From NCBI RefSeq assembly GCF_900177665.1, contig NZ_FXAW01000008.1, positions 186,001-250,000 of the forward strand: DNA of 64,000 nucleotides, in the 5' to 3' direction. Within the stretch, counting starts at the first letter, position 1. Each line of letters starts with the position of its first letter. Source of the stretch: Marivirga sericea (GTDB taxonomy: Bacteria; Bacteroidota; Bacteroidia; Cytophagales; Cyclobacteriaceae). The notes under the pieces are model-generated. The model was not told the origin of the DNA. It saw only the letters and a list, made by a program, of their open reading frames with translations, and searched no databases. Both the position numbers and the translations under genes were made by a program. Below are positions 1 to 64,000 of the stretch, one piece after another.

Positions 1-2
1 TA

Positions 3-65
3 GCACCTAACGTTTGGTACATGACCAAAATCAGAAATAAAGATAAAGTAAATACTAAGGCTTAA
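3..65 (+). CDS. C-terminal end of ActB-like iron-sulfur/molybdopterin subunit (partial)
   Basis: An open frame enters from the left edge and stops at 63-65, leaving about 20 residues ending NVWYMTKIRNKDKVNTKA. In alternative complex III operons the gene just before actC is actB, the large periplasmic Fe-S/molybdopterin-like subunit. The frame ends 18 bp before actC, as expected for that gene. The assignment rests on position; the visible peptide carries no motif of its own. Confidence 0.6.
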   Translation, partial: APNVWYMTKIRNKDKVNTKA

Positions 66-83
66 TTTAATAACTGTAGCAAT

Positions 84-1457
84 ATGGAAGTCACTTCACC
101 AGTAAGAGAAGTATTAGTAACGGGAAATAAGACCTATCATGATGTTTCTCATGATATCTGTAGGCATGTAGAAGCCAAACCAAATCCAAAATGGATGGCG
201 GCTATGGCACTTTCCCTAGGAGCACTATTTGTCGGAGGCTATGCTTTGGCCATTACCCTTTGGGATGGAATCGGCATGTGGGGATTGAATAAAACTGTAG
301 GATGGGCATGGGATATTACCAACTTCGTTTGGTGGGTAGGTATTGGTCACGCAGGGACTTTGATTTCTGCAGTACTGCTTCTATTCCGTCAAAAATGGAG
401 AACCTCTATTAACAGAGCAGCAGAGGCCATGACTATTTTTGCCGTTATTTGTGCTTTGTTATTTCCATTAATTCACACAGGTAGACCTTGGTTAAGTTTT
501 TATTGGTTTGTTCCAATTCCAAATACTTGGGGATCATTATGGGTTAATTTCCATTCCCCATTATTATGGGATTTCTTCGCAATCTCTACATACTTCACTG
601 TTTCCTTAGTATTCTGGTATATTGGATTGATTCCTGATTTTGCTACAATCAGAGATAGAGCGACTAACAAAATTTCAAAGGCTATTTATGGTGGTTTAAG
701 TTTTGGATGGGATGGAGCTGCCAAAACTTGGCAACGATATGAAACAGTTTCTTTGGTTTTGGCAGGTTTAGCTACACCATTGGTACTTTCCGTTCACACT
801 ATTGTATCTATGGACTTTGCTACTTCGGTTATTCCGGGATGGCACACTACGATTTTCCCTCCATATTTTGTGGCTGGGGCGATTTTCTCAGGATTTGCGA
901 TGGTATTAACGCTAATGTTAGTGACCAGAAAGGTTTACAACTTAGAGGACTATATCACAATTAACCACATTGAATTGATGAATATAATCATCATGATTAC
1001 CGGTTCAATTGTAGGTGTGGCCTATATCACTGAGTTGTTTATGGCGTGGTATTCAGGAGTACAATATGAACAGTATGCTTTCTTAAACAGAGCAACAGGT
1101 CCTTATTGGTGGGCATATTGGTCAATGATGACTTGTAATGTGATATCTCCACAATTATTCTGGTTCAAGAAAATTAGAACAAGTTTATGGGCTACATTCA
1201 TTTTATCAATTGTGGTGAATATTGGTATGTGGTTCGAAAGATTTGTAATTATAGTAACCTCACTACATAGAGATTATCTACCGTCAAGTTGGGCAATGTT
1301 TAGCCCGACCATTTATGACATGGGAATCTACCTATTCAGTTTTGGTTTATTCTTTACACTGTTTTTCTCTTTCGCTAAATTCTTCCCAGTGATTAATATG
1401 GCAGAGGTAAAGGCAGTATTGAAATCTAGTTCAGGTGAAATTGAAAACAAAAAATAA
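84..1457 (+). CDS. actC: Alternative complex III subunit ActC, NrfD-like quinol-oxidising membrane protein
   Basis: This 457-residue protein has a soluble N-terminus of about 37 residues and then roughly ten hydrophobic helices, the layout of the NrfD/PsrC family. In alternative complex III, ActC and ActF are the two NrfD-like integral subunits, and ActC is thought to hold a quinol site in the inner membrane. Electrons from quinol pass to the haem subunits and on to the caa3-type oxidase encoded just downstream. The stop is 2 bp before actD, so the genes are almost certainly one transcript. Sequence layout and neighbours agree fully; no anomaly is seen. Confidence 0.92.
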
Positions 1458-1459
1458 TT

Positions 1460-1984
1460 ATGGAAAGCGGTAAAAACTTTATCGTAGGGATTTTCGATGA
1501 CGAGTCAGTGCTTTTAAGCGCAGTTAAGAAAGTCCGCGGTAGCGATGTAAAAATTCATGAATGTTATACTCCATATCCAGTTCATGGTTTGGATGATGAA
1601 TTGGGCTACAAGCGCTCCAGAATTTCCATAGCAGCTTTTATGTTTGGTATCACTGGAACTTGTCTTGCATTCTTAATGATGATTTATATGATGGGCATTG
1701 ATTGGCCAATGATTATTGGAGGTAAGGATCATATTGCAATTCCATCTTTCGTACCAGTTGGCTTTGAGGTAACAGTATTACTTTCTGCTTTGGGTATGGT
1801 GGGAACTTTCTTTGTGATAAGTAACCTTAAGCCTTATGGAAAGCCTAGAATATACGATATTCGTAGCACAGATGACAAGCATGTTATGGCGATAGATTTG
1901 GCTAAGAATAGCAAATCATCTGATGAACTGAATGCGATTTTGAAAGATTCAGGTGCCGTAGAAATTAATGAAAAGAAGTTTTAA
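1460..1984 (+). CDS. actD: Alternative complex III subunit ActD (DUF3341)
   Basis: A 174-residue protein of the DUF3341 family. It has a soluble N-terminal half with the family-like start (IVGIFDDESVLLSAVKKVR), then two membrane helices near residues 58-80 and 100-121, and a short soluble tail. ActD is a structural membrane subunit of alternative complex III without cofactors. It lies between actC (2 bp upstream) and actE in the usual order. The final codons run close to the start of the cytochrome c gene, which suggests translational coupling. Confidence 0.9.
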   Translation: MESGKNFIVGIFDDESVLLSAVKKVRGSDVKIHECYTPYPVHGLDDELGYKRSRISIAAFMFGITGTCLAFLMMIYMMGIDWPMIIGGKDHIAIPSFVPVGFEVTVLLSALGMVGTFFVISNLKPYGKPRIYDIRSTDDKHVMAIDLAKNSKSSDELNAILKDSGAVEINEKKF

Positions 1985-1997
1985 GTTGAATTATCAA

Positions 1998-2642
1998 ATG
2001 ATGAATAGAAATAAAATATTTCAAATCTTGTTTTTCGGCCTAGTGACAGTTGTAATGGTTGCTTGTAGTCCAGGTGAAGATAATCCGGGAACTGAATATG
2101 CTCCTAATATGTATCATGCTGTTTCTTATGAGCCTTTAACACAAATCACGGAAAAAGATGCTGGTGCTTGGGTTTCTTCTGATGAGGATGAATATGGGGA
2201 GTATTTTAATTCAAACCCAAACAATCCTTTTGGCATGACCATGAGAAGGCCAGCTGAAAATACTGTTCCTAGGGATGAAAATGGTATGTTACCTTACAGA
2301 TTACCTAAGGATAGCGTGGAATTAGCGGCTAGGATAATGAAAAACCCCCTTCCAGAGACAGAAGAAATTGTTGCGGAAGGTAAGGTATTATATACCAAGT
2401 ATTGTACGCACTGCCACGGGGAAAATGGTGGTGGATCAATGGATGAAACTGCAAAAGTAGGAGCAGTCTATCAAGGTGTACCATCTTATAGTGCTGGCGC
2501 TACTTCTCAATTATCAGAGGGACATATATTTCATGTAATTACTCATGGAATTAGAAGAATGGGAGCTCACGGTTCGCAAGTGCAGCAAGAGGACAGATGG
2601 AAAATTGTACGTTATGTACAAACTTTACAAAAACAAGATTAA
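1998..2642 (+). CDS. actE: Alternative complex III subunit ActE, monohaem cytochrome c lipoprotein
   Basis: From the ATG at 1998 the product is 214 residues. It begins with a lipoprotein signal (MMNRNKIFQ... VMVACS, acylated Cys near residue 23) and carries one haem c site, CTHCH, near residues 136-140. ActE is the monohaem cytochrome subunit that hands electrons toward the oxidase on the periplasmic side. An upstream in-frame ATG at 1968 would add ten charged residues in front of the signal peptide and overlap actD by 17 bp. The ATG at 1998 or the adjacent one at 2001 gives the normal signal peptide and is preferred. Confidence 0.9.
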   Translation: MMNRNKIFQILFFGLVTVVMVACSPGEDNPGTEYAPNMYHAVSYEPLTQITEKDAGAWVSSDEDEYGEYFNSNPNNPFGMTMRRPAENTVPRDENGMLPYRLPKDSVELAARIMKNPLPETEEIVAEGKVLYTKYCTHCHGENGGGSMDETAKVGAVYQGVPSYSAGATSQLSEGHIFHVITHGIRRMGAHGSQVQQEDRWKIVRYVQTLQKQD

Positions 2643-2667
2643 TATAACAGTTTTAAGATAAGTTATC

Positions 2668-4035
2668 ATGGCTGAAGAAAAATTTGAATTTACCTCAAAA
2701 GCGAAAAAGACACTTTCGATTTTAGCAATTGTAGGGATTGTATTATTTGGACTAGGTACATATTTCGCTAGTACTGCTGATCATAGTGAAGAAGGTGGTC
2801 ATGCAGAAGAAATGCATGACGGTGCTATTATGTCTGATGGGAATGATGGTGCTCATGTAACGGAAGATGCTGATCAGGACCATTTTGAAGGTGCTGAGCA
2901 CACAGAAGCGGGTCATGGTGGCGAGCACGCTGGCAATCCAAGCTGGTTAAAGAGAATCTATGCTAACTTATGGATTAACAATATGTACTTCGTGGGTCTA
3001 GCGCTTTTAGGAGTGTTTTTTGTTGCTATTCAATATGTAACACAAGCGGGATGGTCTGCTGCGCTAATAAGAATCCCAATGTCTTTCGGTAATTGGTTAC
3101 CAATCGGACTTATCTTGACTTTAGCAATCTTCTTTTTTGGAGGTCATGATATTTTTCACTGGACCCATGATTATTTGTATGACGTAAATGATCCTGAGTA
3201 TGATTCAATCATCGCAGGCAAGCAAGGATATTTGAACACACCTTTCTTCGTAGCAAGAATGGTAGTGTATTTTGTAGTATGGTTCTTAATGTTCCGTTGG
3301 ATTCGTAAAAAGTCCTTGGAAGAGGATTTGAATGGTGGAGAGAGTTATTTCTTTAAACTAAGAGGAATTTCAGCAGGATTTATTGTGTTCTTTGCAGTTA
3401 CCTCGTCAACTTCTGCTTGGGATTGGGTGTTATCCATTGATACTCACTGGTTCTCAACAATGTTCGGCTGGTATGTATTTGCTTCTTGGTGGGTTACAGC
3501 TTTAGCAGCTATCACTTTGATCACTGTAATTTTAAAAGAGAATGGATACCTAAAAATCGTGAATACTGGTGTTCTACATGATTTAGGAAAATTTGTTTTT
3601 GCCTTCTCTATTTTCTGGACTTATATATGGTTCTCGCAGTTCATGTTGATCTATTATTCCAATATTCCAGAAGAGACTGTTTACTTCATAGAAAGGCTTT
3701 CAAGTGATCATTATAGTATTGTATTTTTTGTTAATCTTATTTTAAACTTTTTCTTTCCATTCTTGGTTTTCATGCCAAGAGATTCAAAAAGACATACTGT
3801 TTTCTTGAAGATCGTTACAATTATTGTTTTAATCGGTCATTGGTTTGATTTTTATCTGATGGTAACACCAGGTGTTATGAAAGAAAATGGAGGATTTGGT
3901 TTATTAGAGATAGGTATGGCGATCGTTTTTGGAGTAGCCTTCTTGTTTGTAGCATTAACTGGATTATCTAAATATCCATTAGTGGCAAAGAATCATCCGA
4001 TGATCAAAGAGGCAGAACATCATCACGTATTTTAA
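2668..4035 (+). CDS. actF: Alternative complex III subunit ActF, second NrfD-like membrane protein
   Basis: A 455-residue multi-helix membrane protein of the NrfD-like ActF type, the partner of ActC in the membrane core of alternative complex III. After a first helix (residues about 14-33) there is a loop of some 55 residues very rich in His, Asp and Glu (about 36-90) before the main bundle of about nine helices. The loop could bind metal ions, but that is inference. It lies 25 bp after actE and 24 bp before coxB, in the same operon. Confidence 0.9.
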   Translation: MAEEKFEFTSKAKKTLSILAIVGIVLFGLGTYFASTADHSEEGGHAEEMHDGAIMSDGNDGAHVTEDADQDHFEGAEHTEAGHGGEHAGNPSWLKRIYANLWINNMYFVGLALLGVFFVAIQYVTQAGWSAALIRIPMSFGNWLPIGLILTLAIFFFGGHDIFHWTHDYLYDVNDPEYDSIIAGKQGYLNTPFFVARMVVYFVVWFLMFRWIRKKSLEEDLNGGESYFFKLRGISAGFIVFFAVTSSTSAWDWVLSIDTHWFSTMFGWYVFASWWVTALAAITLITVILKENGYLKIVNTGVLHDLGKFVFAFSIFWTYIWFSQFMLIYYSNIPEETVYFIERLSSDHYSIVFFVNLILNFFFPFLVFMPRDSKRHTVFLKIVTIIVLIGHWFDFYLMVTPGVMKENGGFGLLEIGMAIVFGVAFLFVALTGLSKYPLVAKNHPMIKEAEHHHVF

Positions 4036-4059
4036 TTTAATTTAGTAACAGCAATATAT

Positions 4060-5106
4060 ATGTTCAATTTAGCTATAGGTTTAGGAGTAGTACTTTTATT
4101 AGCAATTTTGTTCTTGATTTTCAGAATTTCATCTTTGATTGGCGTAGCCAAGGGAAATACTGATAAATTAGAAACGAGCTCTAATAAAATAAACGGTGCC
4201 ATGTTTTTGGTCTTCTTGGTCGGAACTGGGTTCTTGTTCTTTTGGTATTCTTTTAAGGAGTTTGAAAATTATAATTTACCCGTTGCATCTGAGCATGGTT
4301 CAGAATACGAATTTTTATTCTGGACTACAATGGCTGTAACTGGAGTTGTATTTGTTTTGACTCAAATCTTATTATTCTATTTCTCTTGGAAGTACCAGTA
4401 CAAAGAGAATTCCAAAGCGCTTTTTTACCCAGAAAATAATAAATTGGAAGTTGTATGGACTTTCGTTCCAGCAGTAGTGCTTGCTATTTTGGTATTTACA
4501 GGCTGGAGAGTGTGGACGGATATAACTGCACCAGCACCAGAAAACACTAATAATATTGAAATAATGGGCTACCAGTTTGCTTGGGGAGTTCGTTATCCAG
4601 GACTTGACGGTGAATTAGGTAACTCTGATTATAGAGTGATTGAAGCAACTAATTCGTTTGGTATTGACTTCAATGACAAAGCCTCATATGATGACTTTAT
4701 TCCTCGCGAGATGCATATCCCAAAAGGAGAGCCTGTAACATTTAATATTAGGGCAAGAGATGTTCTACATAGTGTTTTTGCACCTCATTTTAGGTTGAAA
4801 ATGGATGCAGTTCCTGGTATGCCTACTTCGTTTACCTTTACGGCTACTAAGTCGACAGAAGAGATGAGAGAAGAATTGAATGATCCTGAGTTCAATTATG
4901 AAATCGCATGTACTGAGGTTTGTGGTAGAGGTCATTATTCCATGAAGTTAACTTTGATAGTGGACGAACCAGAAGATTACAGAGCATGGTATGCAGAGCA
5001 GGAGTCATTCCTGAAGAGAAACCCTGAATATTTAACAAAAGTGCCTAGCGATTTAAAAGAGTTGGCTATTTTGAAAACAGGAATTGATAACAAAGAGTTA
5101 GACTAA
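4060..5106 (+). CDS. coxB: Cytochrome c oxidase subunit II (CuA subunit)
   Basis: 348 residues with three hydrophobic segments near 5-23, 46-62 and 86-108, another at 131-150, and a periplasmic cupredoxin domain. The CuA ligands are visible: H237, then C284, E286, C288, H292 and M295 in the stretch CTEVCGRGHYSM. This is the electron entry subunit of a haem-copper oxidase. No C-terminal cytochrome c domain is fused, unlike classical caa3 subunit II, so ActE or another cytochrome must donate electrons. It sits between actF and coxA. Confidence 0.95.
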   Translation: MFNLAIGLGVVLLLAILFLIFRISSLIGVAKGNTDKLETSSNKINGAMFLVFLVGTGFLFFWYSFKEFENYNLPVASEHGSEYEFLFWTTMAVTGVVFVLTQILLFYFSWKYQYKENSKALFYPENNKLEVVWTFVPAVVLAILVFTGWRVWTDITAPAPENTNNIEIMGYQFAWGVRYPGLDGELGNSDYRVIEATNSFGIDFNDKASYDDFIPREMHIPKGEPVTFNIRARDVLHSVFAPHFRLKMDAVPGMPTSFTFTATKSTEEMREELNDPEFNYEIACTEVCGRGHYSMKLTLIVDEPEDYRAWYAEQESFLKRNPEYLTKVPSDLKELAILKTGIDNKELD

Positions 5107-5125
5107 AAAATTAAATCATAAAGTT

Positions 5126-6994
5126 ATGTCAACAACGGCAGAAGTAAATATAGGTCAAGATGTTCAGCATGATGAGCATCATGATCACGAACAAAGCTTT
5201 ATTTCAAAATATATTTTCACTACTGATCATAAGATGATTGGTAAGCAGTTCTTAATCACAGGTATAATGTGGGGGCTGATTGGAGTCGGAATGTCAGTGA
5301 TTTTCCGTTTGCAGTTAGGCTTCCCTGAGATGCAACTTACTTGGTTGAAACCATTATTAGGTGGTTGGATTAGCGAAACTGGTCAACTCGATCCAGAGTT
5401 TTATCTTGCATTGGTTACAATGCATGGTACTATAATGGTATTCTTTGTTTTGACAGCCGGTCTAAGTGGTACTTTTAGTAATTATCTAATTCCATTGCAG
5501 ATCGGAGCTAGAGATATGGCATCAGGCTTTATGAATATGTTATCATACTGGTTCTTTTTTGCATCAAGTGTGGTAATGATGTCATCTATTTTTATTGAGA
5601 CAGGTCCTGCAGCTGGTGGTTGGGTAGTTTATCCGCCATTGAGTGCACTGCCTCAAGCTATCCAAGGTTCCCAGTTGGGGATGACGCTTTGGTTAGTAGC
5701 CATGGTATTCTTTATTGTTTCGATGCTTTTAGGTGGTATTAATTATATTACTACAGTTATTAACTTAAGAACAGAAGGAATGTCATTTTCTAGATTGCCT
5801 TTAACAATTTGGGCTTTCTTTTTAACTGCTGTTATTGGTTTATTATCATTCCCAGTTTTATTTGCTGCCGCTTTGTTATTAGTATTTGATAGAAGCTTTG
5901 GTACTTCTTTCTACTTATCTGATATCTACATTGGCGGGGAGGCCTTGCCAAATATGGGTGGTAGTCCTATTCTATATCAGCACTTGTTCTGGTTCTTAGG
6001 ACACCCTGAAGTATATATTGTATTGTTGCCTGCTTTGGGTATCACATCAGAAGTAATTGCAACGAATTCAAGAAAGCCAATATTTGGTTATAGAGCGATG
6101 ATTGGTTCTATGTTAGGTATTACAGTTCTTTCATTCGTAGTATGGGCTCACCATATGTTCGTTTCAGGATTGAATCCTTTCTTAGGTTCAGTTTTCATGT
6201 TCTTAACATTGATTATCGCGATTCCTTCAGCTGTTAAAGTATTTAATTACTTAACAACGCTTTGGAAAGGTAATATTATTTTTACACCAGCCACATTGTT
6301 CTCAATTGGTTTGGTTTCTTTCTTCATATCGGGTGGTTTAACAGGTATTTTCCTAGGTAACTCAGTAATTGACATTCAATTACACGATACTTATTTCGTT
6401 GTTGCTCACTTCCACTTGGTAATGGGTAGTTTATCAATATTTGGATTGTTAGCGGGTGTGTATCATTGGTTCCCTAAGATGTTCGGAAGAATGATGGATG
6501 AAAAATTAGGACACATTCACTTCTGGATGACGTTTATAGGGGTTTATATGATATTCTTCCCTATGCACTACATTGGTATTGCTGGATTTCCAAGAAGATA
6601 TTATTCATGGACAAATTTCGATGCTTTCAGTAGTTATACTGATTTGAATATGTTTGTATCTATCGCAGCTTTTGTTACTGTAGCAGCTCAATTCTTGTTC
6701 TTGTTTAATTTCTTCTACTCAATGTATAGGGGAAAGAAGGCACCGCAGAATCCTTGGAGATCCAATACTTTGGAATGGACAACTCCAATTGAGCCAGGTC
6801 ATGGTAACTGGCCAGGAGAGATTCCTAAGGTGTATAGATGGCCTTATGATTACAGTAAACCAGGAGCGGAGAAGGATTTCATTCCTCAGCATATTCCATT
6901 GTCGCAAACTCCTGAGTCTAACTTAGATCATGAAGTTGAATTAGCAAAAAAAGAAGTTGTTGATAAAACAGCTGATGCAAAGTCAAACGCATAA
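5126..6994 (+). CDS. coxA: Cytochrome c oxidase subunit I (haem-copper catalytic subunit)
   Basis: A 622-residue polytopic protein with the catalytic motifs of haem-copper oxidases. These include the His-Tyr cross-link region (GHPEVYIVLLP), the CuB histidine pair (WAHHMFVSG), and the haem ligands in AHFHLVMG and MHGTIMVFF. It reduces O2 to water and pumps protons across the inner membrane. The N-terminus carries a short His-rich soluble stretch (HDEHHDHE). The tail overlaps the start of ctaA by 20 bp, which points to coupled translation. Confidence 0.97.
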   Translation: MSTTAEVNIGQDVQHDEHHDHEQSFISKYIFTTDHKMIGKQFLITGIMWGLIGVGMSVIFRLQLGFPEMQLTWLKPLLGGWISETGQLDPEFYLALVTMHGTIMVFFVLTAGLSGTFSNYLIPLQIGARDMASGFMNMLSYWFFFASSVVMMSSIFIETGPAAGGWVVYPPLSALPQAIQGSQLGMTLWLVAMVFFIVSMLLGGINYITTVINLRTEGMSFSRLPLTIWAFFLTAVIGLLSFPVLFAAALLLVFDRSFGTSFYLSDIYIGGEALPNMGGSPILYQHLFWFLGHPEVYIVLLPALGITSEVIATNSRKPIFGYRAMIGSMLGITVLSFVVWAHHMFVSGLNPFLGSVFMFLTLIIAIPSAVKVFNYLTTLWKGNIIFTPATLFSIGLVSFFISGGLTGIFLGNSVIDIQLHDTYFVVAHFHLVMGSLSIFGLLAGVYHWFPKMFGRMMDEKLGHIHFWMTFIGVYMIFFPMHYIGIAGFPRRYYSWTNFDAFSSYTDLNMFVSIAAFVTVAAQFLFLFNFFYSMYRGKKAPQNPWRSNTLEWTTPIEPGHGNWPGEIPKVYRWPYDYSKPGAEKDFIPQHIPLSQTPESNLDHEVELAKKEVVDKTADAKSNA

Positions 6995-8075
6995 TAAATC
7001 ATTTAAAGTAAGCAGCTATTATCGTAATTTAGTAACAGTTACGGTAGTAGCTGTTTATCTTTTGATCCTTGCAGGAGGGATTGTAAGAAGTACCGGATCA
7101 GGTATGGGATGCCCTGACTGGCCGAAATGTTTTGGTCAATGGGTTCCTCCAACTTCCGTAGAAGAATTACCAAAAGATTATCAAGATTTTTATGCTGATT
7201 ATAGACATCAGAAGAACATTAAGTTCGCAAAATATCTAGATGTATTTGGTTATTCTGAAATTGGGAAAGCCATTTTAGATGATGAGTCAATAAAAAACGA
7301 AGCTGCTTTTAATGCATCAAAAACCTGGACAGAATATTTGAATAGACTTTTAGGGGCTGTAGTAGGTTTGTTGATTATCTTATGTGTCTTGGGTTCATTA
7401 AAATATTTTAAGGCTCAAAAGACTATATTTATTTTAGCTTTTTCTTCTCTGATTTTAGTGCTAATCCAAGGCTGGATAGGATCTGTGGTAGTGTCTACCA
7501 ATTTGCTTTCTTGGCTTATAACAATTCATATGGTGTTAGCTTTAGTTATTTTAGCGGTATTGACTGCTTTGTATTTTGTAGTTACTCTGAGACAGAATGC
7601 GAAGAAGTTACGCATAACGGACCATAAAAAGATTACTTATGTTCTTATAGCTGCGATGCTCATGATATTGGTACAGGTTATTTTAGGAACTCAAGTGAGA
7701 GAGTCTTTAGATTTGGTTGCGGAGAGATTAGGAGATGCGCTTAGAGGTAGCTGGATTGAAGGCTTAGGTTTGGAATTCTATATTCATCGATCTTTTTCGA
7801 TCGCAATTGCAATTATTCATATTTATCTTTTGTTCAAATTGTATCAGGCAAAAGAAGAGTTGAAGAATATTTTTAGAAATGTGAAAATATTAATGAGCTT
7901 GATAATACTGGAAATCTTATCGGGTACTATAATGGCTTATTTTGCTATACCGTTTTGGGCTCAGCCCATTCATTTAGTACTAGGTAGTATGATTTTTGGA
8001 GCACAATTTTACATCTTTTTGCAGGTAGTTTATACTACTCAAAAAACTAATATAAAGGAGTATGCAATATCCTAA
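6975..8075 (+). CDS. ctaA: Heme A synthase, COX15/CtaA family
   Basis: 366 residues with about eight membrane helices. The N-terminal part contains the family motif with paired cysteine-tryptophan residues (GMGCPDWPKCFGQWVPP), and histidines occur in helices such as THMVLALV-like and YIHRSFSIAIAIIH. It oxidises the methyl group of haem O to make haem A for the oxidase encoded upstream. The ATG at 6975 is chosen over a TTG at 6957; both overlap the end of coxA. CtaB follows with a 14-bp overlap. Confidence 0.93.
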   Translation: MQSQTHNKSFKVSSYYRNLVTVTVVAVYLLILAGGIVRSTGSGMGCPDWPKCFGQWVPPTSVEELPKDYQDFYADYRHQKNIKFAKYLDVFGYSEIGKAILDDESIKNEAAFNASKTWTEYLNRLLGAVVGLLIILCVLGSLKYFKAQKTIFILAFSSLILVLIQGWIGSVVVSTNLLSWLITIHMVLALVILAVLTALYFVVTLRQNAKKLRITDHKKITYVLIAAMLMILVQVILGTQVRESLDLVAERLGDALRGSWIEGLGLEFYIHRSFSIAIAIIHIYLLFKLYQAKEELKNIFRNVKILMSLIILEILSGTIMAYFAIPFWAQPIHLVLGSMIFGAQFYIFLQVVYTTQKTNIKEYAIS

Positions 8076-8964
8076 ATCACAAAACTTAACAATCTCAGAC
8101 TTTGTCTTGAGTTATGCTAAGAACTTTCTAATTCTGCTAAAGCCTAGATTAAGCTTTTTAGTGGCTTTTTCTTCCGCTTTCGGTTATGTGTTAGGTTTCA
8201 GCGGAAGTGGTATTAACTATGTAGTATTGGCTTTTTTATCTTTAGGAGGGTTTTTAGTATCTGGTTCTGCCGTAACTATAAACCAAATTTTAGAGGTTGA
8301 GTACGATAAAAAAATGGACCGAACGAAAAATCGACCATTGCCTACTGGTAGAATTTCTGTCCAAGAAGCTATTATATTCGCTATTATTACGGGTATAGCT
8401 GGCTTAGGATTACTTTTCATCTACACCAATGTGTTAACAGTTATCCTGTCATTTCTTTCTTTAGTACTTTATAGTTTTGTATATACTCCCTTAAAAAGAG
8501 TAGGGCCAATTGCTGTTTTTGTTGGTGCTATTCCCGGTGCTTTACCCCCTTTATTAGGTTGGGTTGCCGCTACAAATGGTTTTAGTATTGAAGCATGGAT
8601 TATTTTTGGAATTCAGTTTATTTGGCAATTCCCCCATTTTTGGGCAATAGCTTGGGTGGCTGATGAAGATTACAAAAAGGCAGGCTTCAAGTTATTACCT
8701 TCAGGCGGTAAGAAGGATTTGAATACAGCAATTCAAATTATGATTTATACCTTGTTTTTAATTCCACTTGGTTTATTACCTACGCAATTTGGGATAACAG
8801 GAATTAACTCTGCTTTGGTAGCTACTATTTGCGGGGTTTTGTTTCTCAGTCAAACATTTTATTTGATGAAGGAATGTAGTAAGGAAGCAGCTTTGAAGAT
8901 AATGTTTGGATCTTTTTTGTATTTGCCAATAGTTCAGGTAGCTTATCTTTTAGATAAAATTTAA
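8062..8964 (+). CDS. ctaB: Protoheme IX farnesyltransferase (heme O synthase)
   Basis: A 300-residue UbiA-family prenyltransferase with about nine helices. It has both Asp-rich motifs: NQILEVEYDKKMDRTKNRP in the first loop and DEDYKKAGFKLLP in the second. It adds a farnesyl group to haem B to give haem O, the substrate of CtaA. The start overlaps ctaA by 14 bp and the stop is 2 bp before the first subunit III gene, so the cofactor pathway is translated together with the enzyme that uses it. Confidence 0.95.
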   Translation: MQYPKSQNLTISDFVLSYAKNFLILLKPRLSFLVAFSSAFGYVLGFSGSGINYVVLAFLSLGGFLVSGSAVTINQILEVEYDKKMDRTKNRPLPTGRISVQEAIIFAIITGIAGLGLLFIYTNVLTVILSFLSLVLYSFVYTPLKRVGPIAVFVGAIPGALPPLLGWVAATNGFSIEAWIIFGIQFIWQFPHFWAIAWVADEDYKKAGFKLLPSGGKKDLNTAIQIMIYTLFLIPLGLLPTQFGITGINSALVATICGVLFLSQTFYLMKECSKEAALKIMFGSFLYLPIVQVAYLLDKI

Positions 8965-8966
8965 TT

Positions 8967-9557
8967 ATGGAAACTTCTTTAAACAAAGAACAACAACTAC
9001 AACCAAGTATAAAAATACTTTCGATGCACCCGCTAAAATTTGCATTGTGGTTATTTATTGTCACTGTAGTGATGATTTTTGCTGCTTTGACAAGTGCTTA
9101 CATTGTAAGACAATCTGAGGGTAACTGGTTGATTTTTGAATTACCCAATGTCTTTTTGTACAATACCATTATTTTAGTGGCTAGTAGTGTAACGATGCAT
9201 TTAGCTTATTTAGCCGCCAAAAAGAATAACTTTAAAAATCTGAAGCTTTTCATGATGTTAACAGCTGTTTTGTCTGTGGCCTTTTTTGTAGGGCAGTATG
9301 AAGCCTGGGGAGCATTAGTAGATAGAGATGTTTACTTTGTTGGGAATCCTTCAGGATCTTTTTTGTATGTAATTTCAGGTTTGCATGCATTTCATTTGAT
9401 TTCGGGGCTGATATTTATATTAATTATGTTATTTTCGGCTTTTAAATACAAGGTTCATTCTAAAAATATGGTGAAAATGGAAATGTGTACAACATATTGG
9501 CACTTTTTAGATGGACTTTGGGTATATTTATATATATTTTTGTTGTTAAATCATTAA
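8967..9557 (+). CDS. Cytochrome c oxidase subunit III, shorter copy
   Basis: A 196-residue protein with about five helices and the COX3 ending (YWHFLDGLWVYLYIFLLL). Many Bacteroidota oxidase operons carry two subunit III-like genes in tandem, and this is the shorter, more divergent one. Subunit III stabilises subunit I and proton uptake and carries no metal. It begins 2 bp after ctaB and lies 23 bp before the second copy. Confidence 0.9.
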   Translation: METSLNKEQQLQPSIKILSMHPLKFALWLFIVTVVMIFAALTSAYIVRQSEGNWLIFELPNVFLYNTIILVASSVTMHLAYLAAKKNNFKNLKLFMMLTAVLSVAFFVGQYEAWGALVDRDVYFVGNPSGSFLYVISGLHAFHLISGLIFILIMLFSAFKYKVHSKNMVKMEMCTTYWHFLDGLWVYLYIFLLLNH

Positions 9558-9580
9558 TCCTATTTTGAACAGTTAAATTT

Positions 9581-10327
9581 ATGGCAACTACTGCAACAAT
9601 CGATACTACTACCAAAAGCAGATGGGGAGGTGGAGTAGCCCCTATGAATGCTAGTTATGGAAAACTCATGATGTGGTTTTTCCTCTTATCAGATGCATTT
9701 TCTTTTTCAGCTTTATTAATAACTTATGGTCTAATTCGCTACGCACATCCTGCTTATCAGGGTACAGTTTCTGAATTTACGTTCAGCACAGAATACTGGC
9801 CGATTCCTGAAATGGTTTTTGAAGCAGTTCCATTCTTGCATGGAGTGCACGCGCCATTGATTTTCGTTGGAATCATGACATTTATTTTGATTTTAAGTAG
9901 CGTTACGATGGTGTTAGCGGTTGAAGCTGGTCACAGAATGGACCGTAAGGGCGTGATCAAATGGATGCTGTGGACCATTATTGGAGGTTTAACCTTCTTA
10001 GCTTGTCAAGCTTGGGAGTGGAGTCACTTTATCCATGGAACTGCTGAAGGAACAGTCAATGCGATGGGAGAGACAATTTTTGGTGCGAATCTTACAGAAA
10101 ATCAGTATGGTCCTCCACTATTTGCTTCTTTATTCTTTTTTATAACGGGATTTCACGGATTCCACGTTTTTAGTGGGGTTGTTATTAATTTTATCATATT
10201 CTTCAACGCAGTAGTAGGCACCTATGAAAAAAGAGGACATTACGAAATGGTTGAAAAAACGGGACTGTATTGGCACTTTGTCGATTTGGTTTGGGTATTC
10301 GTATTTACACTTTTTTACTTGATTTAA
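9581..10327 (+). CDS. Cytochrome c oxidase subunit III, longer copy
   Basis: A 248-residue subunit III with about six helices and the typical motifs GFHGFHVFSG and YWHFVDLVWVFVFTLFYL near the end. Compared with the copy just upstream it keeps more of the canonical length. Both copies are intact, so they may both be in the complex or be used alternately; the sequence does not tell which. Subunit IV follows after 13 bp. Confidence 0.92.
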   Translation: MATTATIDTTTKSRWGGGVAPMNASYGKLMMWFFLLSDAFSFSALLITYGLIRYAHPAYQGTVSEFTFSTEYWPIPEMVFEAVPFLHGVHAPLIFVGIMTFILILSSVTMVLAVEAGHRMDRKGVIKWMLWTIIGGLTFLACQAWEWSHFIHGTAEGTVNAMGETIFGANLTENQYGPPLFASLFFFITGFHGFHVFSGVVINFIIFFNAVVGTYEKRGHYEMVEKTGLYWHFVDLVWVFVFTLFYLI

Positions 10328-10340
10328 CTTTACTTAAGAT

Positions 10341-10667
10341 ATGTCACAAGAAGAAACTAATAATGTTCAGGTAATCCCTGAAGATAAGGAAAAGACCAAG
10401 AAGATTTGGAAAGTCGCTGCTATATTGGCAATTGTAACAATAATTGAATTTATTTTTGCTTTCACTTTACCAAGAGGGATTATTCTAGTCTCTATATTCC
10501 TTGGATTAACAATAGTGAAGGCCTTTTATATAGTGGCTGAGTTTATGCACTTAAAGCATGAACAGAAAGCGTTGATCTGGTCTATTATGATTCCTACTAT
10601 ATTGATTTTATGGCTTGTAGTAGCTTTAATGGTAGAAGGCACCGCAATCTTTAATATCAGGAACTAA
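10341..10667 (+). CDS. Cytochrome c oxidase subunit IV
   Basis: A 108-residue protein with three membrane helices after a charged N-terminus. This matches the small bacterial subunit IV (COX4_pro / CyoD-like) family, including the helix-loop YIVAEFMHLKHEQKALI. It is an accessory subunit that supports assembly of the haem-copper oxidase. It is the last gene before the terminator at 10693-10725, so it closes the main operon. Confidence 0.88.
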   Translation: MSQEETNNVQVIPEDKEKTKKIWKVAAILAIVTIIEFIFAFTLPRGIILVSIFLGLTIVKAFYIVAEFMHLKHEQKALIWSIMIPTILILWLVVALMVEGTAIFNIRN

Positions 10668-10692
10668 GCTTTTACAATTTGAATATATATAT

Positions 10693-10725
10693 AATCAGGC
10701 TGCTTTAAATCGGCCTGATTTTTTT
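10693..10725 (+). terminator. Intrinsic terminator after the oxidase operon
   Basis: An 8-bp perfect stem, AATCAGGC (10693-10700) with GCCTGATT (10713-10720), has a 12-nt loop and runs straight into seven T residues (10719-10725). It lies 26 bp after the subunit IV stop. The next ATG (10730) starts only 4 bp after the T-run, so the SCO-like gene has its ribosome-binding region inside the terminator and may depend on read-through. Confidence 0.85.
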
Positions 10726-10729
10726 GTTT

Positions 10730-11362
10730 ATGAAGAAGACGAAAATTTTAATTCTACTGATTACCCTCAGTTTTCCTGTAATACTTTATTTGTTTTTGAG
10801 GTCTTATGGTGAAAATGAGTTTGCATTACCGGTGTTTTTTGAAAATGAAGATAAATTGTATTGTAATGACTCAATAGTCGAGAAAAGTTCTGTTATATTT
10901 TCCGATTTGAACCAACGAGATTCTTTTAAGATTGAGGATGTTTACCAAGTAGACTTTAAAGTAGTTCATTTCCCTAATCTGCAAGATTCGCAAATTCAAA
11001 CTATAAAAAATGAACTGAATAGAGTTTTCAACACCTTCAATGATTTATCACTGAATGTCCTAAGCTTGATAGCAGTTGGTGAAGAAGAAACTAATGTGAA
11101 TTATAAATCCTTCTTGGCTGAAGATAGAGCGAAAACCTATCTTTATTCTGAGAGTCATACGGATTGGTTAGTGAATTGCTTATTCGGGTTTCCCACTGAG
11201 GAATGGGGCAGCAAGCATCCTTCTGAAGAAACGTTTCTTGTGGAAAATACTTTAGTTTTATTGGATGAAGACAACAAGATTAGAGGCTATTATGATGGAT
11301 ATGAAACAAAAGAGGTAGACAGATTGATTTTAGAGATCAGAGTTTTATTAAGTAATAAGTAA
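10730..11362 (+). CDS. SCO1/SenC-like thioredoxin-fold protein lacking the copper-binding cysteines
   Basis: 210 residues with one N-terminal helix or uncleaved signal (about residues 5-22) and a periplasmic domain. The C-terminal part (VLLDEDNKIRGYYDGYETKE) is typical of SCO proteins, which bring copper to the CuA site, and the gene sits beside cox genes as SCO genes do. The CxxxC copper motif and the later His are absent; the expected region instead has a single Cys (DKLYCNDS). It may have lost copper chaperone activity or serve another assembly role. The ATG at 10730 is preferred to a TTG 6 bp upstream. Confidence 0.7.
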   Translation: MKKTKILILLITLSFPVILYLFLRSYGENEFALPVFFENEDKLYCNDSIVEKSSVIFSDLNQRDSFKIEDVYQVDFKVVHFPNLQDSQIQTIKNELNRVFNTFNDLSLNVLSLIAVGEEETNVNYKSFLAEDRAKTYLYSESHTDWLVNCLFGFPTEEWGSKHPSEETFLVENTLVLLDEDNKIRGYYDGYETKEVDRLILEIRVLLSNK

Positions 11363-11950
11363 ATGAAAGTGCTAGATACAAAACAAAAGTCATATATTAA
11401 GTTGATTTGGGGCTTGTCAATTGCTATTCCAGTTCTTGTTGGGATATTAATTTTTGCTCCTGAAAAGATTGAAGGAGCAGGGGACTGGGTATATATTTTA
11501 CCGCATTTGAATGCTACTTTTAATTCGATTACCACAATTGTACTCCTTCTGGGCGTGTATTTTATTAAACAAAAGAATATTATTGCTCATAAAAGCATGA
11601 TGTCAATCGCTTTTACTTTAGGCAGCTTATTTTTAATCAGCTATGTGATTTATCATTCTACGGCTGATTCCACTATATATGGTGATGTAAATGGTAATGG
11701 AATATTAGATGAGGTGGAGAAAAGTAAAGATGTGATATTTTGGAGAGGATTTTATTTGGGTATTTTATTACCTCATATTGTGTTGGCTGCTGTGGTAGTA
11801 CCATTCGTACTCTTTGCGTTTTATTATGCGCTAACCGATAAGATTGAGAAACATAAAAAGATTGTGAAATGGACATTTCCGATATGGTTGATAGTGTCAG
11901 TCACCGGTGTTGTAGTTTATTTTATGATTAGTCCATATTATTCCTACTAA
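11363..11950 (+). CDS. DUF420 membrane protein
   Basis: A 195-residue protein with about five helices, of the DUF420 (YozB/CtaM-like) family found next to cytochrome oxidase and SCO genes. Related proteins are needed for maturation of some caa3 or aa3 oxidases. The loop after helix three has an EF-hand-like stretch, DVNGNGILDEVE, which could bind a cation. It starts directly after the stop of the SCO-like gene, so the two are co-translated. Confidence 0.85.
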   Translation: MKVLDTKQKSYIKLIWGLSIAIPVLVGILIFAPEKIEGAGDWVYILPHLNATFNSITTIVLLLGVYFIKQKNIIAHKSMMSIAFTLGSLFLISYVIYHSTADSTIYGDVNGNGILDEVEKSKDVIFWRGFYLGILLPHIVLAAVVVPFVLFAFYYALTDKIEKHKKIVKWTFPIWLIVSVTGVVVYFMISPYYSY

Positions 11951-12020
11951 TAAAATTGTTTTATCTTAATGTAAGAGAACTTATGGGAGTATTTATCAGT
12001 TCTATTTAAAAATTATAATA

Positions 12021-12293
12021 ATGAAGAAGTTACTGTTTTTGGTATTTGCCTTCCTTTTTATTAATCTTAATGAGATCTTAGCTCAATGCGCAATGTGTCG
12101 AGCTACTGTTGAAAATAATGTCAATAATGGCGAGATAGGAATTGCCAGCTCATTAAATTTTGGGATCTTATATCTCTTTGCTGCTCCTTATCTAGTCGCG
12201 ATGGTGATTGGTGTTTTATGGTATAGAAACAGTAAAAAACAGAATAGAAAAATCAATATTAAAGAACTCCTTTCAAGAAGACAGCATTCGTAA
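12021..12293 (+). CDS. Small secreted/membrane protein with CAMC motif
   Basis: A 90-residue protein with an N-terminal signal (cleavage likely after the LAQ near residue 21), a CAMCRATVE motif right after it, one membrane helix (about 48-67) and a basic C-terminus. Small proteins of this shape occur next to cox/DUF420 genes in Bacteroidota. The CxxC could bind metal or take part in thiol exchange during oxidase assembly. That role is inference from neighbours, and no studied family can be named. Confidence 0.7.
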   Translation: MKKLLFLVFAFLFINLNEILAQCAMCRATVENNVNNGEIGIASSLNFGILYLFAAPYLVAMVIGVLWYRNSKKQNRKINIKELLSRRQHS

Positions 12294-12395
12294 TAAGTGC
12301 TATCCAATTTACATATTTACAGCTATTTCAATTTTAGATTCAAACTCCAGTATGATTATTGCTATATTGATGCTTTGTAAATTCATCAATTTGCT

Positions 12396-15300
12396 GTGAA
12401 GAAGTATTCTATTTTTATTGTAGTGTTCGTTTTAATAACGTTAATAACCTCACTTAGAAGTTACTATCATTCTAAAGAAGTAGATCAAGAGAACTTCATT
12501 GCGAAAACACAAACTAGGCTCCATCAAGAACTTCGAAAGGTTGAAAATGCTAAGAAAGAATGGAAGAATTATTTTGAAAGAAATAATTCTCTTGATTTCG
12601 AGTCTTTGAATGCCATTAATAGTGCCTATCCTTTCTTTATCTTTAAGAATACTTCTTTGGTTTATTGGTCTGATGAACATTTCGCCCCGGAGTCTAAGAA
12701 GTATCGGAAAGAAGGCTGGTATTTTGTTAATAAGTCGGCAGGTCAATATCTAGAATATTCTATAAAGTCAAAAAATGGTCAGATAAACCTAGTGTCTGTA
12801 GTTCCTCTATTTGAATATTATGATGTGAATAATGAGTATATTCAGTCTAGTTATAATACTGATATATTGCCCCCATCGAACATCAGACTTCATCATTCCA
12901 AAGTGGACGGATCTTTTGCTTTGAGGGATTTAGAAGGGGAACCGATTTTCTTTATTTCATTATTTGAAAATTTCGAAAATTATAATAAGGCACTGCATTA
13001 TTGTATTCTTCTGTTAGAGTTTATGTTGGTCGGGATGCTGATTCTTCTACTTTGGAATTTCAGTAAACAGAGAAAATTCCTTTCGGTAAAGCTAGTGGTA
13101 TTTATAACTGGAATCTGTGCCATATGGGGGATGATGGAAATTTTCGATTTTCCTTTTCATTTTAAGGTCTTAAGTCTCTTTGATCCTAAGTTTTTTGCTT
13201 CTTCCGATTTTAATCCCTCCTTAGGTTATTTGATAATAAATTGTGTGCTATTTTTCTTGATGGGGCATTTTTCGATTAAGCAAATTTCAAAGTACTTGAA
13301 AGAGCTTTCAAAAGGAAAAACTAACATAATGCTCTTGGTGAATTTGCTCTCTTATTTGGCTACAATTAGTGTTTTCTATTTTATTTATCTTATCTATATC
13401 CATTCTAATTGGGGCCTAGATAGTACTTTGTCGATCGAATTCAGCATATTTCAGATTTTATCCTTTGGGATTGTTTTGCTGTTTGGTTTTCTGACATTTC
13501 AGGTATTTACATTAACACATTTCTACAATGCTTCTCAACACCTAGACCCTATACGTTTTGTATTAATTCAATTATGTTGTTTTGGTCTCTTTTTGTTTTT
13601 TACGTTCTTTTTTGGCTATGCCATTGTTTGGATTGGGGGTACTGTTCTCATATTAAATGCAGTTATTTATTTTGCTAAGCTTGGAAAGGCATTAGAGAGC
13701 ATAAATTTCTTGAGCTTCATATATTTGTTTTTATTGATTACGGCTGTCGCAGTAGTAAATTCCATTGCAGTGCAATCGTTAGAGAAAAAGAGCGAAGCAA
13801 TGCAAAGAAACATTTTGGCTGATAGAATCATCAACGGAAATGATGTATTAGCTGAATATATGCTGGTGCAGTTGGACGAAAGTCTGAGACAAGATGAGTA
13901 TATTAAGAGGCAGTTTTTGATGCCTTTAACTCCATATAAAACGATAGTTGATAAGATAGAAAAGTATTATTTGAATGATTATTTTGATAAGTATGATAAG
14001 TCTGTTAAAATTTTCGATGCAGGGGGAAATACTATTTATCCTAGTGGCACTCTACCCATGTCCTCATCTTATCCAATCCAGCAGATGAATGAACGAAACA
14101 GGAGAGGAGAAATAAAACTGTATTTGGTAGGCAACACAGAGGGAAATCAGTTACAGAGAAAATACATTTACGTTTTTGAGATCAAGCACTACGATTTTGT
14201 ATTTGCTAAAATTGTTTTGGAATTTAAGCCGAAGAAGATCAGGCCAGATAATGTGTTTCCAGAATTATTAGTAAGAAATCGCAATGTTCCAATTTTTTCC
14301 GAGACGCCTTATGATTATGCGCTATATAAGAACGATACATTATCTTATAGTGTAGGCGACATTAATTTCCCTGATTTTGTCCAAAAAGAAATCACAAATG
14401 ATCGTCAGCTTCTTAAAATTCAATCGGAAGGGGACTTTCAATTTAATGTTGTAGTGGATAATGATGAAAAGTTACTGTTCAGTAAAGTGAGTAATTTTTG
14501 GTATCGCTTTTTTTCTAATATTTCGTTCTTCTTTATTCTATGCTTTATATTGGTTTTCACTATTTCAGCTATTCAGTTCCTTAAAATTTATTGGAAAACA
14601 AGAACCATTGGGCTTAGTGCTAAAATTCAATTGTATTTTTCACTTGCATTTTTAATTCCGCTCTTATCGGTAAGTATATCAACCATTGGATTTGTGAATG
14701 CTACTTTTTTAGATGATATAGTTTCCAAATATGAAGAAAATACGAATAGAGTCGCAGGCCAGTTAGTTCCCTTGTTAATGGAGTATGAAAATGGAATCGT
14801 TGATAAGGCCAATTTAAGTAATGAAATTTCCACTATTACGAAAATCATCAATGCAGATATAAATCTTTATGATTTAAATGGTCAATTATTTCTTACGAGT
14901 CAGCCCCAAGTGTTTGAGAAAAACTTGCTATCCTATAAAATTAACCCGCAAGCTTATGCTTCAATTTATCAGAATGGTCAAAAAATGATCACACTGGAGG
15001 AACAGGTTGGAAATCTCAATTATCAATCTGCGTATGTTGGGATTCGTTCCTTTAATTCAGGCGAGTTGTTAGCCATTTTGGGTAGTCCATTTTTTAAATC
15101 GAATAAAGAGTATGATCTGCTTTTGACCGACCTATTGAATAATGTTTTTAATATTTTTGTGGGTTCATTTATCATATTCATCTTTTTGGCTTATGCAGCA
15201 ACTAAAATTCTAACTTCGCCTTTAAACCTACTTAAGCAGAAATTGTCTCAAGTTAATCTATCTGCTGAAAATAAACCTATAAGCTGGCAAGTAGATGATG

Positions 15301-16043
15301 AAATTGGCTTGCTAATTAAAGAATATAACCAAATGCTTCTGAAACTGGAGAAGAGTAGACTTGCACTCAGTAAAACAGAAAAGGAGTCTGCTTGGCGAGA
15401 AATGGCTCAGCAAGTGGCACATGAAATTAAGAATCCGCTTACGCCAATGAAGCTCTCTTTGCAGCATCTTCAGATGAAAATCCAACGATCAGATGGCCCA
15501 ATGCCTGATGCTTCTGCAAAAATTGATAGCATCTTATCGCAAATTGAGAATTTAAGTGATATAGCAACTTCTTTTTCTTCATTTGCTAAAATGCCTATTC
15601 CTGCAAACGAAAGGATTTGTATTAGTGAAATAGTAAAAAAGGTCGTTGACTTTTTTAAAGCAGAGAATGTCAATATCAACTTAAATTTACCTGAGGAAGA
15701 TATTTATGCCTTAGCCGATCCTAAAATAATGGAGAGGACCTTTAATAATATGGTTCTGAATGCATTACAAAGTGGATCAGGAGATAGTAAGGTAGAAGTC
15801 ACTTTAAAAATTGAATTGATCGATCAGCATGTGAAGATATCAATTCGAGATAATGGTATGGGCATACCTGAAGACAATTATAACAAAGTATTTTTACCTA
15901 ACTTTACGACAAAATCAAGTGGTTCCGGTATTGGATTAGCAATTGCCAAGCGAGGAATTGAACATGCTGGGGGAGAAATTTGGTTTGAATCAGAGCCCAA
16001 TAAGGGTACAATCTTTTATATTGAATTAAAGAGACTGAAGTAG
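12396..16043 (+). CDS. Very large membrane sensor histidine kinase, NtrY-like
   Basis: A 1215-residue protein with a GTG start. It has a first helix (about 5-22), an extracytoplasmic domain, a block of about eight helices (about 198-460), a second extracytoplasmic region, further helices near 700-775 and 915-935, and then HAMP. The HisKA box has the phospho-accepting His near residue 1009 (VAHEIKNPLTPMK, the NtrY-type sequence). The HATPase domain has N box NNMVLNALQSG, DNGMGIP and GSGIGLAIAKRG. No response regulator lies nearby, so it is an orphan kinase. The large outer-membrane protein gene starts 2 bp after its stop. Confidence 0.88.
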   Translation: MKKYSIFIVVFVLITLITSLRSYYHSKEVDQENFIAKTQTRLHQELRKVENAKKEWKNYFERNNSLDFESLNAINSAYPFFIFKNTSLVYWSDEHFAPESKKYRKEGWYFVNKSAGQYLEYSIKSKNGQINLVSVVPLFEYYDVNNEYIQSSYNTDILPPSNIRLHHSKVDGSFALRDLEGEPIFFISLFENFENYNKALHYCILLLEFMLVGMLILLLWNFSKQRKFLSVKLVVFITGICAIWGMMEIFDFPFHFKVLSLFDPKFFASSDFNPSLGYLIINCVLFFLMGHFSIKQISKYLKELSKGKTNIMLLVNLLSYLATISVFYFIYLIYIHSNWGLDSTLSIEFSIFQILSFGIVLLFGFLTFQVFTLTHFYNASQHLDPIRFVLIQLCCFGLFLFFTFFFGYAIVWIGGTVLILNAVIYFAKLGKALESINFLSFIYLFLLITAVAVVNSIAVQSLEKKSEAMQRNILADRIINGNDVLAEYMLVQLDESLRQDEYIKRQFLMPLTPYKTIVDKIEKYYLNDYFDKYDKSVKIFDAGGNTIYPSGTLPMSSSYPIQQMNERNRRGEIKLYLVGNTEGNQLQRKYIYVFEIKHYDFVFAKIVLEFKPKKIRPDNVFPELLVRNRNVPIFSETPYDYALYKNDTLSYSVGDINFPDFVQKEITNDRQLLKIQSEGDFQFNVVVDNDEKLLFSKVSNFWYRFFSNISFFFILCFILVFTISAIQFLKIYWKTRTIGLSAKIQLYFSLAFLIPLLSVSISTIGFVNATFLDDIVSKYEENTNRVAGQLVPLLMEYENGIVDKANLSNEISTITKIINADINLYDLNGQLFLTSQPQVFEKNLLSYKINPQAYASIYQNGQKMITLEEQVGNLNYQSAYVGIRSFNSGELLAILGSPFFKSNKEYDLLLTDLLNNVFNIFVGSFIIFIFLAYAATKILTSPLNLLKQKLSQVNLSAENKPISWQVDDEIGLLIKEYNQMLLKLEKSRLALSKTEKESAWREMAQQVAHEIKNPLTPMKLSLQHLQMKIQRSDGPMPDASAKIDSILSQIENLSDIATSFSSFAKMPIPANERICISEIVKKVVDFFKAENVNINLNLPEEDIYALADPKIMERTFNNMVLNALQSGSGDSKVEVTLKIELIDQHVKISIRDNGMGIPEDNYNKVFLPNFTTKSSGSGIGLAIAKRGIEHAGGEIWFESEPNKGTIFYIELKRLK

Positions 16044-16045
16044 TT

Positions 16046-19000
16046 TTGAACTGGGTAGAAAAATTCGGCTTTTTTGTTTTGTTGGGCTTTTTTATAAGTC
16101 CGATGCTCACGAATGCCCAAAATTACTGCCTCGAAACCACTTATTCAGCAATATCCTTACCCGACTCTGTCCTTATCATTCCCAATTCTATTGCGATTCA
16201 AAGTCAATCTGGAGAGACAGTGTCTCATCAACTCTCAGACGGATTTTTGAAGATAGATAAAGGAAATTCGAGCGATACGCTCTACGTTTGTTATAATTAT
16301 ATTCAGAGAAATCAGCAAATTGTTTCCACAGCAGTTCCTGAATATTTTTTCGATAGTACTGCAAGATTTAGAGAAGAGATTTATACAGAGAATATTACCC
16401 CAAAAACAACCCAAGAAATGCTTGGTTTGGGCGGTATTGAGATTTCAGGGGCTTTCATGCGATCCGTGTCCGCTGGGGCGCAGCAATCTGCAATGATGCA
16501 TTCAGTAATGGACTTAACAATTTCAGGTGATATTTCTGATGAATTGAGGCTTCAGGCCCGAATGACTGATCAGCAAATGCCTTTTGAACCAGAGGGTAAT
16601 ACTCAAAGACTGCAAGATTTTGATCGAGTGAACGTTCAACTGCTCCATAAGAATTGGGGACTTGAAGCTGGTGATTTGAATATTCGATCCAGTGATCAAT
16701 TGAATTTCTTAAAATATAATCGGCAGGTACAAGGGTTGGGTGTCTCATCTTCAAGACTGTCGTTTGATTCTACAGATGCAAATACCCAGATTGTAAGTTC
16801 TTTTGCAAGAAGTAAGACAGGTGTGCAAAATATAGCGCCTATGGAGGGGGTATTAGGGCCGTATCGGGTGGAGGGGCCGCAAAATGAACCTTTTATTTTT
16901 ATAATAGCAGGTTCGGAAAAAGTGTTTTTAGATGGCAACCAATTACAGAGAGGTCTGGAAAATGATTACGTAATTGATTATAATGCTGCAGAGATCACAT
17001 TTAATGCTAATATTTATATATCAAAATATAGCGTGATTCAAATCGAGTTTGAGTATTCAGACAGGCAGTATAATCGAAATGTGACATCCTTAATACATGA
17101 GCAATCAATTGGTAAGTTGGATCTAAATATTGGCTACTTTCAGCAAACTGATAAGCCAGACAGTCAAATAAAAGACTTAAGTCAGGCTGATTTGGATGAA
17201 TTATCTTCTCTAATAGGGAACTCAAAGTATGCGGAAATTCCTGCCACTGACAGTTTAGGCTTTACTCTAAATAAAACGAGATATGCAAAGGTTGATACGA
17301 TGGTGAATGCAAAGGTTTTTCAAATATTTGAGTTTTCACATGATCCTAAAATTGCGCACTATCAATTGAGCTTTACTATGGTAGGTGAGCACAATGGAAA
17401 TTATCGAATTGCTAATTATGCTTCAAATGATGTAGTTTATGAATGGGTAGCCCCAATCGATGAAATTCCTCAGGGAAATTATGAACCCATCAAAAGAATG
17501 GCATTACCTCAAAACCAAAGAGTTCTTAACATTGGATTAAATTATCAGTTGAATGATGAATCAAATATAAGTATCGAGTACGCAGGCTCTGAATTTGTCA
17601 GTAATCGATTTAACAAAGATAACTCAAGATTAAATGGGAATGCAGTCTCCCTGGGATTTCAATCTTCTCCTAAGCCCATCCATTTTTTAGAGGACACCAA
17701 AATCAATTATTTTATCAAGTATGAATATTTAGATTCAAGTTTTGCACCAGTTCAGCCATTCCGTGCATTGGATTTTAATAGAGATTGGGGAGAAGAGGAG
17801 TCGGCTAATTTGCAAGCTGGGGAGGAACATTTGATAAGACTGGGAACTAGTATATCGAATAAGAATCAAACACTGGCCTATGATTTGGCCCTAAGGCAAA
17901 AAGAAAATAGCGGGAATGGATTTCAGCACAATGTCAATTTCGAAAGTAGTGGTGATTTTAGAATAAGGATCAATGCATTCTTAATGGAAGGTGAAAATGG
18001 CGATTTCAATACTGATTGGAAAAAGGCCTTAGTTGATTTTAAATATGCTAAATTTAAAATAATGCCGGGTTATAGATTCAGAACCCAACGGCATCAAATT
18101 CATAGAAATGATCAGCTAAGTGGAAGTTTTCAGTTTTTTGATAGTCATCAGTTCTATATTAATAGAGAAGATTCTAGTAAATGGAAGTTCAGTTTATCAC
18201 ATGAATTCAGAGCAGATAAAAGACCTTATGAAGGGATAATGACAGCTTCTGAAGATGCTCAGAATACACAATTGAAGTCTACCTTTTTTTTAGGACAGGC
18301 CCATAAGCTTTCCACCAACTTTTTGAGAAGAAGTATTCAACAGAGATCCGATTCTGCGCAGTCTGAACAATATCTTCAAGGGGGATTGAATTGGCAATCT
18401 TCGTTTTGGAATGACAATATCATTCAAAATCTAAGTTTTCAAACTGGAACGGGACGAGTTTTACAAAGAAGCTATTTCTTCATGGAAGTAGCAATAGGAA
18501 TAGGAACACACTCCTGGTCTGATTTAAATGAAAATGGGGAGCAAGAACTTAATGAGTTTTTTGAGGATGAAACAGATTATGGAGATAGGAATTATGTAAA
18601 AGTATTGACGATGGGAAATGACTATCAAACTGCTTTTATTAATGATCTACAATATCAACTTAGATGGAAAATGCCAGTTGGATGGTCTAAATCTAATAAT
18701 TTACTGCAGTACTTAGGTAAATTATCTGGGAGTTTTAATGCCAATTTAGACACTAAAAACACTTTTGAAGATTGGAAAGATAGAATCTCACCTTTCAATA
18801 TTCGGGAGAATGAAAATATCCTATCCTCCCGAAACCTTTGGAAATCGAATTTCTTTTATAATCGAGGAGGGAAAGCATTTTTAGAGTCGGGATGGTCGGA
18901 ATCGAATAGAAAACAGTTGCTTTTAGACGGTTTTGAAGGTATGGACAGAAGTAGTTTTCATTTTTCAGGAACTTTCAATGCTTTCAACGATTGGAATTTA

Positions 19001-19474
19001 AGTACGCTTTATAAATCTATGCAGAATAAATCTTTTTCAGATAGGGTGGAAGAAAGGGATTATCAGTTTAGTTCAGAAGCGGTAATTCCTAGTATAATGT
19101 GGCAAGGAAATAATAATCTGAGAGTCAGGGTATCCTATAAAAATGAAAACAAATGGAGTCCTGACGAAGCAATTGGAGGTGAGGTCTTAGTTAATTCTCT
19201 AGAGATATCGAACAAACTGATTCAATCAGATAAGGGTATTTTGGAGTCTAAGATCAGTTATGTTAGCGTTGTTTCGAAATTGGAGGACAATCAGAGTCCT
19301 CTTGCTTATGAAATGTTTGAAGGGCTCCGTGCCGGACGTAATTACGTATGGAATGTATCTCTAAGGAGAAAAATTATAGGTGATTTAAATCTTATTATTC
19401 AATATATAGGCAGAAAAAGCGAAGAGCAAAAAACGATTCATAATGGAAGCGTTCAGTTAACTGCCTTATTCTAA
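16046..19474 (+). CDS. Large secreted, probably outer-membrane beta-rich protein
   Basis: 1142 residues from a TTG start. The TTG is chosen because it gives a complete signal peptide (NWVEKFGFFVLLGF... ending TNAQ) and lies 2 bp after the kinase stop; the next ATG (16103) would remove the signal. The body is beta-rich with alternating hydrophobic residues and many aromatics, like Bacteroidota outer-membrane barrels. Around residues 280-330 it has a pattern (SEKVFLDGNQLQRG, then DYVIDYNAAEITF) seen in many large Bacteroidota surface proteins. No catalytic motif is seen. Coupling to the kinase suggests an envelope role, which is inference. Confidence 0.65.
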   Translation: MNWVEKFGFFVLLGFFISPMLTNAQNYCLETTYSAISLPDSVLIIPNSIAIQSQSGETVSHQLSDGFLKIDKGNSSDTLYVCYNYIQRNQQIVSTAVPEYFFDSTARFREEIYTENITPKTTQEMLGLGGIEISGAFMRSVSAGAQQSAMMHSVMDLTISGDISDELRLQARMTDQQMPFEPEGNTQRLQDFDRVNVQLLHKNWGLEAGDLNIRSSDQLNFLKYNRQVQGLGVSSSRLSFDSTDANTQIVSSFARSKTGVQNIAPMEGVLGPYRVEGPQNEPFIFIIAGSEKVFLDGNQLQRGLENDYVIDYNAAEITFNANIYISKYSVIQIEFEYSDRQYNRNVTSLIHEQSIGKLDLNIGYFQQTDKPDSQIKDLSQADLDELSSLIGNSKYAEIPATDSLGFTLNKTRYAKVDTMVNAKVFQIFEFSHDPKIAHYQLSFTMVGEHNGNYRIANYASNDVVYEWVAPIDEIPQGNYEPIKRMALPQNQRVLNIGLNYQLNDESNISIEYAGSEFVSNRFNKDNSRLNGNAVSLGFQSSPKPIHFLEDTKINYFIKYEYLDSSFAPVQPFRALDFNRDWGEEESANLQAGEEHLIRLGTSISNKNQTLAYDLALRQKENSGNGFQHNVNFESSGDFRIRINAFLMEGENGDFNTDWKKALVDFKYAKFKIMPGYRFRTQRHQIHRNDQLSGSFQFFDSHQFYINREDSSKWKFSLSHEFRADKRPYEGIMTASEDAQNTQLKSTFFLGQAHKLSTNFLRRSIQQRSDSAQSEQYLQGGLNWQSSFWNDNIIQNLSFQTGTGRVLQRSYFFMEVAIGIGTHSWSDLNENGEQELNEFFEDETDYGDRNYVKVLTMGNDYQTAFINDLQYQLRWKMPVGWSKSNNLLQYLGKLSGSFNANLDTKNTFEDWKDRISPFNIRENENILSSRNLWKSNFFYNRGGKAFLESGWSESNRKQLLLDGFEGMDRSSFHFSGTFNAFNDWNLSTLYKSMQNKSFSDRVEERDYQFSSEAVIPSIMWQGNNNLRVRVSYKNENKWSPDEAIGGEVLVNSLEISNKLIQSDKGILESKISYVSVVSKLEDNQSPLAYEMFEGLRAGRNYVWNVSLRRKIIGDLNLIIQYIGRKSEEQKTIHNGSVQLTALF

Positions 19475-20223
19475 AGAGTCTTTCTTAACTTCTTCATAAA
19501 CTTACTTGCAAAAATAAAATCTTCAAGATCTTCTTGACCCGAAGTCAAAATCGTTTCAGATGTTCCTTCCCACAATTTTTTCCCTTTAGCTAAATACATG
19601 ATATGCTCACCTATTCCCATGACAGAATTCATATCGTGAGTCACTACGATGGTTGTAACATTTAATTCATGAGTAATTTCTTGAATCAATTCATCAATTA
19701 GTAAGGAAGTTCTAGGATCAAGACCTGAATTTGGTTCATCACAAAACAAATAATTTATATCATTTACAATTGCTCTGGCAATTCCCACTCTTTTTTTCTG
19801 ACCACCACTAATTTCAGCAGGCATTTTTTTATTAATATTCTCAAGACCTACTCGGTTTAATACATTATTAACACGGTCAAGTTTTTCGTCTTTTTTCATG
19901 TCTGTTAACAGATCCAAAGGAAACATAACGTTTTCCTCAATATTTTTGGAATCAAACAATGCACCTCCTTGAAAAAGCATTCCTATTTCTCGTCTCATTT
20001 GCGCTTTCTCTTCTTTATCGGCTTTCAGAAATGCACGCCCATCATAGAGCACTTCTCCTTCTTCTGGTGTAATTAAGCCTACTATACATTTCAGCAAAAC
20101 ACTTTTACCAGTTCCGCTGGCGCCAATTATAAGATTAGTAATCCCTCTATCGAAATTTCCAGAGATGTCTTCTAAAACTTGAGTTCCATTAAAGGACTTG
20201 GATATATTTTTGATTTCAATCAT
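19471..20223 (-). CDS. ABC transporter ATPase, MlaF-like
   Basis: A 250-residue ATPase with Walker A GASGTGKS (residues 34-41), signature ISGGQKKRVGIARA and Walker B YLFCDEPNSGLDP. The sequence after Walker B and the partner permease identify the MlaF/Ttg2A group, which powers phospholipid movement between inner and outer membranes. The downstream end overlaps the convergent outer-membrane protein gene by 4 bp. The upstream partner, MlaE, ends 9 bp before it. No MlaD-type substrate-binding gene is adjacent. Confidence 0.88.
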   Translation of the reverse strand: MIEIKNISKSFNGTQVLEDISGNFDRGITNLIIGASGTGKSVLLKCIVGLITPEEGEVLYDGRAFLKADKEEKAQMRREIGMLFQGGALFDSKNIEENVMFPLDLLTDMKKDEKLDRVNNVLNRVGLENINKKMPAEISGGQKKRVGIARAIVNDINYLFCDEPNSGLDPRTSLLIDELIQEITHELNVTTIVVTHDMNSVMGIGEHIMYLAKGKKLWEGTSETILTSGQEDLEDFIFASKFMKKLRKTL

Positions 20224-20232
20224 CTCTTAGTC

Positions 20233-20964
20233 TTAGTTTAATAATAATTCTGCTAAAATGTAATCAGCTAAAAGTACTGCAATACAACTTTTCGTTACAG
20301 CACTAGTACTGGATTTACCTACTTCAAGTGCTCCTCCAGTCGTGAAAAAGCCTTGAAAAGCTGAAATCGAAGCAATCAAGAATGCGAATACGATTGACTT
20401 TATAAGTGCAAAAGAAACAGTAAACGGATTAAAATCAATTCTAATTCCATAGACATATTCAGTTTCAGTCAATATGCCAGTCATGGTGCCGGCTATATAG
20501 CCACCATATAAAGCAAGAAATCCAGCTATAACGACTAGTAGCGGATACATAATCATTGCAGCTATAATTTTTGGTAATACTAAATAGGAGGACGCGTTCA
20601 CTCCCATAACCTCCAATGCATCTATTTGCTCAGTTATCCTCATCGTCCCCAAACCACTAGCTATACTAGACCCTACTTTACCAGCAATAACAATAGCGGT
20701 AATTGTTGGTGCTAACTCTAGAACGACCATCTCTCTGGTAACCTGAGCCACCACATAGTTTTGAATTAAGGGACTGACCAAATTATAAGCAGTTTGGACA
20801 GTGGTAACTGCACCCATAAAGGTGGAAGTAATCGCAACTATCAGAATTGAATTCCAACCGATGGAAATACATTCGTTGATTGTAAGCTTGAAGTAGGATG
20901 AAAAGGACTCGCGCCTCACAAACATACTTCCCAAAAATATAAAATAGGCTCCTATCGATTTCAT
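20233..20964 (-). CDS. MlaE-type ABC permease
   Basis: A 243-residue permease of the MlaE/YrbE family, with about five helices and the family's central stretch (ELAPTITAIVIAGKVGSSIASGLG, here at about residues 83-106). It forms the membrane part of the lipid transporter with the ATPase encoded directly downstream. Transcription runs leftward from the 325-bp region at 20965-21289. Confidence 0.9.
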   Translation of the reverse strand: MKSIGAYFIFLGSMFVRRESFSSYFKLTINECISIGWNSILIVAITSTFMGAVTTVQTAYNLVSPLIQNYVVAQVTREMVVLELAPTITAIVIAGKVGSSIASGLGTMRITEQIDALEVMGVNASSYLVLPKIIAAMIMYPLLVVIAGFLALYGGYIAGTMTGILTETEYVYGIRIDFNPFTVSFALIKSIVFAFLIASISAFQGFFTTGGALEVGKSSTSAVTKSCIAVLLADYILAELLLN

Positions 20965-21289
20965 GTGTGTAATTTTTTATGCACGCTCTTTCCTACGTGG
21001 AATAGAATTTGAAATTATTATGCATATTACCAGACAGTTAAAGAAAATCTGTCCAGATTTATCTAAATTCATTTCAAAAGGTTGTTGTTTTTTGCTTCTT
21101 CAAATTTAAAGTTAGCATGAAATTTTTCTTTACAATAAAAGTTATTTCAATTCTTTGAATGTAATTGGATTTTTACATTATAAATCTGATTATTCTAATC
21201 TAATACGCTAATGAGCTTTGTAAGTTTGTAGAACTTCAAGTTTATTGCGTAGTTTCGTGCTTTCAAATCAAAGATAACTCAAATAGCAA
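20965..21289. other. Intergenic region between divergent mlaE-like and SDR genes
   Basis: 325 AT-rich bases with no plausible gene on either strand. It must hold the leftward promoter for the lipid ABC pair and the rightward promoter for the sugar genes; a candidate for the latter is at 21225-21257. No strong hairpin or repeat is visible. Confidence 0.6.
21225..21257 (+). promoter_or_regulatory. Candidate Bacteroidota-type promoter for the SDR/aminotransferase genes
   Basis: TTTG at 21225-21228 is followed after 21 bases by TAGTTTCG at 21250-21257, close to the Bacteroidota consensus TTTG-N19-21-TAnnTTTG (one mismatch). Transcription would start about 28 bases before the ATG at 21290. Found by pattern only. 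Confidence 0.4.
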
Positions 21290-21994
21290 ATGAATAAATT
21301 TATAGTGATTACAGGAGGAACAAAAGGTATTGGAAGAGCTTTAGTACTTTGTTTTGCTGAAAATGGATTTGATATTATTACTTGTTCCAGGAAGTTAGCT
21401 GATTTAGAGGTATTAAAAGAAGAAGTTGAAAAATTGTATGGTAATAAAGTTTATATTAAAGCTGCCGACCTATCTAAAAAAGACGATGTGCATAGTTTTT
21501 CTGAGTTTGTTTTAAAAACTACACCTAAAGTTGATGTGCTAGTCAATAATACTGGCGTTTTCCTGCCAGGTAGTATACAAGATGAGCCGGAAGGTAATTT
21601 AGAAATGATGATGAATACTAATTTATATTCTGCCTATCATCTGACAAGGGGGCTTTTACCGGCAATTTTGCCAAATAAAAAGGGACACATTTTCTCTATG
21701 AGTAGTATAGCTGGAATTACTGCTTATTCGAGTGGTGGTTCTTACAGTATTACTAAATACGCCATGCAAGGATTTACCAAATGCTTGCGTGAGGAACTGA
21801 AAGAAGAAGGGATCAGAGTAACTGCCGTTCTTCCTGGAGCAACCTATACAGCAAGCTGGGAAGGAGTTGACTTGCCTCATGAAAGATTTATGAAAGCCGA
21901 AGATGTGGCGGAATCTGTTTGGTCAGCTTATTCGTTATCAGATAGGACAGTAGTAGAAGAAATTGTTTTAAGACCTCAATTAGGAGATATATAA
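21290..21994 (+). CDS. Short-chain dehydrogenase/reductase
   Basis: A 234-residue classical SDR. It has the NAD(P)-binding motif TGGTKGIG (residues 8-15), NNTG in place of the usual NNAG, the catalytic Ser in SMSSIAG and the active-site YSITK. The substrate cannot be read from the sequence. It lies 4 bp before a PLP aminotransferase gene and upstream of a nucleotide-sugar dehydratase, so a role in sugar or glycan metabolism is possible. Confidence 0.85.
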   Translation: MNKFIVITGGTKGIGRALVLCFAENGFDIITCSRKLADLEVLKEEVEKLYGNKVYIKAADLSKKDDVHSFSEFVLKTTPKVDVLVNNTGVFLPGSIQDEPEGNLEMMMNTNLYSAYHLTRGLLPAILPNKKGHIFSMSSIAGITAYSSGGSYSITKYAMQGFTKCLREELKEEGIRVTAVLPGATYTASWEGVDLPHERFMKAEDVAESVWSAYSLSDRTVVEEIVLRPQLGDI

Positions 21995-21998
21995 ATCC

Positions 21999-23120
21999 AT
22001 GGATGAAAGAATATTTTTATCAGCTCCCCATATGGGAGGCGAAGAAATCAAATACATACAACATGCATTCAAAGAGAATTGGATAGCACCTTTAGGTCCA
22101 AATGTAAATGGCTTTGAGCAAGATATTCAAGATTACAATAATATCCCGTACGCTGCTGCTTTAAGTTCTGGTACGGCAGCAATCCATTTAGCGTTGATTT
22201 TATTAGGAGTTAAAACAGATGACGTAGTGATGGCGTCAAGCTTCACTTTTTCAGCTACCGTAAACCCTATCGTTTATCAGCAAGCTGAACCAGTTTTAAT
22301 CGATAGTGAAGAGGAAACATGGAATTTGGATCCTGAACTTTTGGAAAAAGCTATTAAAGATTATGTTGCAAGAGGCAAGAAACCTAAAGCGATTATATTT
22401 GTCCATCTTTATGGTATGCCAGGAAAAATCAAGGAAGTAAAGGCCATCGCGGAAAAGTACGATATTCCGATTATAGAAGATGCGGCAGAAGCATTAGGCG
22501 CAACTTTAGAGGGGAAACCCTTAGGTACATTCGGTGATTTTGGCGTTTATTCCTTTAATGGGAACAAAATTATTACCACTTCCGGAGGGGGTGCTCTTGT
22601 ATCACAAAAGAAAGAATGGGTTGATAAAGCTCGTTTTTTGGCTACTCAAGCAAGGGATGCAGCGCCTTATTATCAGCATTCTGAAATCGGCTATAATTAC
22701 CGAATGAGTAATATTGCAGCAGGAATCGGAAGAGGTCAGATGAAAGTGCTGGATAAGTGGGTAGAGAATAGAAGATCAAATCATGATTTTTATTCTAGGG
22801 AATTAAGCTCAATTGGATTCGAATTCTTAAGAGAAGCTGAAGGTGCTTATAGTAATAGGTGGTTGAGCTGTGTTTTATTTAATGAAAAGCATACTACACA
22901 ACCAGAAGAATTAAGACAAGAATTAGAAAAGTATAATATTGAAACCAGACCCTTATGGAAGCCAATGCACTTACAACCTATTTTCAAAAATTGTAAAGCT
23001 TATTTATCAGGAGTATCGGAAGATTTATTTGAAAAAGGACTTTGTTTGCCTTCAAGTTCTTCCTTAACGGATGTTCAAAAGCAGCTGGTTGTCGAAAAAA
23101 TCAAGGACTTTATTAAATAA
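21999..23120 (+). CDS. DegT/DnrJ/EryC1/StrS-family PLP sugar aminotransferase
   Basis: 373 residues of the DegT/DnrJ fold-type I family. The N-terminus (LSAPHMGGEE.. IQHAFKENWIAPLGP) and the PLP lysine in FNGNKIITTSGGG are family hallmarks. These enzymes transfer an amino group to a keto-sugar nucleotide; the N-terminal sequence is closest to the PglE-like group that makes 4-amino-4,6-dideoxy sugars. The dehydratase that would supply the 4-keto substrate is the next gene (23171-25123). The three genes probably form a glycan-precursor cluster. Confidence 0.88.
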   Translation: MDERIFLSAPHMGGEEIKYIQHAFKENWIAPLGPNVNGFEQDIQDYNNIPYAAALSSGTAAIHLALILLGVKTDDVVMASSFTFSATVNPIVYQQAEPVLIDSEEETWNLDPELLEKAIKDYVARGKKPKAIIFVHLYGMPGKIKEVKAIAEKYDIPIIEDAAEALGATLEGKPLGTFGDFGVYSFNGNKIITTSGGGALVSQKKEWVDKARFLATQARDAAPYYQHSEIGYNYRMSNIAAGIGRGQMKVLDKWVENRRSNHDFYSRELSSIGFEFLREAEGAYSNRWLSCVLFNEKHTTQPEELRQELEKYNIETRPLWKPMHLQPIFKNCKAYLSGVSEDLFEKGLCLPSSSSLTDVQKQLVVEKIKDFIK

Positions 23121-23155
23121 TAGCTTTAATTATTATAAAAAAATATTAAATAGGT

Positions 23156-23163
23156 TATATTTG
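23156..23163 (+). promoter_or_regulatory. Candidate -7 element upstream of the dehydratase gene
   Basis: TATATTTG fits the Bacteroidota -7 consensus TAnnTTTG and ends 7 bases before the ATG at 23171, so the transcript would be nearly leaderless. No good -33 TTTG is seen at the expected distance, so support is limited. Confidence 0.3.
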
Positions 23164-23170
23164 TATTGAA

Positions 23171-25123
23171 ATGATTAAGAAAATTAACGATATCAGCTTT
23201 CTTCCCAGATGGATAATTTTATTAATCGACTTACTTTTGTTGATGTTTGCCATTGTGGTGGCCTACTTTTTAAGGTTTAATTTTAATGTTGCCGAAGTAC
23301 TGGCTTTCAAATTCACAGAAGGTTTAGTTCTTTTCTTAATCTGCCACTTAATTGCAATATTTCTGACTCAAAGTTATGCAGGTATAATCCGCTATACTTC
23401 AATTGAAGATGGTTTAAGAATCTCATACACAACTTTTATTGGTACTTTATTAATAGCAATTGTTAGCTACCTTAATTACTGGTATACCGGAAGTGTTATT
23501 ATTCCGCTTTCAGTATTGATAATAAGCTTCATTTTTTCTGTGGTTATTTTATTTTCTTACCGCGTACTGGTTAAAAATCTTTTTGCATATTATCGTGATG
23601 CAGTTCGTCACCGAAAAAATGTGATGATTTTTGGTGCAGGGCAATATGGTATTATTACAAAACAAGTAATTGACGCCGATCCAAATGCCAGAATGCGAGT
23701 GGTTGGTTTTGTCGATGATGACTTGAAGAAAGTTGGGAAGGTTATAAACGGAGCGCCCATTTATGATGCGGGTTATAATCTTGATGCTATCCTAAAAAAA
23801 TATCATATTCACGAAATTGTTATTGCTATCGCAAATCTCTCGGTTGAACGAAAGAACGAATTGGTAGATTATTGCTTAAAAGCACATGTAAAGGTAAGAA
23901 CTGTGCCTTCCCCAGATAAATGGGTAAATGGAGAATTAAGTATGAATCAGATTAAAGAGGTTCGTATTGAAGATTTACTGGGGAGGGAATCCATTAAGTT
24001 AGAAAATCCCAAAGTGTCTGAAAATATTGGTGGTAAAACAGTGTTGATCACCGGTGCTGCAGGCTCTATTGGTTCTGAAATCGCTAAACAAATCCTAAAA
24101 GTAAAACCAAAAAAGCTGATACTATTAGATCAAGCAGAGTCTTTCTTGTATGCAATAGATATTGAGCTCACAAATCTTGACGATAATCAAGAAATTGAGA
24201 TCGTTCCTGTGATTATGGATGTAGCGAATAAAAGGAGATTAGAGATTGTTTTTGATAAATACCGCCCTGATGTCGTTTATCATGCTGCAGCTTATAAACA
24301 TGTTCCACTAATGGAGATGCATCCTTTTGAAGCGGTGGCTACTAACGTTTATGGTACAAAAAACCTTGCAGACCTTTCCGTCCAATATAATGTAAAGAAA
24401 TTCGTGATGGTTTCTACAGATAAAGCTGTGAATCCAACCAATGTAATGGGTGCTACAAAGAGACTTGCTGAAATTTATGTTCAGTCGTTGAATGATTCCA
24501 ATTCGCATGATGTCAAGAATAATACTCAATTTATTACAACACGTTTTGGCAATGTGCTAGGATCCAATGGATCAGTGATTCCGTTATTTAAAAAGCAAAT
24601 TGAAAAAGGTGGCCCGCTTACGGTTACGCATCCTGATGTAACCCGTTATTTTATGACTATACCTGAAGCTTGTCAATTAGTGATAGAAGCCGGTATCATG
24701 GGGTTTGGTGGGGAAATCTTTGTTTTTGATATGGGTAAATCCATTAAGATAATTGATTTGGCAAAAAAGATGATCAGGCTCTCGGGTTACGAAGTAGATT
24801 TAGATATTAAAATAGTTTTTACAGGTCTTCGCGAAGGTGAAAAATTGTTTGAAGAATTGCTAGGTGATAAGGAAACTACCTTACCAACTCACCACGAAAA
24901 GATATTGATTGCTAAAACAGAAAGAATGGCGCATGAAACTATTATTAAGGAATTGCAAAAACTTAATGATCTAATGAATGATGAAAATGAATTGGGAATG
25001 ATTATGCAAATGAAAAACATACTTCCTGAATTCGTAAGCCATGCTTCGCGTTTTGAAGCTTTAGATCAGGAGTTAGCAAGTGAAAGAAAACGTAAGTGGA
25101 GTATCACCAGAAAAATTAGTTAA
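23171..25123 (+). CDS. Membrane-bound nucleotide-sugar 4,6-dehydratase, PglF/CapD/WbpM-like
   Basis: A 650-residue protein. It has four N-terminal helices (about 13-130), a first Rossmann-like domain (MIFGAGQYGIITKQ, near residue 150) and a C-terminal SDR domain with TGAAGSIGSEIA near residue 294. The family-specific catalytic region is TDKAVNPTNVMGATKR, with Met in place of the usual SDR Tyr. These enzymes make UDP-4-keto-6-deoxy-GlcNAc at the inner membrane. The aminotransferase upstream could use that product. Length and domain order match the family. Confidence 0.92.
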   Translation: MIKKINDISFLPRWIILLIDLLLLMFAIVVAYFLRFNFNVAEVLAFKFTEGLVLFLICHLIAIFLTQSYAGIIRYTSIEDGLRISYTTFIGTLLIAIVSYLNYWYTGSVIIPLSVLIISFIFSVVILFSYRVLVKNLFAYYRDAVRHRKNVMIFGAGQYGIITKQVIDADPNARMRVVGFVDDDLKKVGKVINGAPIYDAGYNLDAILKKYHIHEIVIAIANLSVERKNELVDYCLKAHVKVRTVPSPDKWVNGELSMNQIKEVRIEDLLGRESIKLENPKVSENIGGKTVLITGAAGSIGSEIAKQILKVKPKKLILLDQAESFLYAIDIELTNLDDNQEIEIVPVIMDVANKRRLEIVFDKYRPDVVYHAAAYKHVPLMEMHPFEAVATNVYGTKNLADLSVQYNVKKFVMVSTDKAVNPTNVMGATKRLAEIYVQSLNDSNSHDVKNNTQFITTRFGNVLGSNGSVIPLFKKQIEKGGPLTVTHPDVTRYFMTIPEACQLVIEAGIMGFGGEIFVFDMGKSIKIIDLAKKMIRLSGYEVDLDIKIVFTGLREGEKLFEELLGDKETTLPTHHEKILIAKTERMAHETIIKELQKLNDLMNDENELGMIMQMKNILPEFVSHASRFEALDQELASERKRKWSITRKIS

Positions 25124-25128
25124 AGGTA

Positions 25129-25827
25129 TTACTTTTTGCTTTTAATCTCTATCAAGCCTTCCTGATACTCATGAAATTTCTTCATCACGTATCTAATAGA
25201 CCGATAGGTAGTCAAAAGAACAGTTCGTAATTCTACCTTATTCACCCAAATTACCTTTTCGATACCTTCCTCTTTTTGCGGCTTCATTTTTTTATCTTCC
25301 TGCAAAGTCATGTGATACCAACTTGTTTTTTTGAGGTGATTTTTTCCGTTTCTGGTATAAGTATGCCAGGTTTTGCATACCCTAGGGCCCAAGGCTACTT
25401 TCACATTGCATTCTTCTTCAACTTCTCTAACAGCTGCGGCTTCTACTTTTTCTTTCTTCTCAAGCTTTCCTTTCGGTAAGTCCCATTTTTTTAATCTATA
25501 TATAAAGAGATACTTATCTTTTTTGGTCACAATACCTCCGGCAGCCGCAACAATTTTAAATTCTTTTTTAAAGCCCTTAGCTACTTTTTCATAATCGTAA
25601 ACCTTGCAAGTTAGAGAGTCTAGCTTTTTGTTCTTGTCAGCAGATAAAAATTTATAAAACTCTAGTATATCAGCTAAACTACCTTTTCTGATCAGTACAT
25701 CATCAATTAGATTATCAAATCGAATTTTTTCTTTTTCCGCATCAATAATAAGGTCATAATGCTCCCGGTCAATTACTTTGTCCATTGGAATTATGTAGAG
25801 CGGAACATCATTTATAAAAACTTTCAT
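25129..25827 (-). CDS. Nudix hydrolase domain protein
   Basis: 232 residues from the ATG at 25827; a TTG 18 bp further upstream is less likely. After an N-terminal region of about 100 residues there is a Nudix box near 119-141 (GKLEKKEKVEAAAVREVEEE). It keeps G-x5-E-x7-RE-x2-EE but has Asn where the last Gly is usual. The substrate is unknown. It converges on the dehydratase gene with a 5-bp gap. Confidence 0.8.
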   Translation of the reverse strand: MKVFINDVPLYIIPMDKVIDREHYDLIIDAEKEKIRFDNLIDDVLIRKGSLADILEFYKFLSADKNKKLDSLTCKVYDYEKVAKGFKKEFKIVAAAGGIVTKKDKYLFIYRLKKWDLPKGKLEKKEKVEAAAVREVEEECNVKVALGPRVCKTWHTYTRNGKNHLKKTSWYHMTLQEDKKMKPQKEEGIEKVIWVNKVELRTVLLTTYRSIRYVMKKFHEYQEGLIEIKSKK

Positions 25828-26120
25828 AAAATTGGTTTTGAGCAATGCAATTAAAAGAATAATTCAGAATGTGCCAATTAATACTTTAGAATTTAAAATG
25901 GAATTTGAGGAAATGCTCTTTGTTCAAGCTACCAACCAAAACATAATCTTGAAGTGAAAAATAGAAGCGAAAGAAATACTTTTTGATATGCATGACTATT
26001 TTAAATATAAGACCTAATTTCGCTTTATGGAATGAGCAAAATTGCAATTACTTTAGTCCAATTTTTAAAAGTCAAGTCGATTGGCGAATTTCATAGCACC
26101 ATCATAAATAATTTGTACTC

Positions 26121-27995
26121 GTGAATTACCTTTCAGTAGAAAACATTACCAAAAGCTTTGGAGAAAGAGTATTGTTTGAAAACATTTCTTTTGGTTTAGC
26201 GCAAGGCGAAAAAGTAGCTTTAGTCGGCATCAATGGATCCGGGAAGTCCACTCTTTTAAAGATCTTAATGGGAGAGGAAATGCCAGATTCTGGAAATTTG
26301 AGCTTCCGAAATGAGATCAAAGTTGGATTTCTTTCACAGAATCCGCAATTTCAGGCTGGTCAAAATGCTATGCAAGCTATTTTTAGCTCCGATCACGAGT
26401 CACTCAATATCATAAAAGAATATGAGCGATTAGCAGAAAATCCGGATATGAATGATAAAGAGCAAAATCGATTTCAAGAATTGATGGAAAAAATGGAAGC
26501 ACATCAACTTTGGGATTATGAAAGTCAGGTTCAACAAATACTTGGGCAATTAGGAATCGATGATATAAAGCAATCAGTCGAACATATGTCGGGTGGCCAG
26601 AAAAAAAGGGTTGCTTTAGCAGCCCAATTGATTGTTAAGCCAGACGTCTTGATATTGGATGAGCCTACTAACCACCTAGACATTGATGTTATCGAGTGGC
26701 TCGAAAATTACTTAGCTACTCAGAATATGACCTTATTAATGGTAACTCATGATCGCTATTTTTTAGATAGAGTTTGTAATGGTATTTTGGAAATCGATCG
26801 TCAACAGATTTTTAAGTACAAGGGTAACTATGAAGAATTTCTTGTTAAAAAGGAAGAAAGAGAATCAATTGAGCAACTGGAAGTAGATAAGGCTAGAAAT
26901 CTTATGAAGAAAGAGCAAGAATGGATGCGGAGAATGCCGAAAGCTCGAGGAACTAAAGCTAAATATAGAGTAGATGCTTTTCAGGATCTGAAGGATAAAG
27001 CCTCTAAAAATCTTAAAAAGGATCAAGTTGAATTAGAAGTCTCTCAAAAGAGAATGGGAGGTAAGATATTAGAATTGAAAAAAGTTTCTAAAGGCTTTGC
27101 TGATAAAAAGCTATTTGAAGATTTTAGCTATACATTTAAAAAAGGTGATCGAATTGGAATTGTAGGACAAAATGGAACTGGAAAGAGTACTTTCTTAAAT
27201 ATAGTTACAGGTAAAATAAGATCCGATTCAGGGGAATTAGATTTAGGGGTTAATACGGAGTTTGGTTACTATAAGCAGCAAGAGATTCAATTTGACGATA
27301 ACAAGAAGGTAATAGATGTTGTGCTGGAAATTGCTGAGCATTTTAAATTGCCTGATGGGAATGAAATAACAGCCGCTCAGTTTTTAAACAAATTCCTTTT
27401 CCCTCCTAAGCAGCAGCATGATTTTGTGCATAAATTGAGTGGCGGAGAGAAAAGAAGATTGCAGTTATTATTGGTATTAATTAAGAATCCGAATTTCTTG
27501 ATTTTAGATGAGCCGACAAATGACCTGGATTTACAGACACTCTCTATATTAGAAGATTTCCTCGATAGATTTCAAGGTTGTTTGATAATAGTCTCTCACG
27601 ATAGGTATTTTATGGATAATCTAACGGAGCAGTTATTCCTATTTGAAGGAGATAATCAGATTAAGATTTTTAACGGTAATTACACCCACTATCGAACAAC
27701 TAAGGATGAAAGTCCAAAGGCGAAACCTGAAAAGAGTAAAGAGTCCACTAATAAAGAAAAGGCTAAGTCAGAAGAGAAGCAGAAATTAAGCTATAAAGAG
27801 AAAAGAGAGTTAGAATCAATAGACAGTAAAATCCCCAAACTAAATAAGCAAAAAGAAGAACTGGAAAGGAAGTTAGCAAGTGGAGATGGAGAGGCAGAGG
27901 ACTTTACTAAATGGGGAAAGGAATTGAATAACCTTAATCTCGAAATAGAAGAATTAGAAATGCGTTGGCTAGAGTTGAGTGAACTAGACGCTTAA
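26121..27995 (+). CDS. ABC-F family ATPase
   Basis: A 624-residue protein with a GTG start and two ABC domains without membrane segments. The first has Walker A GINGSGKST (about 36-44) and signature MSGGQKKRVALAAQ; the second has GQNGTGKST and LSGGEKRRLQLLL. An Arg/Lys-rich linker (MRRMPKARGTKAK) joins them, and a charged coiled-coil tail fills roughly 525-624. This is the Uup/EttA-type ABC-F plan, acting on ribosomes or on DNA junctions in the Uup case. The C-terminal coiled coil favours Uup-like. Confidence 0.9.
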   Translation: MNYLSVENITKSFGERVLFENISFGLAQGEKVALVGINGSGKSTLLKILMGEEMPDSGNLSFRNEIKVGFLSQNPQFQAGQNAMQAIFSSDHESLNIIKEYERLAENPDMNDKEQNRFQELMEKMEAHQLWDYESQVQQILGQLGIDDIKQSVEHMSGGQKKRVALAAQLIVKPDVLILDEPTNHLDIDVIEWLENYLATQNMTLLMVTHDRYFLDRVCNGILEIDRQQIFKYKGNYEEFLVKKEERESIEQLEVDKARNLMKKEQEWMRRMPKARGTKAKYRVDAFQDLKDKASKNLKKDQVELEVSQKRMGGKILELKKVSKGFADKKLFEDFSYTFKKGDRIGIVGQNGTGKSTFLNIVTGKIRSDSGELDLGVNTEFGYYKQQEIQFDDNKKVIDVVLEIAEHFKLPDGNEITAAQFLNKFLFPPKQQHDFVHKLSGGEKRRLQLLLVLIKNPNFLILDEPTNDLDLQTLSILEDFLDRFQGCLIIVSHDRYFMDNLTEQLFLFEGDNQIKIFNGNYTHYRTTKDESPKAKPEKSKESTNKEKAKSEEKQKLSYKEKRELESIDSKIPKLNKQKEELERKLASGDGEAEDFTKWGKELNNLNLEIEELEMRWLELSELDA

Positions 27996-28124
27996 TTTTT
28001 CTAAACATGTGATTATTAACATATTGAGTATTTATCTGCGTCCTTGGCTAAATAGGGAAGCTTATTTGAAGATTCTTTTTTGATATTTTTACCTATCTCT
28101 AGTTTTCTTTTGAAAATCATTACC

Positions 28125-28132
28125 TATATTTG
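28125..28132 (+). promoter_or_regulatory. Candidate -7 promoter element for tRNA-Leu
   Basis: TATATTTG matches the Bacteroidota -7 box and lies 40 bases upstream of the mature tRNA. A matching -33 element at the usual spacing is not obvious. Confidence 0.4.
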
Positions 28133-28172
28133 CATCCCGTTAAGGAAATGCCTTAACAATTTCTTTTGAAAT

Positions 28173-28256
28173 GCCTTGGTGGCGGAATTGGTAGACGCGT
28201 TGGTCTCAAACACCAATGGGGTAACACCCGTGCCGGTTCGACTCCGGCCCAAGGTA
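28173..28256 (+). tRNA. tRNA-Leu (anticodon CAA)
   Basis: 84 bases fold as a class II tRNA. The acceptor GCCTTGG pairs with CCAAGGT (first pair G-U) with discriminator A. The D arm is GGCGGAATTGGTAGACGC, and the anticodon stem TTGGT/ACCAA has loop CTCAAAC, giving anticodon CAA. A variable arm follows, then the T arm GCCGG-TTCGACT-CCGGC. CCA is not encoded. Confidence 0.95.
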
Positions 28257-28261
28257 CGCAT

Positions 28262-28296
28262 AGCCCTGTTAATCACTTGATTTTCAGGGCTTTTTT
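28262..28296 (+). terminator. Intrinsic terminator after tRNA-Leu
   Basis: A 7-bp stem AGCCCTG (28262-28268) / CAGGGCT (28285-28291) is followed by a run of six T residues. It lies 5 bases after the tRNA and ends its transcript. Confidence 0.85.
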
Positions 28297-28301
28297 GTTT
28301 T

Positions 28302-28323
28302 ATAGGTGGCAGAATAGGTGGCA
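28302..28323. repeat. Tandem ATAGGTGGCA repeat just downstream of tRNA-Leu
   Basis: The 10-mer ATAGGTGGCA occurs at 28302-28311 and again at 28314-28323. Lying directly behind a tRNA gene and next to a recombinase region, it could be a scar or arm site of a tRNA-targeting element. That is inference; no second copy was noticed at the far end of the array. Confidence 0.4.
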
Positions 28324-28480
28324 AAATTTATTTTTCCTTCTTTTCTCCCTTTGCGGAATCAATTAACAAATTTAACCCAAAACAGGAAAAGTGCGATACA
28401 ATCTAAAAATTAACTGTGTACTAAAAGTTTGATGCCTTTTGTATTCTTTCGAAGCATTTAATGTCAATTAAGCCAAAATG

Positions 28481-28852
28481 CTAGTTCATATAAGATTGAT
28501 GCTGTACTAAAATGAATTTTTCTATGCCTTTCGCATCTCTCTGTAACAAGAAACCAAACTCATAGCAGAATAAATAGACTTGCTTGTTGCTATTTTTCCA
28601 GTAATGAGTGAAGTATTTGGGGTCAAATCCATGCTGAAAAAGATCAGAAGATTTTACTGTCGCCTTTCCTGCTCGATTATAGTTTTTCAGAATCCTTCTA
28701 TTGAGCTTAAGCTGTTTATCGATCTTCTTGAACAAGCTCGATTCTTTTTCCTTATTTCTTTGATAGTGAAAATTAGATTTGCAATAAGCACTACAAAACT
28801 TCTTGCCTTCCCTGCCCATTACTTCTTCACCACAATTCGGACATTCTTTCAT
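28481..28852 (-). CDS. Zinc-ribbon protein divergent from the recombinase gene
   Basis: 123 residues from the ATG at 28852; a second ATG at 28858 lies inside the palindrome. The N-terminus is a Cys4 zinc ribbon (CPNCGEEV ... FCSAYCKSNFHYQRN, residues 4-33), followed by a basic, probably helical region. A DNA- or RNA-binding role is likely. It is transcribed away from the recombinase, and the 45-bp palindrome at 28852-28896 separates the two starts, so it is a candidate regulator or partner of the recombinase. That is inference from position. Confidence 0.7.
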   Translation of the reverse strand: MKECPNCGEEVMGREGKKFCSAYCKSNFHYQRNKEKESSLFKKIDKQLKLNRRILKNYNRAGKATVKSSDLFQHGFDPKYFTHYWKNSNKQVYLFCYEFGFLLQRDAKGIEKFILVQHQSYMN

Positions 28853-28896
28853 AACCATAGATTTAAACGTTTATTAAACGTTTAAATCTATGGTTA
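28852..28896. repeat. Perfect 45-bp palindrome between the zinc-ribbon and recombinase genes
   Basis: Arms of 22 bases (28852-28873 and 28875-28896) pair without mismatch around one central T at 28874. The left arm reads TAACCATAGATTTAAACGTT then TA. It lies between two divergent genes, so it may be a shared operator, a recombinase-binding site or a cruciform. Its mirrored ATG triplets (28858 on -, 28890 on +) give false upstream starts for both genes. Confidence 0.9.
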
Positions 28897-28897
28897 A

Positions 28898-28930
28898 TTT
28901 TGGAAAACTTAAAATTAGCGTCAGTATTTG
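28898..28930 (+). promoter_or_regulatory. Weak candidate promoter for the recombinase
   Basis: TTTTG at 28898-28902 and AGTATTTG at 28923-28930 are 20 bases apart and resemble the Bacteroidota -33 and -7 elements, with the TA of the -7 box missing. It ends 16 bases before the ATG at 28947, which supports that start over 28890. Confidence 0.35.
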
Positions 28931-28946
28931 CATTAAAAAAGAAGTT

Positions 28947-30062
28947 ATGGCATTCGAAAAACAAATAACGCTCAAGCATTTGCTGATCAGTAATGAAAAG
29001 AAAATTTGGATTCAATTCTATCCTGACAAGGTTATTCAGGCTTTGATTAAATCACTATCTGGTATTAAATGGAGTGAAAAATACCAAATGGTGTACCTAC
29101 CGAATACACAACAGAACTTTTATACCGTAATAAAGACCTTTAAAGGTGTAGCTTGGGTAAATATGAAGTATTTCGCTCCAAACAAACCGGTCAACACTTA
29201 TGGAGAGGAGTTAAAAATTGATGATTTAAGACAGAAATACCCTAAAATACCCGAGGCATACTTTCAGAAATTAGAACTGAAACGGTATGCATTAAAAACA
29301 TCTAAAACTTACTGCATATGTTTTGATAAATTTCTCCGACACTTTCCAAAAAGAGACCCAATTGAAATTCAGGAACATGATATTAAGGCATTTATCCAGA
29401 GACTGATACAAAATGGATTATCTAATTCCTCTGTAAACCAGTCAATTAATAGTATTAAATTCTATTACGAAATAGTTCTTGGTATGCCTAACAGGTTTTA
29501 TGATGTTGAAAGACCGATAAAAGAAGAAAAACTTCCAGAAATACTAAGCAAAGAGGAAGTGCAGGAAATGATTAATAGAACTTATAATTTAAAACATCAA
29601 TGTATTATCAGTTTACTTTACTCCGCTGGTTTAAGAAGAGGAGAATTACTTAATTTAAAGATCTCGGATATTGATAGTAAAAGAATGACTGTCAGAATTG
29701 AACAAGCAAAAGGAAAAAAAGATCGCTATAGCATATTAAGTGAAAGGCTATTACTTAAATTAAGATTATATTTCAAAGAATACAGGCCAAAAGAATATCT
29801 ATTTGAAGGAAAAGAATACCATTGTTACAGCGCAAGTAGTGTCGTTAAAATTGTTAGAAAAGCTGCAAGGCAAGCTAAAATAAATAAAAATGTAAAACCA
29901 CATACGCTTAGGCATTCATTCGCCACCCATCTTTTAGAAGCAGGAACTGATTTGCGATACATTCAACTATTGCTAGGCCACAATTCAACTAAAACCACAG
30001 AAATATATACTCACGTAGCCACAAATACTTTTAAAACTATTAAAAATCCCTTAGATTGCTGA
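28947..30062 (+). CDS. Tyrosine recombinase of the cassette array (XerC/D-like, no IntI-specific insert)
   Basis: 371 residues from the ATG at 28947; an in-frame ATG at 28890 is part of the palindrome. It has an N-terminal extension of about 95 residues, a core-binding SAM-like domain and a catalytic domain. The visible active site is R230 (SAGLRRGEL), K255 (QAKGKKDR), H319 and R322 (HTLRHS), H345 (LLGHNS) and Y354 (TEIYTHV). Only 64 residues separate the catalytic Lys from the first His. This is like XerD (72), whereas IntI-type integrases carry an extra helix there. The gene reads toward the cassettes and stops 47 bp before the first crossover. Family membership is certain; action on the array is inferred from position. 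Confidence 0.92.
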   Translation: MAFEKQITLKHLLISNEKKIWIQFYPDKVIQALIKSLSGIKWSEKYQMVYLPNTQQNFYTVIKTFKGVAWVNMKYFAPNKPVNTYGEELKIDDLRQKYPKIPEAYFQKLELKRYALKTSKTYCICFDKFLRHFPKRDPIEIQEHDIKAFIQRLIQNGLSNSSVNQSINSIKFYYEIVLGMPNRFYDVERPIKEEKLPEILSKEEVQEMINRTYNLKHQCIISLLYSAGLRRGELLNLKISDIDSKRMTVRIEQAKGKKDRYSILSERLLLKLRLYFKEYRPKEYLFEGKEYHCYSASSVVKIVRKAARQAKINKNVKPHTLRHSFATHLLEAGTDLRYIQLLLGHNSTKTTEIYTHVATNTFKTIKNPLDC

Positions 30063-30078
30063 AAAATATAAACTGAAT

Positions 30079-30118
30079 AAGTGTACCCCGAGGTACACTT
30101 AGCGAATCGTTAGCTGTC
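30079..30118 (+). other. attI-like site: hairpin plus first cassette junction
   Basis: Perfect 9-bp inverted repeat AAGTGTACC (30079-30087) / GGTACACTT (30092-30100), loop CCGA. It is followed 8 bases later by the core ATCGTTAGCTGTC; the crossover is G30109|T30110. TTAGCTGTC is the first base block of cassette 1 and pairs with GACAGCTAAC at that cassette's end. The position directly after the recombinase and before the first cassette fits an attI. Confidence 0.75.
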
Positions 30119-30130
30119 ATTTAATCAACC

Positions 30131-30670
30131 ATGCTCAATAGAATTCTAATATCATCTCTTATAGCCATAAGTCTAAGTTGCGTTTCAAAACAATCCAATG
30201 AATACAAACTAGAACAATTGAGCATTCGACCTTTCATTAAAGATTCAATCAAATCATTTCTCGATGATCAATATGAATTTACAAGCCGTAGCATTGGTGA
30301 ATTTGGAACTAAATCAGAACAGTACGAAAGAATTAAATGGTTAATATCCCAGATGAGTGAAAAAGAATTCATCGAACTTATTGAAACTGATCATAGTCTT
30401 TTGAAAACGCTAGGATTCCTTGGCTTATATCGCACTGGAAGTGATAAGACCTCCAAATACTTGATCCCTATCTTATCTGACACCTCAAGCTATGTTCAAA
30501 GTACTTCGGGATGTATGACAAATACTATTTCAATACCTGAATTCATACTAATAGAAAATTTCTCTTACCCAAAAATTTCTAATCCATTCATTGACAAACA
30601 TGTGCACACAATTGATAGTCTTATCATCAAATATGACCTTAATGTCAGAACAAAATTAACAGACAGCTAA
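30131..30670 (+). CDS. Cassette 1: lipoprotein of unknown function
   Basis: 179 residues with a lipoprotein signal (MLNRILISSLIAISLSC, lipidated Cys near residue 17). The rest is mixed helical with no recognised motif. It starts 21 bases after the attI-like crossover, so it is the first gene of the array and would be the newest arrival if insertion occurs at attI. Its stop codon lies inside the left core of site 1 (AGCTAAC). No function can be given. Confidence 0.75.
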   Translation: MLNRILISSLIAISLSCVSKQSNEYKLEQLSIRPFIKDSIKSFLDDQYEFTSRSIGEFGTKSEQYERIKWLISQMSEKEFIELIETDHSLLKTLGFLGLYRTGSDKTSKYLIPILSDTSSYVQSTSGCMTNTISIPEFILIENFSYPKISNPFIDKHVHTIDSLIIKYDLNVRTKLTDS

Positions 30671-30988
30671 CATCACATAAAACCCATTTGCTCCGCACCT
30701 TGTAGCAAAGTTAGCAGTAACTAGCCAGCAATTTATGTTTTCACTTTGTGGCAGCTTCATCAACGGAGGACGGAGCATTGTAGGGCTCAACTTGCCTTTA
30801 AAGTATTTCCGTCAACTCAAGTGTTTGCCATCATCGGGCGGACTGGTTTTTACCGACCCACTGGACCTACCGTTGGTGGACAGCATCACTTTAATCAACA
30901 TACTGCCTTGGTGGAAACCGCATAAATTGCTTAGTTTAGCTTTTCATAGCTTACATTGGCAAACAGGTTTTATGTAGGCGTTATTTAC
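30662..30988 (+). other. attC-like site 1 (unusually long, 327 bp)
   Basis: Left core GACAGCTAAC (30662-30671); right core GGCGTTATTTAC, crossover G30980|T30981. Stem ends ACATAAAACC (30675-30684) and GGTTTTATGT (30966-30975) are perfect complements and pairing continues through TTTGC/GCAAA. The 280 bases between hold no convincing gene; an 80-codon frame at 30735-30977 is considered chance. The left core pairs with the start of cassette 1 over 10 of 10 bases. Confidence 0.85.
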
Positions 30989-31059
30989 AATTTAAGCGGA
31001 ACATATACATTGCTTTGGTAAATAAACTAAAAGAATTCATAAAAACTCCAATCAAAATT

Positions 31060-32166
31060 ATGAGAACTCATATAAATAAAGTCATTCAACTGTTTCCATT
31101 TTTACTTTTAATATTTTTTAGTGCTTGTAAGAACCAAACATCTGAAAATGGTAATCAATCATTTGAATGGGCAATAGAATCACCTGAAAATTCAGGTATT
31201 GATGAAAAAATATTAAATTCCTTAGTCGGTAAAATTAAAGATTCTACTCTTTATGGAGTGGATGCAATAATCTTGGTCAAGAACAAAAAAATAGTATTTG
31301 AAAAATACTTTAATGGATTTGAAGCTGACAGTTTACATAATGTAACTTCTGTTGGCAAAAGTATCACTTCAGCCTTGGTAGGAATATCAATCGAAAAAGG
31401 ATATATCAAAAATAAGAACGAACAAATAATACAGCATTTTAGAGAGGATTATAAAATTGAAAATTTAAGTCTTGAAAAAGAAAATATTCAAATTCATCAC
31501 TTATTAACTATGTCTGCAGGCTGGGACTGCGATGATTGGGATGAAAACTCAGTAGGGAATACAATGCATTTCCCTAATGTCCCTGATGACTTTGCATTTA
31601 CCTTAAATCTTCCGATGATAAAACCTAATGGGGAAGATTTTTCCTATTGTTCAGGGGGAGCTAATCTTTTAGGAGAGATTATTCGTAGGAAATCGCAGTT
31701 AGGCTTAAAAGATTTTGCAAATAAATATCTATTTAATAAGATTGGAGTCACAGAAAATGAATGGTTTATTGCTCCAAAGACCACACCTTACGAATTTGCA
31801 GGGGGTGGTAATTTATTAAAACCTAGAGACCTAGCTCGCTTTGGTTTACTATATCTTAATGATGGTATTTGGGAAGGAGAACAAATAATTCCAAAGGATT
31901 GGATATCAGAAAGTACCTCTAGACAAATTGAGACAAGTGAAGATGGAGATTATGGATATTTTTGGTGGGTAAAAGAATATAATTATAATAATAAAATATT
32001 AAAAGGCTTTGAAGCTTCTGGAAACGGAGGGAATAAATTGGTCGTAATCCCTGAACATAATATTGTTATTATCCTAACAGGAAGTGCTTATGGAAGCGAG
32101 TACGTTGAAGGCGAGCAGGCAAAAAAAATAATAGAGGATTTCCTCTTACCTTCCTTAATAGAATAG
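31060..32166 (+). CDS. Cassette 2: beta-lactamase-like serine hydrolase lipoprotein
   Basis: 368 residues from the ATG at 31060; a TTG at 31015 would put 15 extra residues before the signal. It has a lipoprotein signal ending FFSAC, then a class C beta-lactamase/penicillin-binding fold. SxxK is in TSVGKSITSALVG, YSG-type in YCSGGANLLGE, and a late Gly-rich motif is SGNGGNKL. Family members include esterases, peptidases and D-Ala-D-Ala carboxypeptidases, so the substrate is open. It is the sole gene of its cassette. Confidence 0.85.
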   Translation: MRTHINKVIQLFPFLLLIFFSACKNQTSENGNQSFEWAIESPENSGIDEKILNSLVGKIKDSTLYGVDAIILVKNKKIVFEKYFNGFEADSLHNVTSVGKSITSALVGISIEKGYIKNKNEQIIQHFREDYKIENLSLEKENIQIHHLLTMSAGWDCDDWDENSVGNTMHFPNVPDDFAFTLNLPMIKPNGEDFSYCSGGANLLGEIIRRKSQLGLKDFANKYLFNKIGVTENEWFIAPKTTPYEFAGGGNLLKPRDLARFGLLYLNDGIWEGEQIIPKDWISESTSRQIETSEDGDYGYFWWVKEYNYNNKILKGFEASGNGGNKLVVIPEHNIVIILTGSAYGSEYVEGEQAKKIIEDFLLPSLIE

Positions 32167-32172
32167 ATAAAA

Positions 32173-32256
32173 GTAAATAACATTATGTATGAAATCATAG
32201 CCACGCAAGGCAAACGCACAGACAAAGCTACGATTCATACATTAAACGTTATGGGC
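32173..32256 (+). other. attC-like site 2 (84 bp)
   Basis: Left core GTAAATAAC (32173-32181) and right core AACGTTATGGGC, crossover G32248|T32249. The inner stem pairs ATGTATGAAATCATAG on the left with CTACGATTCATACAT on the right, leaving one extra base on the left arm. The left core is complementary to the first bases of cassette 2 over 9 of 9. Confidence 0.9.
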
Positions 32257-32274
32257 AATAAAATTAGAGGAGAT

Positions 32275-33255
32275 ATGAGCCAAGAAGAATCTAGTAAGGA
32301 ACCACAGAATTCAGAACTATCCTCTGTAGAAGCAGAAGATATTCTATCATATATAGACGGAATTCCGTTACCACCAGCCATAAAGAAAAGCCTATGGAAA
32401 TCACTTGGAAGGCTAATAACAGGGTTAGTAGATGTTCCAGTTGCTTATTTAGAAGCTAAAGTTCAAAAAATAAAAAGCGAAGCTGATGGCTTAAGTTTAG
32501 TAACATCAGAGGCAGCAAAATCTGCTTCTAAAGAATTTGGAGTTGATAGAGAATTGGTAAATCGGTCAGTTAATTTTTTCGGTGCAAAACTCTTAAGAGA
32601 ACAGATTAATAGAGAATCTATTATGGAACAAGCTACTGAAGATTTAAAAAATGATCCTCCAAAAGAAGATTCTAAGGAAGAAATTGATGAAGATTGGCTT
32701 GAAATGTTTTCAAGAATTGCTGAGACTAAATCTAGTAAAGACGTTCAATTATTCTTATCTAAAATTCTTGCAGGAGAGATAAGAAAACCTGGATCATTTG
32801 GTGCTAAAACTATTCAGACCTTATCCACACTCGATCAGCGAACTGCTCAGCAATTTATGAAATTCTGCAATGTCAGCTTTGAATTACCCCAACTTGGAAA
32901 TTCGATGACTTGTGTAATAAGTGAGCCATTTGGTAATCCCGCTAGCAATGGACTTCAAACTTTAGGACTTTCATACGATGTACTCACACAGCTTCAAGAT
33001 GCAGGGCTTGTCAAACATGACTTTACCTCATACAGAACTTTGCCCCCTCTAATGTTCTCCATGCCTCATGTGATTGGAACAACCAAACTAAGCTTTAAAC
33101 CAACCGCACTGACTCCTAGAGAGACTGTGAGAATAAAGGTTTTAAATTTTACATCTGTCGGATTAGAGTTAAGTCAAGTACTTCATAAATCCTCAAATCC
33201 TGTATATGTGGAGAAGTATTCTACATGGATCAAGGATAAATTTAAATTAGAATAA
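32275..33255 (+). CDS. Cassette 3: DUF2806-family protein
   Basis: 326 residues from the ATG at 32275, preceded by AGAGGAG. The in-frame ATG at 32251 (formed by the crossover core GTTATGGGC) would add eight residues, and one at 32185 lies within site 2. The sequence has the DUF2806 look: a long helical region, then a conserved middle block (WLEMFSRIAETKSSKDVQLFLSKIL.. split over residues 140-165) and a beta-rich end. Its biochemical role is not known; members occur in mobile and defence settings. It is the only gene of its cassette. Confidence 0.75.
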   Translation: MSQEESSKEPQNSELSSVEAEDILSYIDGIPLPPAIKKSLWKSLGRLITGLVDVPVAYLEAKVQKIKSEADGLSLVTSEAAKSASKEFGVDRELVNRSVNFFGAKLLREQINRESIMEQATEDLKNDPPKEDSKEEIDEDWLEMFSRIAETKSSKDVQLFLSKILAGEIRKPGSFGAKTIQTLSTLDQRTAQQFMKFCNVSFELPQLGNSMTCVISEPFGNPASNGLQTLGLSYDVLTQLQDAGLVKHDFTSYRTLPPLMFSMPHVIGTTKLSFKPTALTPRETVRIKVLNFTSVGLELSQVLHKSSNPVYVEKYSTWIKDKFKLE

Positions 33256-33256
33256 A

Positions 33257-33454
33257 GCCCATAACATCCTGTATAAATCATGGCTGTTCAGTGCGTAACG
33301 AAACTATGGCTCTTTGTAGATAGCCCGTCAATCCACAGGATTGACTTATTAGTGAAAAATTAATTTAATAACCCAACTGCGGATTGCCTCGGTAGTTAAC
33401 TCAAATTTTTATACTTTTAATCAGCCACGAATTTATACAGTGGCGTTGTGTGGC
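33257..33454 (+). other. attC-like site 3 (198 bp)
   Basis: Left core GCCCATAAC (33257-33265), right core GGCGTTGTGTGGC with crossover G33445|T33446. The stem CTGTATAAATCATGGCTG pairs with CAGCCACGAATTTATACAG, with one base out of register. The left core matches the complement of the start of cassette 3 over 9 of 9 bases. Closely related to sites 6 and 7. Confidence 0.9.
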
Positions 33455-33510
33455 ATTAAAAAGACCGTGCCTGAGTTCAAGATTTAATATAACTAATAAA
33501 AAATATTTAC

Positions 33511-33999
33511 ATGCCTAATTATCCTCAGAGAAATGAAAACCATGTGTTAGAGAATAGGTCTCGAAACTTTTTAAGGAGATATCTTCCTCAAGAATGGACT
33601 TCCCAAGATGTTGAGTACGACTATGGGCAAGATATGCTAATTGAAATATCAGAAAATGGAGAAATGAGAGGTCTAGGATTGATTATCCAATTAAAAGCCT
33701 CACATACAGCTAATGTAAATCCTGAATTTGAAACACTGATTTTAAGACAACAGACGTATAATTATCTATGGGATAGACTTGAAGTTGTACTTTTAGTTAA
33801 ATATGTACAAGAAGAAAATGAAGCTTATTACAAGTTGCTAAGTGAAGTTCAACCTCCCGAAAATCCAGACCAAGAAAACTTTACGATAAGAATCCCCAAA
33901 ACTAATACAATTTCAACACTGGATTGGAATGTTATAGTAAATTATGTTAGGGAGATTACAGATTTGAAATTAAATGCAGTTAGAAATAGAAGACGATAA
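33511..33999 (+). CDS. Cassette 4: DUF4365 protein, nuclease-like fold
   Basis: 162 residues of the DUF4365 family. It shows YDYGQDMLIEI followed by LGLIIQLKAS, the D...(Q/E)xK arrangement of PD-(D/E)XK nucleases, to which this family is related. DUF4365 proteins are frequent in defence-type islands. It lies 8 bp before a membrane protein gene within the same cassette, so the two probably act together. Catalytic activity is inferred. Confidence 0.75.
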   Translation: MPNYPQRNENHVLENRSRNFLRRYLPQEWTSQDVEYDYGQDMLIEISENGEMRGLGLIIQLKASHTANVNPEFETLILRQQTYNYLWDRLEVVLLVKYVQEENEAYYKLLSEVQPPENPDQENFTIRIPKTNTISTLDWNVIVNYVREITDLKLNAVRNRRR

Positions 34000-34007
34000 T
34001 ACAAAAC

Positions 34008-34724
34008 ATGGTAAATCACGAAAAACCTCAAAACAAAATAATTCAGTTTTGGCAACGTAATATTGTCCGAATATTATTTGCTGTTTCTTTGATTTTTAGT
34101 GTTGTATATAGGACAATATTAATAAATATCGAGGAAGCTTTTCCTTTCGCTTTTGAGTTGGGAGAAATAACATATTATACAGCTCTTGCAGTATTTGCAT
34201 CTTGCATTTTTTATTACTTCATAGTCCATCTAAAAGAGAAGTCTGATAAGAGAAAAATCAAACAACTTGTGAATATGAGGTTAGAGCAAATTGAAATGAT
34301 GAAAGGAATAATATTCAAGGATATAATATCTCAATCACAAGTGCAGGACAAAAAACAGGAATTTCCTAAATCAATTGAAGACTTAAAGGAAATTCTAAAA
34401 GGAATGAAGTTAACAGCAAGACCGCCAAGATATTTTGCAGGCTCTCAGCTTGTTGAAGTTAAAGATTGGTATACTTATTTTGAGTACAATTTTCATTATG
34501 ACAAACATAACATAGAGATACTTCAAAAGCATATTACATTTTTGAATTCAGAAACGGTTCAGATGTTACATGACTTATCTTCCTGTATGTTTATTACAGC
34601 AATTCACCAATATGACCGAGAAAAGGGAACTAATGATTACGCTGATAAGTTTGAAAACCTAGCAGGTCCATTATACGATTATTTAACTAAGCTCGGGAAT
34701 TTTAAAAAGGATTGCTGGCTATAA
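34008..34724 (+). CDS. Cassette 4: membrane protein with two N-terminal helices
   Basis: 238 residues, helices near 19-38 and 50-71, then a long cytoplasmic region rich in charged helices. No family recognised. It begins 8 bp after the DUF4365 gene with no recombination site between, so both travel as one cassette. A nuclease-like protein plus a small membrane protein is a layout seen in some abortive-infection pairs, but nothing in the sequence proves that. Confidence 0.65.
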   Translation: MVNHEKPQNKIIQFWQRNIVRILFAVSLIFSVVYRTILINIEEAFPFAFELGEITYYTALAVFASCIFYYFIVHLKEKSDKRKIKQLVNMRLEQIEMMKGIIFKDIISQSQVQDKKQEFPKSIEDLKEILKGMKLTARPPRYFAGSQLVEVKDWYTYFEYNFHYDKHNIEILQKHITFLNSETVQMLHDLSSCMFITAIHQYDREKGTNDYADKFENLAGPLYDYLTKLGNFKKDCWL

Positions 34725-34730
34725 AATAAC

Positions 34731-34864
34731 GCCACACAACAATAAATATACGTAATGCGGGGCGATTTGGTAAATTTGAACTTTAAAGCAATTAATAAAC
34801 AATGTAGCGGTTTGATGCTGAAGTGTCTTGAAATCCCGCACTACGCATATTCGAGCCGTTGGGC
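34731..34864 (+). other. attC-like site 4 (134 bp)
   Basis: Left core GCCACACAAC (34731-34740), right core GCCGTTGGGC, crossover G34858|T34859. The stem ATACGTAATGCGGG pairs with CCCGCACTACGCATAT with few mismatches. The left core complements the start of cassette 4 over 10 of 10 bases. The stem sequence resembles site 10. Confidence 0.9.
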
Positions 34865-34939
34865 ATAATACAGATACATCCAAGAAATAAAATGAAACTC
34901 ATAGATACCATAAAGTGAAACATTTAGTAAATTGATTCA

Positions 34940-35773
34940 GTGATAAAATCTGTTATCTCCATGTATTTTAGTAGATTAATTTCGTACACTTCCAAATGGT
35001 ATCACACGTTTTTAGTAGGCTTTATATTGGCAACAATGGTTGTAGTCGTTTTAATTTTTCTCCAACCATTTGATATATACGGAAATGAAATAGCCTACAA
35101 AAACATAAAGATGATCGGCTATGGAATTTGTATCGTCCTTCCAATATTGCTTATTCATGTTTTAGAAGAGCTTTGGTTTAAGCGCACCGATGGAAAATGG
35201 CATGTTTATCAAGAGCTATTTATATTAATTTTAGGCTTTTTGTTAATTTCAATCACCTCCTACATCTACAATGTGACAGTGGTCAATAACCACACTATAG
35301 AATCAAGCCAAGTTTTTTACTGGGTGAAGGATTTTGGCTTACCCTTTATTCCTATTTTTTTTCCTTTCTGGGTGTATCTCCGATTTAGGTTTAGTAAAAT
35401 TACTCTTCCATTCTTTCTTGATAAAAATACAAAATCGATTTTAATTGCAGGGAATAACCAGAATGAAGTAATAGAATTCCTTGAAAGGGATTTTATTATG
35501 GCGAAAGCACAAGCTAACTATGTAGACATTTACTATATAAAGAATGAATTGCTGAAAAAGAAAATGATCAGATCAAAATTTGCTAATCTAAAAAATAAAA
35601 TTCCATTTGCAGAACAAGTCCATAGGTCGTACTTAGTTAATCCTTCACAAATTACCCAAATATACGGCAATACTCGTAAAGGCCACATTACCATAAAAAA
35701 AATTGAGGAAGAGGTTCCAGTATCACCAAAATACTTTTCAGCGATAAAAAAGTATCTTCAAGATCATTCTTAA
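34940..35773 (+). CDS. Cassette 5: membrane-anchored LytTR regulator
   Basis: 277 residues from a GTG; an ATG at 34961 would give 270. About four helices fill residues 15-145, and a C-terminal LytTR DNA-binding domain (about 185-275: QANYVDIYY, VHRSYLVNPSQITQIYGN) follows. It has no receiver domain, so it may sense a membrane signal directly. The aspartic-protease-like gene 123 bp downstream is in the same cassette and may be its target. Confidence 0.8.
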   Translation: MIKSVISMYFSRLISYTSKWYHTFLVGFILATMVVVVLIFLQPFDIYGNEIAYKNIKMIGYGICIVLPILLIHVLEELWFKRTDGKWHVYQELFILILGFLLISITSYIYNVTVVNNHTIESSQVFYWVKDFGLPFIPIFFPFWVYLRFRFSKITLPFFLDKNTKSILIAGNNQNEVIEFLERDFIMAKAQANYVDIYYIKNELLKKKMIRSKFANLKNKIPFAEQVHRSYLVNPSQITQIYGNTRKGHITIKKIEEEVPVSPKYFSAIKKYLQDHS

Positions 35774-35896
35774 AATTCTTGCTTCTACAGTAAGGTTCAA
35801 AGTTATCCCAAATGCTTCAAACCTGTCACAAAGTTTTTTTCATAAAGAATCTGTTCCCGTTCTTTGCCAGAATATTATTGAAATCAAATTAAAGAA

Positions 35897-36880
35897 ATGA
35901 ATAAAAAACTCAAAATTTTAGCAATTGTAGGCGTCTTCATTGTCACCCTTTTATTTACAGGCTGGCAGGTCTTTAATTACTATTGGAGAACTCGAGGTAC
36001 GATCAATACATTTCATAGTTTTAGTGAACCTGATACTATAAGCTATACAGATATTAGATGGGTTGAGGACTCATATGGGCCTCTTAAAACCAATATAGGT
36101 GCATTTTTCGTAAAGGTGAAGTTAAATGGAATTGACGATTCTTTTTACATGCAATTTGACACAGGAACGTCTCAAAGTTTATTGTATGGAAAGACCTTAA
36201 ATACATTGAAGCAAAAATACCCTTCTTTTGAACCTGTAAAGAGTCAGTCTGGTAGCTCTTGGTTAGAATCACCGAACTTAGTAATTGGTAAACTTAGTTT
36301 TGATGCGGAAAAAATACTCGCACTTGATGACCTTGGCAGTGATGAAATAGATTCTTCATTCATTATAATTGGTACGATTGGTTTTGACGCTATTGTTGGG
36401 AGAAAGCTGATACTTGATTTTAAAAACAATCGGCTGACTATTACAAATAAAGACATAAATAATTTAGGTTTTTCATTTACTGAAGTTGCCGGAGCAAGCA
36501 TAGACCGTTTTCCTATATTAATTCCTGCGGTTGTAAATGAGAACAAGGTTCAACTATCGTATGATACTGGGTCAAGCATGTTTCCATTAGTAGTTGATAA
36601 TCAGAAACTAATAGGTTTGAAAAACGCAGAACCAATAGATACTCTATGCTGTGTAACCAGCTGGGGGAAATCTTTTAATTTTTATAGAAGAAAATTAAAT
36701 ACATCTATCAAGATAGGAGAACTGACAGAAGAAAAACCTTACGTATATTCCTCCAATGCTATGGAGCAATACAGTATCTTTCCTAGCTGGTTAATGATGG
36801 GGCTGACAGGCAATCAAATGTTTTTGAATAAAGTAATTTTGGTAGATACAGAAAATAATATCTTTGGAATAAACAATTGA
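35897..36880 (+). CDS. Cassette 5: membrane-anchored aspartic protease-like protein
   Basis: 327 residues with one N-terminal helix (about 8-26) and a periplasmic domain carrying two aspartic-protease motifs. FDTGTS lies near residue 88 and YDTGSS near residue 221, so both lobes of a pepsin-like pair appear to be encoded in one chain. Bacteroidota have many retropepsin-like proteins of this type, mostly unstudied. It shares a cassette with the LytTR regulator. Substrate unknown. Confidence 0.75.
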   Translation: MNKKLKILAIVGVFIVTLLFTGWQVFNYYWRTRGTINTFHSFSEPDTISYTDIRWVEDSYGPLKTNIGAFFVKVKLNGIDDSFYMQFDTGTSQSLLYGKTLNTLKQKYPSFEPVKSQSGSSWLESPNLVIGKLSFDAEKILALDDLGSDEIDSSFIIIGTIGFDAIVGRKLILDFKNNRLTITNKDINNLGFSFTEVAGASIDRFPILIPAVVNENKVQLSYDTGSSMFPLVVDNQKLIGLKNAEPIDTLCCVTSWGKSFNFYRRKLNTSIKIGELTEEKPYVYSSNAMEQYSIFPSWLMMGLTGNQMFLNKVILVDTENNIFGINN

Positions 36881-36887
36881 TATAAAC

Positions 36888-37024
36888 TATGCCCAACACT
36901 AAATATAGGTCATTGGGCAGATAGTAGTAAAATCGAAAATGATTACATTTAAGAAAATATGTAGGCAATCGGTAGTTTGTAGCCTCGAAATGCCCAACGC
37001 TCTATATTCTTAACGTTGTGGTGC
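36888..37024 (+). other. attC-like site 5 (137 bp)
   Basis: Left core TATGCCCAAC (36888-36897), right core AACGTTGTGGTGC, crossover G37015|T37016. The stem AAATATAGGTCATTGGGCA pairs with TGCCCAACGCTCTATATTCT. The left core pairs with the start of cassette 5 over 10 of 10 bases. The interior is nearly the same as site 8 and the half-site at 61374. Confidence 0.9.
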
Positions 37025-37062
37025 ATTAGAAACCTGCCTTAGCGAGCATTAATTAAAACGAA

Positions 37063-38259
37063 ATGGGAGCAATTTCTGAATTTTACATTTCTAATTATCC
37101 GGTATTTACTACCAGTAAGAGTTACTACCAAGAAGTAGTGAACCTTATATTCTTAAGTTCTGACTTTCACGTATTCGAACGGTCTTTATCAGAAAGAAAT
37201 CAACTGACATGGGGAGATAGTTATAAACATGAATATGAGCTTGAAGAAGTAAAAGCCTTTTGCTCAACTGCAAAAATTTGTAAAGAGCGATTAGAATTAT
37301 TTGGAGCTTCATATGAGAAAGCTAAAGCTAATTTTGAAAATGTTATTGAATCATTAAAGGAGGATGAAATTTATGATTTTCTATTATCTGAAGAAATAAC
37401 TTATGAGAGCTATTTAGAAAACATCAAGGAAATAATCACCTCAAAACTAAAAACTTCATCTTTTGATCTCAACTCTTACAAAAGCTTTAAAGATTACCTT
37501 CAAGAATATGAACTCGTAATTGAAGATCAAAATATTGCTTTAAGTTTATGGTCAATTTTGCATGTTGTTGAACCTGAAGCAAAGGTTGAATACAATTTAA
37601 CAGATATTATTGAAAGCGGTTGGACGGTAGATTGCCCAAGTAAATCAGTTCAAACTGAGAAGATAATAGTATTAACGGAGGGTAAAACGGATACTGAATT
37701 TTTGAAAGCTGGTCTTAACAAGTTTTTCCCACAATTAGAAGGTTATTACCATTTTATGGATTTTGAAACTTCTAGATATGAGGCTAATGCTTCAAGGTTG
37801 GTTCATTCGATTAAATCATTTGTTGGATCAGGAATAAAAAATCGAATCATTGCAATATTTGATAATGACTCTGCAGCAAAAAAAGAAATTAATAACTTAA
37901 AAAAAGTACAACTTCCAGATAACATTAGAGTACTACAATATCCTAATATAGATTTAGCAAAAGAATATCCAACTATTGGTCCAACAGGAATTCAAAACAT
38001 GGATATTAATGGATTAGCAGGTAGTATTGAAATGTATTTAGGTAGAGACTGCTTAATCGAAGATGAGAAATTCATTCCAATACAGTGGACAGGATACATG
38101 GAAACCATAGATAAATATCAAGGTGTTGTTTTACAGAAAGAACATATTCAAAAAAGATTTAGAAAAAAGGTAAAGGAATTTCACTCAGTTGAAACAGTGG
38201 CTGATAATTGGAAAGAACTAATTTCGATAATTGAGCTAATGAACAATACATGGCAATAA
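37063..38259 (+). CDS. Cassette 6: protein with C-terminal Toprim-like domain
   Basis: 398 residues. The first 200 are helical and unrecognised. From about residue 200 there is a Toprim-like pattern: a strand followed by the Glu of LTEGKTDTEFLK (near 206) and then IIAIFDNDSA (near 265), the acidic DxD-like motif. Toprim domains bind Mg2+ in topoisomerases, primases, OLD nucleases and defence proteins. With a helical N-terminal half this resembles HEPN/Toprim-type proteins, but the HEPN RxxxxH motif was not found. Nuclease function is inferred. Confidence 0.65.
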   Translation: MGAISEFYISNYPVFTTSKSYYQEVVNLIFLSSDFHVFERSLSERNQLTWGDSYKHEYELEEVKAFCSTAKICKERLELFGASYEKAKANFENVIESLKEDEIYDFLLSEEITYESYLENIKEIITSKLKTSSFDLNSYKSFKDYLQEYELVIEDQNIALSLWSILHVVEPEAKVEYNLTDIIESGWTVDCPSKSVQTEKIIVLTEGKTDTEFLKAGLNKFFPQLEGYYHFMDFETSRYEANASRLVHSIKSFVGSGIKNRIIAIFDNDSAAKKEINNLKKVQLPDNIRVLQYPNIDLAKEYPTIGPTGIQNMDINGLAGSIEMYLGRDCLIEDEKFIPIQWTGYMETIDKYQGVVLQKEHIQKRFRKKVKEFHSVETVADNWKELISIIELMNNTWQ

Positions 38260-38265
38260 GAACGA

Positions 38266-38400
38266 CACCACAACATTCTGTATAAATTATGGCTTTTAGT
38301 AGGTTATTGATACTTTAGGTCTTTGTAGATTACCTCGGTAGTAAACTTAAATTTTAGTACTTTTAATCTGCCACAAATTTATACAGTGGCGTTGGCGATC
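38266..38400 (+). other. attC-like site 6 (135 bp)
   Basis: Left core CACCACAAC (38266-38274), right core GGCGTTGGCGATC, crossover G38391|T38392. The stem CTGTATAAATTATGGC pairs with GCCACAAATTTATACAG. The left core complements the start of cassette 6 over 9 bases. A shorter relative of sites 3 and 7. Confidence 0.88.
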
Positions 38401-38601
38401 ATCCGTGGTGCTGAGTCTGGGACTTCATGAAATTATTGAGGTTGGCAAGTTTGCAGTAGTAGCAATTGCGAATTTCATCATGCTTACTGAACTTAGCTTT
38501 TAACTATTATTCTAAAACATCGAAAAGAGAAAAGACGAGGAAGTTAACGACTAGGCATTATACTTTTTAAATTAAGACACTTAAATTACAGTTTTAGCAA
38601 A
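38401..38601 (+). other. Long non-coding leader of cassette 7
   Basis: About 200 bases between the site 6 core and the cassette 7 gene. No gene is seen. An imperfect inverted repeat (ATGAAATT near 38429, AATTTCAT near 38473) could be a worn recombination site or a regulatory hairpin. No clear promoter. Confidence 0.35.
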
Positions 38602-39054
38602 ATGACCAGAAAAATGAAGAATATATTTACCTATATAATTATTTCAGTTTCATTGTTTATGTCCTCATGCGATACTGCAGGACTTTCAGAAGTCCCAATG
38701 GAACAATTTATTGGTACATGGTCATTACAAGGTCGTGGAATGTTTGAGGGAATGGAAATTGAAATCACAAAAGAGGACGAACTATTAATTGGAAGAGTGA
38801 GCAAGTTAAATGACAATAAATATATCCAGTTATTCTCCGTAAATAATGACGTATGGGTCAGCGAAATAAGTAGAAGATCCAATTATCAGTTTCGCTTGAC
38901 TGAAAAAAAGATTGCAAGAGAACTTTTTGCCTTATACGGACTGTCATCTTCTAATGAGTTTAAAGTCGAATTTATAGATAAGGATACTATTGGACTTTCA
39001 GAAGAAGGAAAAGATCCGAAAAATGCAACAATTCGTTACGTGCGAATAAAATGA
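38602..39054 (+). CDS. Cassette 7: small lipoprotein of unknown function
   Basis: 150 residues with a lipoprotein signal (lipidated Cys in MSSCDTAG, near residue 23; an internal ATG at residue 5 is an alternative start). The mature part is beta-rich (QFIGTWSLQGRG, then paired strands), like small lipocalin-type Bacteroidota lipoproteins. No catalytic motif. It is the only gene of its cassette and is preceded by a long leader. Confidence 0.72.
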   Translation: MTRKMKNIFTYIIISVSLFMSSCDTAGLSEVPMEQFIGTWSLQGRGMFEGMEIEITKEDELLIGRVSKLNDNKYIQLFSVNNDVWVSEISRRSNYQFRLTEKKIARELFALYGLSSSNEFKVEFIDKDTIGLSEEGKDPKNATIRYVRIK

Positions 39055-39055
39055 C

Positions 39056-39256
39056 GATCGCCAACATTCTGTCATAAATCATGGCTGTTAGTAGGTTATT
39101 GTTCTTTCAGTTCGTTGCAGAAAGCCCGCCAATCCGCAGGATTGCCTTATTGATGAAAATTAATTTAATAAGCCAATCCTGCGGATTGCCTCGGTAGTTA
39201 ACTGAAATTTTTATACTTTTAATCAGCCACGAATTTATACAGTTGCGTTAGCAAAA
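39056..39256 (+). other. attC-like site 7 (201 bp)
   Basis: Left core GATCGCCAAC (39056-39065), right core TGCGTTAGCAAAA, crossover G39247|T39248. The stem CTGTCATAAATCATGGCTG pairs with CAGCCACGAATTTATACAG. The left core complements the start of cassette 7 over 10 of 10 bases. The interior is strongly similar to site 3, including GCGGATTGCCTCGGTAGTTA. Confidence 0.92.
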
Positions 39257-39297
39257 ATTGAATCCACCCTAACCAATGTAACATTACCAAAAATAAT

Positions 39298-40392
39298 ATG
39301 AAGCATCTAATAATCTTATTATTCCTAGTGATTACGCTTTATCCTTTAACCGCTCAGGATATTAAAATTGGACCAAGACCTCAAGAACCAACAGAGCCAT
39401 ACCCTTATTTTTCAGAGGATATAATGTTTCAAAATAAAGAAGCAAATATTACATTATCTGGTACATTAACTCTACCTAATGGCCAAACTGATTTTCCAAT
39501 AGTGGTTTTAATATCTGGGAGCAGCGCGCATAATAGAAATCAAGAAGTAGCAGGACATAAACCATTTTTAGTAATCGCTGACTACCTAACCTCAAACGGA
39601 ATTGGTGTTTTGAGGTATGATGACAGAGGTGTTGGGCAGTCAGAAGGAGAATATGAAATCGCTGCTTACGCTGAAATAGCAAGTGATGTAGAAAGCGCAG
39701 TTGCCTACTTGAAGTCTAGAAAAGACGTCAATTCAAAGAAAATTGGTCTGATTGGTCATAGTGGAGGTGGATTGATAGCTCCATTAGTTGCTTCCCGAAG
39801 AAAGGATATAAGTTTTATCGTGATGATGGCTGCCCCAGCCATCCCTGGATATGAGCTGATTTTACTACAGACAGAAACCCTTAATAAAGCCAAAGGAATT
39901 AGCGATGATAAAACACAAGTCGAATTAGCCTTTTATGAAAGCATTTTTAGTGCTGTTATTGAATCCAGTGATTTAGATGAGACCAGATCTGACCTTTCAG
40001 CATCTTTTAAAGCTCAACCAGAGAGTTTACCTGAAGAAGTGAAAGTTGAGGACGTAAATAAAATTCTTCAGATATTTACGGCTGCATGGTTTCAAAATTT
40101 TCTCCAGTATGATCCAAGTGTCGCTTTGGAGCAGGTTGACTGTCCCGTTTTGGCAATAAATGGAGCAAAAGATCTGCAAATTCCAGGAGAAGAAAACTTA
40201 GATGCCATAAAATTGGCCTTAGATAAAGGAGGAAACGATATGGTGACGATCAAAAAAATGCCGAAACTGAACCATTTATTTCAAGAAGCTGACACGGGGT
40301 TGCCAGATGAGTATTCAACCATCGAACAGACTTTCTCACCGCTTGCATTAGAGGAAATTGAAGCTTGGATAAAGCTACAGACTAAAGAGTAA
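39298..40392 (+). CDS. Cassette 8: secreted alpha/beta hydrolase
   Basis: 364 residues with a signal peptide (cleavage near TAQ, residue 20). The alpha/beta hydrolase fold has the nucleophile elbow GHSGGG (near residue 154), an Asp in NGAKDLQIP and the catalytic His in KLNHLFQ near the end. The closest general type is the S9-like/acyl-esterase group of secreted Bacteroidota hydrolases. The substrate (ester or peptide) is not evident. It fills its cassette alone. Confidence 0.85.
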   Translation: MKHLIILLFLVITLYPLTAQDIKIGPRPQEPTEPYPYFSEDIMFQNKEANITLSGTLTLPNGQTDFPIVVLISGSSAHNRNQEVAGHKPFLVIADYLTSNGIGVLRYDDRGVGQSEGEYEIAAYAEIASDVESAVAYLKSRKDVNSKKIGLIGHSGGGLIAPLVASRRKDISFIVMMAAPAIPGYELILLQTETLNKAKGISDDKTQVELAFYESIFSAVIESSDLDETRSDLSASFKAQPESLPEEVKVEDVNKILQIFTAAWFQNFLQYDPSVALEQVDCPVLAINGAKDLQIPGEENLDAIKLALDKGGNDMVTIKKMPKLNHLFQEADTGLPDEYSTIEQTFSPLALEEIEAWIKLQTKE

Positions 40393-40397
40393 AGTAG

Positions 40398-40533
40398 TTT
40401 TGCTAACACTAAATATAGGTCATTGGGCAGATAGTGCTAAAGTTGAAAATGATTACATTTAAGAAAGTTTGTAAGGATTTGGAAGTTTGGAGCCTTGAAG
40501 TGCCCAACGCCCTATATTCTTAACGTTACCTGC
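40398..40533 (+). other. attC-like site 8 (136 bp)
   Basis: Left core TTTTGCTAAC (40398-40407), right core AACGTTACCTGC, crossover G40525|T40526. The stem AAATATAGGTCATTGGGCA pairs with TGCCCAACGCCCTATATTCT. The left core complements the start of cassette 8 over 10 of 10 bases. Nearly identical to site 5 inside, yet the outer cores differ, as cassette identity predicts. Confidence 0.93.
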
Positions 40534-40563
40534 AACCTAAATCGACATCCCAAGTAGAGAGCA

Positions 40564-41142
40564 ATGTATGAACAAATAAAAAAGGTGCTGAGCAGTTTAA
40601 TCCAACTTGATAAAGTAGAATTTGACTATTTTACAAGTAAACTGCAAATAAAAAATTTGAAGCGTAAAGAACTTCTTTTAAGGCAAGGACAAGTTTGTAA
40701 CCATTCCTATTTCATCAATAGTGGCTGTTTGCGATACTTCTACAATGTGGAAGGTGAGGAGATAACAGGGCAATTTTTTTTTGAGAACGGTTGGTATGCT
40801 GACTACGGTAGTTATTTATCAGGCAAACCTTCTACCCAAAATATTGAAGCTTTAGAAAAAACAGAAATACTTATGCTTTCCAAGGCAGAATTGGACAAAT
40901 TATTTGTGGAAATACCAAAATTTGAAAAATTTGGAAGATTAGTAGCTGAAAAAGCTTTTTTGGGCATACGACAATATAACGAGATACTTACCAAACAAAC
41001 ACCCGAAGAACGGTACCTGAATTTAATAAAAGATAGACCAAAAGTTATTGAATGTATACCTCAGCATTACATTGCTTCCTATTTAGGAATCAAAGCACCT
41101 TCGTTGAGTCGTATTAGAAAGCGTATTTTTGAAAATAAATGA
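40564..41142 (+). CDS. Cassette 9: Crp/Fnr-family regulator
   Basis: 192 residues with an N-terminal cyclic-nucleotide-binding-like domain (YFINSGCLRYFYNVEGEE, FFENGWYADYGS) and a C-terminal helix-turn-helix (IASYLGIKAPSLSRIRKRI). The ligand-contact residues of true cAMP receptors are not conserved, as is common in this Bacteroidota subgroup. It is the first gene of a cassette with four outer-membrane proteins and probably controls them. An inverted repeat at 41209-41242 is a possible operator. Confidence 0.85.
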   Translation: MYEQIKKVLSSLIQLDKVEFDYFTSKLQIKNLKRKELLLRQGQVCNHSYFINSGCLRYFYNVEGEEITGQFFFENGWYADYGSYLSGKPSTQNIEALEKTEILMLSKAELDKLFVEIPKFEKFGRLVAEKAFLGIRQYNEILTKQTPEERYLNLIKDRPKVIECIPQHYIASYLGIKAPSLSRIRKRIFENK

Positions 41143-41208
41143 AAATATTTTCACTGTTTTTCATTTCTTAACTTGGGTGAACGTTTAGCTATTCATTTTG
41201 ATAGAATT

Positions 41209-41242
41209 TTGTAACGTAAATAAACAATTTTAAACGTTACAA
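41209..41242. repeat. Inverted repeat before the first outer-membrane protein gene of cassette 9
   Basis: TTGTAACGT (41209-41217) and ACGTTACAA (41234-41242) are perfect complements 16 bases apart, ending 3 bases before the ATG at 41246. It could be the target of the Crp-like protein encoded just upstream. The ends GTAAC/CGTTAC also resemble attC outer cores, so a shrunken recombination site is possible. Confidence 0.45.
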
Positions 41243-41245
41243 GAA

Positions 41246-41941
41246 ATGAAAAACTTAATCCTAACTCTTGCAGTGAGTATATCCTGCCTTTTCGCACAAC
41301 TTGCAAGCGCACAAACCCATTTGGATGTTGGTGTCGGTTTGTCTAACCAAGACAATGGTTTACTGAGTATAGCAGTAAGAAAAGCATTCTCCGAAAAATT
41401 CCGGGCAGGAATTGAACTCCAAAGTGGTTTGGTAAACTACCGCTTTATTGGAGCTAAGGTTATCGATGAAGGCGTAAGCACCTCTATTAGCATTCCGTTT
41501 TCTGTAAGACTCTATGAGTTTAAAAAACTTCGACTTGATTACTATACAAGGGTTGGAGTGCGCTTTCAAAGTGTAGATCAATCTTTTGCTGACGAAAACA
41601 AATTACAAGCCAATACTTCTTTTGGCTTAAATGCTGAACTAGGATTGCAGGTGAGTCTGGCTTTAACTGAAAAGCTCAATGTTCAATCTGGTGTAACACT
41701 CCCTAATCTATTTGAAATCGACCCTGAGTTTATTTATGAAAATAATGTTACCAATCTTTTTGCCGGAGTGGGTTATCAATTATCCGAAAAATTAACTTTT
41801 ATGCTTAGGGCAAACGCAGGACCAGCAGCGGGTGCATCAGGTGACTCACAAAAATTCATATGGGGCTTACAAACTGGTCTCCGGTTTTCATTGAAGGGAA
41901 ATCAAAATACCTCAGCACTTCGCTTAGACCCACTTTACTAA
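41246..41941 (+). CDS. Cassette 9: outer-membrane beta-barrel protein A
   Basis: 231 residues with a signal peptide (MKNLILTLAVSISCLFAQ..., cleavage after SAQ near 23). The mature part alternates hydrophobic and polar residues in strand-like blocks and ends close to an aromatic residue, as in porin-like barrels. The DNA coding its signal peptide is identical over 31 bases to that of the third gene of the set (42698). Role unknown; probably an envelope protein controlled by the Crp-like regulator. Confidence 0.7.
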   Translation: MKNLILTLAVSISCLFAQLASAQTHLDVGVGLSNQDNGLLSIAVRKAFSEKFRAGIELQSGLVNYRFIGAKVIDEGVSTSISIPFSVRLYEFKKLRLDYYTRVGVRFQSVDQSFADENKLQANTSFGLNAELGLQVSLALTEKLNVQSGVTLPNLFEIDPEFIYENNVTNLFAGVGYQLSEKLTFMLRANAGPAAGASGDSQKFIWGLQTGLRFSLKGNQNTSALRLDPLY

Positions 41942-41980
41942 ACGAGAGAAATTAAAATCAATTTTAAAAACTGAAAAACT

Positions 41981-42676
41981 ATGAAAAATTTAATCATATT
42001 ATTTGCTTTTCTACTAGTTGGAATAAACGTAAATGCACAGAGTACATTAGAAACTACCTCTCAAAAAAGAAAAATTGGTTGGTTTATTACACCTGAATAC
42101 AGTACGATGTTTCTGAAAGACCACACTGGCCACACTGTTGGCTTCTCAATGGGAGTAAAACTATTTAAAGATCACCTTAAAATTGGTTATTACAATTACG
42201 GTAGAAGTGGTCCTATCAATTCATATACAATCAATACACCTTTACCTGAAGGTGTAAGCTACAAAGGCCAATCTTCAATTGATTTACGGGCAGATCACGG
42301 AGCTTTCGGTTTAATGATTGCACCATCATTCACACTTCGAAAATCAAAAATAGAAATTGACTTCCCTATAAACATTGGGTCAATAGGTGCTGGTTTTTAC
42401 TTGGCTGGTGATGACAGAAAGACGCCTGATAATAGGAGAGTTAGCGAATGGGAGAATGAGCTTTTTGAAGGAAATGATGCTGCTTTTGCAGGGATGTTTG
42501 AGTTTGGCGTTCGAGCTTTTGTACCCACTAAAATAGAAGGACTACAATGGGGTGTAGGTATGCATTATACGACCGTACAAGGCTGGACTACCTACGCAGA
42601 TCCTTCAGGTGATTTCTATAATAATAAGTTGAGGGCTTCAGTATTCGTAAATTTTGGTTCAAAACGAAGACAATAA
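41981..42676 (+). CDS. Cassette 9: outer-membrane beta-barrel protein B
   Basis: 231 residues with a signal peptide (cleavage after NAQ near residue 20). It has repeated strand-like blocks with many Gly and aromatic residues, for example IKLFKDHLKIGYYNYG-like stretches, and no enzyme motif. It lies 39 bp after protein A and 21 bp before protein C. The protein is about the same size as its neighbours but its signal sequence differs from theirs. Confidence 0.68.
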   Translation: MKNLIILFAFLLVGINVNAQSTLETTSQKRKIGWFITPEYSTMFLKDHTGHTVGFSMGVKLFKDHLKIGYYNYGRSGPINSYTINTPLPEGVSYKGQSSIDLRADHGAFGLMIAPSFTLRKSKIEIDFPINIGSIGAGFYLAGDDRKTPDNRRVSEWENELFEGNDAAFAGMFEFGVRAFVPTKIEGLQWGVGMHYTTVQGWTTYADPSGDFYNNKLRASVFVNFGSKRRQ

Positions 42677-42697
42677 CAATTTAAAAACATTAGAATT

Positions 42698-43363
42698 ATG
42701 AAGTACTTAATCCTAACTCTTGCAGTGAGTATATCATGCTTTTTTGCGCAATTTGTAAATGCTCAAATAAGTGCAAACGAACAACCCTCAAAAAAGAAAT
42801 TGCCTATTTATGGTGCTGTTAATGTGGGTTATGGAAACACCTTTTTCAGAGGTTATCTAGGTGAAATAGAAACCATTAATGATAACAGAGGTTTTGGCAG
42901 AAATGACGGCTACTCCTTTTCTACTTTTTATTATTGGGCACCGAAAGCATTTTTAGGCCTGGGTATTGGCACAGGCTTAAAGGGTATGCTTGCCCGACCT
43001 AATAAAGGTGGAGATAATGAAACCTACTCATATAACTACTATAATGTAGGAATAGGCATCAAAGATTATTTCCTTACCAAACGATTTAATGAAGGTTTTG
43101 CATTTAAAGCAAGTGTTGGTTATGGTCCTGCCAACGAACGAATGAAGTTTGGCAATACGGATACTTACGAGTTTCAAAATGCAAATGGCTTCACCTATTT
43201 GGGTGGTTTTGGGTATGCTATTCCATTTAAAAATAGCAATGCCGCATTTAATATTGATTTGGATTACGAGTACTCAAGCAAAAATGCCAAAATCACAGGC
43301 AATCCAAATACGGTCAAATTCATAACACACCATGTAAGTTTAAACGTAGGTATAATTTTCTAA
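42698..43363 (+). CDS. Cassette 9: outer-membrane beta-barrel protein C
   Basis: 221 residues. The signal peptide (MKYLILTLAVSISCFFAQ...) is almost the same as that of protein A, with 31 identical bases, while the mature barrel has diverged. The ending VSLNVGIIF is typical of a barrel's last strand. It resembles protein D in the middle region (YYNVGIGIKDYFLTKRFNEG against YYNLSLAAKYFVLSQEFNKG), so C and D are paralogues. Confidence 0.7.
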   Translation: MKYLILTLAVSISCFFAQFVNAQISANEQPSKKKLPIYGAVNVGYGNTFFRGYLGEIETINDNRGFGRNDGYSFSTFYYWAPKAFLGLGIGTGLKGMLARPNKGGDNETYSYNYYNVGIGIKDYFLTKRFNEGFAFKASVGYGPANERMKFGNTDTYEFQNANGFTYLGGFGYAIPFKNSNAAFNIDLDYEYSSKNAKITGNPNTVKFITHHVSLNVGIIF

Positions 43364-43383
43364 ATCTTTCAACATCACCAAAA

Positions 43384-44010
43384 ATGAAAAATAATTTAAT
43401 TGCAATCGCACTACTAATTTTTATATCAAATTTTGCCTTTAGTCAATCGAACAAAACACGCATTTTTGGCGAAGTTGGCTTAGGTGCTGGTCAAGCTTTT
43501 ATAAATTCTTCAGGCAAAGCTTCATTAGAAACTGCACTTGGAGGCACTTTTGAACCAGCCATTGGTAACAACCTGATGATGGCTTTTTATGTTTCGCCAG
43601 AAAAATGGAAAGGTTTGGGTATAGGTTCCCGAATACAAGGCACTTTTGGTTCACCAACCGATGGCACAAATAACAGCTCGTATGTTTTTAATTATTACAA
43701 TCTTTCCTTAGCTGCTAAGTATTTTGTTTTAAGCCAAGAGTTCAACAAAGGTCTGTATGTAAATGGAAGTTTTGGTTTTGGGCAATTTACAGCCAAACGA
43801 CTTAATGAATCGACCAACGAATACCAGCATCAATATGCTATTGGTACTTCTTTAATGGCTGGAATGGGTTACACCTTTCCATTTAAGAAGAATGCTTTGA
43901 GTATAGAAGTTCAGTATGAAAATGCTAATCGAAGTGGAACAGTTGATAGAATCGGTGAAGTGAGTTTTGGGAGTGGACAAATTGGTGGAAATATCATTTT
44001 ATCATTTTAA
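43384..44010 (+). CDS. Cassette 9: outer-membrane beta-barrel protein D
   Basis: 208 residues with a signal peptide ending FSQ near residue 21. Its barrel-like pattern ends in IGGNIILSF, a typical C-terminal strand with a final Phe. Paralogue of protein C by the shared middle block. It ends 12 bp before the epimerase pseudogene and belongs to the same cassette. Confidence 0.7.
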   Translation: MKNNLIAIALLIFISNFAFSQSNKTRIFGEVGLGAGQAFINSSGKASLETALGGTFEPAIGNNLMMAFYVSPEKWKGLGIGSRIQGTFGSPTDGTNNSSYVFNYYNLSLAAKYFVLSQEFNKGLYVNGSFGFGQFTAKRLNESTNEYQHQYAIGTSLMAGMGYTFPFKKNALSIEVQYENANRSGTVDRIGEVSFGSGQIGGNIILSF

Positions 44011-44022
44011 AAACACATCAAG

Positions 44023-44967
44023 ATGACAGATCAAATCCATACGGTTTTAGGGGCATCAGGTGCAATAGGGCGTGCTGTAATAAAAGAATTGCAAACTAAA
44101 GACTACCAAATAAGGGCAGTAGAACGGAACCCGCGAATTAAAAAGTTAGAATGTATTGTAGCAGATCTATTAATAGCCGATGATACAATACAAGCCATTA
44201 ATGGCTCTGCATACGTCTACTTATGTGTTGGTTTACCCTATGAAACAAAAATTTGGCAAAGAGATTGGCCACTGGTCATGCAAAATGTTATCAACGCTTG
44301 CGAAAAAACTAATGCTATTTTAATATTTTTGGATAACGTTTATATGTATGAACGCCCTTTTCCCGTCCCATTTTCCGAAAACCAACCTCAAAATCCAAGT
44401 ACTGCAAAAGGTAAGGCAAGGAAACAAACAGCAGATATATTGCTCACTGCCATAGCTAACAAGAGAATTCAAGGCGTTATTGGACGTTCTGCTGACTTTT
44501 ATGGCGAATATGCTAAAAATAGTATGTTTTATCCTTCTTTTTTAGAAAACTTATTGAAAGGAAAATCTTGACAATTTTTAAGTAAAAAAGGGGTGTCGCA
44601 TTCCTACGCATTTGTGGGCGACAATGCAAAAGCATTGGTAGCATTGGCGAGCGACTCAACAACTTATGGGAAAGTATGGCATTTGCCAGTCGGCAGACCC
44701 ATTAGTCCAACTGAAATTAATGAATTGATGAATGCCTCATTAGGTACTAATTTTGATTTAAAGTTTGTGCCAACATTTGTGAGAAAATTATTGGGTTTAT
44801 TTATCAAGCCAATTGCTGAAGTAGAGGAAATGCTTTATCAGTTTGAAACAGATTATGTGATGGATAGTCGTAAATTTATGACTCATTTTCCGAATTTTGA
44901 AGTAACACCTTATGAAGTTGGCATTTCAAAAATGATTCAATCATTTAAAGATGAATATCAAAATTAA
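44023..44967 (+). pseudogene. Cassette 9: NAD-dependent epimerase/reductase interrupted by one in-frame TGA
   Basis: The frame starts with an NAD(P)-binding motif (VLGASGAIGRAVIKEL). It reads 182 codons, stops at TGA 44569-44571, and resumes in the same frame; the continuation from 44572 (QFLSKKGVSHSYAFVGDNAK) to 44967 is the C-terminal half of the same atypical SDR/NmrA-like family. A single base change would restore about 314 residues. It is therefore a recently disabled gene, unless the stop is a sequencing error. The substrate cannot be told. Confidence 0.8.
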
Positions 44968-44981
44968 AAAAAGAAGAGGCA

Positions 44982-45117
44982 GCAGGTAACATCACCTATA
45001 CTTAATGTGGGTTTTGGTGCTAAATTGAAAGTAAATGGGTTTTAAAAAACATATTGGTAGGCGGAAAATTAAATGCATTCTAATCCCACACTAAGCATAG
45101 CCAGAGCGTTAGCGGCA
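44982..45117 (+). other. attC-like site 9 (136 bp)
   Basis: Left core GCAGGTAAC (44982-44990), right core AGCGTTAGCGGC, crossover G45108|T45109. The stem CACCTATACTTAATGTGGG pairs with CCCACACTAAGCATAG. The left core complements the start of cassette 9 (GTTACCTGC at 40525), 4.5 kb away, over 9 of 9 bases, which defines cassette 9 as one large unit. Confidence 0.9.
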
Positions 45118-45289
45118 ATGCGAAAAAAAATCATACTACTAAATAAGACCGAACAAATATTATAATAATCGGTAGTATTCGACATTTCATACTTCACTCA
45201 CACCTTTTTCCTACCCTAATAACACCCAAACCTTTGAATTCTCACATTAAATTTGTTCTCAAATAAATATTAACATTAATTTTATCAAT
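45118..45289 (+). other. Non-coding leader of cassette 10
   Basis: 172 AT-rich bases between the site 9 core and the first cassette 10 gene. TAAATTTG at 45248-45255 fits a -7 box, but no well-spaced -33 element is seen. Large enough to hold a cassette promoter. Confidence 0.35.
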
Positions 45290-46153
45290 ATGAAAAAGAT
45301 CGCATTTTTATTATTCTTTTTACTTGTATGCAGCAGCTTTATGTTCTGCCAAGTGCAAAAAAATTCGTTAGAAGTCATCAATACCTATCCACCACAATCG
45401 TACGGTAATTCCTACGATTATCTTTCACCAGAAGAAAGTTGGAGAATTCACAAAGCGGCTTATATAAAACAATTAAAGTCTAAAGGATTGACAGATGAGG
45501 AATTTAAAGAAAGTATGATCACTTATGAAAAAGACAAACAGGAGTTTATTGAACGAGTGAAAGAACAACACAGATTGGCAGCAATTCAAAGGGAGAAAGA
45601 TGCCAAACAGAGAGCAAAAGACGCCATACAAAGGGAGAAAGATGCCATACAAAGGGAGAAACACGCCATCCAGAGAGAGAAAGATGCTATACAAAGAGAG
45701 AAGGATGCTGCACAGAGGGCAAAAGATGCAATTAAGAGAGAAATGGCTGAAGCGCAAAGAAAGAAATCTCAAGAATGGAGAAATAATGCAGAGAACATTC
45801 TAATAGAGAATGTATCCCTTAGTAATAGAAATAACATTAAATCAATACCTTTTGAGGTTACCTACAAAACGACTTTGCGAATTGGTATCAGAGCTCATAT
45901 AAGTTCAGGTACTACTTTGATTGAAATCTACAATCCGGAAGGAACAAAAGAAGGAGAACTGTCATTAGAGCATAAGTCAAAATCTACTTCAAGTGCAGAT
46001 AGTGAGTTTTTAAAAAAAACCTCGGGGGCATTAGATAAAACAATTTCAGGTGCTGAAGTTGGGGAATGGCAAATAAAAATCACATCCAAAAAATCGGAAG
46101 GTACTGTGGCTATGTCTGTCGCTCAATATGTAAAATCAACAATGGATGAGTAA
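45290..46153 (+). CDS. Cassette 10: secreted protein with seven-residue coiled-coil repeats
   Basis: 287 residues with a signal peptide (cleavage near FCQ, residue 21). A long charged helix follows in which a seven-residue unit of the form A-I-Q-R-E-K-D is repeated about eight times (residues about 98-153), coded by 21-bp tandem DNA repeats. A beta-rich C-terminal domain (about 175-285) comes after it. The repeats would form an extended coiled coil. The stop overlaps the next ATG by 8 bp, so it is translated with the LuxR-type protein. Function unknown. Confidence 0.75.
   Translation: MKKIAFLLFFLLVCSSFMFCQVQKNSLEVINTYPPQSYGNSYDYLSPEESWRIHKAAYIKQLKSKGLTDEEFKESMITYEKDKQEFIERVKEQHRLAAIQREKDAKQRAKDAIQREKDAIQREKHAIQREKDAIQREKDAAQRAKDAIKREMAEAQRKKSQEWRNNAENILIENVSLSNRNNIKSIPFEVTYKTTLRIGIRAHISSGTTLIEIYNPEGTKEGELSLEHKSKSTSSADSEFLKKTSGALDKTISGAEVGEWQIKITSKKSEGTVAMSVAQYVKSTMDE
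45581..45748 (+). repeat. Eight tandem 21-bp repeats inside the cassette 10 coiled-coil gene
   Basis: Units begin at 45581, 45602, 45623, 45644, 45665, 45686, 45707 and 45728. Two neighbouring units (45623 and 45644) share GCCATACAAAGGGAGAAA. Because 21 is a multiple of three, gain or loss of units would keep the frame and change coiled-coil length by one heptad. Confidence 0.9.
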
Positions 46154-47162
46154 AATAATAAAAAGCACTTTAGTCGTTTTATTGCTAATATTTTGTAGTC
46201 AAAATAAAGCATTTTCTCAAAATGCTGGTCAAATATCTGGCAAATTGATATTAGATGATTCTTGGGAAAGAAAAATATATGTGTCATATATTACAACATT
46301 CGAGAAAGAATATGCTGTTTCCAATGATTTAATAATTACAAGCGCAATTATTGACAGTCTCGGTAATTTCAAAATTGACTTAAACAAGACACCAACTAAA
46401 TGGTCTTTATTACGTCTGCACGTTGTTAAAAAAGGTATTACGCCAAACTCTTTGGTCATTGGTAGCAGCAACGAAAATTTTATATTCTTAGTGGCAAAAC
46501 GAGATTCTGAAATAGAGATATTTAATACAGAAGACATACCAATATTTTCGAATACGAGAATTGAGGGAGCCAGCTATATGAGTACATTTGACTACATTAA
46601 AAAATTAGCAAACTACCCCAATATCATTGACTACGACAATTCTTTAATAGAAAAGGAATTTATAAGAGAGGTGGTTTCGGAAAAGCTGAAAGTAGTGGCT
46701 GATACTTGTAATAATCCCCTCGTTTCCTTGTATGCGATCTATCAAACGGATTTTCAGTCAGATTACCTGGAAAATCCGAAATATTACCAGTCGTTTCTAC
46801 TAAAATGGAAAAACGAAAACAGTTCCTACTTTAGCTCTTTTCAACAAAAATTTCCTGCAGAGAATCATCCTTTATTCACTGTAAACAATACAAAGTATTT
46901 TGTCTTTGTAGTGAGTTTTATAGGTCTGCTTGCAATCAGTGTTTTATTGTATTTTAAGAAGAAAAGTCAAAAAGTAGAACAATTAAGTATTCAGGAACGA
47001 AAAATATTCGACTTAATAAGAAATGGATTAAGCAATAAAGAAATCTCTGCAGAATGTAATATTGAATTGACTACTGTTAAGTCCCACGTAAGCAGTATTT
47101 ACGCTAAACTGCAATTAAAATCGCGAAAAGATGCGATCAATTTTAAAACTAAATCATTATGA
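46146..47162 (+). CDS. Cassette 10: membrane-anchored LuxR-type regulator
   Basis: 338 residues with a signal or first helix (about 5-24), a periplasmic domain of about 220 residues with a DUF4369-like beta-rich start (AGQISGKLILDDS), and a membrane helix near 252-272. The C-terminal LuxR helix-turn-helix (LSIQERKIFDLIRNGLSNKE, TVKSHVSSIYAKL) follows. A periplasmic sensor joined directly to a cytoplasmic DNA-binding domain is a one-component design. It overlaps both neighbours (8 bp and 4 bp), so the three genes form one tight operon. Confidence 0.85.
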   Translation: MSKIIKSTLVVLLLIFCSQNKAFSQNAGQISGKLILDDSWERKIYVSYITTFEKEYAVSNDLIITSAIIDSLGNFKIDLNKTPTKWSLLRLHVVKKGITPNSLVIGSSNENFIFLVAKRDSEIEIFNTEDIPIFSNTRIEGASYMSTFDYIKKLANYPNIIDYDNSLIEKEFIREVVSEKLKVVADTCNNPLVSLYAIYQTDFQSDYLENPKYYQSFLLKWKNENSSYFSSFQQKFPAENHPLFTVNNTKYFVFVVSFIGLLAISVLLYFKKKSQKVEQLSIQERKIFDLIRNGLSNKEISAECNIELTTVKSHVSSIYAKLQLKSRKDAINFKTKSL

Positions 47163-48376
47163 AAATCATACTTATAGCTACCATAGCATTGTTACTTTTC
47201 TCTTGTAATAACGATACCAATAAAGCATCGATAGTGAATATTAATGCAACAACAGGTGAGCAAAACCTGATAGTTGTTGATCAGGATTATATGAAAGCTA
47301 AAGAAATAGCATCCGAAGAAGGTAAATTGTTATTTATTGATTTCTATACCACCTGGTGCGCTCCTTGTAAGCAGTTGGATAAATTTGTATTCCAAAAGGA
47401 CTCTATTACACAAATCCTGAGTAAAGATTTCGTATTGTTAAAATATGACGCAGAAAATGATACCATCTTTCATCTAGCCAAGAAACACCATGTGAGTAGT
47501 TATCCTACTGCCATCGTTTTAAACCAGGATGGCTATGTGGTAAATAGAAAATATGGGTTTCTGGGAGATGACTTCCAAACTTTAAGCCAGAGCGTAATGG
47601 ACTTTACCAATGAAGCCATCACTTTGGATAAGGGGAATAAGTACCTAAAAGGATACTCAAACACGATTGAAGAAACGAGGTACCCGCAATTCTATATAGA
47701 TTATGTGAATAGAACCAATACAAAACCCCAAACATCCTCCATTGTGGAATTTTTGAATAGCAAAACCGATTTTTTTAAAGAGGAGGATTTTACACCCTTG
47801 TTTTATTTTGGTCAATTTGCTCCAGCAAATGTTGGGGATATCATAGTGAAAGACAAAGAAAGATATTTCGACCTTTATGGAAAGCAAGACGTAGAATTAT
47901 TACTTTTCTTTATCACATCAGGAAAATTCAGTAAAGCCATTGCTGAAAATAGCCAGGAAAAATACAATGAGGCAGTAGCGTTCGCCAAACAAGCTCTTAG
48001 TCAGGATTGGGTGGATGACATATTGCCCAGGTTTGAAATAGACTTATTGAAAGCGCAAAATAAATGGGATGAGGTGTTTACCCTTTACGAGGAACGCAAA
48101 AATAGGGGAGACCTTAGTGAAGGGGAACTCAATCATTTTTGCTGGGGCGTCTATAAGAACTGTGACGATAAAGAAGTGATAAGTAAAGCAGTTGCGTGGA
48201 TGAAAGAACTAACAGAAAGAAAACCTGAATATTTATACTTAGATACTTATGCCTATCTTTTATATAAATCTGGTGATTTAAAAAAAACCGGAGAGGTGAT
48301 TCGCCTTGGACTAAAAACAGCTGAGGAAGAAAAAGTGAGTGCCAAAAGCATGGAAAAACTGCTTAAAAAGCTATAA
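47159..48376 (+). CDS. Cassette 10: thioredoxin-fold lipoprotein
   Basis: 405 residues with a lipoprotein signal (LLLFSCNN, lipidated Cys near residue 16). A thioredoxin-like domain has WCAPC (Cys near 67 and 70) and a cis-Pro region (VSSYPTAIVL). A helical C-terminal half of about 230 residues resembles TPR-like repeats. It likely handles thiol-disulfide exchange in the periplasm. It starts inside the stop of the LuxR-type gene (ATGA overlap). Confidence 0.82.
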   Translation: MKIILIATIALLLFSCNNDTNKASIVNINATTGEQNLIVVDQDYMKAKEIASEEGKLLFIDFYTTWCAPCKQLDKFVFQKDSITQILSKDFVLLKYDAENDTIFHLAKKHHVSSYPTAIVLNQDGYVVNRKYGFLGDDFQTLSQSVMDFTNEAITLDKGNKYLKGYSNTIEETRYPQFYIDYVNRTNTKPQTSSIVEFLNSKTDFFKEEDFTPLFYFGQFAPANVGDIIVKDKERYFDLYGKQDVELLLFFITSGKFSKAIAENSQEKYNEAVAFAKQALSQDWVDDILPRFEIDLLKAQNKWDEVFTLYEERKNRGDLSEGELNHFCWGVYKNCDDKEVISKAVAWMKELTERKPEYLYLDTYAYLLYKSGDLKKTGEVIRLGLKTAEEEKVSAKSMEKLLKKL

Positions 48377-48445
48377 ACCCATTGAACATTAGCATACTTA
48401 AATTATATCAAGTATGTTTATATCAAAATGTATAAAAAAGGATAA

Positions 48446-48580
48446 CCGCTAACATTGTATAAGCGTAATGCGGCTGAAGTGCTAAAATTGAACGATTTTT
48501 ACTCCTAAAGAACTTTGTAGTAATTGGTAAGAGATTTACTCCGGAATCCCGCACTACGCTTATACTTAACGTTGTGCACA
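48446..48580 (+). other. attC-like site 10 (135 bp)
   Basis: Left core CCGCTAAC (48446-48453), right core AACGTTGTGCACA, crossover G48571|T48572. The stem TTGTATAAGCGTAATGCGG pairs with CCGCACTACGCTTATA after an inserted CC. The left core complements the start of cassette 10 over 8 bases. Related to site 4. Confidence 0.9.
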
Positions 48581-48637
48581 AGCAAAAAAATAGTACCCTC
48601 GTTCTCAATAAAAAAAGAATAAACATAATAGCCGATA

Positions 48638-49801
48638 ATGAAAGAAATTCAATTGATACTTTCAATAGCGATTGGGCAGGGACTTATTTTAGCCTTTTTC
48701 CTCTTAACTTCCAAATACTACAAAACTGAAGCAAACTCCTGGCTTTCGTTTGCTCTTATTCTGTTATCTACAATAGTTATTATTGATTTGCTAGGTGGCA
48801 TATATCCATCAAATTCAATATTATTGGAGTTTTTCTTGAATGATATAGAGCTGGGTTTTTTGGTATACGTACCCTTGTTTTATTTTTTTAAGTTATCTAC
48901 CTCAAGCTCGAAAAATGAAAGCTATTTTAAATTCTATTTGCTGATACCATTTCTTTTAGATACGGTCACTAATATCGGAATTGTTAGTTATTTTCCTCCT
49001 GAAAAAATTGCTGTTCATTCTGGTGTTCAGCTCTTCTATGAAATCGAAAGTATTCTTTCCATTTTTTTTAATGTTTTGCTTTGTTATAAATCGTTCAGAC
49101 TCATAAAAACTTTCCGGAACGATTCTGATAAAAAGAGATGGATATACAGAATATGGCAATCAACGTTGGTTTTAATATCTGTTTGGATCATACTGACCTT
49201 GGGAAGTTTTTTGATGAATTCCACTTTAGCAATTTTCGTAGAAACGTTTTACGCTCTAATCTCTGTTTGGATGTTTTGGCTCATATATGAAGGGATTGTC
49301 AATCTAAAACTGATTGATAATAGGAAAGATATCAGCTTGAAGATGAATGCCAGAACAATTCAAGAAACACGTGTATTTATTGAAGATGAAAAAATAATAG
49401 ACTCGAAAAAAAATAGCAACAATACATATAATGCCACCAATCGAAAGTTGAATTCTGAGCTATCTAATAGTCACTTCAATGTAATCAATGAGATTATGGT
49501 ATCAGAAGCGCTTTATCGAAATTCAGATTTGAGTATCGATGATGTTGCTCAGCGAATTGATATGAGTTCTGGATATGTTTCCAGACATATCAAAGAAGCA
49601 ACTCACAAGAATTTTACATTGTGGGTGAACGAGTACAGAGTGGCGGAAGTAAAAGTAATGTTTAGAGATAAAGAATTTGATAATTACACTACACTTTCGA
49701 TTGGGCTTGAGGCAGGTTTCAAGTCAAAATCTGCATTTTATGCTACCTTCAAAAAAATAACAGGCGAAACACCTTCTTATTTCCGTAAAAAGAAGTCCTA
49801 A
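48638..49801 (+). CDS. Cassette 11: membrane-bound AraC-family regulator
   Basis: 387 residues with about six or seven helices in the first 220 residues. A linker follows and then a C-terminal AraC/XylS double helix-turn-helix (about 280-385: LSIDDVAQRIDMSSGYVSRH, IGLEAGFKSKSAFYATFKK). This fusion of a 7TM-like sensor to AraC is frequent in Bacteroidota. It probably regulates the genes after it in the same cassette. Confidence 0.85.
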   Translation: MKEIQLILSIAIGQGLILAFFLLTSKYYKTEANSWLSFALILLSTIVIIDLLGGIYPSNSILLEFFLNDIELGFLVYVPLFYFFKLSTSSSKNESYFKFYLLIPFLLDTVTNIGIVSYFPPEKIAVHSGVQLFYEIESILSIFFNVLLCYKSFRLIKTFRNDSDKKRWIYRIWQSTLVLISVWIILTLGSFLMNSTLAIFVETFYALISVWMFWLIYEGIVNLKLIDNRKDISLKMNARTIQETRVFIEDEKIIDSKKNSNNTYNATNRKLNSELSNSHFNVINEIMVSEALYRNSDLSIDDVAQRIDMSSGYVSRHIKEATHKNFTLWVNEYRVAEVKVMFRDKEFDNYTTLSIGLEAGFKSKSAFYATFKKITGETPSYFRKKKS

Positions 49802-49937
49802 TTTCTCCACTTTACCATTTTCAGGACTTTGGAATTTACTAACTGTGCTAGGTTTGTTCAAAAATCAAACGGATAAAATTGAAATTTCTTGGGTTGTATT
49901 ATGGTTATGCAACATTCAATTAAATGAAATTTAAGTT

Positions 49938-50588
49938 ATGAAAATCAACATCCTCAGATTAGCCTGCCTATCTTTTTTCTGCATAGTATCTACATCCTGT
50001 TCCGAAGATGATTTTGTCGGTTCAGATACTTTTATAACAGTTGTTAGGGATTTGCCGGATTTTACTAAAGTGGTAGCACAAAATGATATGGAAGTTCAAA
50101 TAGTCTATGGTGATATCCAAACAGTAGAAATTACTGTAAATGACAACCTTCAAAACCAACTTAGAACCATTGTATCGAATAATATCTTGAGCCTATCTCT
50201 AGAAGATGGATCTTACGACAATGCCTTTTTTAAAATTAGCATACAAATGCCCAATTTTGAACGTCTGCAATTAAACGATAATACAAGAGGCGTGGTAAAT
50301 TATAATGCTACAGAACTAGAATTTGAAGTCATCGGTTCGTCAAATTTAGAATTACAAGGAAGTGCCAACGTTATAAATACAATTATTAGAGATGATGGGA
50401 AAATAAACGGATTTTCCTTTACAACTGATATTGTTAATACCACTTCAAGAGATGCTTCAGAATTAACTATAACCTGTAATAACGGAATAAACGGAACTGT
50501 AAAACAGGCTGCTAAAATCCGTTATCGAGGAATGCCATCTATAAATGCGCAAACTTCTGACGCAGGACAAATTATCAATTCTAACTAA
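49938..50588 (+). CDS. Cassette 11: DUF2807 (head GIN domain) lipoprotein
   Basis: 216 residues with a lipoprotein signal (STSCSEDD, Cys near residue 21) and a right-handed beta-helix-like body of the DUF2807 auto-transporter-adhesin head GIN family (DFTKVVAQNDMEVQIVYGD, then repeated strand motifs). Such proteins are common cell-surface lipoproteins in Bacteroidota with unknown role. It lies 136 bp after the AraC-type gene. Confidence 0.82.
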   Translation: MKINILRLACLSFFCIVSTSCSEDDFVGSDTFITVVRDLPDFTKVVAQNDMEVQIVYGDIQTVEITVNDNLQNQLRTIVSNNILSLSLEDGSYDNAFFKISIQMPNFERLQLNDNTRGVVNYNATELEFEVIGSSNLELQGSANVINTIIRDDGKINGFSFTTDIVNTTSRDASELTITCNNGINGTVKQAAKIRYRGMPSINAQTSDAGQIINSN

Positions 50589-50695
50589 ATGACATCATTT
50601 TTTATTGACAACTTAATAACCTACTAGTGAAGAAAGAACTTGGGTGTTTAAAATTTAATAGTTTGTTGAATTGCAAAAATTTAGTTTGAAAAACC

Positions 50696-50757
50696 AGTTA
50701 CCAACATGTATAATTCATTGCTAGTTAGAGCCTACTTAGTAAAGTCCGCGCGGACTT
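50696..50757. repeat. Possible attC remnant and GC-rich 16-bp palindrome inside cassette 11
   Basis: TTACCAACATGTATAATTCA (from 50697) looks like the left end of a site of the 3/6/7 type, but no matching right half follows. Just beyond is the perfect palindrome AAGTCCGCGCGGACTT (50742-50757), very GC-rich for this region. It may mark an old cassette fusion, or be an operator. Confidence 0.4.
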
Positions 50758-50849
50758 ACTATATATGCTTTATTTGCTAAATATCATGCTTAAACACACT
50801 AAGAATTATATACTAGAAATTTATATCGTATTATAGAATCGAAAAAAAT

Positions 50850-51434
50850 ATGAAGAAAATTCAGATTATAATTATCATGTTATTTCTAGGAGTGCAAAAC
50901 ATTGTTGCACAGAAAGTAAAACAAGTGTCTGTAATGGCTACAACAGAAGCAATTGGGCTGCCGTTTACAAATTATGCTCCTATTCACCCAGGTATCGAGG
51001 CAAGTATAACTTTTGCAAGGAATGAACAGGATAAAAGCGTACAGTTGTTTAATGCGAAAGCGGGTAGTTTCTATCACCGCAAATTACAAATAGCAGTTTA
51101 TCTCGGTGGCGAATACCAATATTCTCGGAAACTATTTAAACAAAAAATCAGTCTTGATTTCCCTATCGGTTTAGGTTATTTCCATACTTTCTATCCTGGA
51201 GAAATTTACGAACAAAACGGAAATGGTGATTTCGAAAGAGTAAATCAGTTTGGTAGGCCTCATTTATATATTAATCTTGGTATCGGCCTTACATATATTG
51301 GCAGAGGCAACATCCAACCTTTTATAAGACAAGAAGCACTGATTCAAACGCCTTTTGCAAATGGAATTCCTGTAATTCCACACTCATTAATTAAAATCGG
51401 AGTAAATATTAAATTTGGAGAAGATGAAAATTAA
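50850..51434 (+). CDS. Cassette 11: secreted beta-rich protein
   Basis: 194 residues with a signal peptide (cleavage after VAQ near residue 20) and a beta-barrel-like pattern through to the last strand (LIKIGVNIKFGE). No known motif. The stop overlaps the next gene's ATG region by 11 bp, so it is co-translated with the serine hydrolase. Confidence 0.68.
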   Translation: MKKIQIIIIMLFLGVQNIVAQKVKQVSVMATTEAIGLPFTNYAPIHPGIEASITFARNEQDKSVQLFNAKAGSFYHRKLQIAVYLGGEYQYSRKLFKQKISLDFPIGLGYFHTFYPGEIYEQNGNGDFERVNQFGRPHLYINLGIGLTYIGRGNIQPFIRQEALIQTPFANGIPVIPHSLIKIGVNIKFGEDEN

Positions 51435-52623
51435 TAAATACTACATACTCGGTGCTATTACTTTGCTAACTATTCTTGCTTCTTGCGAGAAAAACGAAGT
51501 TCTACTTTTCGAAAACTACAATTGCGAATTTAGGTTTCAAGATAATAGCTCAGCACACCCTAAGGCAACACTTTATCAAAATATTCTTGAAAAGAATCGC
51601 AAAAATGGATTAGTGGGAGCGGTACTACTGGTAAGAGACAAAGATGGACTTTGGATAGGAGCCGATGGAAAAGCAGATATTGCGTCAAATGTTGATATGC
51701 AAAGTTGCAATAATTTTCTTATTGCAAGTATTAGCAAAGTGTTTACCTCTGCAGCAACTTACAGGCTTATTGACAAAGGAATACTATCTCTTGAAGACCC
51801 TGTAAGCAAATGGCTTGATGAAGCGGTTGTAAAAAAAGTAGATAACGCTGAAAAGGCTAAAATCAAACATTTACTATCTCATACTAGCGGGATTCCAGAT
51901 TATTACACACTTCAATTTGAATTAGACAGGATTAATCGAATTACTAACAATTTTACAAAAGAGAAAGTACTTAAATACACCTATGGTAAATCAGCTACCA
52001 ATAGTGTAGGCGAAACCTATTACTACTCGAACACAAATTTTCTAATATTAGCAATGATATTAGAAAAAGCTAGCGGACTTACATTTGAAGAAGTTTATCA
52101 GCAAGAGGTATTTACACCCTTAGAACTAAATTCTGCTTATTACAGCGAAGAGCGACCGATACCTGAAGGGTGCGTAAAAGGATATGTCGATATATATGGT
52201 AATGGACAATATGTTGAAAGCGAATTTTTATATAATGATGAGTTGGGTATCGGAGGAGATGGAGGGATTGCAGTGAACGCTTATGATTTAGCCATATTCT
52301 TTGAAGGTTTAATGAAAGGCAACCTTATTTCTACTTCTTCAATTAATGAAATGACAAATTGGTTTGATTTACCGGAAGATTGGACTTCTAGCGATGACCC
52401 TTACGGGCAAAACGAAAACGGGTATGGCATTGAAAAGTTCAATACGGTTCATGGTCCAGCTGTTGGTCATACAGGAGGCATTGATGGATTTAGTACCATC
52501 GCTTTATATTTTCTAAATGAAGAAGCTACTTACGTGCTCTTGTTAAATAGTGCAGGTAATGAAAAAGGAGCAATAGCTAGAGAAGAAATATATAAAGAAA
52601 TCACCTCTGAAATGTTTAAATAA
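51424..52623 (+). CDS. Cassette 11: beta-lactamase-like serine hydrolase lipoprotein
   Basis: 399 residues from the ATG at 51424; a TTG at 51415 is less likely. Lipoprotein signal ILASC near residue 19. Class C beta-lactamase/D-aminopeptidase fold with SxxK in ASISKVFTSA, YxN in YYSNTNFLI and HTG in GHTGGIDGF. Closer to the canonical family than the cassette 2 hydrolase. It overlaps the previous gene by 11 bp. Substrate open: peptidoglycan peptides, esters or D-amino peptides. Confidence 0.86.
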   Translation: MKINKYYILGAITLLTILASCEKNEVLLFENYNCEFRFQDNSSAHPKATLYQNILEKNRKNGLVGAVLLVRDKDGLWIGADGKADIASNVDMQSCNNFLIASISKVFTSAATYRLIDKGILSLEDPVSKWLDEAVVKKVDNAEKAKIKHLLSHTSGIPDYYTLQFELDRINRITNNFTKEKVLKYTYGKSATNSVGETYYYSNTNFLILAMILEKASGLTFEEVYQQEVFTPLELNSAYYSEERPIPEGCVKGYVDIYGNGQYVESEFLYNDELGIGGDGGIAVNAYDLAIFFEGLMKGNLISTSSINEMTNWFDLPEDWTSSDDPYGQNENGYGIEKFNTVHGPAVGHTGGIDGFSTIALYFLNEEATYVLLLNSAGNEKGAIAREEIYKEITSEMFK

Positions 52624-52918
52624 AGTGGTCAGTTTATTCGATTAAAAGCGTGGTGAAAATAGGCAATATTAACATTGAATACCCAATGCTTAAAGGGATT
52701 TCGAACACCTAAGTTTTCCTTACAAATGTAGGACAAAAAAATCGTGTTGAGTTCTACAAACTCCAGCATAATTGAACATAGAAACAAGAAGCAAGAGTCT
52801 ATTTAGAGAAGAATTAAGGGTTTCAGTGTTATAATCTCAATTAGAGAAACAGTGACTTTCACTATGTACTTTTTCCAAAAAGTAGTTTGTGTTTAGATAC
52901 AGAGGAAAAAAAAGCAAA
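52624..52918 (+). other. Non-coding 3-prime tail of cassette 11
   Basis: 295 bases with no plausible gene. A small inverted repeat ACTTTTT/AAAAAGT near 52867-52882 could be a weak terminator. Nothing else is seen. Confidence 0.4.
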
Positions 52919-53054
52919 TGCACAACAAAACCTAAGAAAACATGGGGGGAAACGTACTGAAGGCTATCAGAGAACTCCGTAGATTAGTTCGTTGCGGGCC
53001 CACAGAAACTCACTGCGAAAATCCCCACGTTTCTTAGCTAAATCGTTGTGTTTC
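52919..53054 (+). other. attC-like site 11 (136 bp)
   Basis: Left core TGCACAAC (52919-52926), right core ATCGTTGTGTTTC, crossover G53045|T53046. The stem CCTAAGAAAACATGGGG pairs with CCCCACGTTTCTTAGC. The left core complements the start of cassette 11 (48571) over 8 bases, which makes the cassette about 4.5 kb. Confidence 0.88.
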
Positions 53055-53249
53055 ATACCGAAAAACCAGCCGCACAAACAGCACATTTGATTTTTTGCCG
53101 ACAATACAGCCAAAGCTTAAAATCAAAAGAGCTGTTTTCCCCTTCCCAAATTGAAATTATATATCATTATTCAATACATAATTATATTGCTAAAGGATAA
53201 TTTAATGTATATTTGAACTTTATAGTCAAAACGTAAAGACATAAAACCA
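53055..53249 (+). other. Non-coding leader of cassette 12
   Basis: 195 bases without a gene between the site 11 core and the XRE gene. It carries the good promoter candidate at 53187-53215, so this cassette can be expressed regardless of its place in the array. Confidence 0.5.
53187..53215 (+). promoter_or_regulatory. Bacteroidota-type promoter of cassette 12
   Basis: TTG at 53187-53189, 18 bases, then TATATTTG at 53208-53215, a full match to TAnnTTTG. The start would be about 30 bases before the ATG at 53250. The best promoter match seen inside the array. Confidence 0.55.
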
Positions 53250-53459
53250 ATGAACAGAATAAAGAAGGTTTTAAAAGAACAAGGAAGGACTCAAACTTGG
53301 CTCGCTGAGCAAATTGGGAAAAGTTATGTAATAGTTACAAACTATTGCAATAACAATTCACAGCCCAGCATTCAAGTCTTAACTGAGATTTCTCAAGTTT
53401 TAGACGTTGACGTAAGAGAATTATTAGTTTCTACCAAAGACAATTTGAAAAATGGATAA
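53250..53459 (+). CDS. Cassette 12: XRE-family small DNA-binding protein
   Basis: 69 residues forming a lone Cro/C1-type helix-turn-helix (GRTQTWLAEQIGKSYVIVTN, then PSIQVLTEISQVLDV). It is first in a three-gene operon and overlaps the next gene by 8 bp. Small XRE genes in this position commonly repress their own defence operon until infection, and that is the likely role here. A promoter lies just upstream. Confidence 0.85.
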   Translation: MNRIKKVLKEQGRTQTWLAEQIGKSYVIVTNYCNNNSQPSIQVLTEISQVLDVDVRELLVSTKDNLKNG

Positions 53460-56085
53460 AGAATTTGAAATTTTTAAAAATGGCAGTACTTGGCTTAGAG
53501 CTGACTTTCATTTACACACAAAAGCGGACAAAGAATTTGTGTATCGTGGAGAAGATAATTCTTTTGTTTCTGACTATGTAAATAAGTTAAGTGAAGAAAA
53601 AATTGGTGTCGCAGCAATAACAAATCATAACAAATTTGATTTTAACGAATATAAAGCACTTGCCAAAAAGTCTAGAAAACAAGAGATTTATCTATTGCCA
53701 GGAGTGGAATTATCAGTAAATGATGGGGCGAATGGAATCCACTGTCTTATGATTTTCAACCCCATTGAATGGCTTGAAAATGGTACGGATTATATTAACA
53801 GCTTTATAAACCAAACATTTGCAGGCAAACATAATTACGAAAACGAAAACGGACGTTCAAATGATAGCCTAATTGAGACTATAAAAAAGCTTGATGCTTT
53901 CGAGAAAGACTATTTTATTATAATGGCTCATATCGAGGCAAATAGCGGATTCTACAAAGAATTAAATGGAGGACGAATTACAGAGTTGGGTAAAGTGCCA
54001 ATATTCCGTAAGGCAGTTCTTGGATTCCAAAAAGTAAGGACAAGAGATATAATTAAAAACCTTAATACTTGGCTTGAAAACGAACTACCAGCTTTTGTAG
54101 AATGTTCTGACGCTAAAAATATTGAAGAAATTGGAACAGGTAATACTTTAAATGGAGTTACGCAAAAAACATATTTGAAAATTGGTGCATTTAACTTTGA
54201 AGCTATAAAATATGCTTTATTAGACCAACAATACAGACTAGCACAAAACACGACTGACCCTATTAACGGATATATTAAATCCATCAGTTTCAAAGGTGGA
54301 AAATTAGATGGCTCAACACTTCATCTAAATCCGTCTATGAATAACTTGATTGGTATAAGAGGAAGCGGTAAATCTTCAATTTTAGAGGCTATTAGGTATT
54401 CTTTAGATATTGATTTAACTGAAAAGCAAAATGTAGATTATGACTATAAAACAAAGTTAGTTAACGCTTTATTAGGAAGTGGCGGTAAAATAACTTCGGT
54501 ATTGGTTGATGACCAAGGAAAAGAATATGTAGCTGAGAAAATACTTGGAGATAGAACGAACATTTACAAAGATGGAGAACTTCAGCTTGGACTAAAGCCA
54601 AATGCAATTGTAAAAAAGCCTATATACTTTGGTCAAAAAGACCTTTCTCAAATAGGCGATTCTTTATCAACTGAATATTTGATTAGTAAATTAATTGGCG
54701 ATCGTTTACTTAATAAAAAACGAGAGGTTGAAGAAAAAAATCAAGATGTTTTAAAAATTATCAATGAACTCAAAAAAATTGATTCAAAAGTTGCTAGAAG
54801 AGCAGACATTGAAGCGAAACAAGCGGAGTTGAAAATTAAAATTCAAGTTTTTAAAGATAATGAAATAGACAAAAAACTTGAAAAGCAAATCTCTTTCGAC
54901 AAAGACAGCAATTTCATTAAACGTCTTGAAAAATTCGAGTTAAAAGTTATTGAGGGAATAAATGAATATGTTGGAGAATACGAAGATAGTTTTCAAAGCT
55001 TTAAAGCATATTCGTCAAAAGAGAATACCACAGATATTGATAAAATAAAGCAACATTTGATTGCCTTTGAAGGCATATTTCTTGAAACCAAAACTATTTC
55101 TTCAAGGTTAGTTACCGAAAATTTAGCTCTTGAGACAATGCACAAAAGCTTCAATGTAAAATATGAAGAGCTGAAAGAAGAATTTTCAAAAATCAAGCGA
55201 GAAATAAATCTTCCTAATATTCAGGCGGATGACTATGTTAAATATACAAAGGAACTTGATTTAACAAAAGCTCAATTGTCGGAGTTAGAAAAGCTTTCAA
55301 AAAAGAAAAAAGAATTAGAAACTCAGTTAAAACAGACTTTAGTATCATTACAAAAACTATGGCACAACGAATTTGAAATTGTACAAGAAGAAATAAAAAA
55401 AGTTAATGATGACCAAGATTCAATTAAAATAGCTGTTGAGTTTAAAGGAAACAAACAAGATTTCAAATCATATTTAAAAGAGAATCTCAGAGGAAGTAAT
55501 TTAAGGGACAATAATATTCAAACAATCATTGACAGTTATAGTGATATGATTGCGGTTTATGAAGATTTGAATCTACCAAAAAGCAATATTTCTACAAACC
55601 TTTCAGATGTTCAACTTCATACGTTTCGAGAATATTTCAATTCAAATATTGAAGCCTTTCTGACGTACAGGATACCTGATAAATTTGATATTATATACAG
55701 AAACAGGCCATTGAATGAACACTCTTTAGGGCAAAGAGCTTCCGCTTTAATAATATTTCTATTAACACTAAAAGAGAGTGATTTAATAATTATTGACCAA
55801 CCAGAGGATGATTTGGATAATCAAACCATCTATAATGATGTTATAAAGGTATTGAAAGAATTAAAAAACACCTCTCAATTTATTTTTGCCACTCACAATC
55901 CAAATATACCTGTTCTTGGAGATTGTGAACAAGTAGTTTCTTGTAGATATGATTCTAACATAATTGAGACTAACCTTGGGAGTGTTGATGATGAATCAAT
56001 CAGAAAAGAAATAGTAAATATTATGGAAGGTGGCAAAGAGGCATTTAACAATAGAAAAAGAATTTACGAATTATGGACGCATTAG
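53452..56085 (+). CDS. Cassette 12: TrlF-like protein, PHP domain plus SMC/ABC-type ATPase
   Basis: 877 residues. The N-terminal PHP-type phosphoesterase region shows FHLHT (His20, His22), AAITNHN, PGVELSV and MAHIEAN. An ABC/SMC-like ATPase follows with Walker A GIRGSGKSS near 301-309, long coiled coils (about 415-650), a signature-like HSLGQRASALI, Walker B LIIIDQPEDDLDN near 778-790, and a switch His in FATHNPN. This is the layout of TrlF-family ATPases found in defence loci. PHP metal-dependent cleavage driven by ATPase sensing is plausible but inferred. It overlaps both neighbours. Confidence 0.85.
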   Translation: MDKEFEIFKNGSTWLRADFHLHTKADKEFVYRGEDNSFVSDYVNKLSEEKIGVAAITNHNKFDFNEYKALAKKSRKQEIYLLPGVELSVNDGANGIHCLMIFNPIEWLENGTDYINSFINQTFAGKHNYENENGRSNDSLIETIKKLDAFEKDYFIIMAHIEANSGFYKELNGGRITELGKVPIFRKAVLGFQKVRTRDIIKNLNTWLENELPAFVECSDAKNIEEIGTGNTLNGVTQKTYLKIGAFNFEAIKYALLDQQYRLAQNTTDPINGYIKSISFKGGKLDGSTLHLNPSMNNLIGIRGSGKSSILEAIRYSLDIDLTEKQNVDYDYKTKLVNALLGSGGKITSVLVDDQGKEYVAEKILGDRTNIYKDGELQLGLKPNAIVKKPIYFGQKDLSQIGDSLSTEYLISKLIGDRLLNKKREVEEKNQDVLKIINELKKIDSKVARRADIEAKQAELKIKIQVFKDNEIDKKLEKQISFDKDSNFIKRLEKFELKVIEGINEYVGEYEDSFQSFKAYSSKENTTDIDKIKQHLIAFEGIFLETKTISSRLVTENLALETMHKSFNVKYEELKEEFSKIKREINLPNIQADDYVKYTKELDLTKAQLSELEKLSKKKKELETQLKQTLVSLQKLWHNEFEIVQEEIKKVNDDQDSIKIAVEFKGNKQDFKSYLKENLRGSNLRDNNIQTIIDSYSDMIAVYEDLNLPKSNISTNLSDVQLHTFREYFNSNIEAFLTYRIPDKFDIIYRNRPLNEHSLGQRASALIIFLLTLKESDLIIIDQPEDDLDNQTIYNDVIKVLKELKNTSQFIFATHNPNIPVLGDCEQVVSCRYDSNIIETNLGSVDDESIRKEIVNIMEGGKEAFNNRKRIYELWTH

Positions 56086-57230
56086 AATTATTGGATTTAA
56101 TCCAAAAAGGAGAATCAAGCGTTGTGCAATTTAAAGTCCGCATTAATGATGCTTACAAAATAGGCACAGAAATGGTGGCGTTTTCCAATACAAAGGGTGG
56201 CTTAATTATCATCGGAGTTGACGACAAAAGCGGAGATATTAATGGACTGTCATTTGAAGAAATAGCAGAAACCAATCAGCTTTTGGCTAATGCTGCTTCA
56301 GATAATGTCAAACCTCAAATTTTTATTGAAACGGAAACCGTAGAAGTAGAAAACAAGAATGTCATTGTAGCTAGTATAGCTGAAGGAATGAGCAAGCCTC
56401 ATACTGACAACAAAGGTATAATTTGGTTAAAAAATGGTTCTGACAAACGCAAAGTTGTAGCAAGAGAAGAGATGGCAAGATTACTTCAAAATAGTGGGAA
56501 CCTTTTTGCAGATGAAACCTTAGTAAACGGAACAACAGTAAACGATATTGACGAAGACTTTTTCCAAGAATTTGTGCTTGCAAAAACAAAAAAATCTATC
56601 GAGGAAATCGGTCAATCAACATCAACCGTACTTTCTAATCTTGGAATGATAAAGGAAGGAAAACTTAGTCTTGGAGGACTACTCTTGTTTGGTAAAAATC
56701 CGCAACAGTTTAGACCAAATTTTACCGTTCAATGTGTGTCTTTCGTAGGAAATGACATAAGCTCAAAGGAATATCGAGACAAAGAAGAACCAATTACGGG
56801 AAATTTAAAAGAGCTGTACGAAAAAACACTCTCTTTTATTACTCGTAACCTAAAAAAGGTGCAAATAAAAGAGGGTTTTAACTCACAATCTAAATTGGAA
56901 ATTCCAATCGAAACTATTGAGGAATTACTTGTTAATGCCTTAATTCATCGAGACTACTTTATTTTATCAAGTATTAAGATATTCATATTTGACAATAGAA
57001 TAGAAATTACAAGTCCAGGAAGATTACCCAACACATTAACAATCGACAATATCAAAATAGGAACCTCGATTTCTAGAAATCCGATATTATTTACAAATGC
57101 TAGATATATTCTTCCTTTTGTAGGTGTTGGTAGCGGAATACCCAGAGCAATTGAGAATTCGCCTGACTTAGAATTAATCAATGATACTGAAAGAGAGTTG
57201 TTTATTTCTGTAATTAAACGTCCTGAATGA
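56073..57230 (+). CDS. Cassette 12: AlbA_2 (Schlafen-type) ATP-binding protein
   Basis: 385 residues. The N-terminal AlbA_2/Schlafen-like domain has VQFKVRINDAYK and AFSNTKGGLIIIGVDD; the C-terminal region is the RecG-like/HATPase_4 type (ELLVNALIHRDYF, NRIEITSPGRLPN, GVGSGIPR). Proteins of this family are annotated as putative transcriptional regulators and are frequent in phage-defence operons. It overlaps the TrlF-like gene by 13 bp, so the two are made together. Confidence 0.85.
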   Translation: MDALELLDLIQKGESSVVQFKVRINDAYKIGTEMVAFSNTKGGLIIIGVDDKSGDINGLSFEEIAETNQLLANAASDNVKPQIFIETETVEVENKNVIVASIAEGMSKPHTDNKGIIWLKNGSDKRKVVAREEMARLLQNSGNLFADETLVNGTTVNDIDEDFFQEFVLAKTKKSIEEIGQSTSTVLSNLGMIKEGKLSLGGLLLFGKNPQQFRPNFTVQCVSFVGNDISSKEYRDKEEPITGNLKELYEKTLSFITRNLKKVQIKEGFNSQSKLEIPIETIEELLVNALIHRDYFILSSIKIFIFDNRIEITSPGRLPNTLTIDNIKIGTSISRNPILFTNARYILPFVGVGSGIPRAIENSPDLELINDTERELFISVIKRPE

Positions 57231-57233
57231 ATA

Positions 57234-57347
57234 GCCAACGCTAAAAGCCATACACATTTGCAATTCGCTACAGCCAACGCTACGCCCAAAATTATAAAAG
57301 AGTATGTCTTTGCCAACGCTACGAACCGAACGGAAAAAAAGTACGAA
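57234..57347 (+). repeat. Three copies of GCCAACGCTA with exact 39-bp period
   Basis: GCCAACGCTA starts at 57234, 57273 and 57312, that is 39 bp apart each time, between the last gene of cassette 12 and site 12. The 29 bases between the copies are not conserved. The exact period suggests decayed tandem repeats or a spaced protein-binding array. Confidence 0.6.
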
Positions 57348-57482
57348 AACACAACAATGTATATAAAAAATAGGCGTATTATTAGTAAAATCAAGGCTTT
57401 GGGCTCATATCAAACTTTGTGCTTAGCTGAAAGTTCAGTGCTTCGAAATCGCCTACTTTTCATATACTAAACGTTAGGTGAA
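57348..57482 (+). other. attC-like site 12 (135 bp)
   Basis: Left core AACACAAC (57348-57355), right core AACGTTAGGTGAA, crossover G57473|T57474. The stem TGTATATAAAAAATAGGCG pairs with CGCCTACTTTTCATATAC. The left core complements the start of cassette 12 over 8-9 bases, 4.4 kb away. Confidence 0.9.
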
Positions 57483-57518
57483 ATTTTATCGTATTAAAAA
57501 TAACTCAAAGTTCTATTC

Positions 57519-58427
57519 ATGAAATTCGTAAACGAAAATGGCAAAAAGTATGTTCTAGTTTCTTCCCAAAACCAATTAGATGAACTTCAAGAAAGGATTT
57601 CTCAGAACAACCCATTTGCTGATAAGTTCAAGTTTTCTGAACAGAGCCTCTTTATTGGTTTACTTGAATCATTAGGAATCAGCCATAAAGATTTTACGAA
57701 AAAGTATTATTACTACGACCCATCTAGGAAACTTCATATCTCAGAAAGCGAATTTGGTTATGTATGGATTAGTACGGCTGGATTAGTTGCAAAAAGTAAA
57801 CCAAGCACTAATAGAGCTTTAAATTCCTGTTTAGCTCAATACTTAGTCATATCACTCCTTTTTAAGAAAGCAATTGAAGTTGTTAAGGACGAACGGGTTT
57901 ACGATATAGACTCGTATAGCTCTGGTCAGTTAAATAAACTATCTCCAGCTATATTTCATAATCTCACGTTTTATATCGAGGTATTCTGTAAGGCCTATCT
58001 TTCACTTACTAAAGTCGAAATTCCTCACTCTCATAGCTTGACATTGTTGTATAATAAAACCGTGGATGCAATGGTCAATAATAAACATGACGACTCTCTT
58101 TTTCAAATATTGGTGTTAGACCCTCTTTATAAATTCGTTCAACATATTGACGAAATCCCAGGTAATTTCAAAGAACAGTTTATTAAGTACGATGACAACC
58201 TATTAGATGACTCGGTAATTTTATTTGATTATACTGGTCTAGTTGAGATGACATCAATCCTTGAATTATCTGTTGATTTTATATCTGCATACTATTACGA
58301 AGGAACAAAGACATATTACCTAGAATCAGATATTTATAAGAGAATGATGGATAAAGCGGAAACAGAGGAAAAAAAGAAGAAAATTCGTGAAATGTACCCG
58401 CATTTAGCTGGCAAAAAGAAAAAGTAA
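57519..58427 (+). CDS. Cassette 13: unknown cytoplasmic helical protein
   Basis: 302 residues with no signal peptide or membrane helix, mostly predicted helical from its pattern, and a strongly basic Lys-rich end (LAGKKKK). No motif was recognised; the RxxxxH motif of HEPN ribonucleases was looked for and not found. It is the sole gene of its cassette. Confidence 0.65.
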   Translation: MKFVNENGKKYVLVSSQNQLDELQERISQNNPFADKFKFSEQSLFIGLLESLGISHKDFTKKYYYYDPSRKLHISESEFGYVWISTAGLVAKSKPSTNRALNSCLAQYLVISLLFKKAIEVVKDERVYDIDSYSSGQLNKLSPAIFHNLTFYIEVFCKAYLSLTKVEIPHSHSLTLLYNKTVDAMVNNKHDDSLFQILVLDPLYKFVQHIDEIPGNFKEQFIKYDDNLLDDSVILFDYTGLVEMTSILELSVDFISAYYYEGTKTYYLESDIYKRMMDKAETEEKKKKIREMYPHLAGKKKK

Positions 58428-58428
58428 C

Positions 58429-58597
58429 TTCACCTAATATCACCTATAAATTAATGGGGCTTCATCAGTCACGAAGGTTTGGTGGCACTTGGAAAGTCAA
58501 CCACAATATGTAAATTTATTAATTGCTGTGGTTTTGTGCAATTGGCAAGCTTAGTACTTTTTAAGCCCCAATCATCATAGGCATAGCGTTGGCGGCA
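58429..58597 (+). other. attC-like site 13 (169 bp, altered left core)
   Basis: Left core TTCACCTAAT (58429-58438) has T where all other sites have the C of AAC. The right core is AGCGTTGGCGGC, crossover G58588|T58589. The stem CACCTATAAATTAATGGGGC pairs with GCCCCAATCATCATAGG. Nine of ten core bases still complement the start of cassette 13. The mutation may slow excision. Confidence 0.85.
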
Positions 58598-58620
58598 TTA
58601 AACACAGATAAACCTGAAAT

Positions 58621-58884
58621 ATGGAAAAAATAGTAATTCAAGAAAGTTCGATAGAGCTTACTCATGGTCGAAAAGGACAAATAGCAGTAATAATGTATGC
58701 AGGAGACAACGATCCAGTTGCAAAACTGAATTTAGCAGTCTCCCAATATGTTGGAAATGTAGGACACAGTCAATTTGTTGACATTAGCATGGATAATCCG
58801 TGGGTTAGGGTTATTATCTCAGGAATTAATGAAATGAAGCAAGAAGATTTTGACCCATTGAAACACAAGTTGAAAGAATGGTAG
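58621..58884 (+). CDS. Cassette 14: small protein of unknown function
   Basis: 87 residues, soluble, mixed strands and helices, no motif. The stop overlaps the next ATG by 7 bp (GAATGGTAG), so it is coupled to the larger protein after it. The pair could be partners such as an inhibitor and an enzyme, but this is only suggested by the layout. Confidence 0.65.
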   Translation: MEKIVIQESSIELTHGRKGQIAVIMYAGDNDPVAKLNLAVSQYVGNVGHSQFVDISMDNPWVRVIISGINEMKQEDFDPLKHKLKEW

Positions 58885-59540
58885 TTGCGAATCTTGGTGG
58901 GGCAATAGAATATTGGCTTGGATTTCAGGATAAGATTGGTCGTTCATTTATGATGAATGAAAATGCTTTAAAATACCCTTTAGCGGACTATTTAGTAAAT
59001 GAGGGTAATGTTGACTTGCAGTTAATTGACCTAGAAAGAGCTCACCCAAACTTTTCTAATAGGCAAGTAGATTTAACTGTATTGAATCCTCAAAATGCGC
59101 CAATCAACAATCTTTTCGAACTGAAACTTGCGAAAGTTGAAACAAGATACCAGTCTGAAAAACAAAGAATTTTTAATGATCTTATGAGACTTTACTTAGG
59201 AAGTTTAGTTTCTACTGACAAGTGCTATTTCATAATTACAGGCAAAACAACTCACTTTCAAACTGACTTCAAGAATTCACCGAATACAGGAATTAGGTTT
59301 TACGATAAGTGGTTCTCATTCATAAAAGGCCAAACAAGGACTTTTAATGTTGCAACCGAGACCAACTCCACGTATTGGGATATCTATAATGAATTTCAAC
59401 AGAAATATTCTAAAAAATACAAAGGTCAAACAAGCAATACTTTACAATTGCCTAATCAAATAACAACAACTTGTGAATTTATGACTGCATTCAGTCCCTC
59501 ATTAGTTCCTTACATGATTGGAGTTTGGTCTGTAAAATGA
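58878..59540 (+). CDS. Cassette 14: possible PD-(D/E)XK nuclease-fold protein
   Basis: 220 residues. Asp65 in NRQVDLTVLN followed by FELKLAK (Glu81, Lys83) fits the D-x(n)-ExK core of PD-(D/E)XK enzymes, with the right spacing and strand pattern. No family name could be attached. It overlaps the small gene upstream by 7 bp and shares its cassette. Nuclease activity is inferred from the motif alone. Confidence 0.6.
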   Translation: MVVANLGGAIEYWLGFQDKIGRSFMMNENALKYPLADYLVNEGNVDLQLIDLERAHPNFSNRQVDLTVLNPQNAPINNLFELKLAKVETRYQSEKQRIFNDLMRLYLGSLVSTDKCYFIITGKTTHFQTDFKNSPNTGIRFYDKWFSFIKGQTRTFNVATETNSTYWDIYNEFQQKYSKKYKGQTSNTLQLPNQITTTCEFMTAFSPSLVPYMIGVWSVK

Positions 59541-59546
59541 AAAGAA

Positions 59547-59616
59547 CCACCAACAAAACCTAAAAGCAATAGCACCCTTCGGGACGCTACTGCTCATAGC
59601 CAGAACGTTATATGTA
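59547..59616 (+). other. attC-like site 14 (70 bp, shortest)
   Basis: Left core CCACCAAC (59547-59554), right core AACGTTATATG, crossover G59607|T59608. The stem AGCAATAGC pairs with GCTACTGCT around a short loop. The left core complements the start of cassette 14 over 7 of 8 bases. Its length is in the range of ordinary attC sites. Confidence 0.8.
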
Positions 59617-59635
59617 AAATCACACCACGAACCTG

Positions 59636-60397
59636 ATGACAAAAATATATCACTATACAAAACTATCAACGGCAATAAAATACATTCTCCCAACCAAAAA
59701 ACTTCGAACGAACTCCCTTTCGCAAACAAACGACCCAAGAGAAAACCAACCGTGGGCATTTGGAGGTGTTAACATCGATTATAAAGGTATCTATCCAAAC
59801 ACATATAATGACAAAACCCATATTGATCATCAATACCAACTCGGTAAGGAAATAAAGAGCAGAGTTCAAATTATTTGTTTTGTCCATTCGGATAAACGCC
59901 CTGGGTTTGAAAACGAAATGATGTGGGCTCACTATACCGAAAACCATGAAGGGATTTGTCTTGAATTAGATGAAAAGGTTTTCTTAAATGAGAATACCAA
60001 CATCCCCATATTTCAACTCGAAAACGTAACTTATGGAACGAGTGATAAACCTTGGCTTCATTGGAACAGATCAAGGAACAAGGAAGAAAATATTAACAAC
60101 TTCATCCAAGCGGGGTTCAAAAGTCTTGTTCTCTCTAAATCTGAGTATTGGGGACGTGAGTATGAAAAGCGCTTATTGATTTTATCAACAGATCAACATT
60201 ATCTATCAATTCAAAAATCTCTCACTGGAGTCTATTTCGGAATATCAATGGATGCCAATTACCGTCCAGCAATTGATCGACACCTTAACCCTAAGCAAAC
60301 TAAAATTTACGATCTTTATTACGAAAGTCAACGAATCAATGCGATGGAACGGAAGTTTGAAGATTTCCGACCGTCTATAATGAAGAAATATCTATGA
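59636..60397 (+). CDS. Cassette 15: DUF2971 protein
   Basis: 253 residues of the DUF2971 family, with its hallmarks YHYTKLSTAIKYI near the start, SLSQTNDPRE, and MMWAHYTENHEGICLELD in the middle. DUF2971 proteins are common in accessory and defence-like islands; their activity is unknown. No recombination site follows it, unlike the other single-gene cassettes. Confidence 0.82.
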   Translation: MTKIYHYTKLSTAIKYILPTKKLRTNSLSQTNDPRENQPWAFGGVNIDYKGIYPNTYNDKTHIDHQYQLGKEIKSRVQIICFVHSDKRPGFENEMMWAHYTENHEGICLELDEKVFLNENTNIPIFQLENVTYGTSDKPWLHWNRSRNKEENINNFIQAGFKSLVLSKSEYWGREYEKRLLILSTDQHYLSIQKSLTGVYFGISMDANYRPAIDRHLNPKQTKIYDLYYESQRINAMERKFEDFRPSIMKKYL

Positions 60398-60523
60398 ATT
60401 ATGAATTGGATCAATTGGAACGGCAAATGAAAGTCTGGAATTTATTCTCTAAATTTAATATTAAATTCGAAGAGTGCAGTTTCTTTGGTAGCCACTGAAA
60501 GATCCGCTCGTCCATCTTAAGCT

Positions 60524-61363
60524 ATGTATCATTCCCGAAAGAGATATCTTGAAAAATGCTGGATTTGTGGTAACACTGCTGACTCAGATGAACATAAATT
60601 CAAAAGGTCGGATATCGTCAAAGCATATGGTAAAGGTCAATATGTGGAGAAGGGTGAATTTCAACCAATGTTGATCAATATAAGAAATTCCTACATTAGC
60701 GGATCAAATGATAAGAAGATAACGATTCGTAATGTTTTGTGTCAAAAATGCAATAATCATTTGAGTCAACCCTTTGACACTTCCTATGAAAAATTTTCTA
60801 ACTATATCTCTAATCACATTGATCTCATTCAGGAATCAAATAAGATAGATTTTCAGGACATATATGGTGGAGAATGGCCTGATCAAATAATAAATTTATA
60901 TAAATACTTTATTAAGATTTTCGGTTGTCGATTATCAAAAGAGGGTATAAAAATCAGTAAAAATGTTATCGAGTTTCTAACTTCTAAAAATGATAAGTTG
61001 AAGCATATGAAATTTAGGTTTGCCATTAAGCCTGATATAGTAAATCTTCAAAATTTTGGGGAAAGAGGATATCATCATCTTTATTTTGGGGGACTAGAAT
61101 GGGTTGGAGTTTCAGAAAAAGAAACGGAAACAATTTTCAGTTGGTTTACTAATTATGGAATTAGCATTTACTGGGTGTATAACCTATCAATTGAATCAGG
61201 AAACAAATATCAACCATTCTTATTTCAAAAAGAGGAATTAGTCGAAGTCCAACAGAGTGAACACTTACCAAAGGAAAAGACCACTATCAACGGATTGGTT
61301 GATTTTATCGAAGGTGAAAGTTACAACAAGATTGATTTGATAAATTCAATATTATTTGATTAA
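60524..61363 (+). CDS. Cassette 15: HNH-endonuclease-like zinc-binding protein
   Basis: 279 residues. The N-terminus has CWICG, then DEHKFKRSD and a second pair CQKCNNH (about residues 74-80), the Cys4/His pattern of some HNH-type nucleases. The rest is unrecognised. It lies 126 bp after the DUF2971 gene with no site between. The following half-site does not match the start of cassette 15, so this gene probably came from another cassette fused by deletion. Confidence 0.65.
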   Translation: MYHSRKRYLEKCWICGNTADSDEHKFKRSDIVKAYGKGQYVEKGEFQPMLINIRNSYISGSNDKKITIRNVLCQKCNNHLSQPFDTSYEKFSNYISNHIDLIQESNKIDFQDIYGGEWPDQIINLYKYFIKIFGCRLSKEGIKISKNVIEFLTSKNDKLKHMKFRFAIKPDIVNLQNFGERGYHHLYFGGLEWVGVSEKETETIFSWFTNYGISIYWVYNLSIESGNKYQPFLFQKEELVEVQQSEHLPKEKTTINGLVDFIEGESYNKIDLINSILFD

Positions 61364-61373
61364 AAATGGCAAT

Positions 61374-61442
61374 GCTTACAACAATAAATATAGGTCATTG
61401 GGCTGATAGTACGAAAGTTGAAAATGTTCGCATTTAAGAAAA
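61374..61442 (+). other. Truncated attC-like half-site at the end of the array
   Basis: GCTTACAAC (61374-61382) followed by AATAAATATAGGTCATTGGG and GCATTTAAGAAA aligns with the left halves of sites 5 and 8. The right half and a CGTTR core are missing. Similarity stops near 61441, marking the right-hand breakpoint of the array. Confidence 0.85.
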
Positions 61443-61484
61443 AAACTCAATAATACTGCTTTTTTGAGTCACAATTATACATGC

Positions 61485-64000
61485 TTAGTTTTCAATAATC
61501 TTAATTTCTTCATCATTCAATCCATAAAGTTGATATACCAATTGATCAATTTTAGCTTCTAATTCAGATACATCTAGGTCAGGATTTTCTTTTCTACGAT
61601 TAATAATTCCGTTCACTTTAGAAGTTATTTCAGTCTTTTGACTTTCATTTGCCGTTGCAATAGGCACTTGGCTAAAGTATTTCCATATTAACTGATATCC
61701 ACTCTGTATCTGAGTACAATGCTTGGAGATCAGCCACCAGCCTAATTTGGAATTGAGAATACCGAGTAAAGTTTTATCACCATTAGGAATAAACCACATA
61801 GAATTATTAGAGAACAGTCCATCTTCATCGTAAATGAAACACGGCTTTACCTGTAGTACCTGATACATTATTTTTGGATACAAAAATTTATCATAGTAAT
61901 CACAAGCCCTCAACTCCCAATAAAAGTCTCCTTTATCTGTTCGTTTTTTAGCTTTTTCTTCATATTGCTGCAGGTGCTCAAAAACTTCAGGGAATTGGCT
62001 CTTAAACCAACCTTCAGGGTCAGCTCCTCCATTCTTTTTTGTGAACCCTTTTTCAAATTTTATTAAATATCTTGCAGGTTTTGCAGGAAAATATGGTTTT
62101 ATTTCTCTACCCATTAAAAAAGGAAACAAGTGGCTTTTATATTTTGGATTATTTTTTAACCATTTTTCAGCAATTTCTTTTTCAATAACAAAAGCTTCAG
62201 TCAAACCCGTTAGAACTCCTCTTTTGGCACTTCCCTTGATCAAATCATTTAGAGGTTTACTTATAGACTTAATTTTTTCAAGTAAATGTTTGTCTTCTGA
62301 ATTAGAAATAACCCACGTTTCATTATTAAGTGAATTCTGATTTATTATATTTCTATTATTGTCAATATATACTTGAAATCCATCAGGGAATTTAAGTGTA
62401 TCTATGTTTATTACTTTTAAATCTTCATTGGGATTTGATTTTTGGGCAAATAAAATACACGGATATGTTGTAGCTTCTTCAAAAACTTGCAAGTCACCGA
62501 AATTTAAGAACTCTACAATATTATTTTCGAGTAAAAACTTTCTTGCATTTCTACCATATCCAGCTTGCATAAACTTATTAGGCATTATGTATGTGAATTC
62601 GCCATTCTTTTTCAATATGGAATATCCTTTTTCGATAAAAAAAACATAAATATCTGCTGTGCCAGAATAAGTAGGGAATGTACTCTTGAAATAGTTTTTA
62701 AACTCTTTTAATTCTTCCTGCCTGATATAAGGTGGATTACCAATGACTACATCAAAGCCCAAATAGTCTCCTTTGTCACTTAACACTTCTGGAAATTCAA
62801 AACGCCATTCAAAGGCATTATTAAAAATTGGGTTATTTTGCTTCTCCTTTATTTTTAGGTTTAAGTTTTCAATAGTATCCTCTATAGTTCTTTTATCCTT
62901 TAATTGCTTTTTGGAGAGTTTAGTATCAAATAATTGTTTAGACTGATATCTTACATATAATTTTTCGTTTTCTTTTTGTAAATCGCGCACATCACGATCA
63001 GAGTATTTAGCTATATCTGTTCTAAAATCCCCTTTAATTATATCTATTAGTCGTTCAAAGTCTCTTTTTTCTTCTTTGGTCTTTGCGTTTTGATATGACT
63101 TTACTGCTGCTTTATATGTGCCGACATTCCATTTTTTATTTTTCAGTATCTTACTTATGCTAACATCCAAATCGAAACGGCTGACTAAAGAATTGCCACA
63201 TTTGATATTAATATCAATATTTGGGAGGGTTTCAAGTTCAGTTTCGTTTTTATAATAGGCATTTTTGAGAAGTTCAATCCACAAACGTAATCGACAAATT
63301 TTAACTGAATTAGGATTAATATCTACACCAAACAGGCAATTTTCAATGATTGCCTGTTTTTCATGAAAAAGAGCTTCTTGTACTCGCTGACTCTCTTTAT
63401 TCTTGATAGAGTACTCAAATAATTCGCTGTCATCATCTGTAATAACTAACTCATCATTTATAACTTCAAAATGATACTCTTTTAGCCGTTTACCTTCTCT
63501 ATCTTGAAGTATTTTTAAATCATTTTTAACTGCAATAATCTCATTGAGAGCTGATACCAAGAAATGACCTGAACCAACTGCAGGATCACATATTTTTAAG
63601 CTGTTTATAATAGTGTTAGCTTCATTTCTATCTTCTATTTTATCATATAGATCATCAAAATTTCTACAATTCCATTCCTTTATCTCATTGAATTTTTGAA
63701 CTACAGATCTTCTGATGCTCTCCCTGCACATATACATCGTAATGAATCCAGGTGTGAAAAATGATCCATCTTTATATCCATTGATTTTTTCAAATATTAA
63801 ACCTAGTACTGATGCATTAATTAAAGTTTTATTATCTTCTTGAATTTCCTCTGCACCTTCACTACTAAAGTCATAAGCTTCAAGAAAGGCAAATAGATAT
63901 TCTAGGGTATTCAGTTTTCCAGTTCTTTTTTTTCCATTACTGTTTTTCAGTACTGTATTGGGATGCAATGGTATTTCCTTTTCGTCTCGTAGGTTGCTAA
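61485..64000 (-). CDS. Type IIG-like restriction-modification protein, C-terminal 838 residues visible (partial)
   Basis: The frame stops at 61485 and stays open to the right edge, so the N-terminus lies outside. Visible are an adenine-N6 methyltransferase core with SAM motif DPAVGSGHFLVSAL and catalytic NPPYIRQEEL, then an Eco57I/TaqI-type target-recognition region to the C-terminus. Type IIG enzymes join a nuclease, methyltransferase and specificity domain in one chain; the nuclease would be in the missing part. It converges on the cassette array and is the first gene past its broken end. It is not part of a cassette. Confidence 0.85.
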   Translation of the reverse strand, partial: SNLRDEKEIPLHPNTVLKNSNGKKRTGKLNTLEYLFAFLEAYDFSSEGAEEIQEDNKTLINASVLGLIFEKINGYKDGSFFTPGFITMYMCRESIRRSVVQKFNEIKEWNCRNFDDLYDKIEDRNEANTIINSLKICDPAVGSGHFLVSALNEIIAVKNDLKILQDREGKRLKEYHFEVINDELVITDDDSELFEYSIKNKESQRVQEALFHEKQAIIENCLFGVDINPNSVKICRLRLWIELLKNAYYKNETELETLPNIDINIKCGNSLVSRFDLDVSISKILKNKKWNVGTYKAAVKSYQNAKTKEEKRDFERLIDIIKGDFRTDIAKYSDRDVRDLQKENEKLYVRYQSKQLFDTKLSKKQLKDKRTIEDTIENLNLKIKEKQNNPIFNNAFEWRFEFPEVLSDKGDYLGFDVVIGNPPYIRQEELKEFKNYFKSTFPTYSGTADIYVFFIEKGYSILKKNGEFTYIMPNKFMQAGYGRNARKFLLENNIVEFLNFGDLQVFEEATTYPCILFAQKSNPNEDLKVINIDTLKFPDGFQVYIDNNRNIINQNSLNNETWVISNSEDKHLLEKIKSISKPLNDLIKGSAKRGVLTGLTEAFVIEKEIAEKWLKNNPKYKSHLFPFLMGREIKPYFPAKPARYLIKFEKGFTKKNGGADPEGWFKSQFPEVFEHLQQYEEKAKKRTDKGDFYWELRACDYYDKFLYPKIMYQVLQVKPCFIYDEDGLFSNNSMWFIPNGDKTLLGILNSKLGWWLISKHCTQIQSGYQLIWKYFSQVPIATANESQKTEITSKVNGIINRRKENPDLDVSELEAKIDQLVYQLYGLNDEEIKIIEN

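Follow-up and report, generated by a model that had tools for sequence, protein, structure and literature searches.

Can an array of gene cassettes work as an integron when the recombinase at its head is not IntI? The question is raised by a locus of Marivirga sericea in the window, that is, the whole stretch of 64,000 nucleotides analysed here, to which all coordinates refer (labels such as G006 and L007 are those of the analysis). Classical integrons consist of IntI, an attI site and attC sites with RYYYAAC ... GTTRRRY ends. A sequence-only reading had claimed for this locus one tyrosine recombinase, an attI-like junction, and 14 complete cassettes plus a damaged one, all in a single direction, and this anatomy is what we find. 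As in classical integrons, the cassettes stand in tandem and co-oriented, each closed by an imperfect palindrome of its own, and the observed pattern is far beyond chance.

Layout of the locus

The features, in their order along the window, are as follows.

28481..28858, - strand: gene of a zinc-finger/treble-clef-like protein, 125 aa, divergent from the recombinase and its conserved partner
28852..28896, unstranded: near-perfect palindrome with core AAACGTTTATTAAACGTTT in the divergent intergenic region, operator candidate
28890-30062, + strand: tyrosine recombinase (Pfam Phage_integrase, E 3.3e-38)
30079..30109, + strand: attI-like junction, a 9-bp hairpin AAGTGTACC/GGTACACTT and then the first GTT at 30109
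30109..30979, + strand: cassette 1, 179-aa protein with no Pfam family; site 30667-30983; own-start/own-end match of 10 bases
30980..32247, + strand: cassette 2, PF00144 serine hydrolase; site 32177-32251
32248..33444, + strand: cassette 3, DUF2806; site 33261-33448
33445..34857, + strand: cassette 4, DUF4365 protein and 238-aa protein; site 34736-34861
34858..37014, + strand: cassette 5, LytTR regulator and weakly aspartyl-protease-like protein; site 36893-37018
37015..38390, + strand: cassette 6, HEPN/Toprim N-terminal-domain protein; site 38270-38394
38391..39246, + strand: cassette 7, 150-aa protein; site 39061-39250
39247..40524, + strand: cassette 8, alpha/beta hydrolase; site 40403-40528
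40525..45107, + strand: cassette 9, 7 ORFs including a cNMP-binding protein, a weak beta-barrel match and an epimerase; site 44986-45111
45108..48570, + strand: cassette 10, 287-aa protein, LuxR-type regulator and thioredoxin-like protein; site 48449-48574
48571..53044, + strand: cassette 11, AraC regulator, DUF2807, 194-aa protein and PF00144 hydrolase; site 52922-53048
53045..57472, + strand: cassette 12, AAA ATPase with a Ppl-like PADLOC match and Schlafen AlbA_2 protein; site 57351-57476
57473..58587, + strand: cassette 13, 302-aa protein; site 58434-58591, TAAT replacing TAAC
58588..59606, + strand: cassette 14, 87-aa and 220-aa proteins; short site 59550-59610; own match partial
59607..61442, + strand: damaged cassette 15, DUF2971 protein with a PDC-S31 match and 279-aa protein; terminal truncated half-site 61378-61442

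The recombinase start proposed earlier, 28947, is indeed an in-frame ATG; the ORF is taken here from 28890. All ORFs assigned to cassettes lie on the + strand. Four antisense ORFs of at least 100 aa on the - strand overlap them and were left uncounted (36244-36546, 46229-46537, 53952-54293 and 56954-57394). The window also holds a tRNA-Leu, at 28173-28257.

The sites measure 61-317 nt in the window, and their ends agree with what had been read from the letters: CGTTR on the right at 15 of 15 junctions, attI included, and YAACA on the left in 13 of the 14 complete sites (14 of 15 counting the terminal half-site), the sole complete exception being site 58434, which reads CTAATA. The same reading had set the recombination point at G|TT; the cassette borders put the crossover within CGTT, and the bases in common do not narrow it down to G|TT. 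An Rfam search listed no relevant family and no attC family in the array region, and no relevant family at two other recombinase loci.

The hairpin and GTT of the junction follow the recombinase stop codon. A hairpin score of at least 7 is reached by 20 of 22 family junctions as against 57 of 440 shuffles, the 22 being those scored out of 27 (L039 ends at a contig end; the junctions of L016, L018, L020 and L045 were unplaceable by eye). In two genomes a 485-nt ORF-less cassette occupies exactly this position, and the junction may act as attI. On the other side of the recombinase, 26 of 27 family members have a zinc-finger homologue immediately before the gene in divergent orientation, as does 1 of the 15 wider-clade recombinases examined. 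Its Cys motifs are invariant in 25 aligned members and its model is confident (pLDDT 91.9), a Foldseek search with that model giving no match at E<=0.001; we hypothesize that it is probably a regulator or an accessory DNA-binding partner. Palindromes similar to the intergenic one occur in several family members, and this element may be an operator.

Design of the sites

The strongest regularity of the array links the two ends of each cassette. Twelve of the 14 complete cassettes open with 8-10 bases whose reverse complement closes that same cassette, whilst start and end of the damaged cassette do not match. Over positions 5-10 the complementarity of own start and own end sums to 71 in 15 cassettes, against a maximum of 56 in 200,000 permutations, even with the observed value lowered by the end of cassette 13 having been entered two bases off. 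The mean own match is 4.73 of 6, compared to 1.82 for other pairs and 1.86 for own end against the next cassette's start (n=14). The rule repeats elsewhere: in 126 further cassettes (consecutive sites more than 6 kb apart or without exact AAC/GTT dropped; L007 cassettes included, three L007 sites having helped to build the site model) the sum is 540 against a maximum of 293 in 20,000 permutations. Of the 126, 83 show five or six own matches out of 6; the end of a cassette and the start of the following one agree no better than background (2.01, n=90). The remaining 43 consecutive-site pairs stay below 5 of 6, which we explain by missed sites and fused cassettes. Outside the genus, 16 consecutive pairs taken from named genomes (those more than 4 kb apart dropped) include 11 that reach 5-6 of 6.

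The sites also carry a covarying stem. Across 14 sites, 11 of the window and three of a second array, 84.5% of cells are paired as against 67.9% after shuffling, with 44 double changes against 15.6. Folding, an earlier suggestion for checking the sites, gave the expected stem as minimum-energy fold in all but one of 14 complete window sites (36893-37018). Among stem mismatches of the wobble kind, A.C outnumbers G.T by 208 to 22 (other mismatches, 112) in 151 of 154 sites, a count uncorrected for phylogeny and made after dropping sites below 100 nt or without exact AAC/GTT, and then the three with weak stems. The bias is 66:5 in 46 representatives, and without the three strongest positions it is 58:22 in all sites and 28:5 in the representatives; by set it is 139:25 in + arrays, 90:5 in - arrays and 53:7 in named genomes, these last counts having kept sites without exact ends, so that totals differ slightly. 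An excess of A.C over G.T would follow from single-stranded folding of the bottom strand, as in attC, and these stems are consistent with that. Strict and loose attC scans of 16 IntI-like loci returned few sites, sufficient for comparing three neighbouring pairs by eye in L104 but not for a classical control of the wobble count.

Beyond the conserved AAC and GTT the outer boxes are variable. Cassette starts follow the consensus C|GTTR[GT][ACG]NNY[AC]ATT, in 168 of which position 5 is R in 46%, position 6 R in 58% and position 7 Y in 43%, and the classical GTTRRRY core fits 2 of the 15 window junctions.

Cassettes and sites in other genomes

If the sites serve to move cassettes, related arrays should differ by whole cassettes, and it was on comparison with relatives that the sequence-only reading had staked its claim. 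That comparison came out in its favour: single cassettes are present in some arrays and absent from others, their borders falling at C|GTT between flanks that are unrelated (inspected in the cassette-5 pair and in 5 of the 6 pairs with an identity of 90% or more). Cassette 8 lies whole in G006, a related species of the genus, at 94.4% identity with flanks at 51-57%; that copy has ATTT rather than GTT after its right border, and its two ends disagree at two outer-box bases. Cassette 5 is also whole there, at 75% identity and likewise among different neighbours, whilst 12 of the 14 complete window cassettes have no whole-cassette match in the genus among the matches listed. The ORF-less cassette, with its own site, recurs 18 times across 6 genomes; 15 of these matches start at its first base, and three identical copies stand between unrelated flanks in one array. 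A repeated 'GTTGTATTTAATTCC' element, considered as a group II intron, proved on alignment of its copies to be this same cassette.

The sites could instead be a family of mobile repeats, for instance a hairpin spreading through intergenic regions, with the recombinase as an unrelated neighbour. Many sites do lie far from any recombinase, and most of the listed matches of the array's DNA within the genus cover the sites alone. Repeats in unrelated places without a recombinase in all genomes had been named beforehand as a result that would overturn the cassette reading. Repeats do also lie away from a recombinase; where recombinase and sites occur together (21 loci), 101 of 101 sites are co-oriented with the recombinase and 100 of 101 lie downstream of it. 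Moreover, shared gene-bearing DNA stops at the cassette borders and not at the repeat, and a spreading repeat is at odds with the rule joining own end to own start, so that we regard this explanation as very improbable. Sites apart from an integrase are described for integrons too, as CALIN elements, in passages of PMC9024848.

Two further mechanisms were tried and rejected. DNA inversion of the shufflon type needs inverted sites, and none of 39 stretches has sites on both strands. Tycheposon-like islands have their recombinase adjoining a tRNA gene, whereas at 13 of 16 other loci scanned neither a tRNA nor a tmRNA lies in the stretch retrieved.

Among 395 Bacteroidota genomes the wider recombinase clade occurs in 113 and the sites in 116; 67 have both, 46 the recombinase alone, 49 the sites alone and 233 neither (E<=1e-60; uncorrected for phylogeny). 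In the 49 of 116 site-bearing genomes that lack a recombinase at this threshold, another enzyme could act on some sites. A housekeeping XerC/XerD pair moving dif modules would be one such arrangement, and two Xer-like proteins (L004 and L005) are present in the genome of the window. Xer-dif modules, however, are short dif-like sites (dif measuring about 28 bp) without a dedicated recombinase, whereas the sites here are hairpins of the lengths given above, in direct orientation and with a CGTT core, in arrays that a dedicated recombinase heads; we give this origin hardly any credence. On viral contigs, the 34 of 80 fetched loci searched with the site model yielded 2 weak matches.

The recombinase and its place among known systems

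The recombinase has an extra N-terminal domain and lacks the IntI insert (about 42 residues). Residues R249, K274, H338, R341, H364 and Y373 are invariant in 20 aligned family members, and we take their catalytic roles to be those of their counterparts in XerD and IntI. From R279 to H338 there are 60 residues in 27 of 27 family members, the equivalent spacing being 102-107 in 16 IntI-like and 66-69 in 16 Xer-like proteins. The sequence alignment to IntI4/VchIntIA (PDB 2a3v) is broken between two matched stretches, which 64 residues separate in IntI and 21 here. In a tree of 117 rows (2 short ones dropped; groups labelled by insert length, not annotation) IntI forms its own clade with support 100/99, and the window family falls in another. 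TIGR02249, 'integron integrase', gives 204.9 bits, below its cut-off of 265, in a match split into two stretches. By insert length, tree and this score, the earlier description as a non-IntI recombinase was correct.

A HARP-like identity for the N-terminal domain was considered and set aside, the Pfam matches being weak (5 of 10 proteins scanned, best E 0.0033, all below cut-off) and found in 5 of 6 wider-clade proteins, 0 of 4 family proteins and not for the window recombinase. A profile of the domain against PDB sequences gave nothing better than E 0.19, and in the VIA second look the N-terminal-domain part of the model was barely covered; HARP is a lead only.

A divergent canonical integron, whose IntI lost the insert and acts on ordinary attC sites, would share the architecture and the same inferred bottom strand. 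The two stretches matched by TIGR02249 fit it, as do one source that names close relatives 'site-specific tyrosine recombinase/integron integrase', and a classical Paraglaciecola array (L104), where own ends match over 7 nt in 2 of 3 neighbouring pairs judged by eye. We nevertheless think it unlikely, given the invariant short spacing, the exclusion from the IntI clade, the sub-threshold score and the scarcity of GTTRRRY at the junctions.

Since the own-end rule, the covarying stem, the bottom-strand wobble bias and the recurrence of whole cassettes between unrelated flanks, all of them comparative evidence, point to an integron-like working, we are largely confident that this is a chromosomal integron-like array, whose insert-free recombinase would likely capture predicted cassette circles through a predicted folded bottom strand and the attI-like junction. 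In the free circle the cassette ends would meet, and the variable outer boxes (YAAC plus about 6 bases, GTTR plus about 6) would pair fully; the bottom strand could then fold into a hairpin of outer stem and inner stem of about 17 bp, which the recombinase would read by shape rather than sequence, cutting within CGTT and placing the cassette beside the attI hairpin. Within the array each site takes its two outer boxes from different cassettes, and these do not pair beyond GTTR; once folded, such a site should be a poorer substrate than a circle, which may, as a hypothesis, bias the system to capture over loss. Integrons are generally described as IntI systems, the insert of the enzyme being required for recombination at folded single strands. 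Passages of PMC8138268 call this insert essential to the working of integrons, and an insert-free recombinase must therefore handle folded sites in another way. We also lean, with more reserve, to a second integron lineage across Bacteroidota, in which the recombinase never had or does without the insert, relies on a dedicated N-terminal domain and on a zinc-finger protein co-evolving with it, and acts on a sequence-free outer stem complete only in the circle, with a built-in capture bias.

Bacteroidota figure on lists of integron-bearing phyla in passages of PMC2426708 and PMC8618304, and for complete integrons there passages of PMC9024848 give one Salinibacter case besides Chlorobi and Ignavibacteriae. 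A literature search of open PMC, with preprints outside its scope, found no description of a system such as this one. If the array functions as its layout suggests, cassettes would commonly be captured in a major phylum by means of another enzyme, the IntI insert would not be the sole way to use folded sites, and finders built on IntI and attC models would probably miss a large reservoir of exchangeable genes that includes defence-like ones. It would also be a natural experiment on which protein features recognise a folded site with nearly free outer sequence.

Also close to the recombinase are archaeal XerA and the NF040815 family ('site-specific tyrosine recombinase/integron integrase'): its best NCBIfam score is that with NF040815 (216.6 bits, slightly below the cut-off of 220), and 4a8e and 5hxy are among its closest solved structures by sequence, the N-terminal domain lying outside the matches. 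XerA acts on dif-like sites and is not known to head a cassette array. The array had been set apart from textbook integrons by its recombinase, its long sites and its size; the first holds, whilst the other two do not suffice alone, Vibrio integrons having repeats of about 125 nt and arrays above 100 kb. Sedentary chromosomal integrons of that type share with the locus one tyrosine recombinase heading a co-oriented array, an attI-like junction, hairpin sites with AAC...GTT ends, own-end complementarity, an inferred folded bottom strand, an ORF-less cassette and CALIN-like clusters. The locus differs from them in the missing IntI insert (an additional domain given in passages of PMC9668308 as the criterion for integron integrases), in its separate recombinase clade, in a variable core box with 8-10 bases of own pairing instead of GTTRRRY, and in several multi-gene cassettes; the divergent zinc-finger gene, the attI hairpin and the extra N-terminal domain, by which it differs as well, are new parts.

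Pairing between the two ends of a cassette

The recombinase gene and the attI-like junction lie where the sequence-only reading had placed them, and so do the 14 complete sites and the terminal half-site, which is truncated; the junction motif CGTTR is present at 15 of 15 junctions and the YAACA end at 13 of the 14 complete sites. One complete site was located through a search for matching ends:

52922-53048, + strand: complete site

The half-site is cut abruptly, which marks the end of the array (window 61443-61484), and a convergent Eco57I-type methyltransferase gene (61485-63968) follows directly. Cassette 11 contains, at about 50700-50720, an isolated sequence resembling a left half-site, CCAACATGTATAATTC, perhaps the remnant of an older border. 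Defence-like cargo is seen in cassette 12 (53045-57472), where an AAA ATPase with a Ppl-like match (110 bits) adjoins a Schlafen AlbA_2 protein, and in cassette 15 (59607-61442), with a DUF2971 protein matching PDC-S31.

In 12 of the 14 complete window cassettes the first bases, in an unbroken run of 8-10, are the reverse complement of the bases that end the same cassette, and the start so paired consists of GTTR and about six further bases whose sequence is nearly free. At positions 5-10 own pairs average 4.73 matches out of 6, other pairs 1.82, and the pair made of a cassette's end and the next cassette's start, which forms the site in the array, 1.86; 200,000 permutations of the window cassettes never reached the observed own-pair sum. 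A wider sample, from arrays of the same genome and its relatives, in which 39 of 42 searched stretches yielded 189 sites, gave 126 usable cassettes outside the window, with means of 4.29 for own pairs, 1.90 for others and 2.01 for the next start (n=90), and with 5-6 matches in 83 cassettes. Named genomes of other genera, chiefly Aequorivita sinensis and Arundinibacter roseus, supplied 16 consecutive pairs, of which 11 show 5-6 matches. Such pairing of own end with own start is the strongest sign, on sequence comparison, that cassettes would be units formerly circular and, since the outer box conserves pairing and not sequence, it points to the folded strand as what gets recognised.

Covariation is seen in the inner stem, which is about 17 bases long: 84.5% of cells are paired vs 67.9% after shuffling in a set of 14 sites, 11 of them from the window, 13 of 19 stem pairs show double changes, and pairing is lost when the partner is slid by 1-3 columns. 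Stem mismatches in 151 sites comprise 208 A.C vs 22 G.T on the written strand, with 112 of other kinds, and an A.C on that strand is a G.T on the opposite one. The ratio is 66:5 among 46 dissimilar representatives, stays at 58:22 (151 sites) and 28:5 (46 representatives) without the three strongest positions, and keeps the same bias both in plus-strand (139:25) and minus-strand arrays (90:5) and in genomes of other genera (53:7). Because a folded strand tolerates G.T pairs and not A.C pairs, structural selection appears, on comparative evidence, to act on the bottom strand. Of attC, too, it is the bottom strand to which IntI integrases bind (PMC3053210).

A mechanism may be proposed, in which the cassette circle would present a bottom-strand hairpin with both outer box and inner stem paired, and the recombinase would join this hairpin to attI within CGTT. 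Once in the array, the outer boxes of neighbouring cassettes mismatch, excision substrates would be less well paired, and we hypothesize that for this reason capture is favoured over loss.

Probable cassette movement and the distribution of recombinase and sites

Cassette 8 (39247..40524) recurs in another species of the genus (G006) with 94.4% identity across the cassette and unrelated 200-nt flanks (51.0% and 56.5% identical); its borders there are C|GTT on the left and C|ATT on the right. Cassette 5 (34858..37014) has a 75% identical copy at a different place in G006. An all-vs-all comparison of 142 cassettes, 14 of them from the window, found six pairs with at least 90% identity that extends along the entire cassette or stops no more than a few bases short of its end, and in the five of these pairs inspected the 200-nt flanks are 50-56% identical.

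A 485-nt cassette without ORF is present in 6 of the 59 genomes compared (the window's own counted), where it occupies 18 places, behind several different left sites and twice directly at an attI-like junction.

Locations of the 485-nt cassette
Locus L201, 5138-5622, - strand: ORF-less cassette
Window's genome (G000), contigs C4, C7, C17, C23 and C24; compared genomes G001, G005, G008 and G009: copies
G003 and G000 contig C25: partial matches

One array of G009 holds three identical copies with differing flanks, a fourth of equal score lies elsewhere in that genome, and contigs C4, C7 and C23 of the window's genome terminate within the cassette. It may carry a promoter or structured RNA; two loci searched, with partial copies, gave no Rfam match.

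Array and recombinase belong together: in the 21 loci with both, 101 of 101 sites are co-oriented with the recombinase and 100 lie downstream of it. The window's genome has three recombinases of the family (100, 79 and 57% identity) and 48 sites at E<=0.1 over 12 contigs. At least two sites occur in 24 of 28 genomes with a recombinase (E<=1e-60) vs 12 of 31 without (59 genomes, own included). Among 395 Bacteroidota genomes (own included), 113 have a wider-clade recombinase at E<=1e-60, four besides the window's own have matches above 500 bits (narrow-family level), at least 116 have sites, a lower bound with few candidates scored per genome, and 67 have both (odds ratio 6.9, uncorrected for kinship).

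Ten contigs of the window's genome (C3, C5, C8, C10, C16, C17, C18, C23, C24, C25) have sites and no family recombinase, CALIN-like, and some of these contigs may be fragments into which a single array was broken. Wider-clade recombinases were also seen at three loci (L066, L069, L070) on contigs titled archaeal (Undinarchaeales, Woesearchaeota), where sites gave no match at E<=0.01.

The platform and its recombinase compared with IntI

A gene for a 125-aa zinc-finger-like protein lies upstream of and divergent from the recombinase in 26 of 27 family members, and in only 1 of 15 wider-clade recombinases examined. The region between the two genes is palindromic, its halves containing CGTT (window 28481-28896 with the gene), and both together may form a self-regulated control region for the platform. 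At 20 of 22 junctions examined, from the 27 family members, a hairpin ends 0-8 nt before the GTT; an equal score arose in 57 of 440 shuffles. The core box consensus over 168 starts is C|GTTR[GT][ACG]NNY[AC]ATT. The recombinase has an additional N-terminal domain, predicted as beta-beta-alpha-beta-beta-alpha-beta (model pLDDT 83.8, pTM 0.60). Divergent gene, junction hairpin, core box and extra domain are the new parts. A search of open PMC texts, which cover neither preprints nor most subscription papers, gave no recognisable description of a Bacteroidota cassette system lacking IntI.

The spacing from R279 to H338 is 60 residues in the 27 family members, 66-69 in 16 Xer-like and 102-107 in 16 IntI-like proteins, and the alignment of the window recombinase with IntI4 (2a3v) breaks where IntI has about 43 additional residues. 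In a tree of 117 proteins, with IntI and Xer labelled by insert length and not by independent annotation, IntI (100/99) and Xer (100/100) each form a clade; of the 27 family members, 26 fall in a clade of their own (100/98), nested in a broader and predominantly Bacteroidota group (87/95) with a few archaeal and viral-contig rows. This tree is compatible with either gain of the domain in IntI or its loss in the present family. PMC9668308 and PMC8138268 describe the domain absent here as necessary or essential to recombination in integrons. The TIGR02249 score of the window recombinase, 204.9, is below the cut-off of 265. Judged by spacing, alignment, tree and score, the window recombinase is not IntI, in line with the sequence-only reading.
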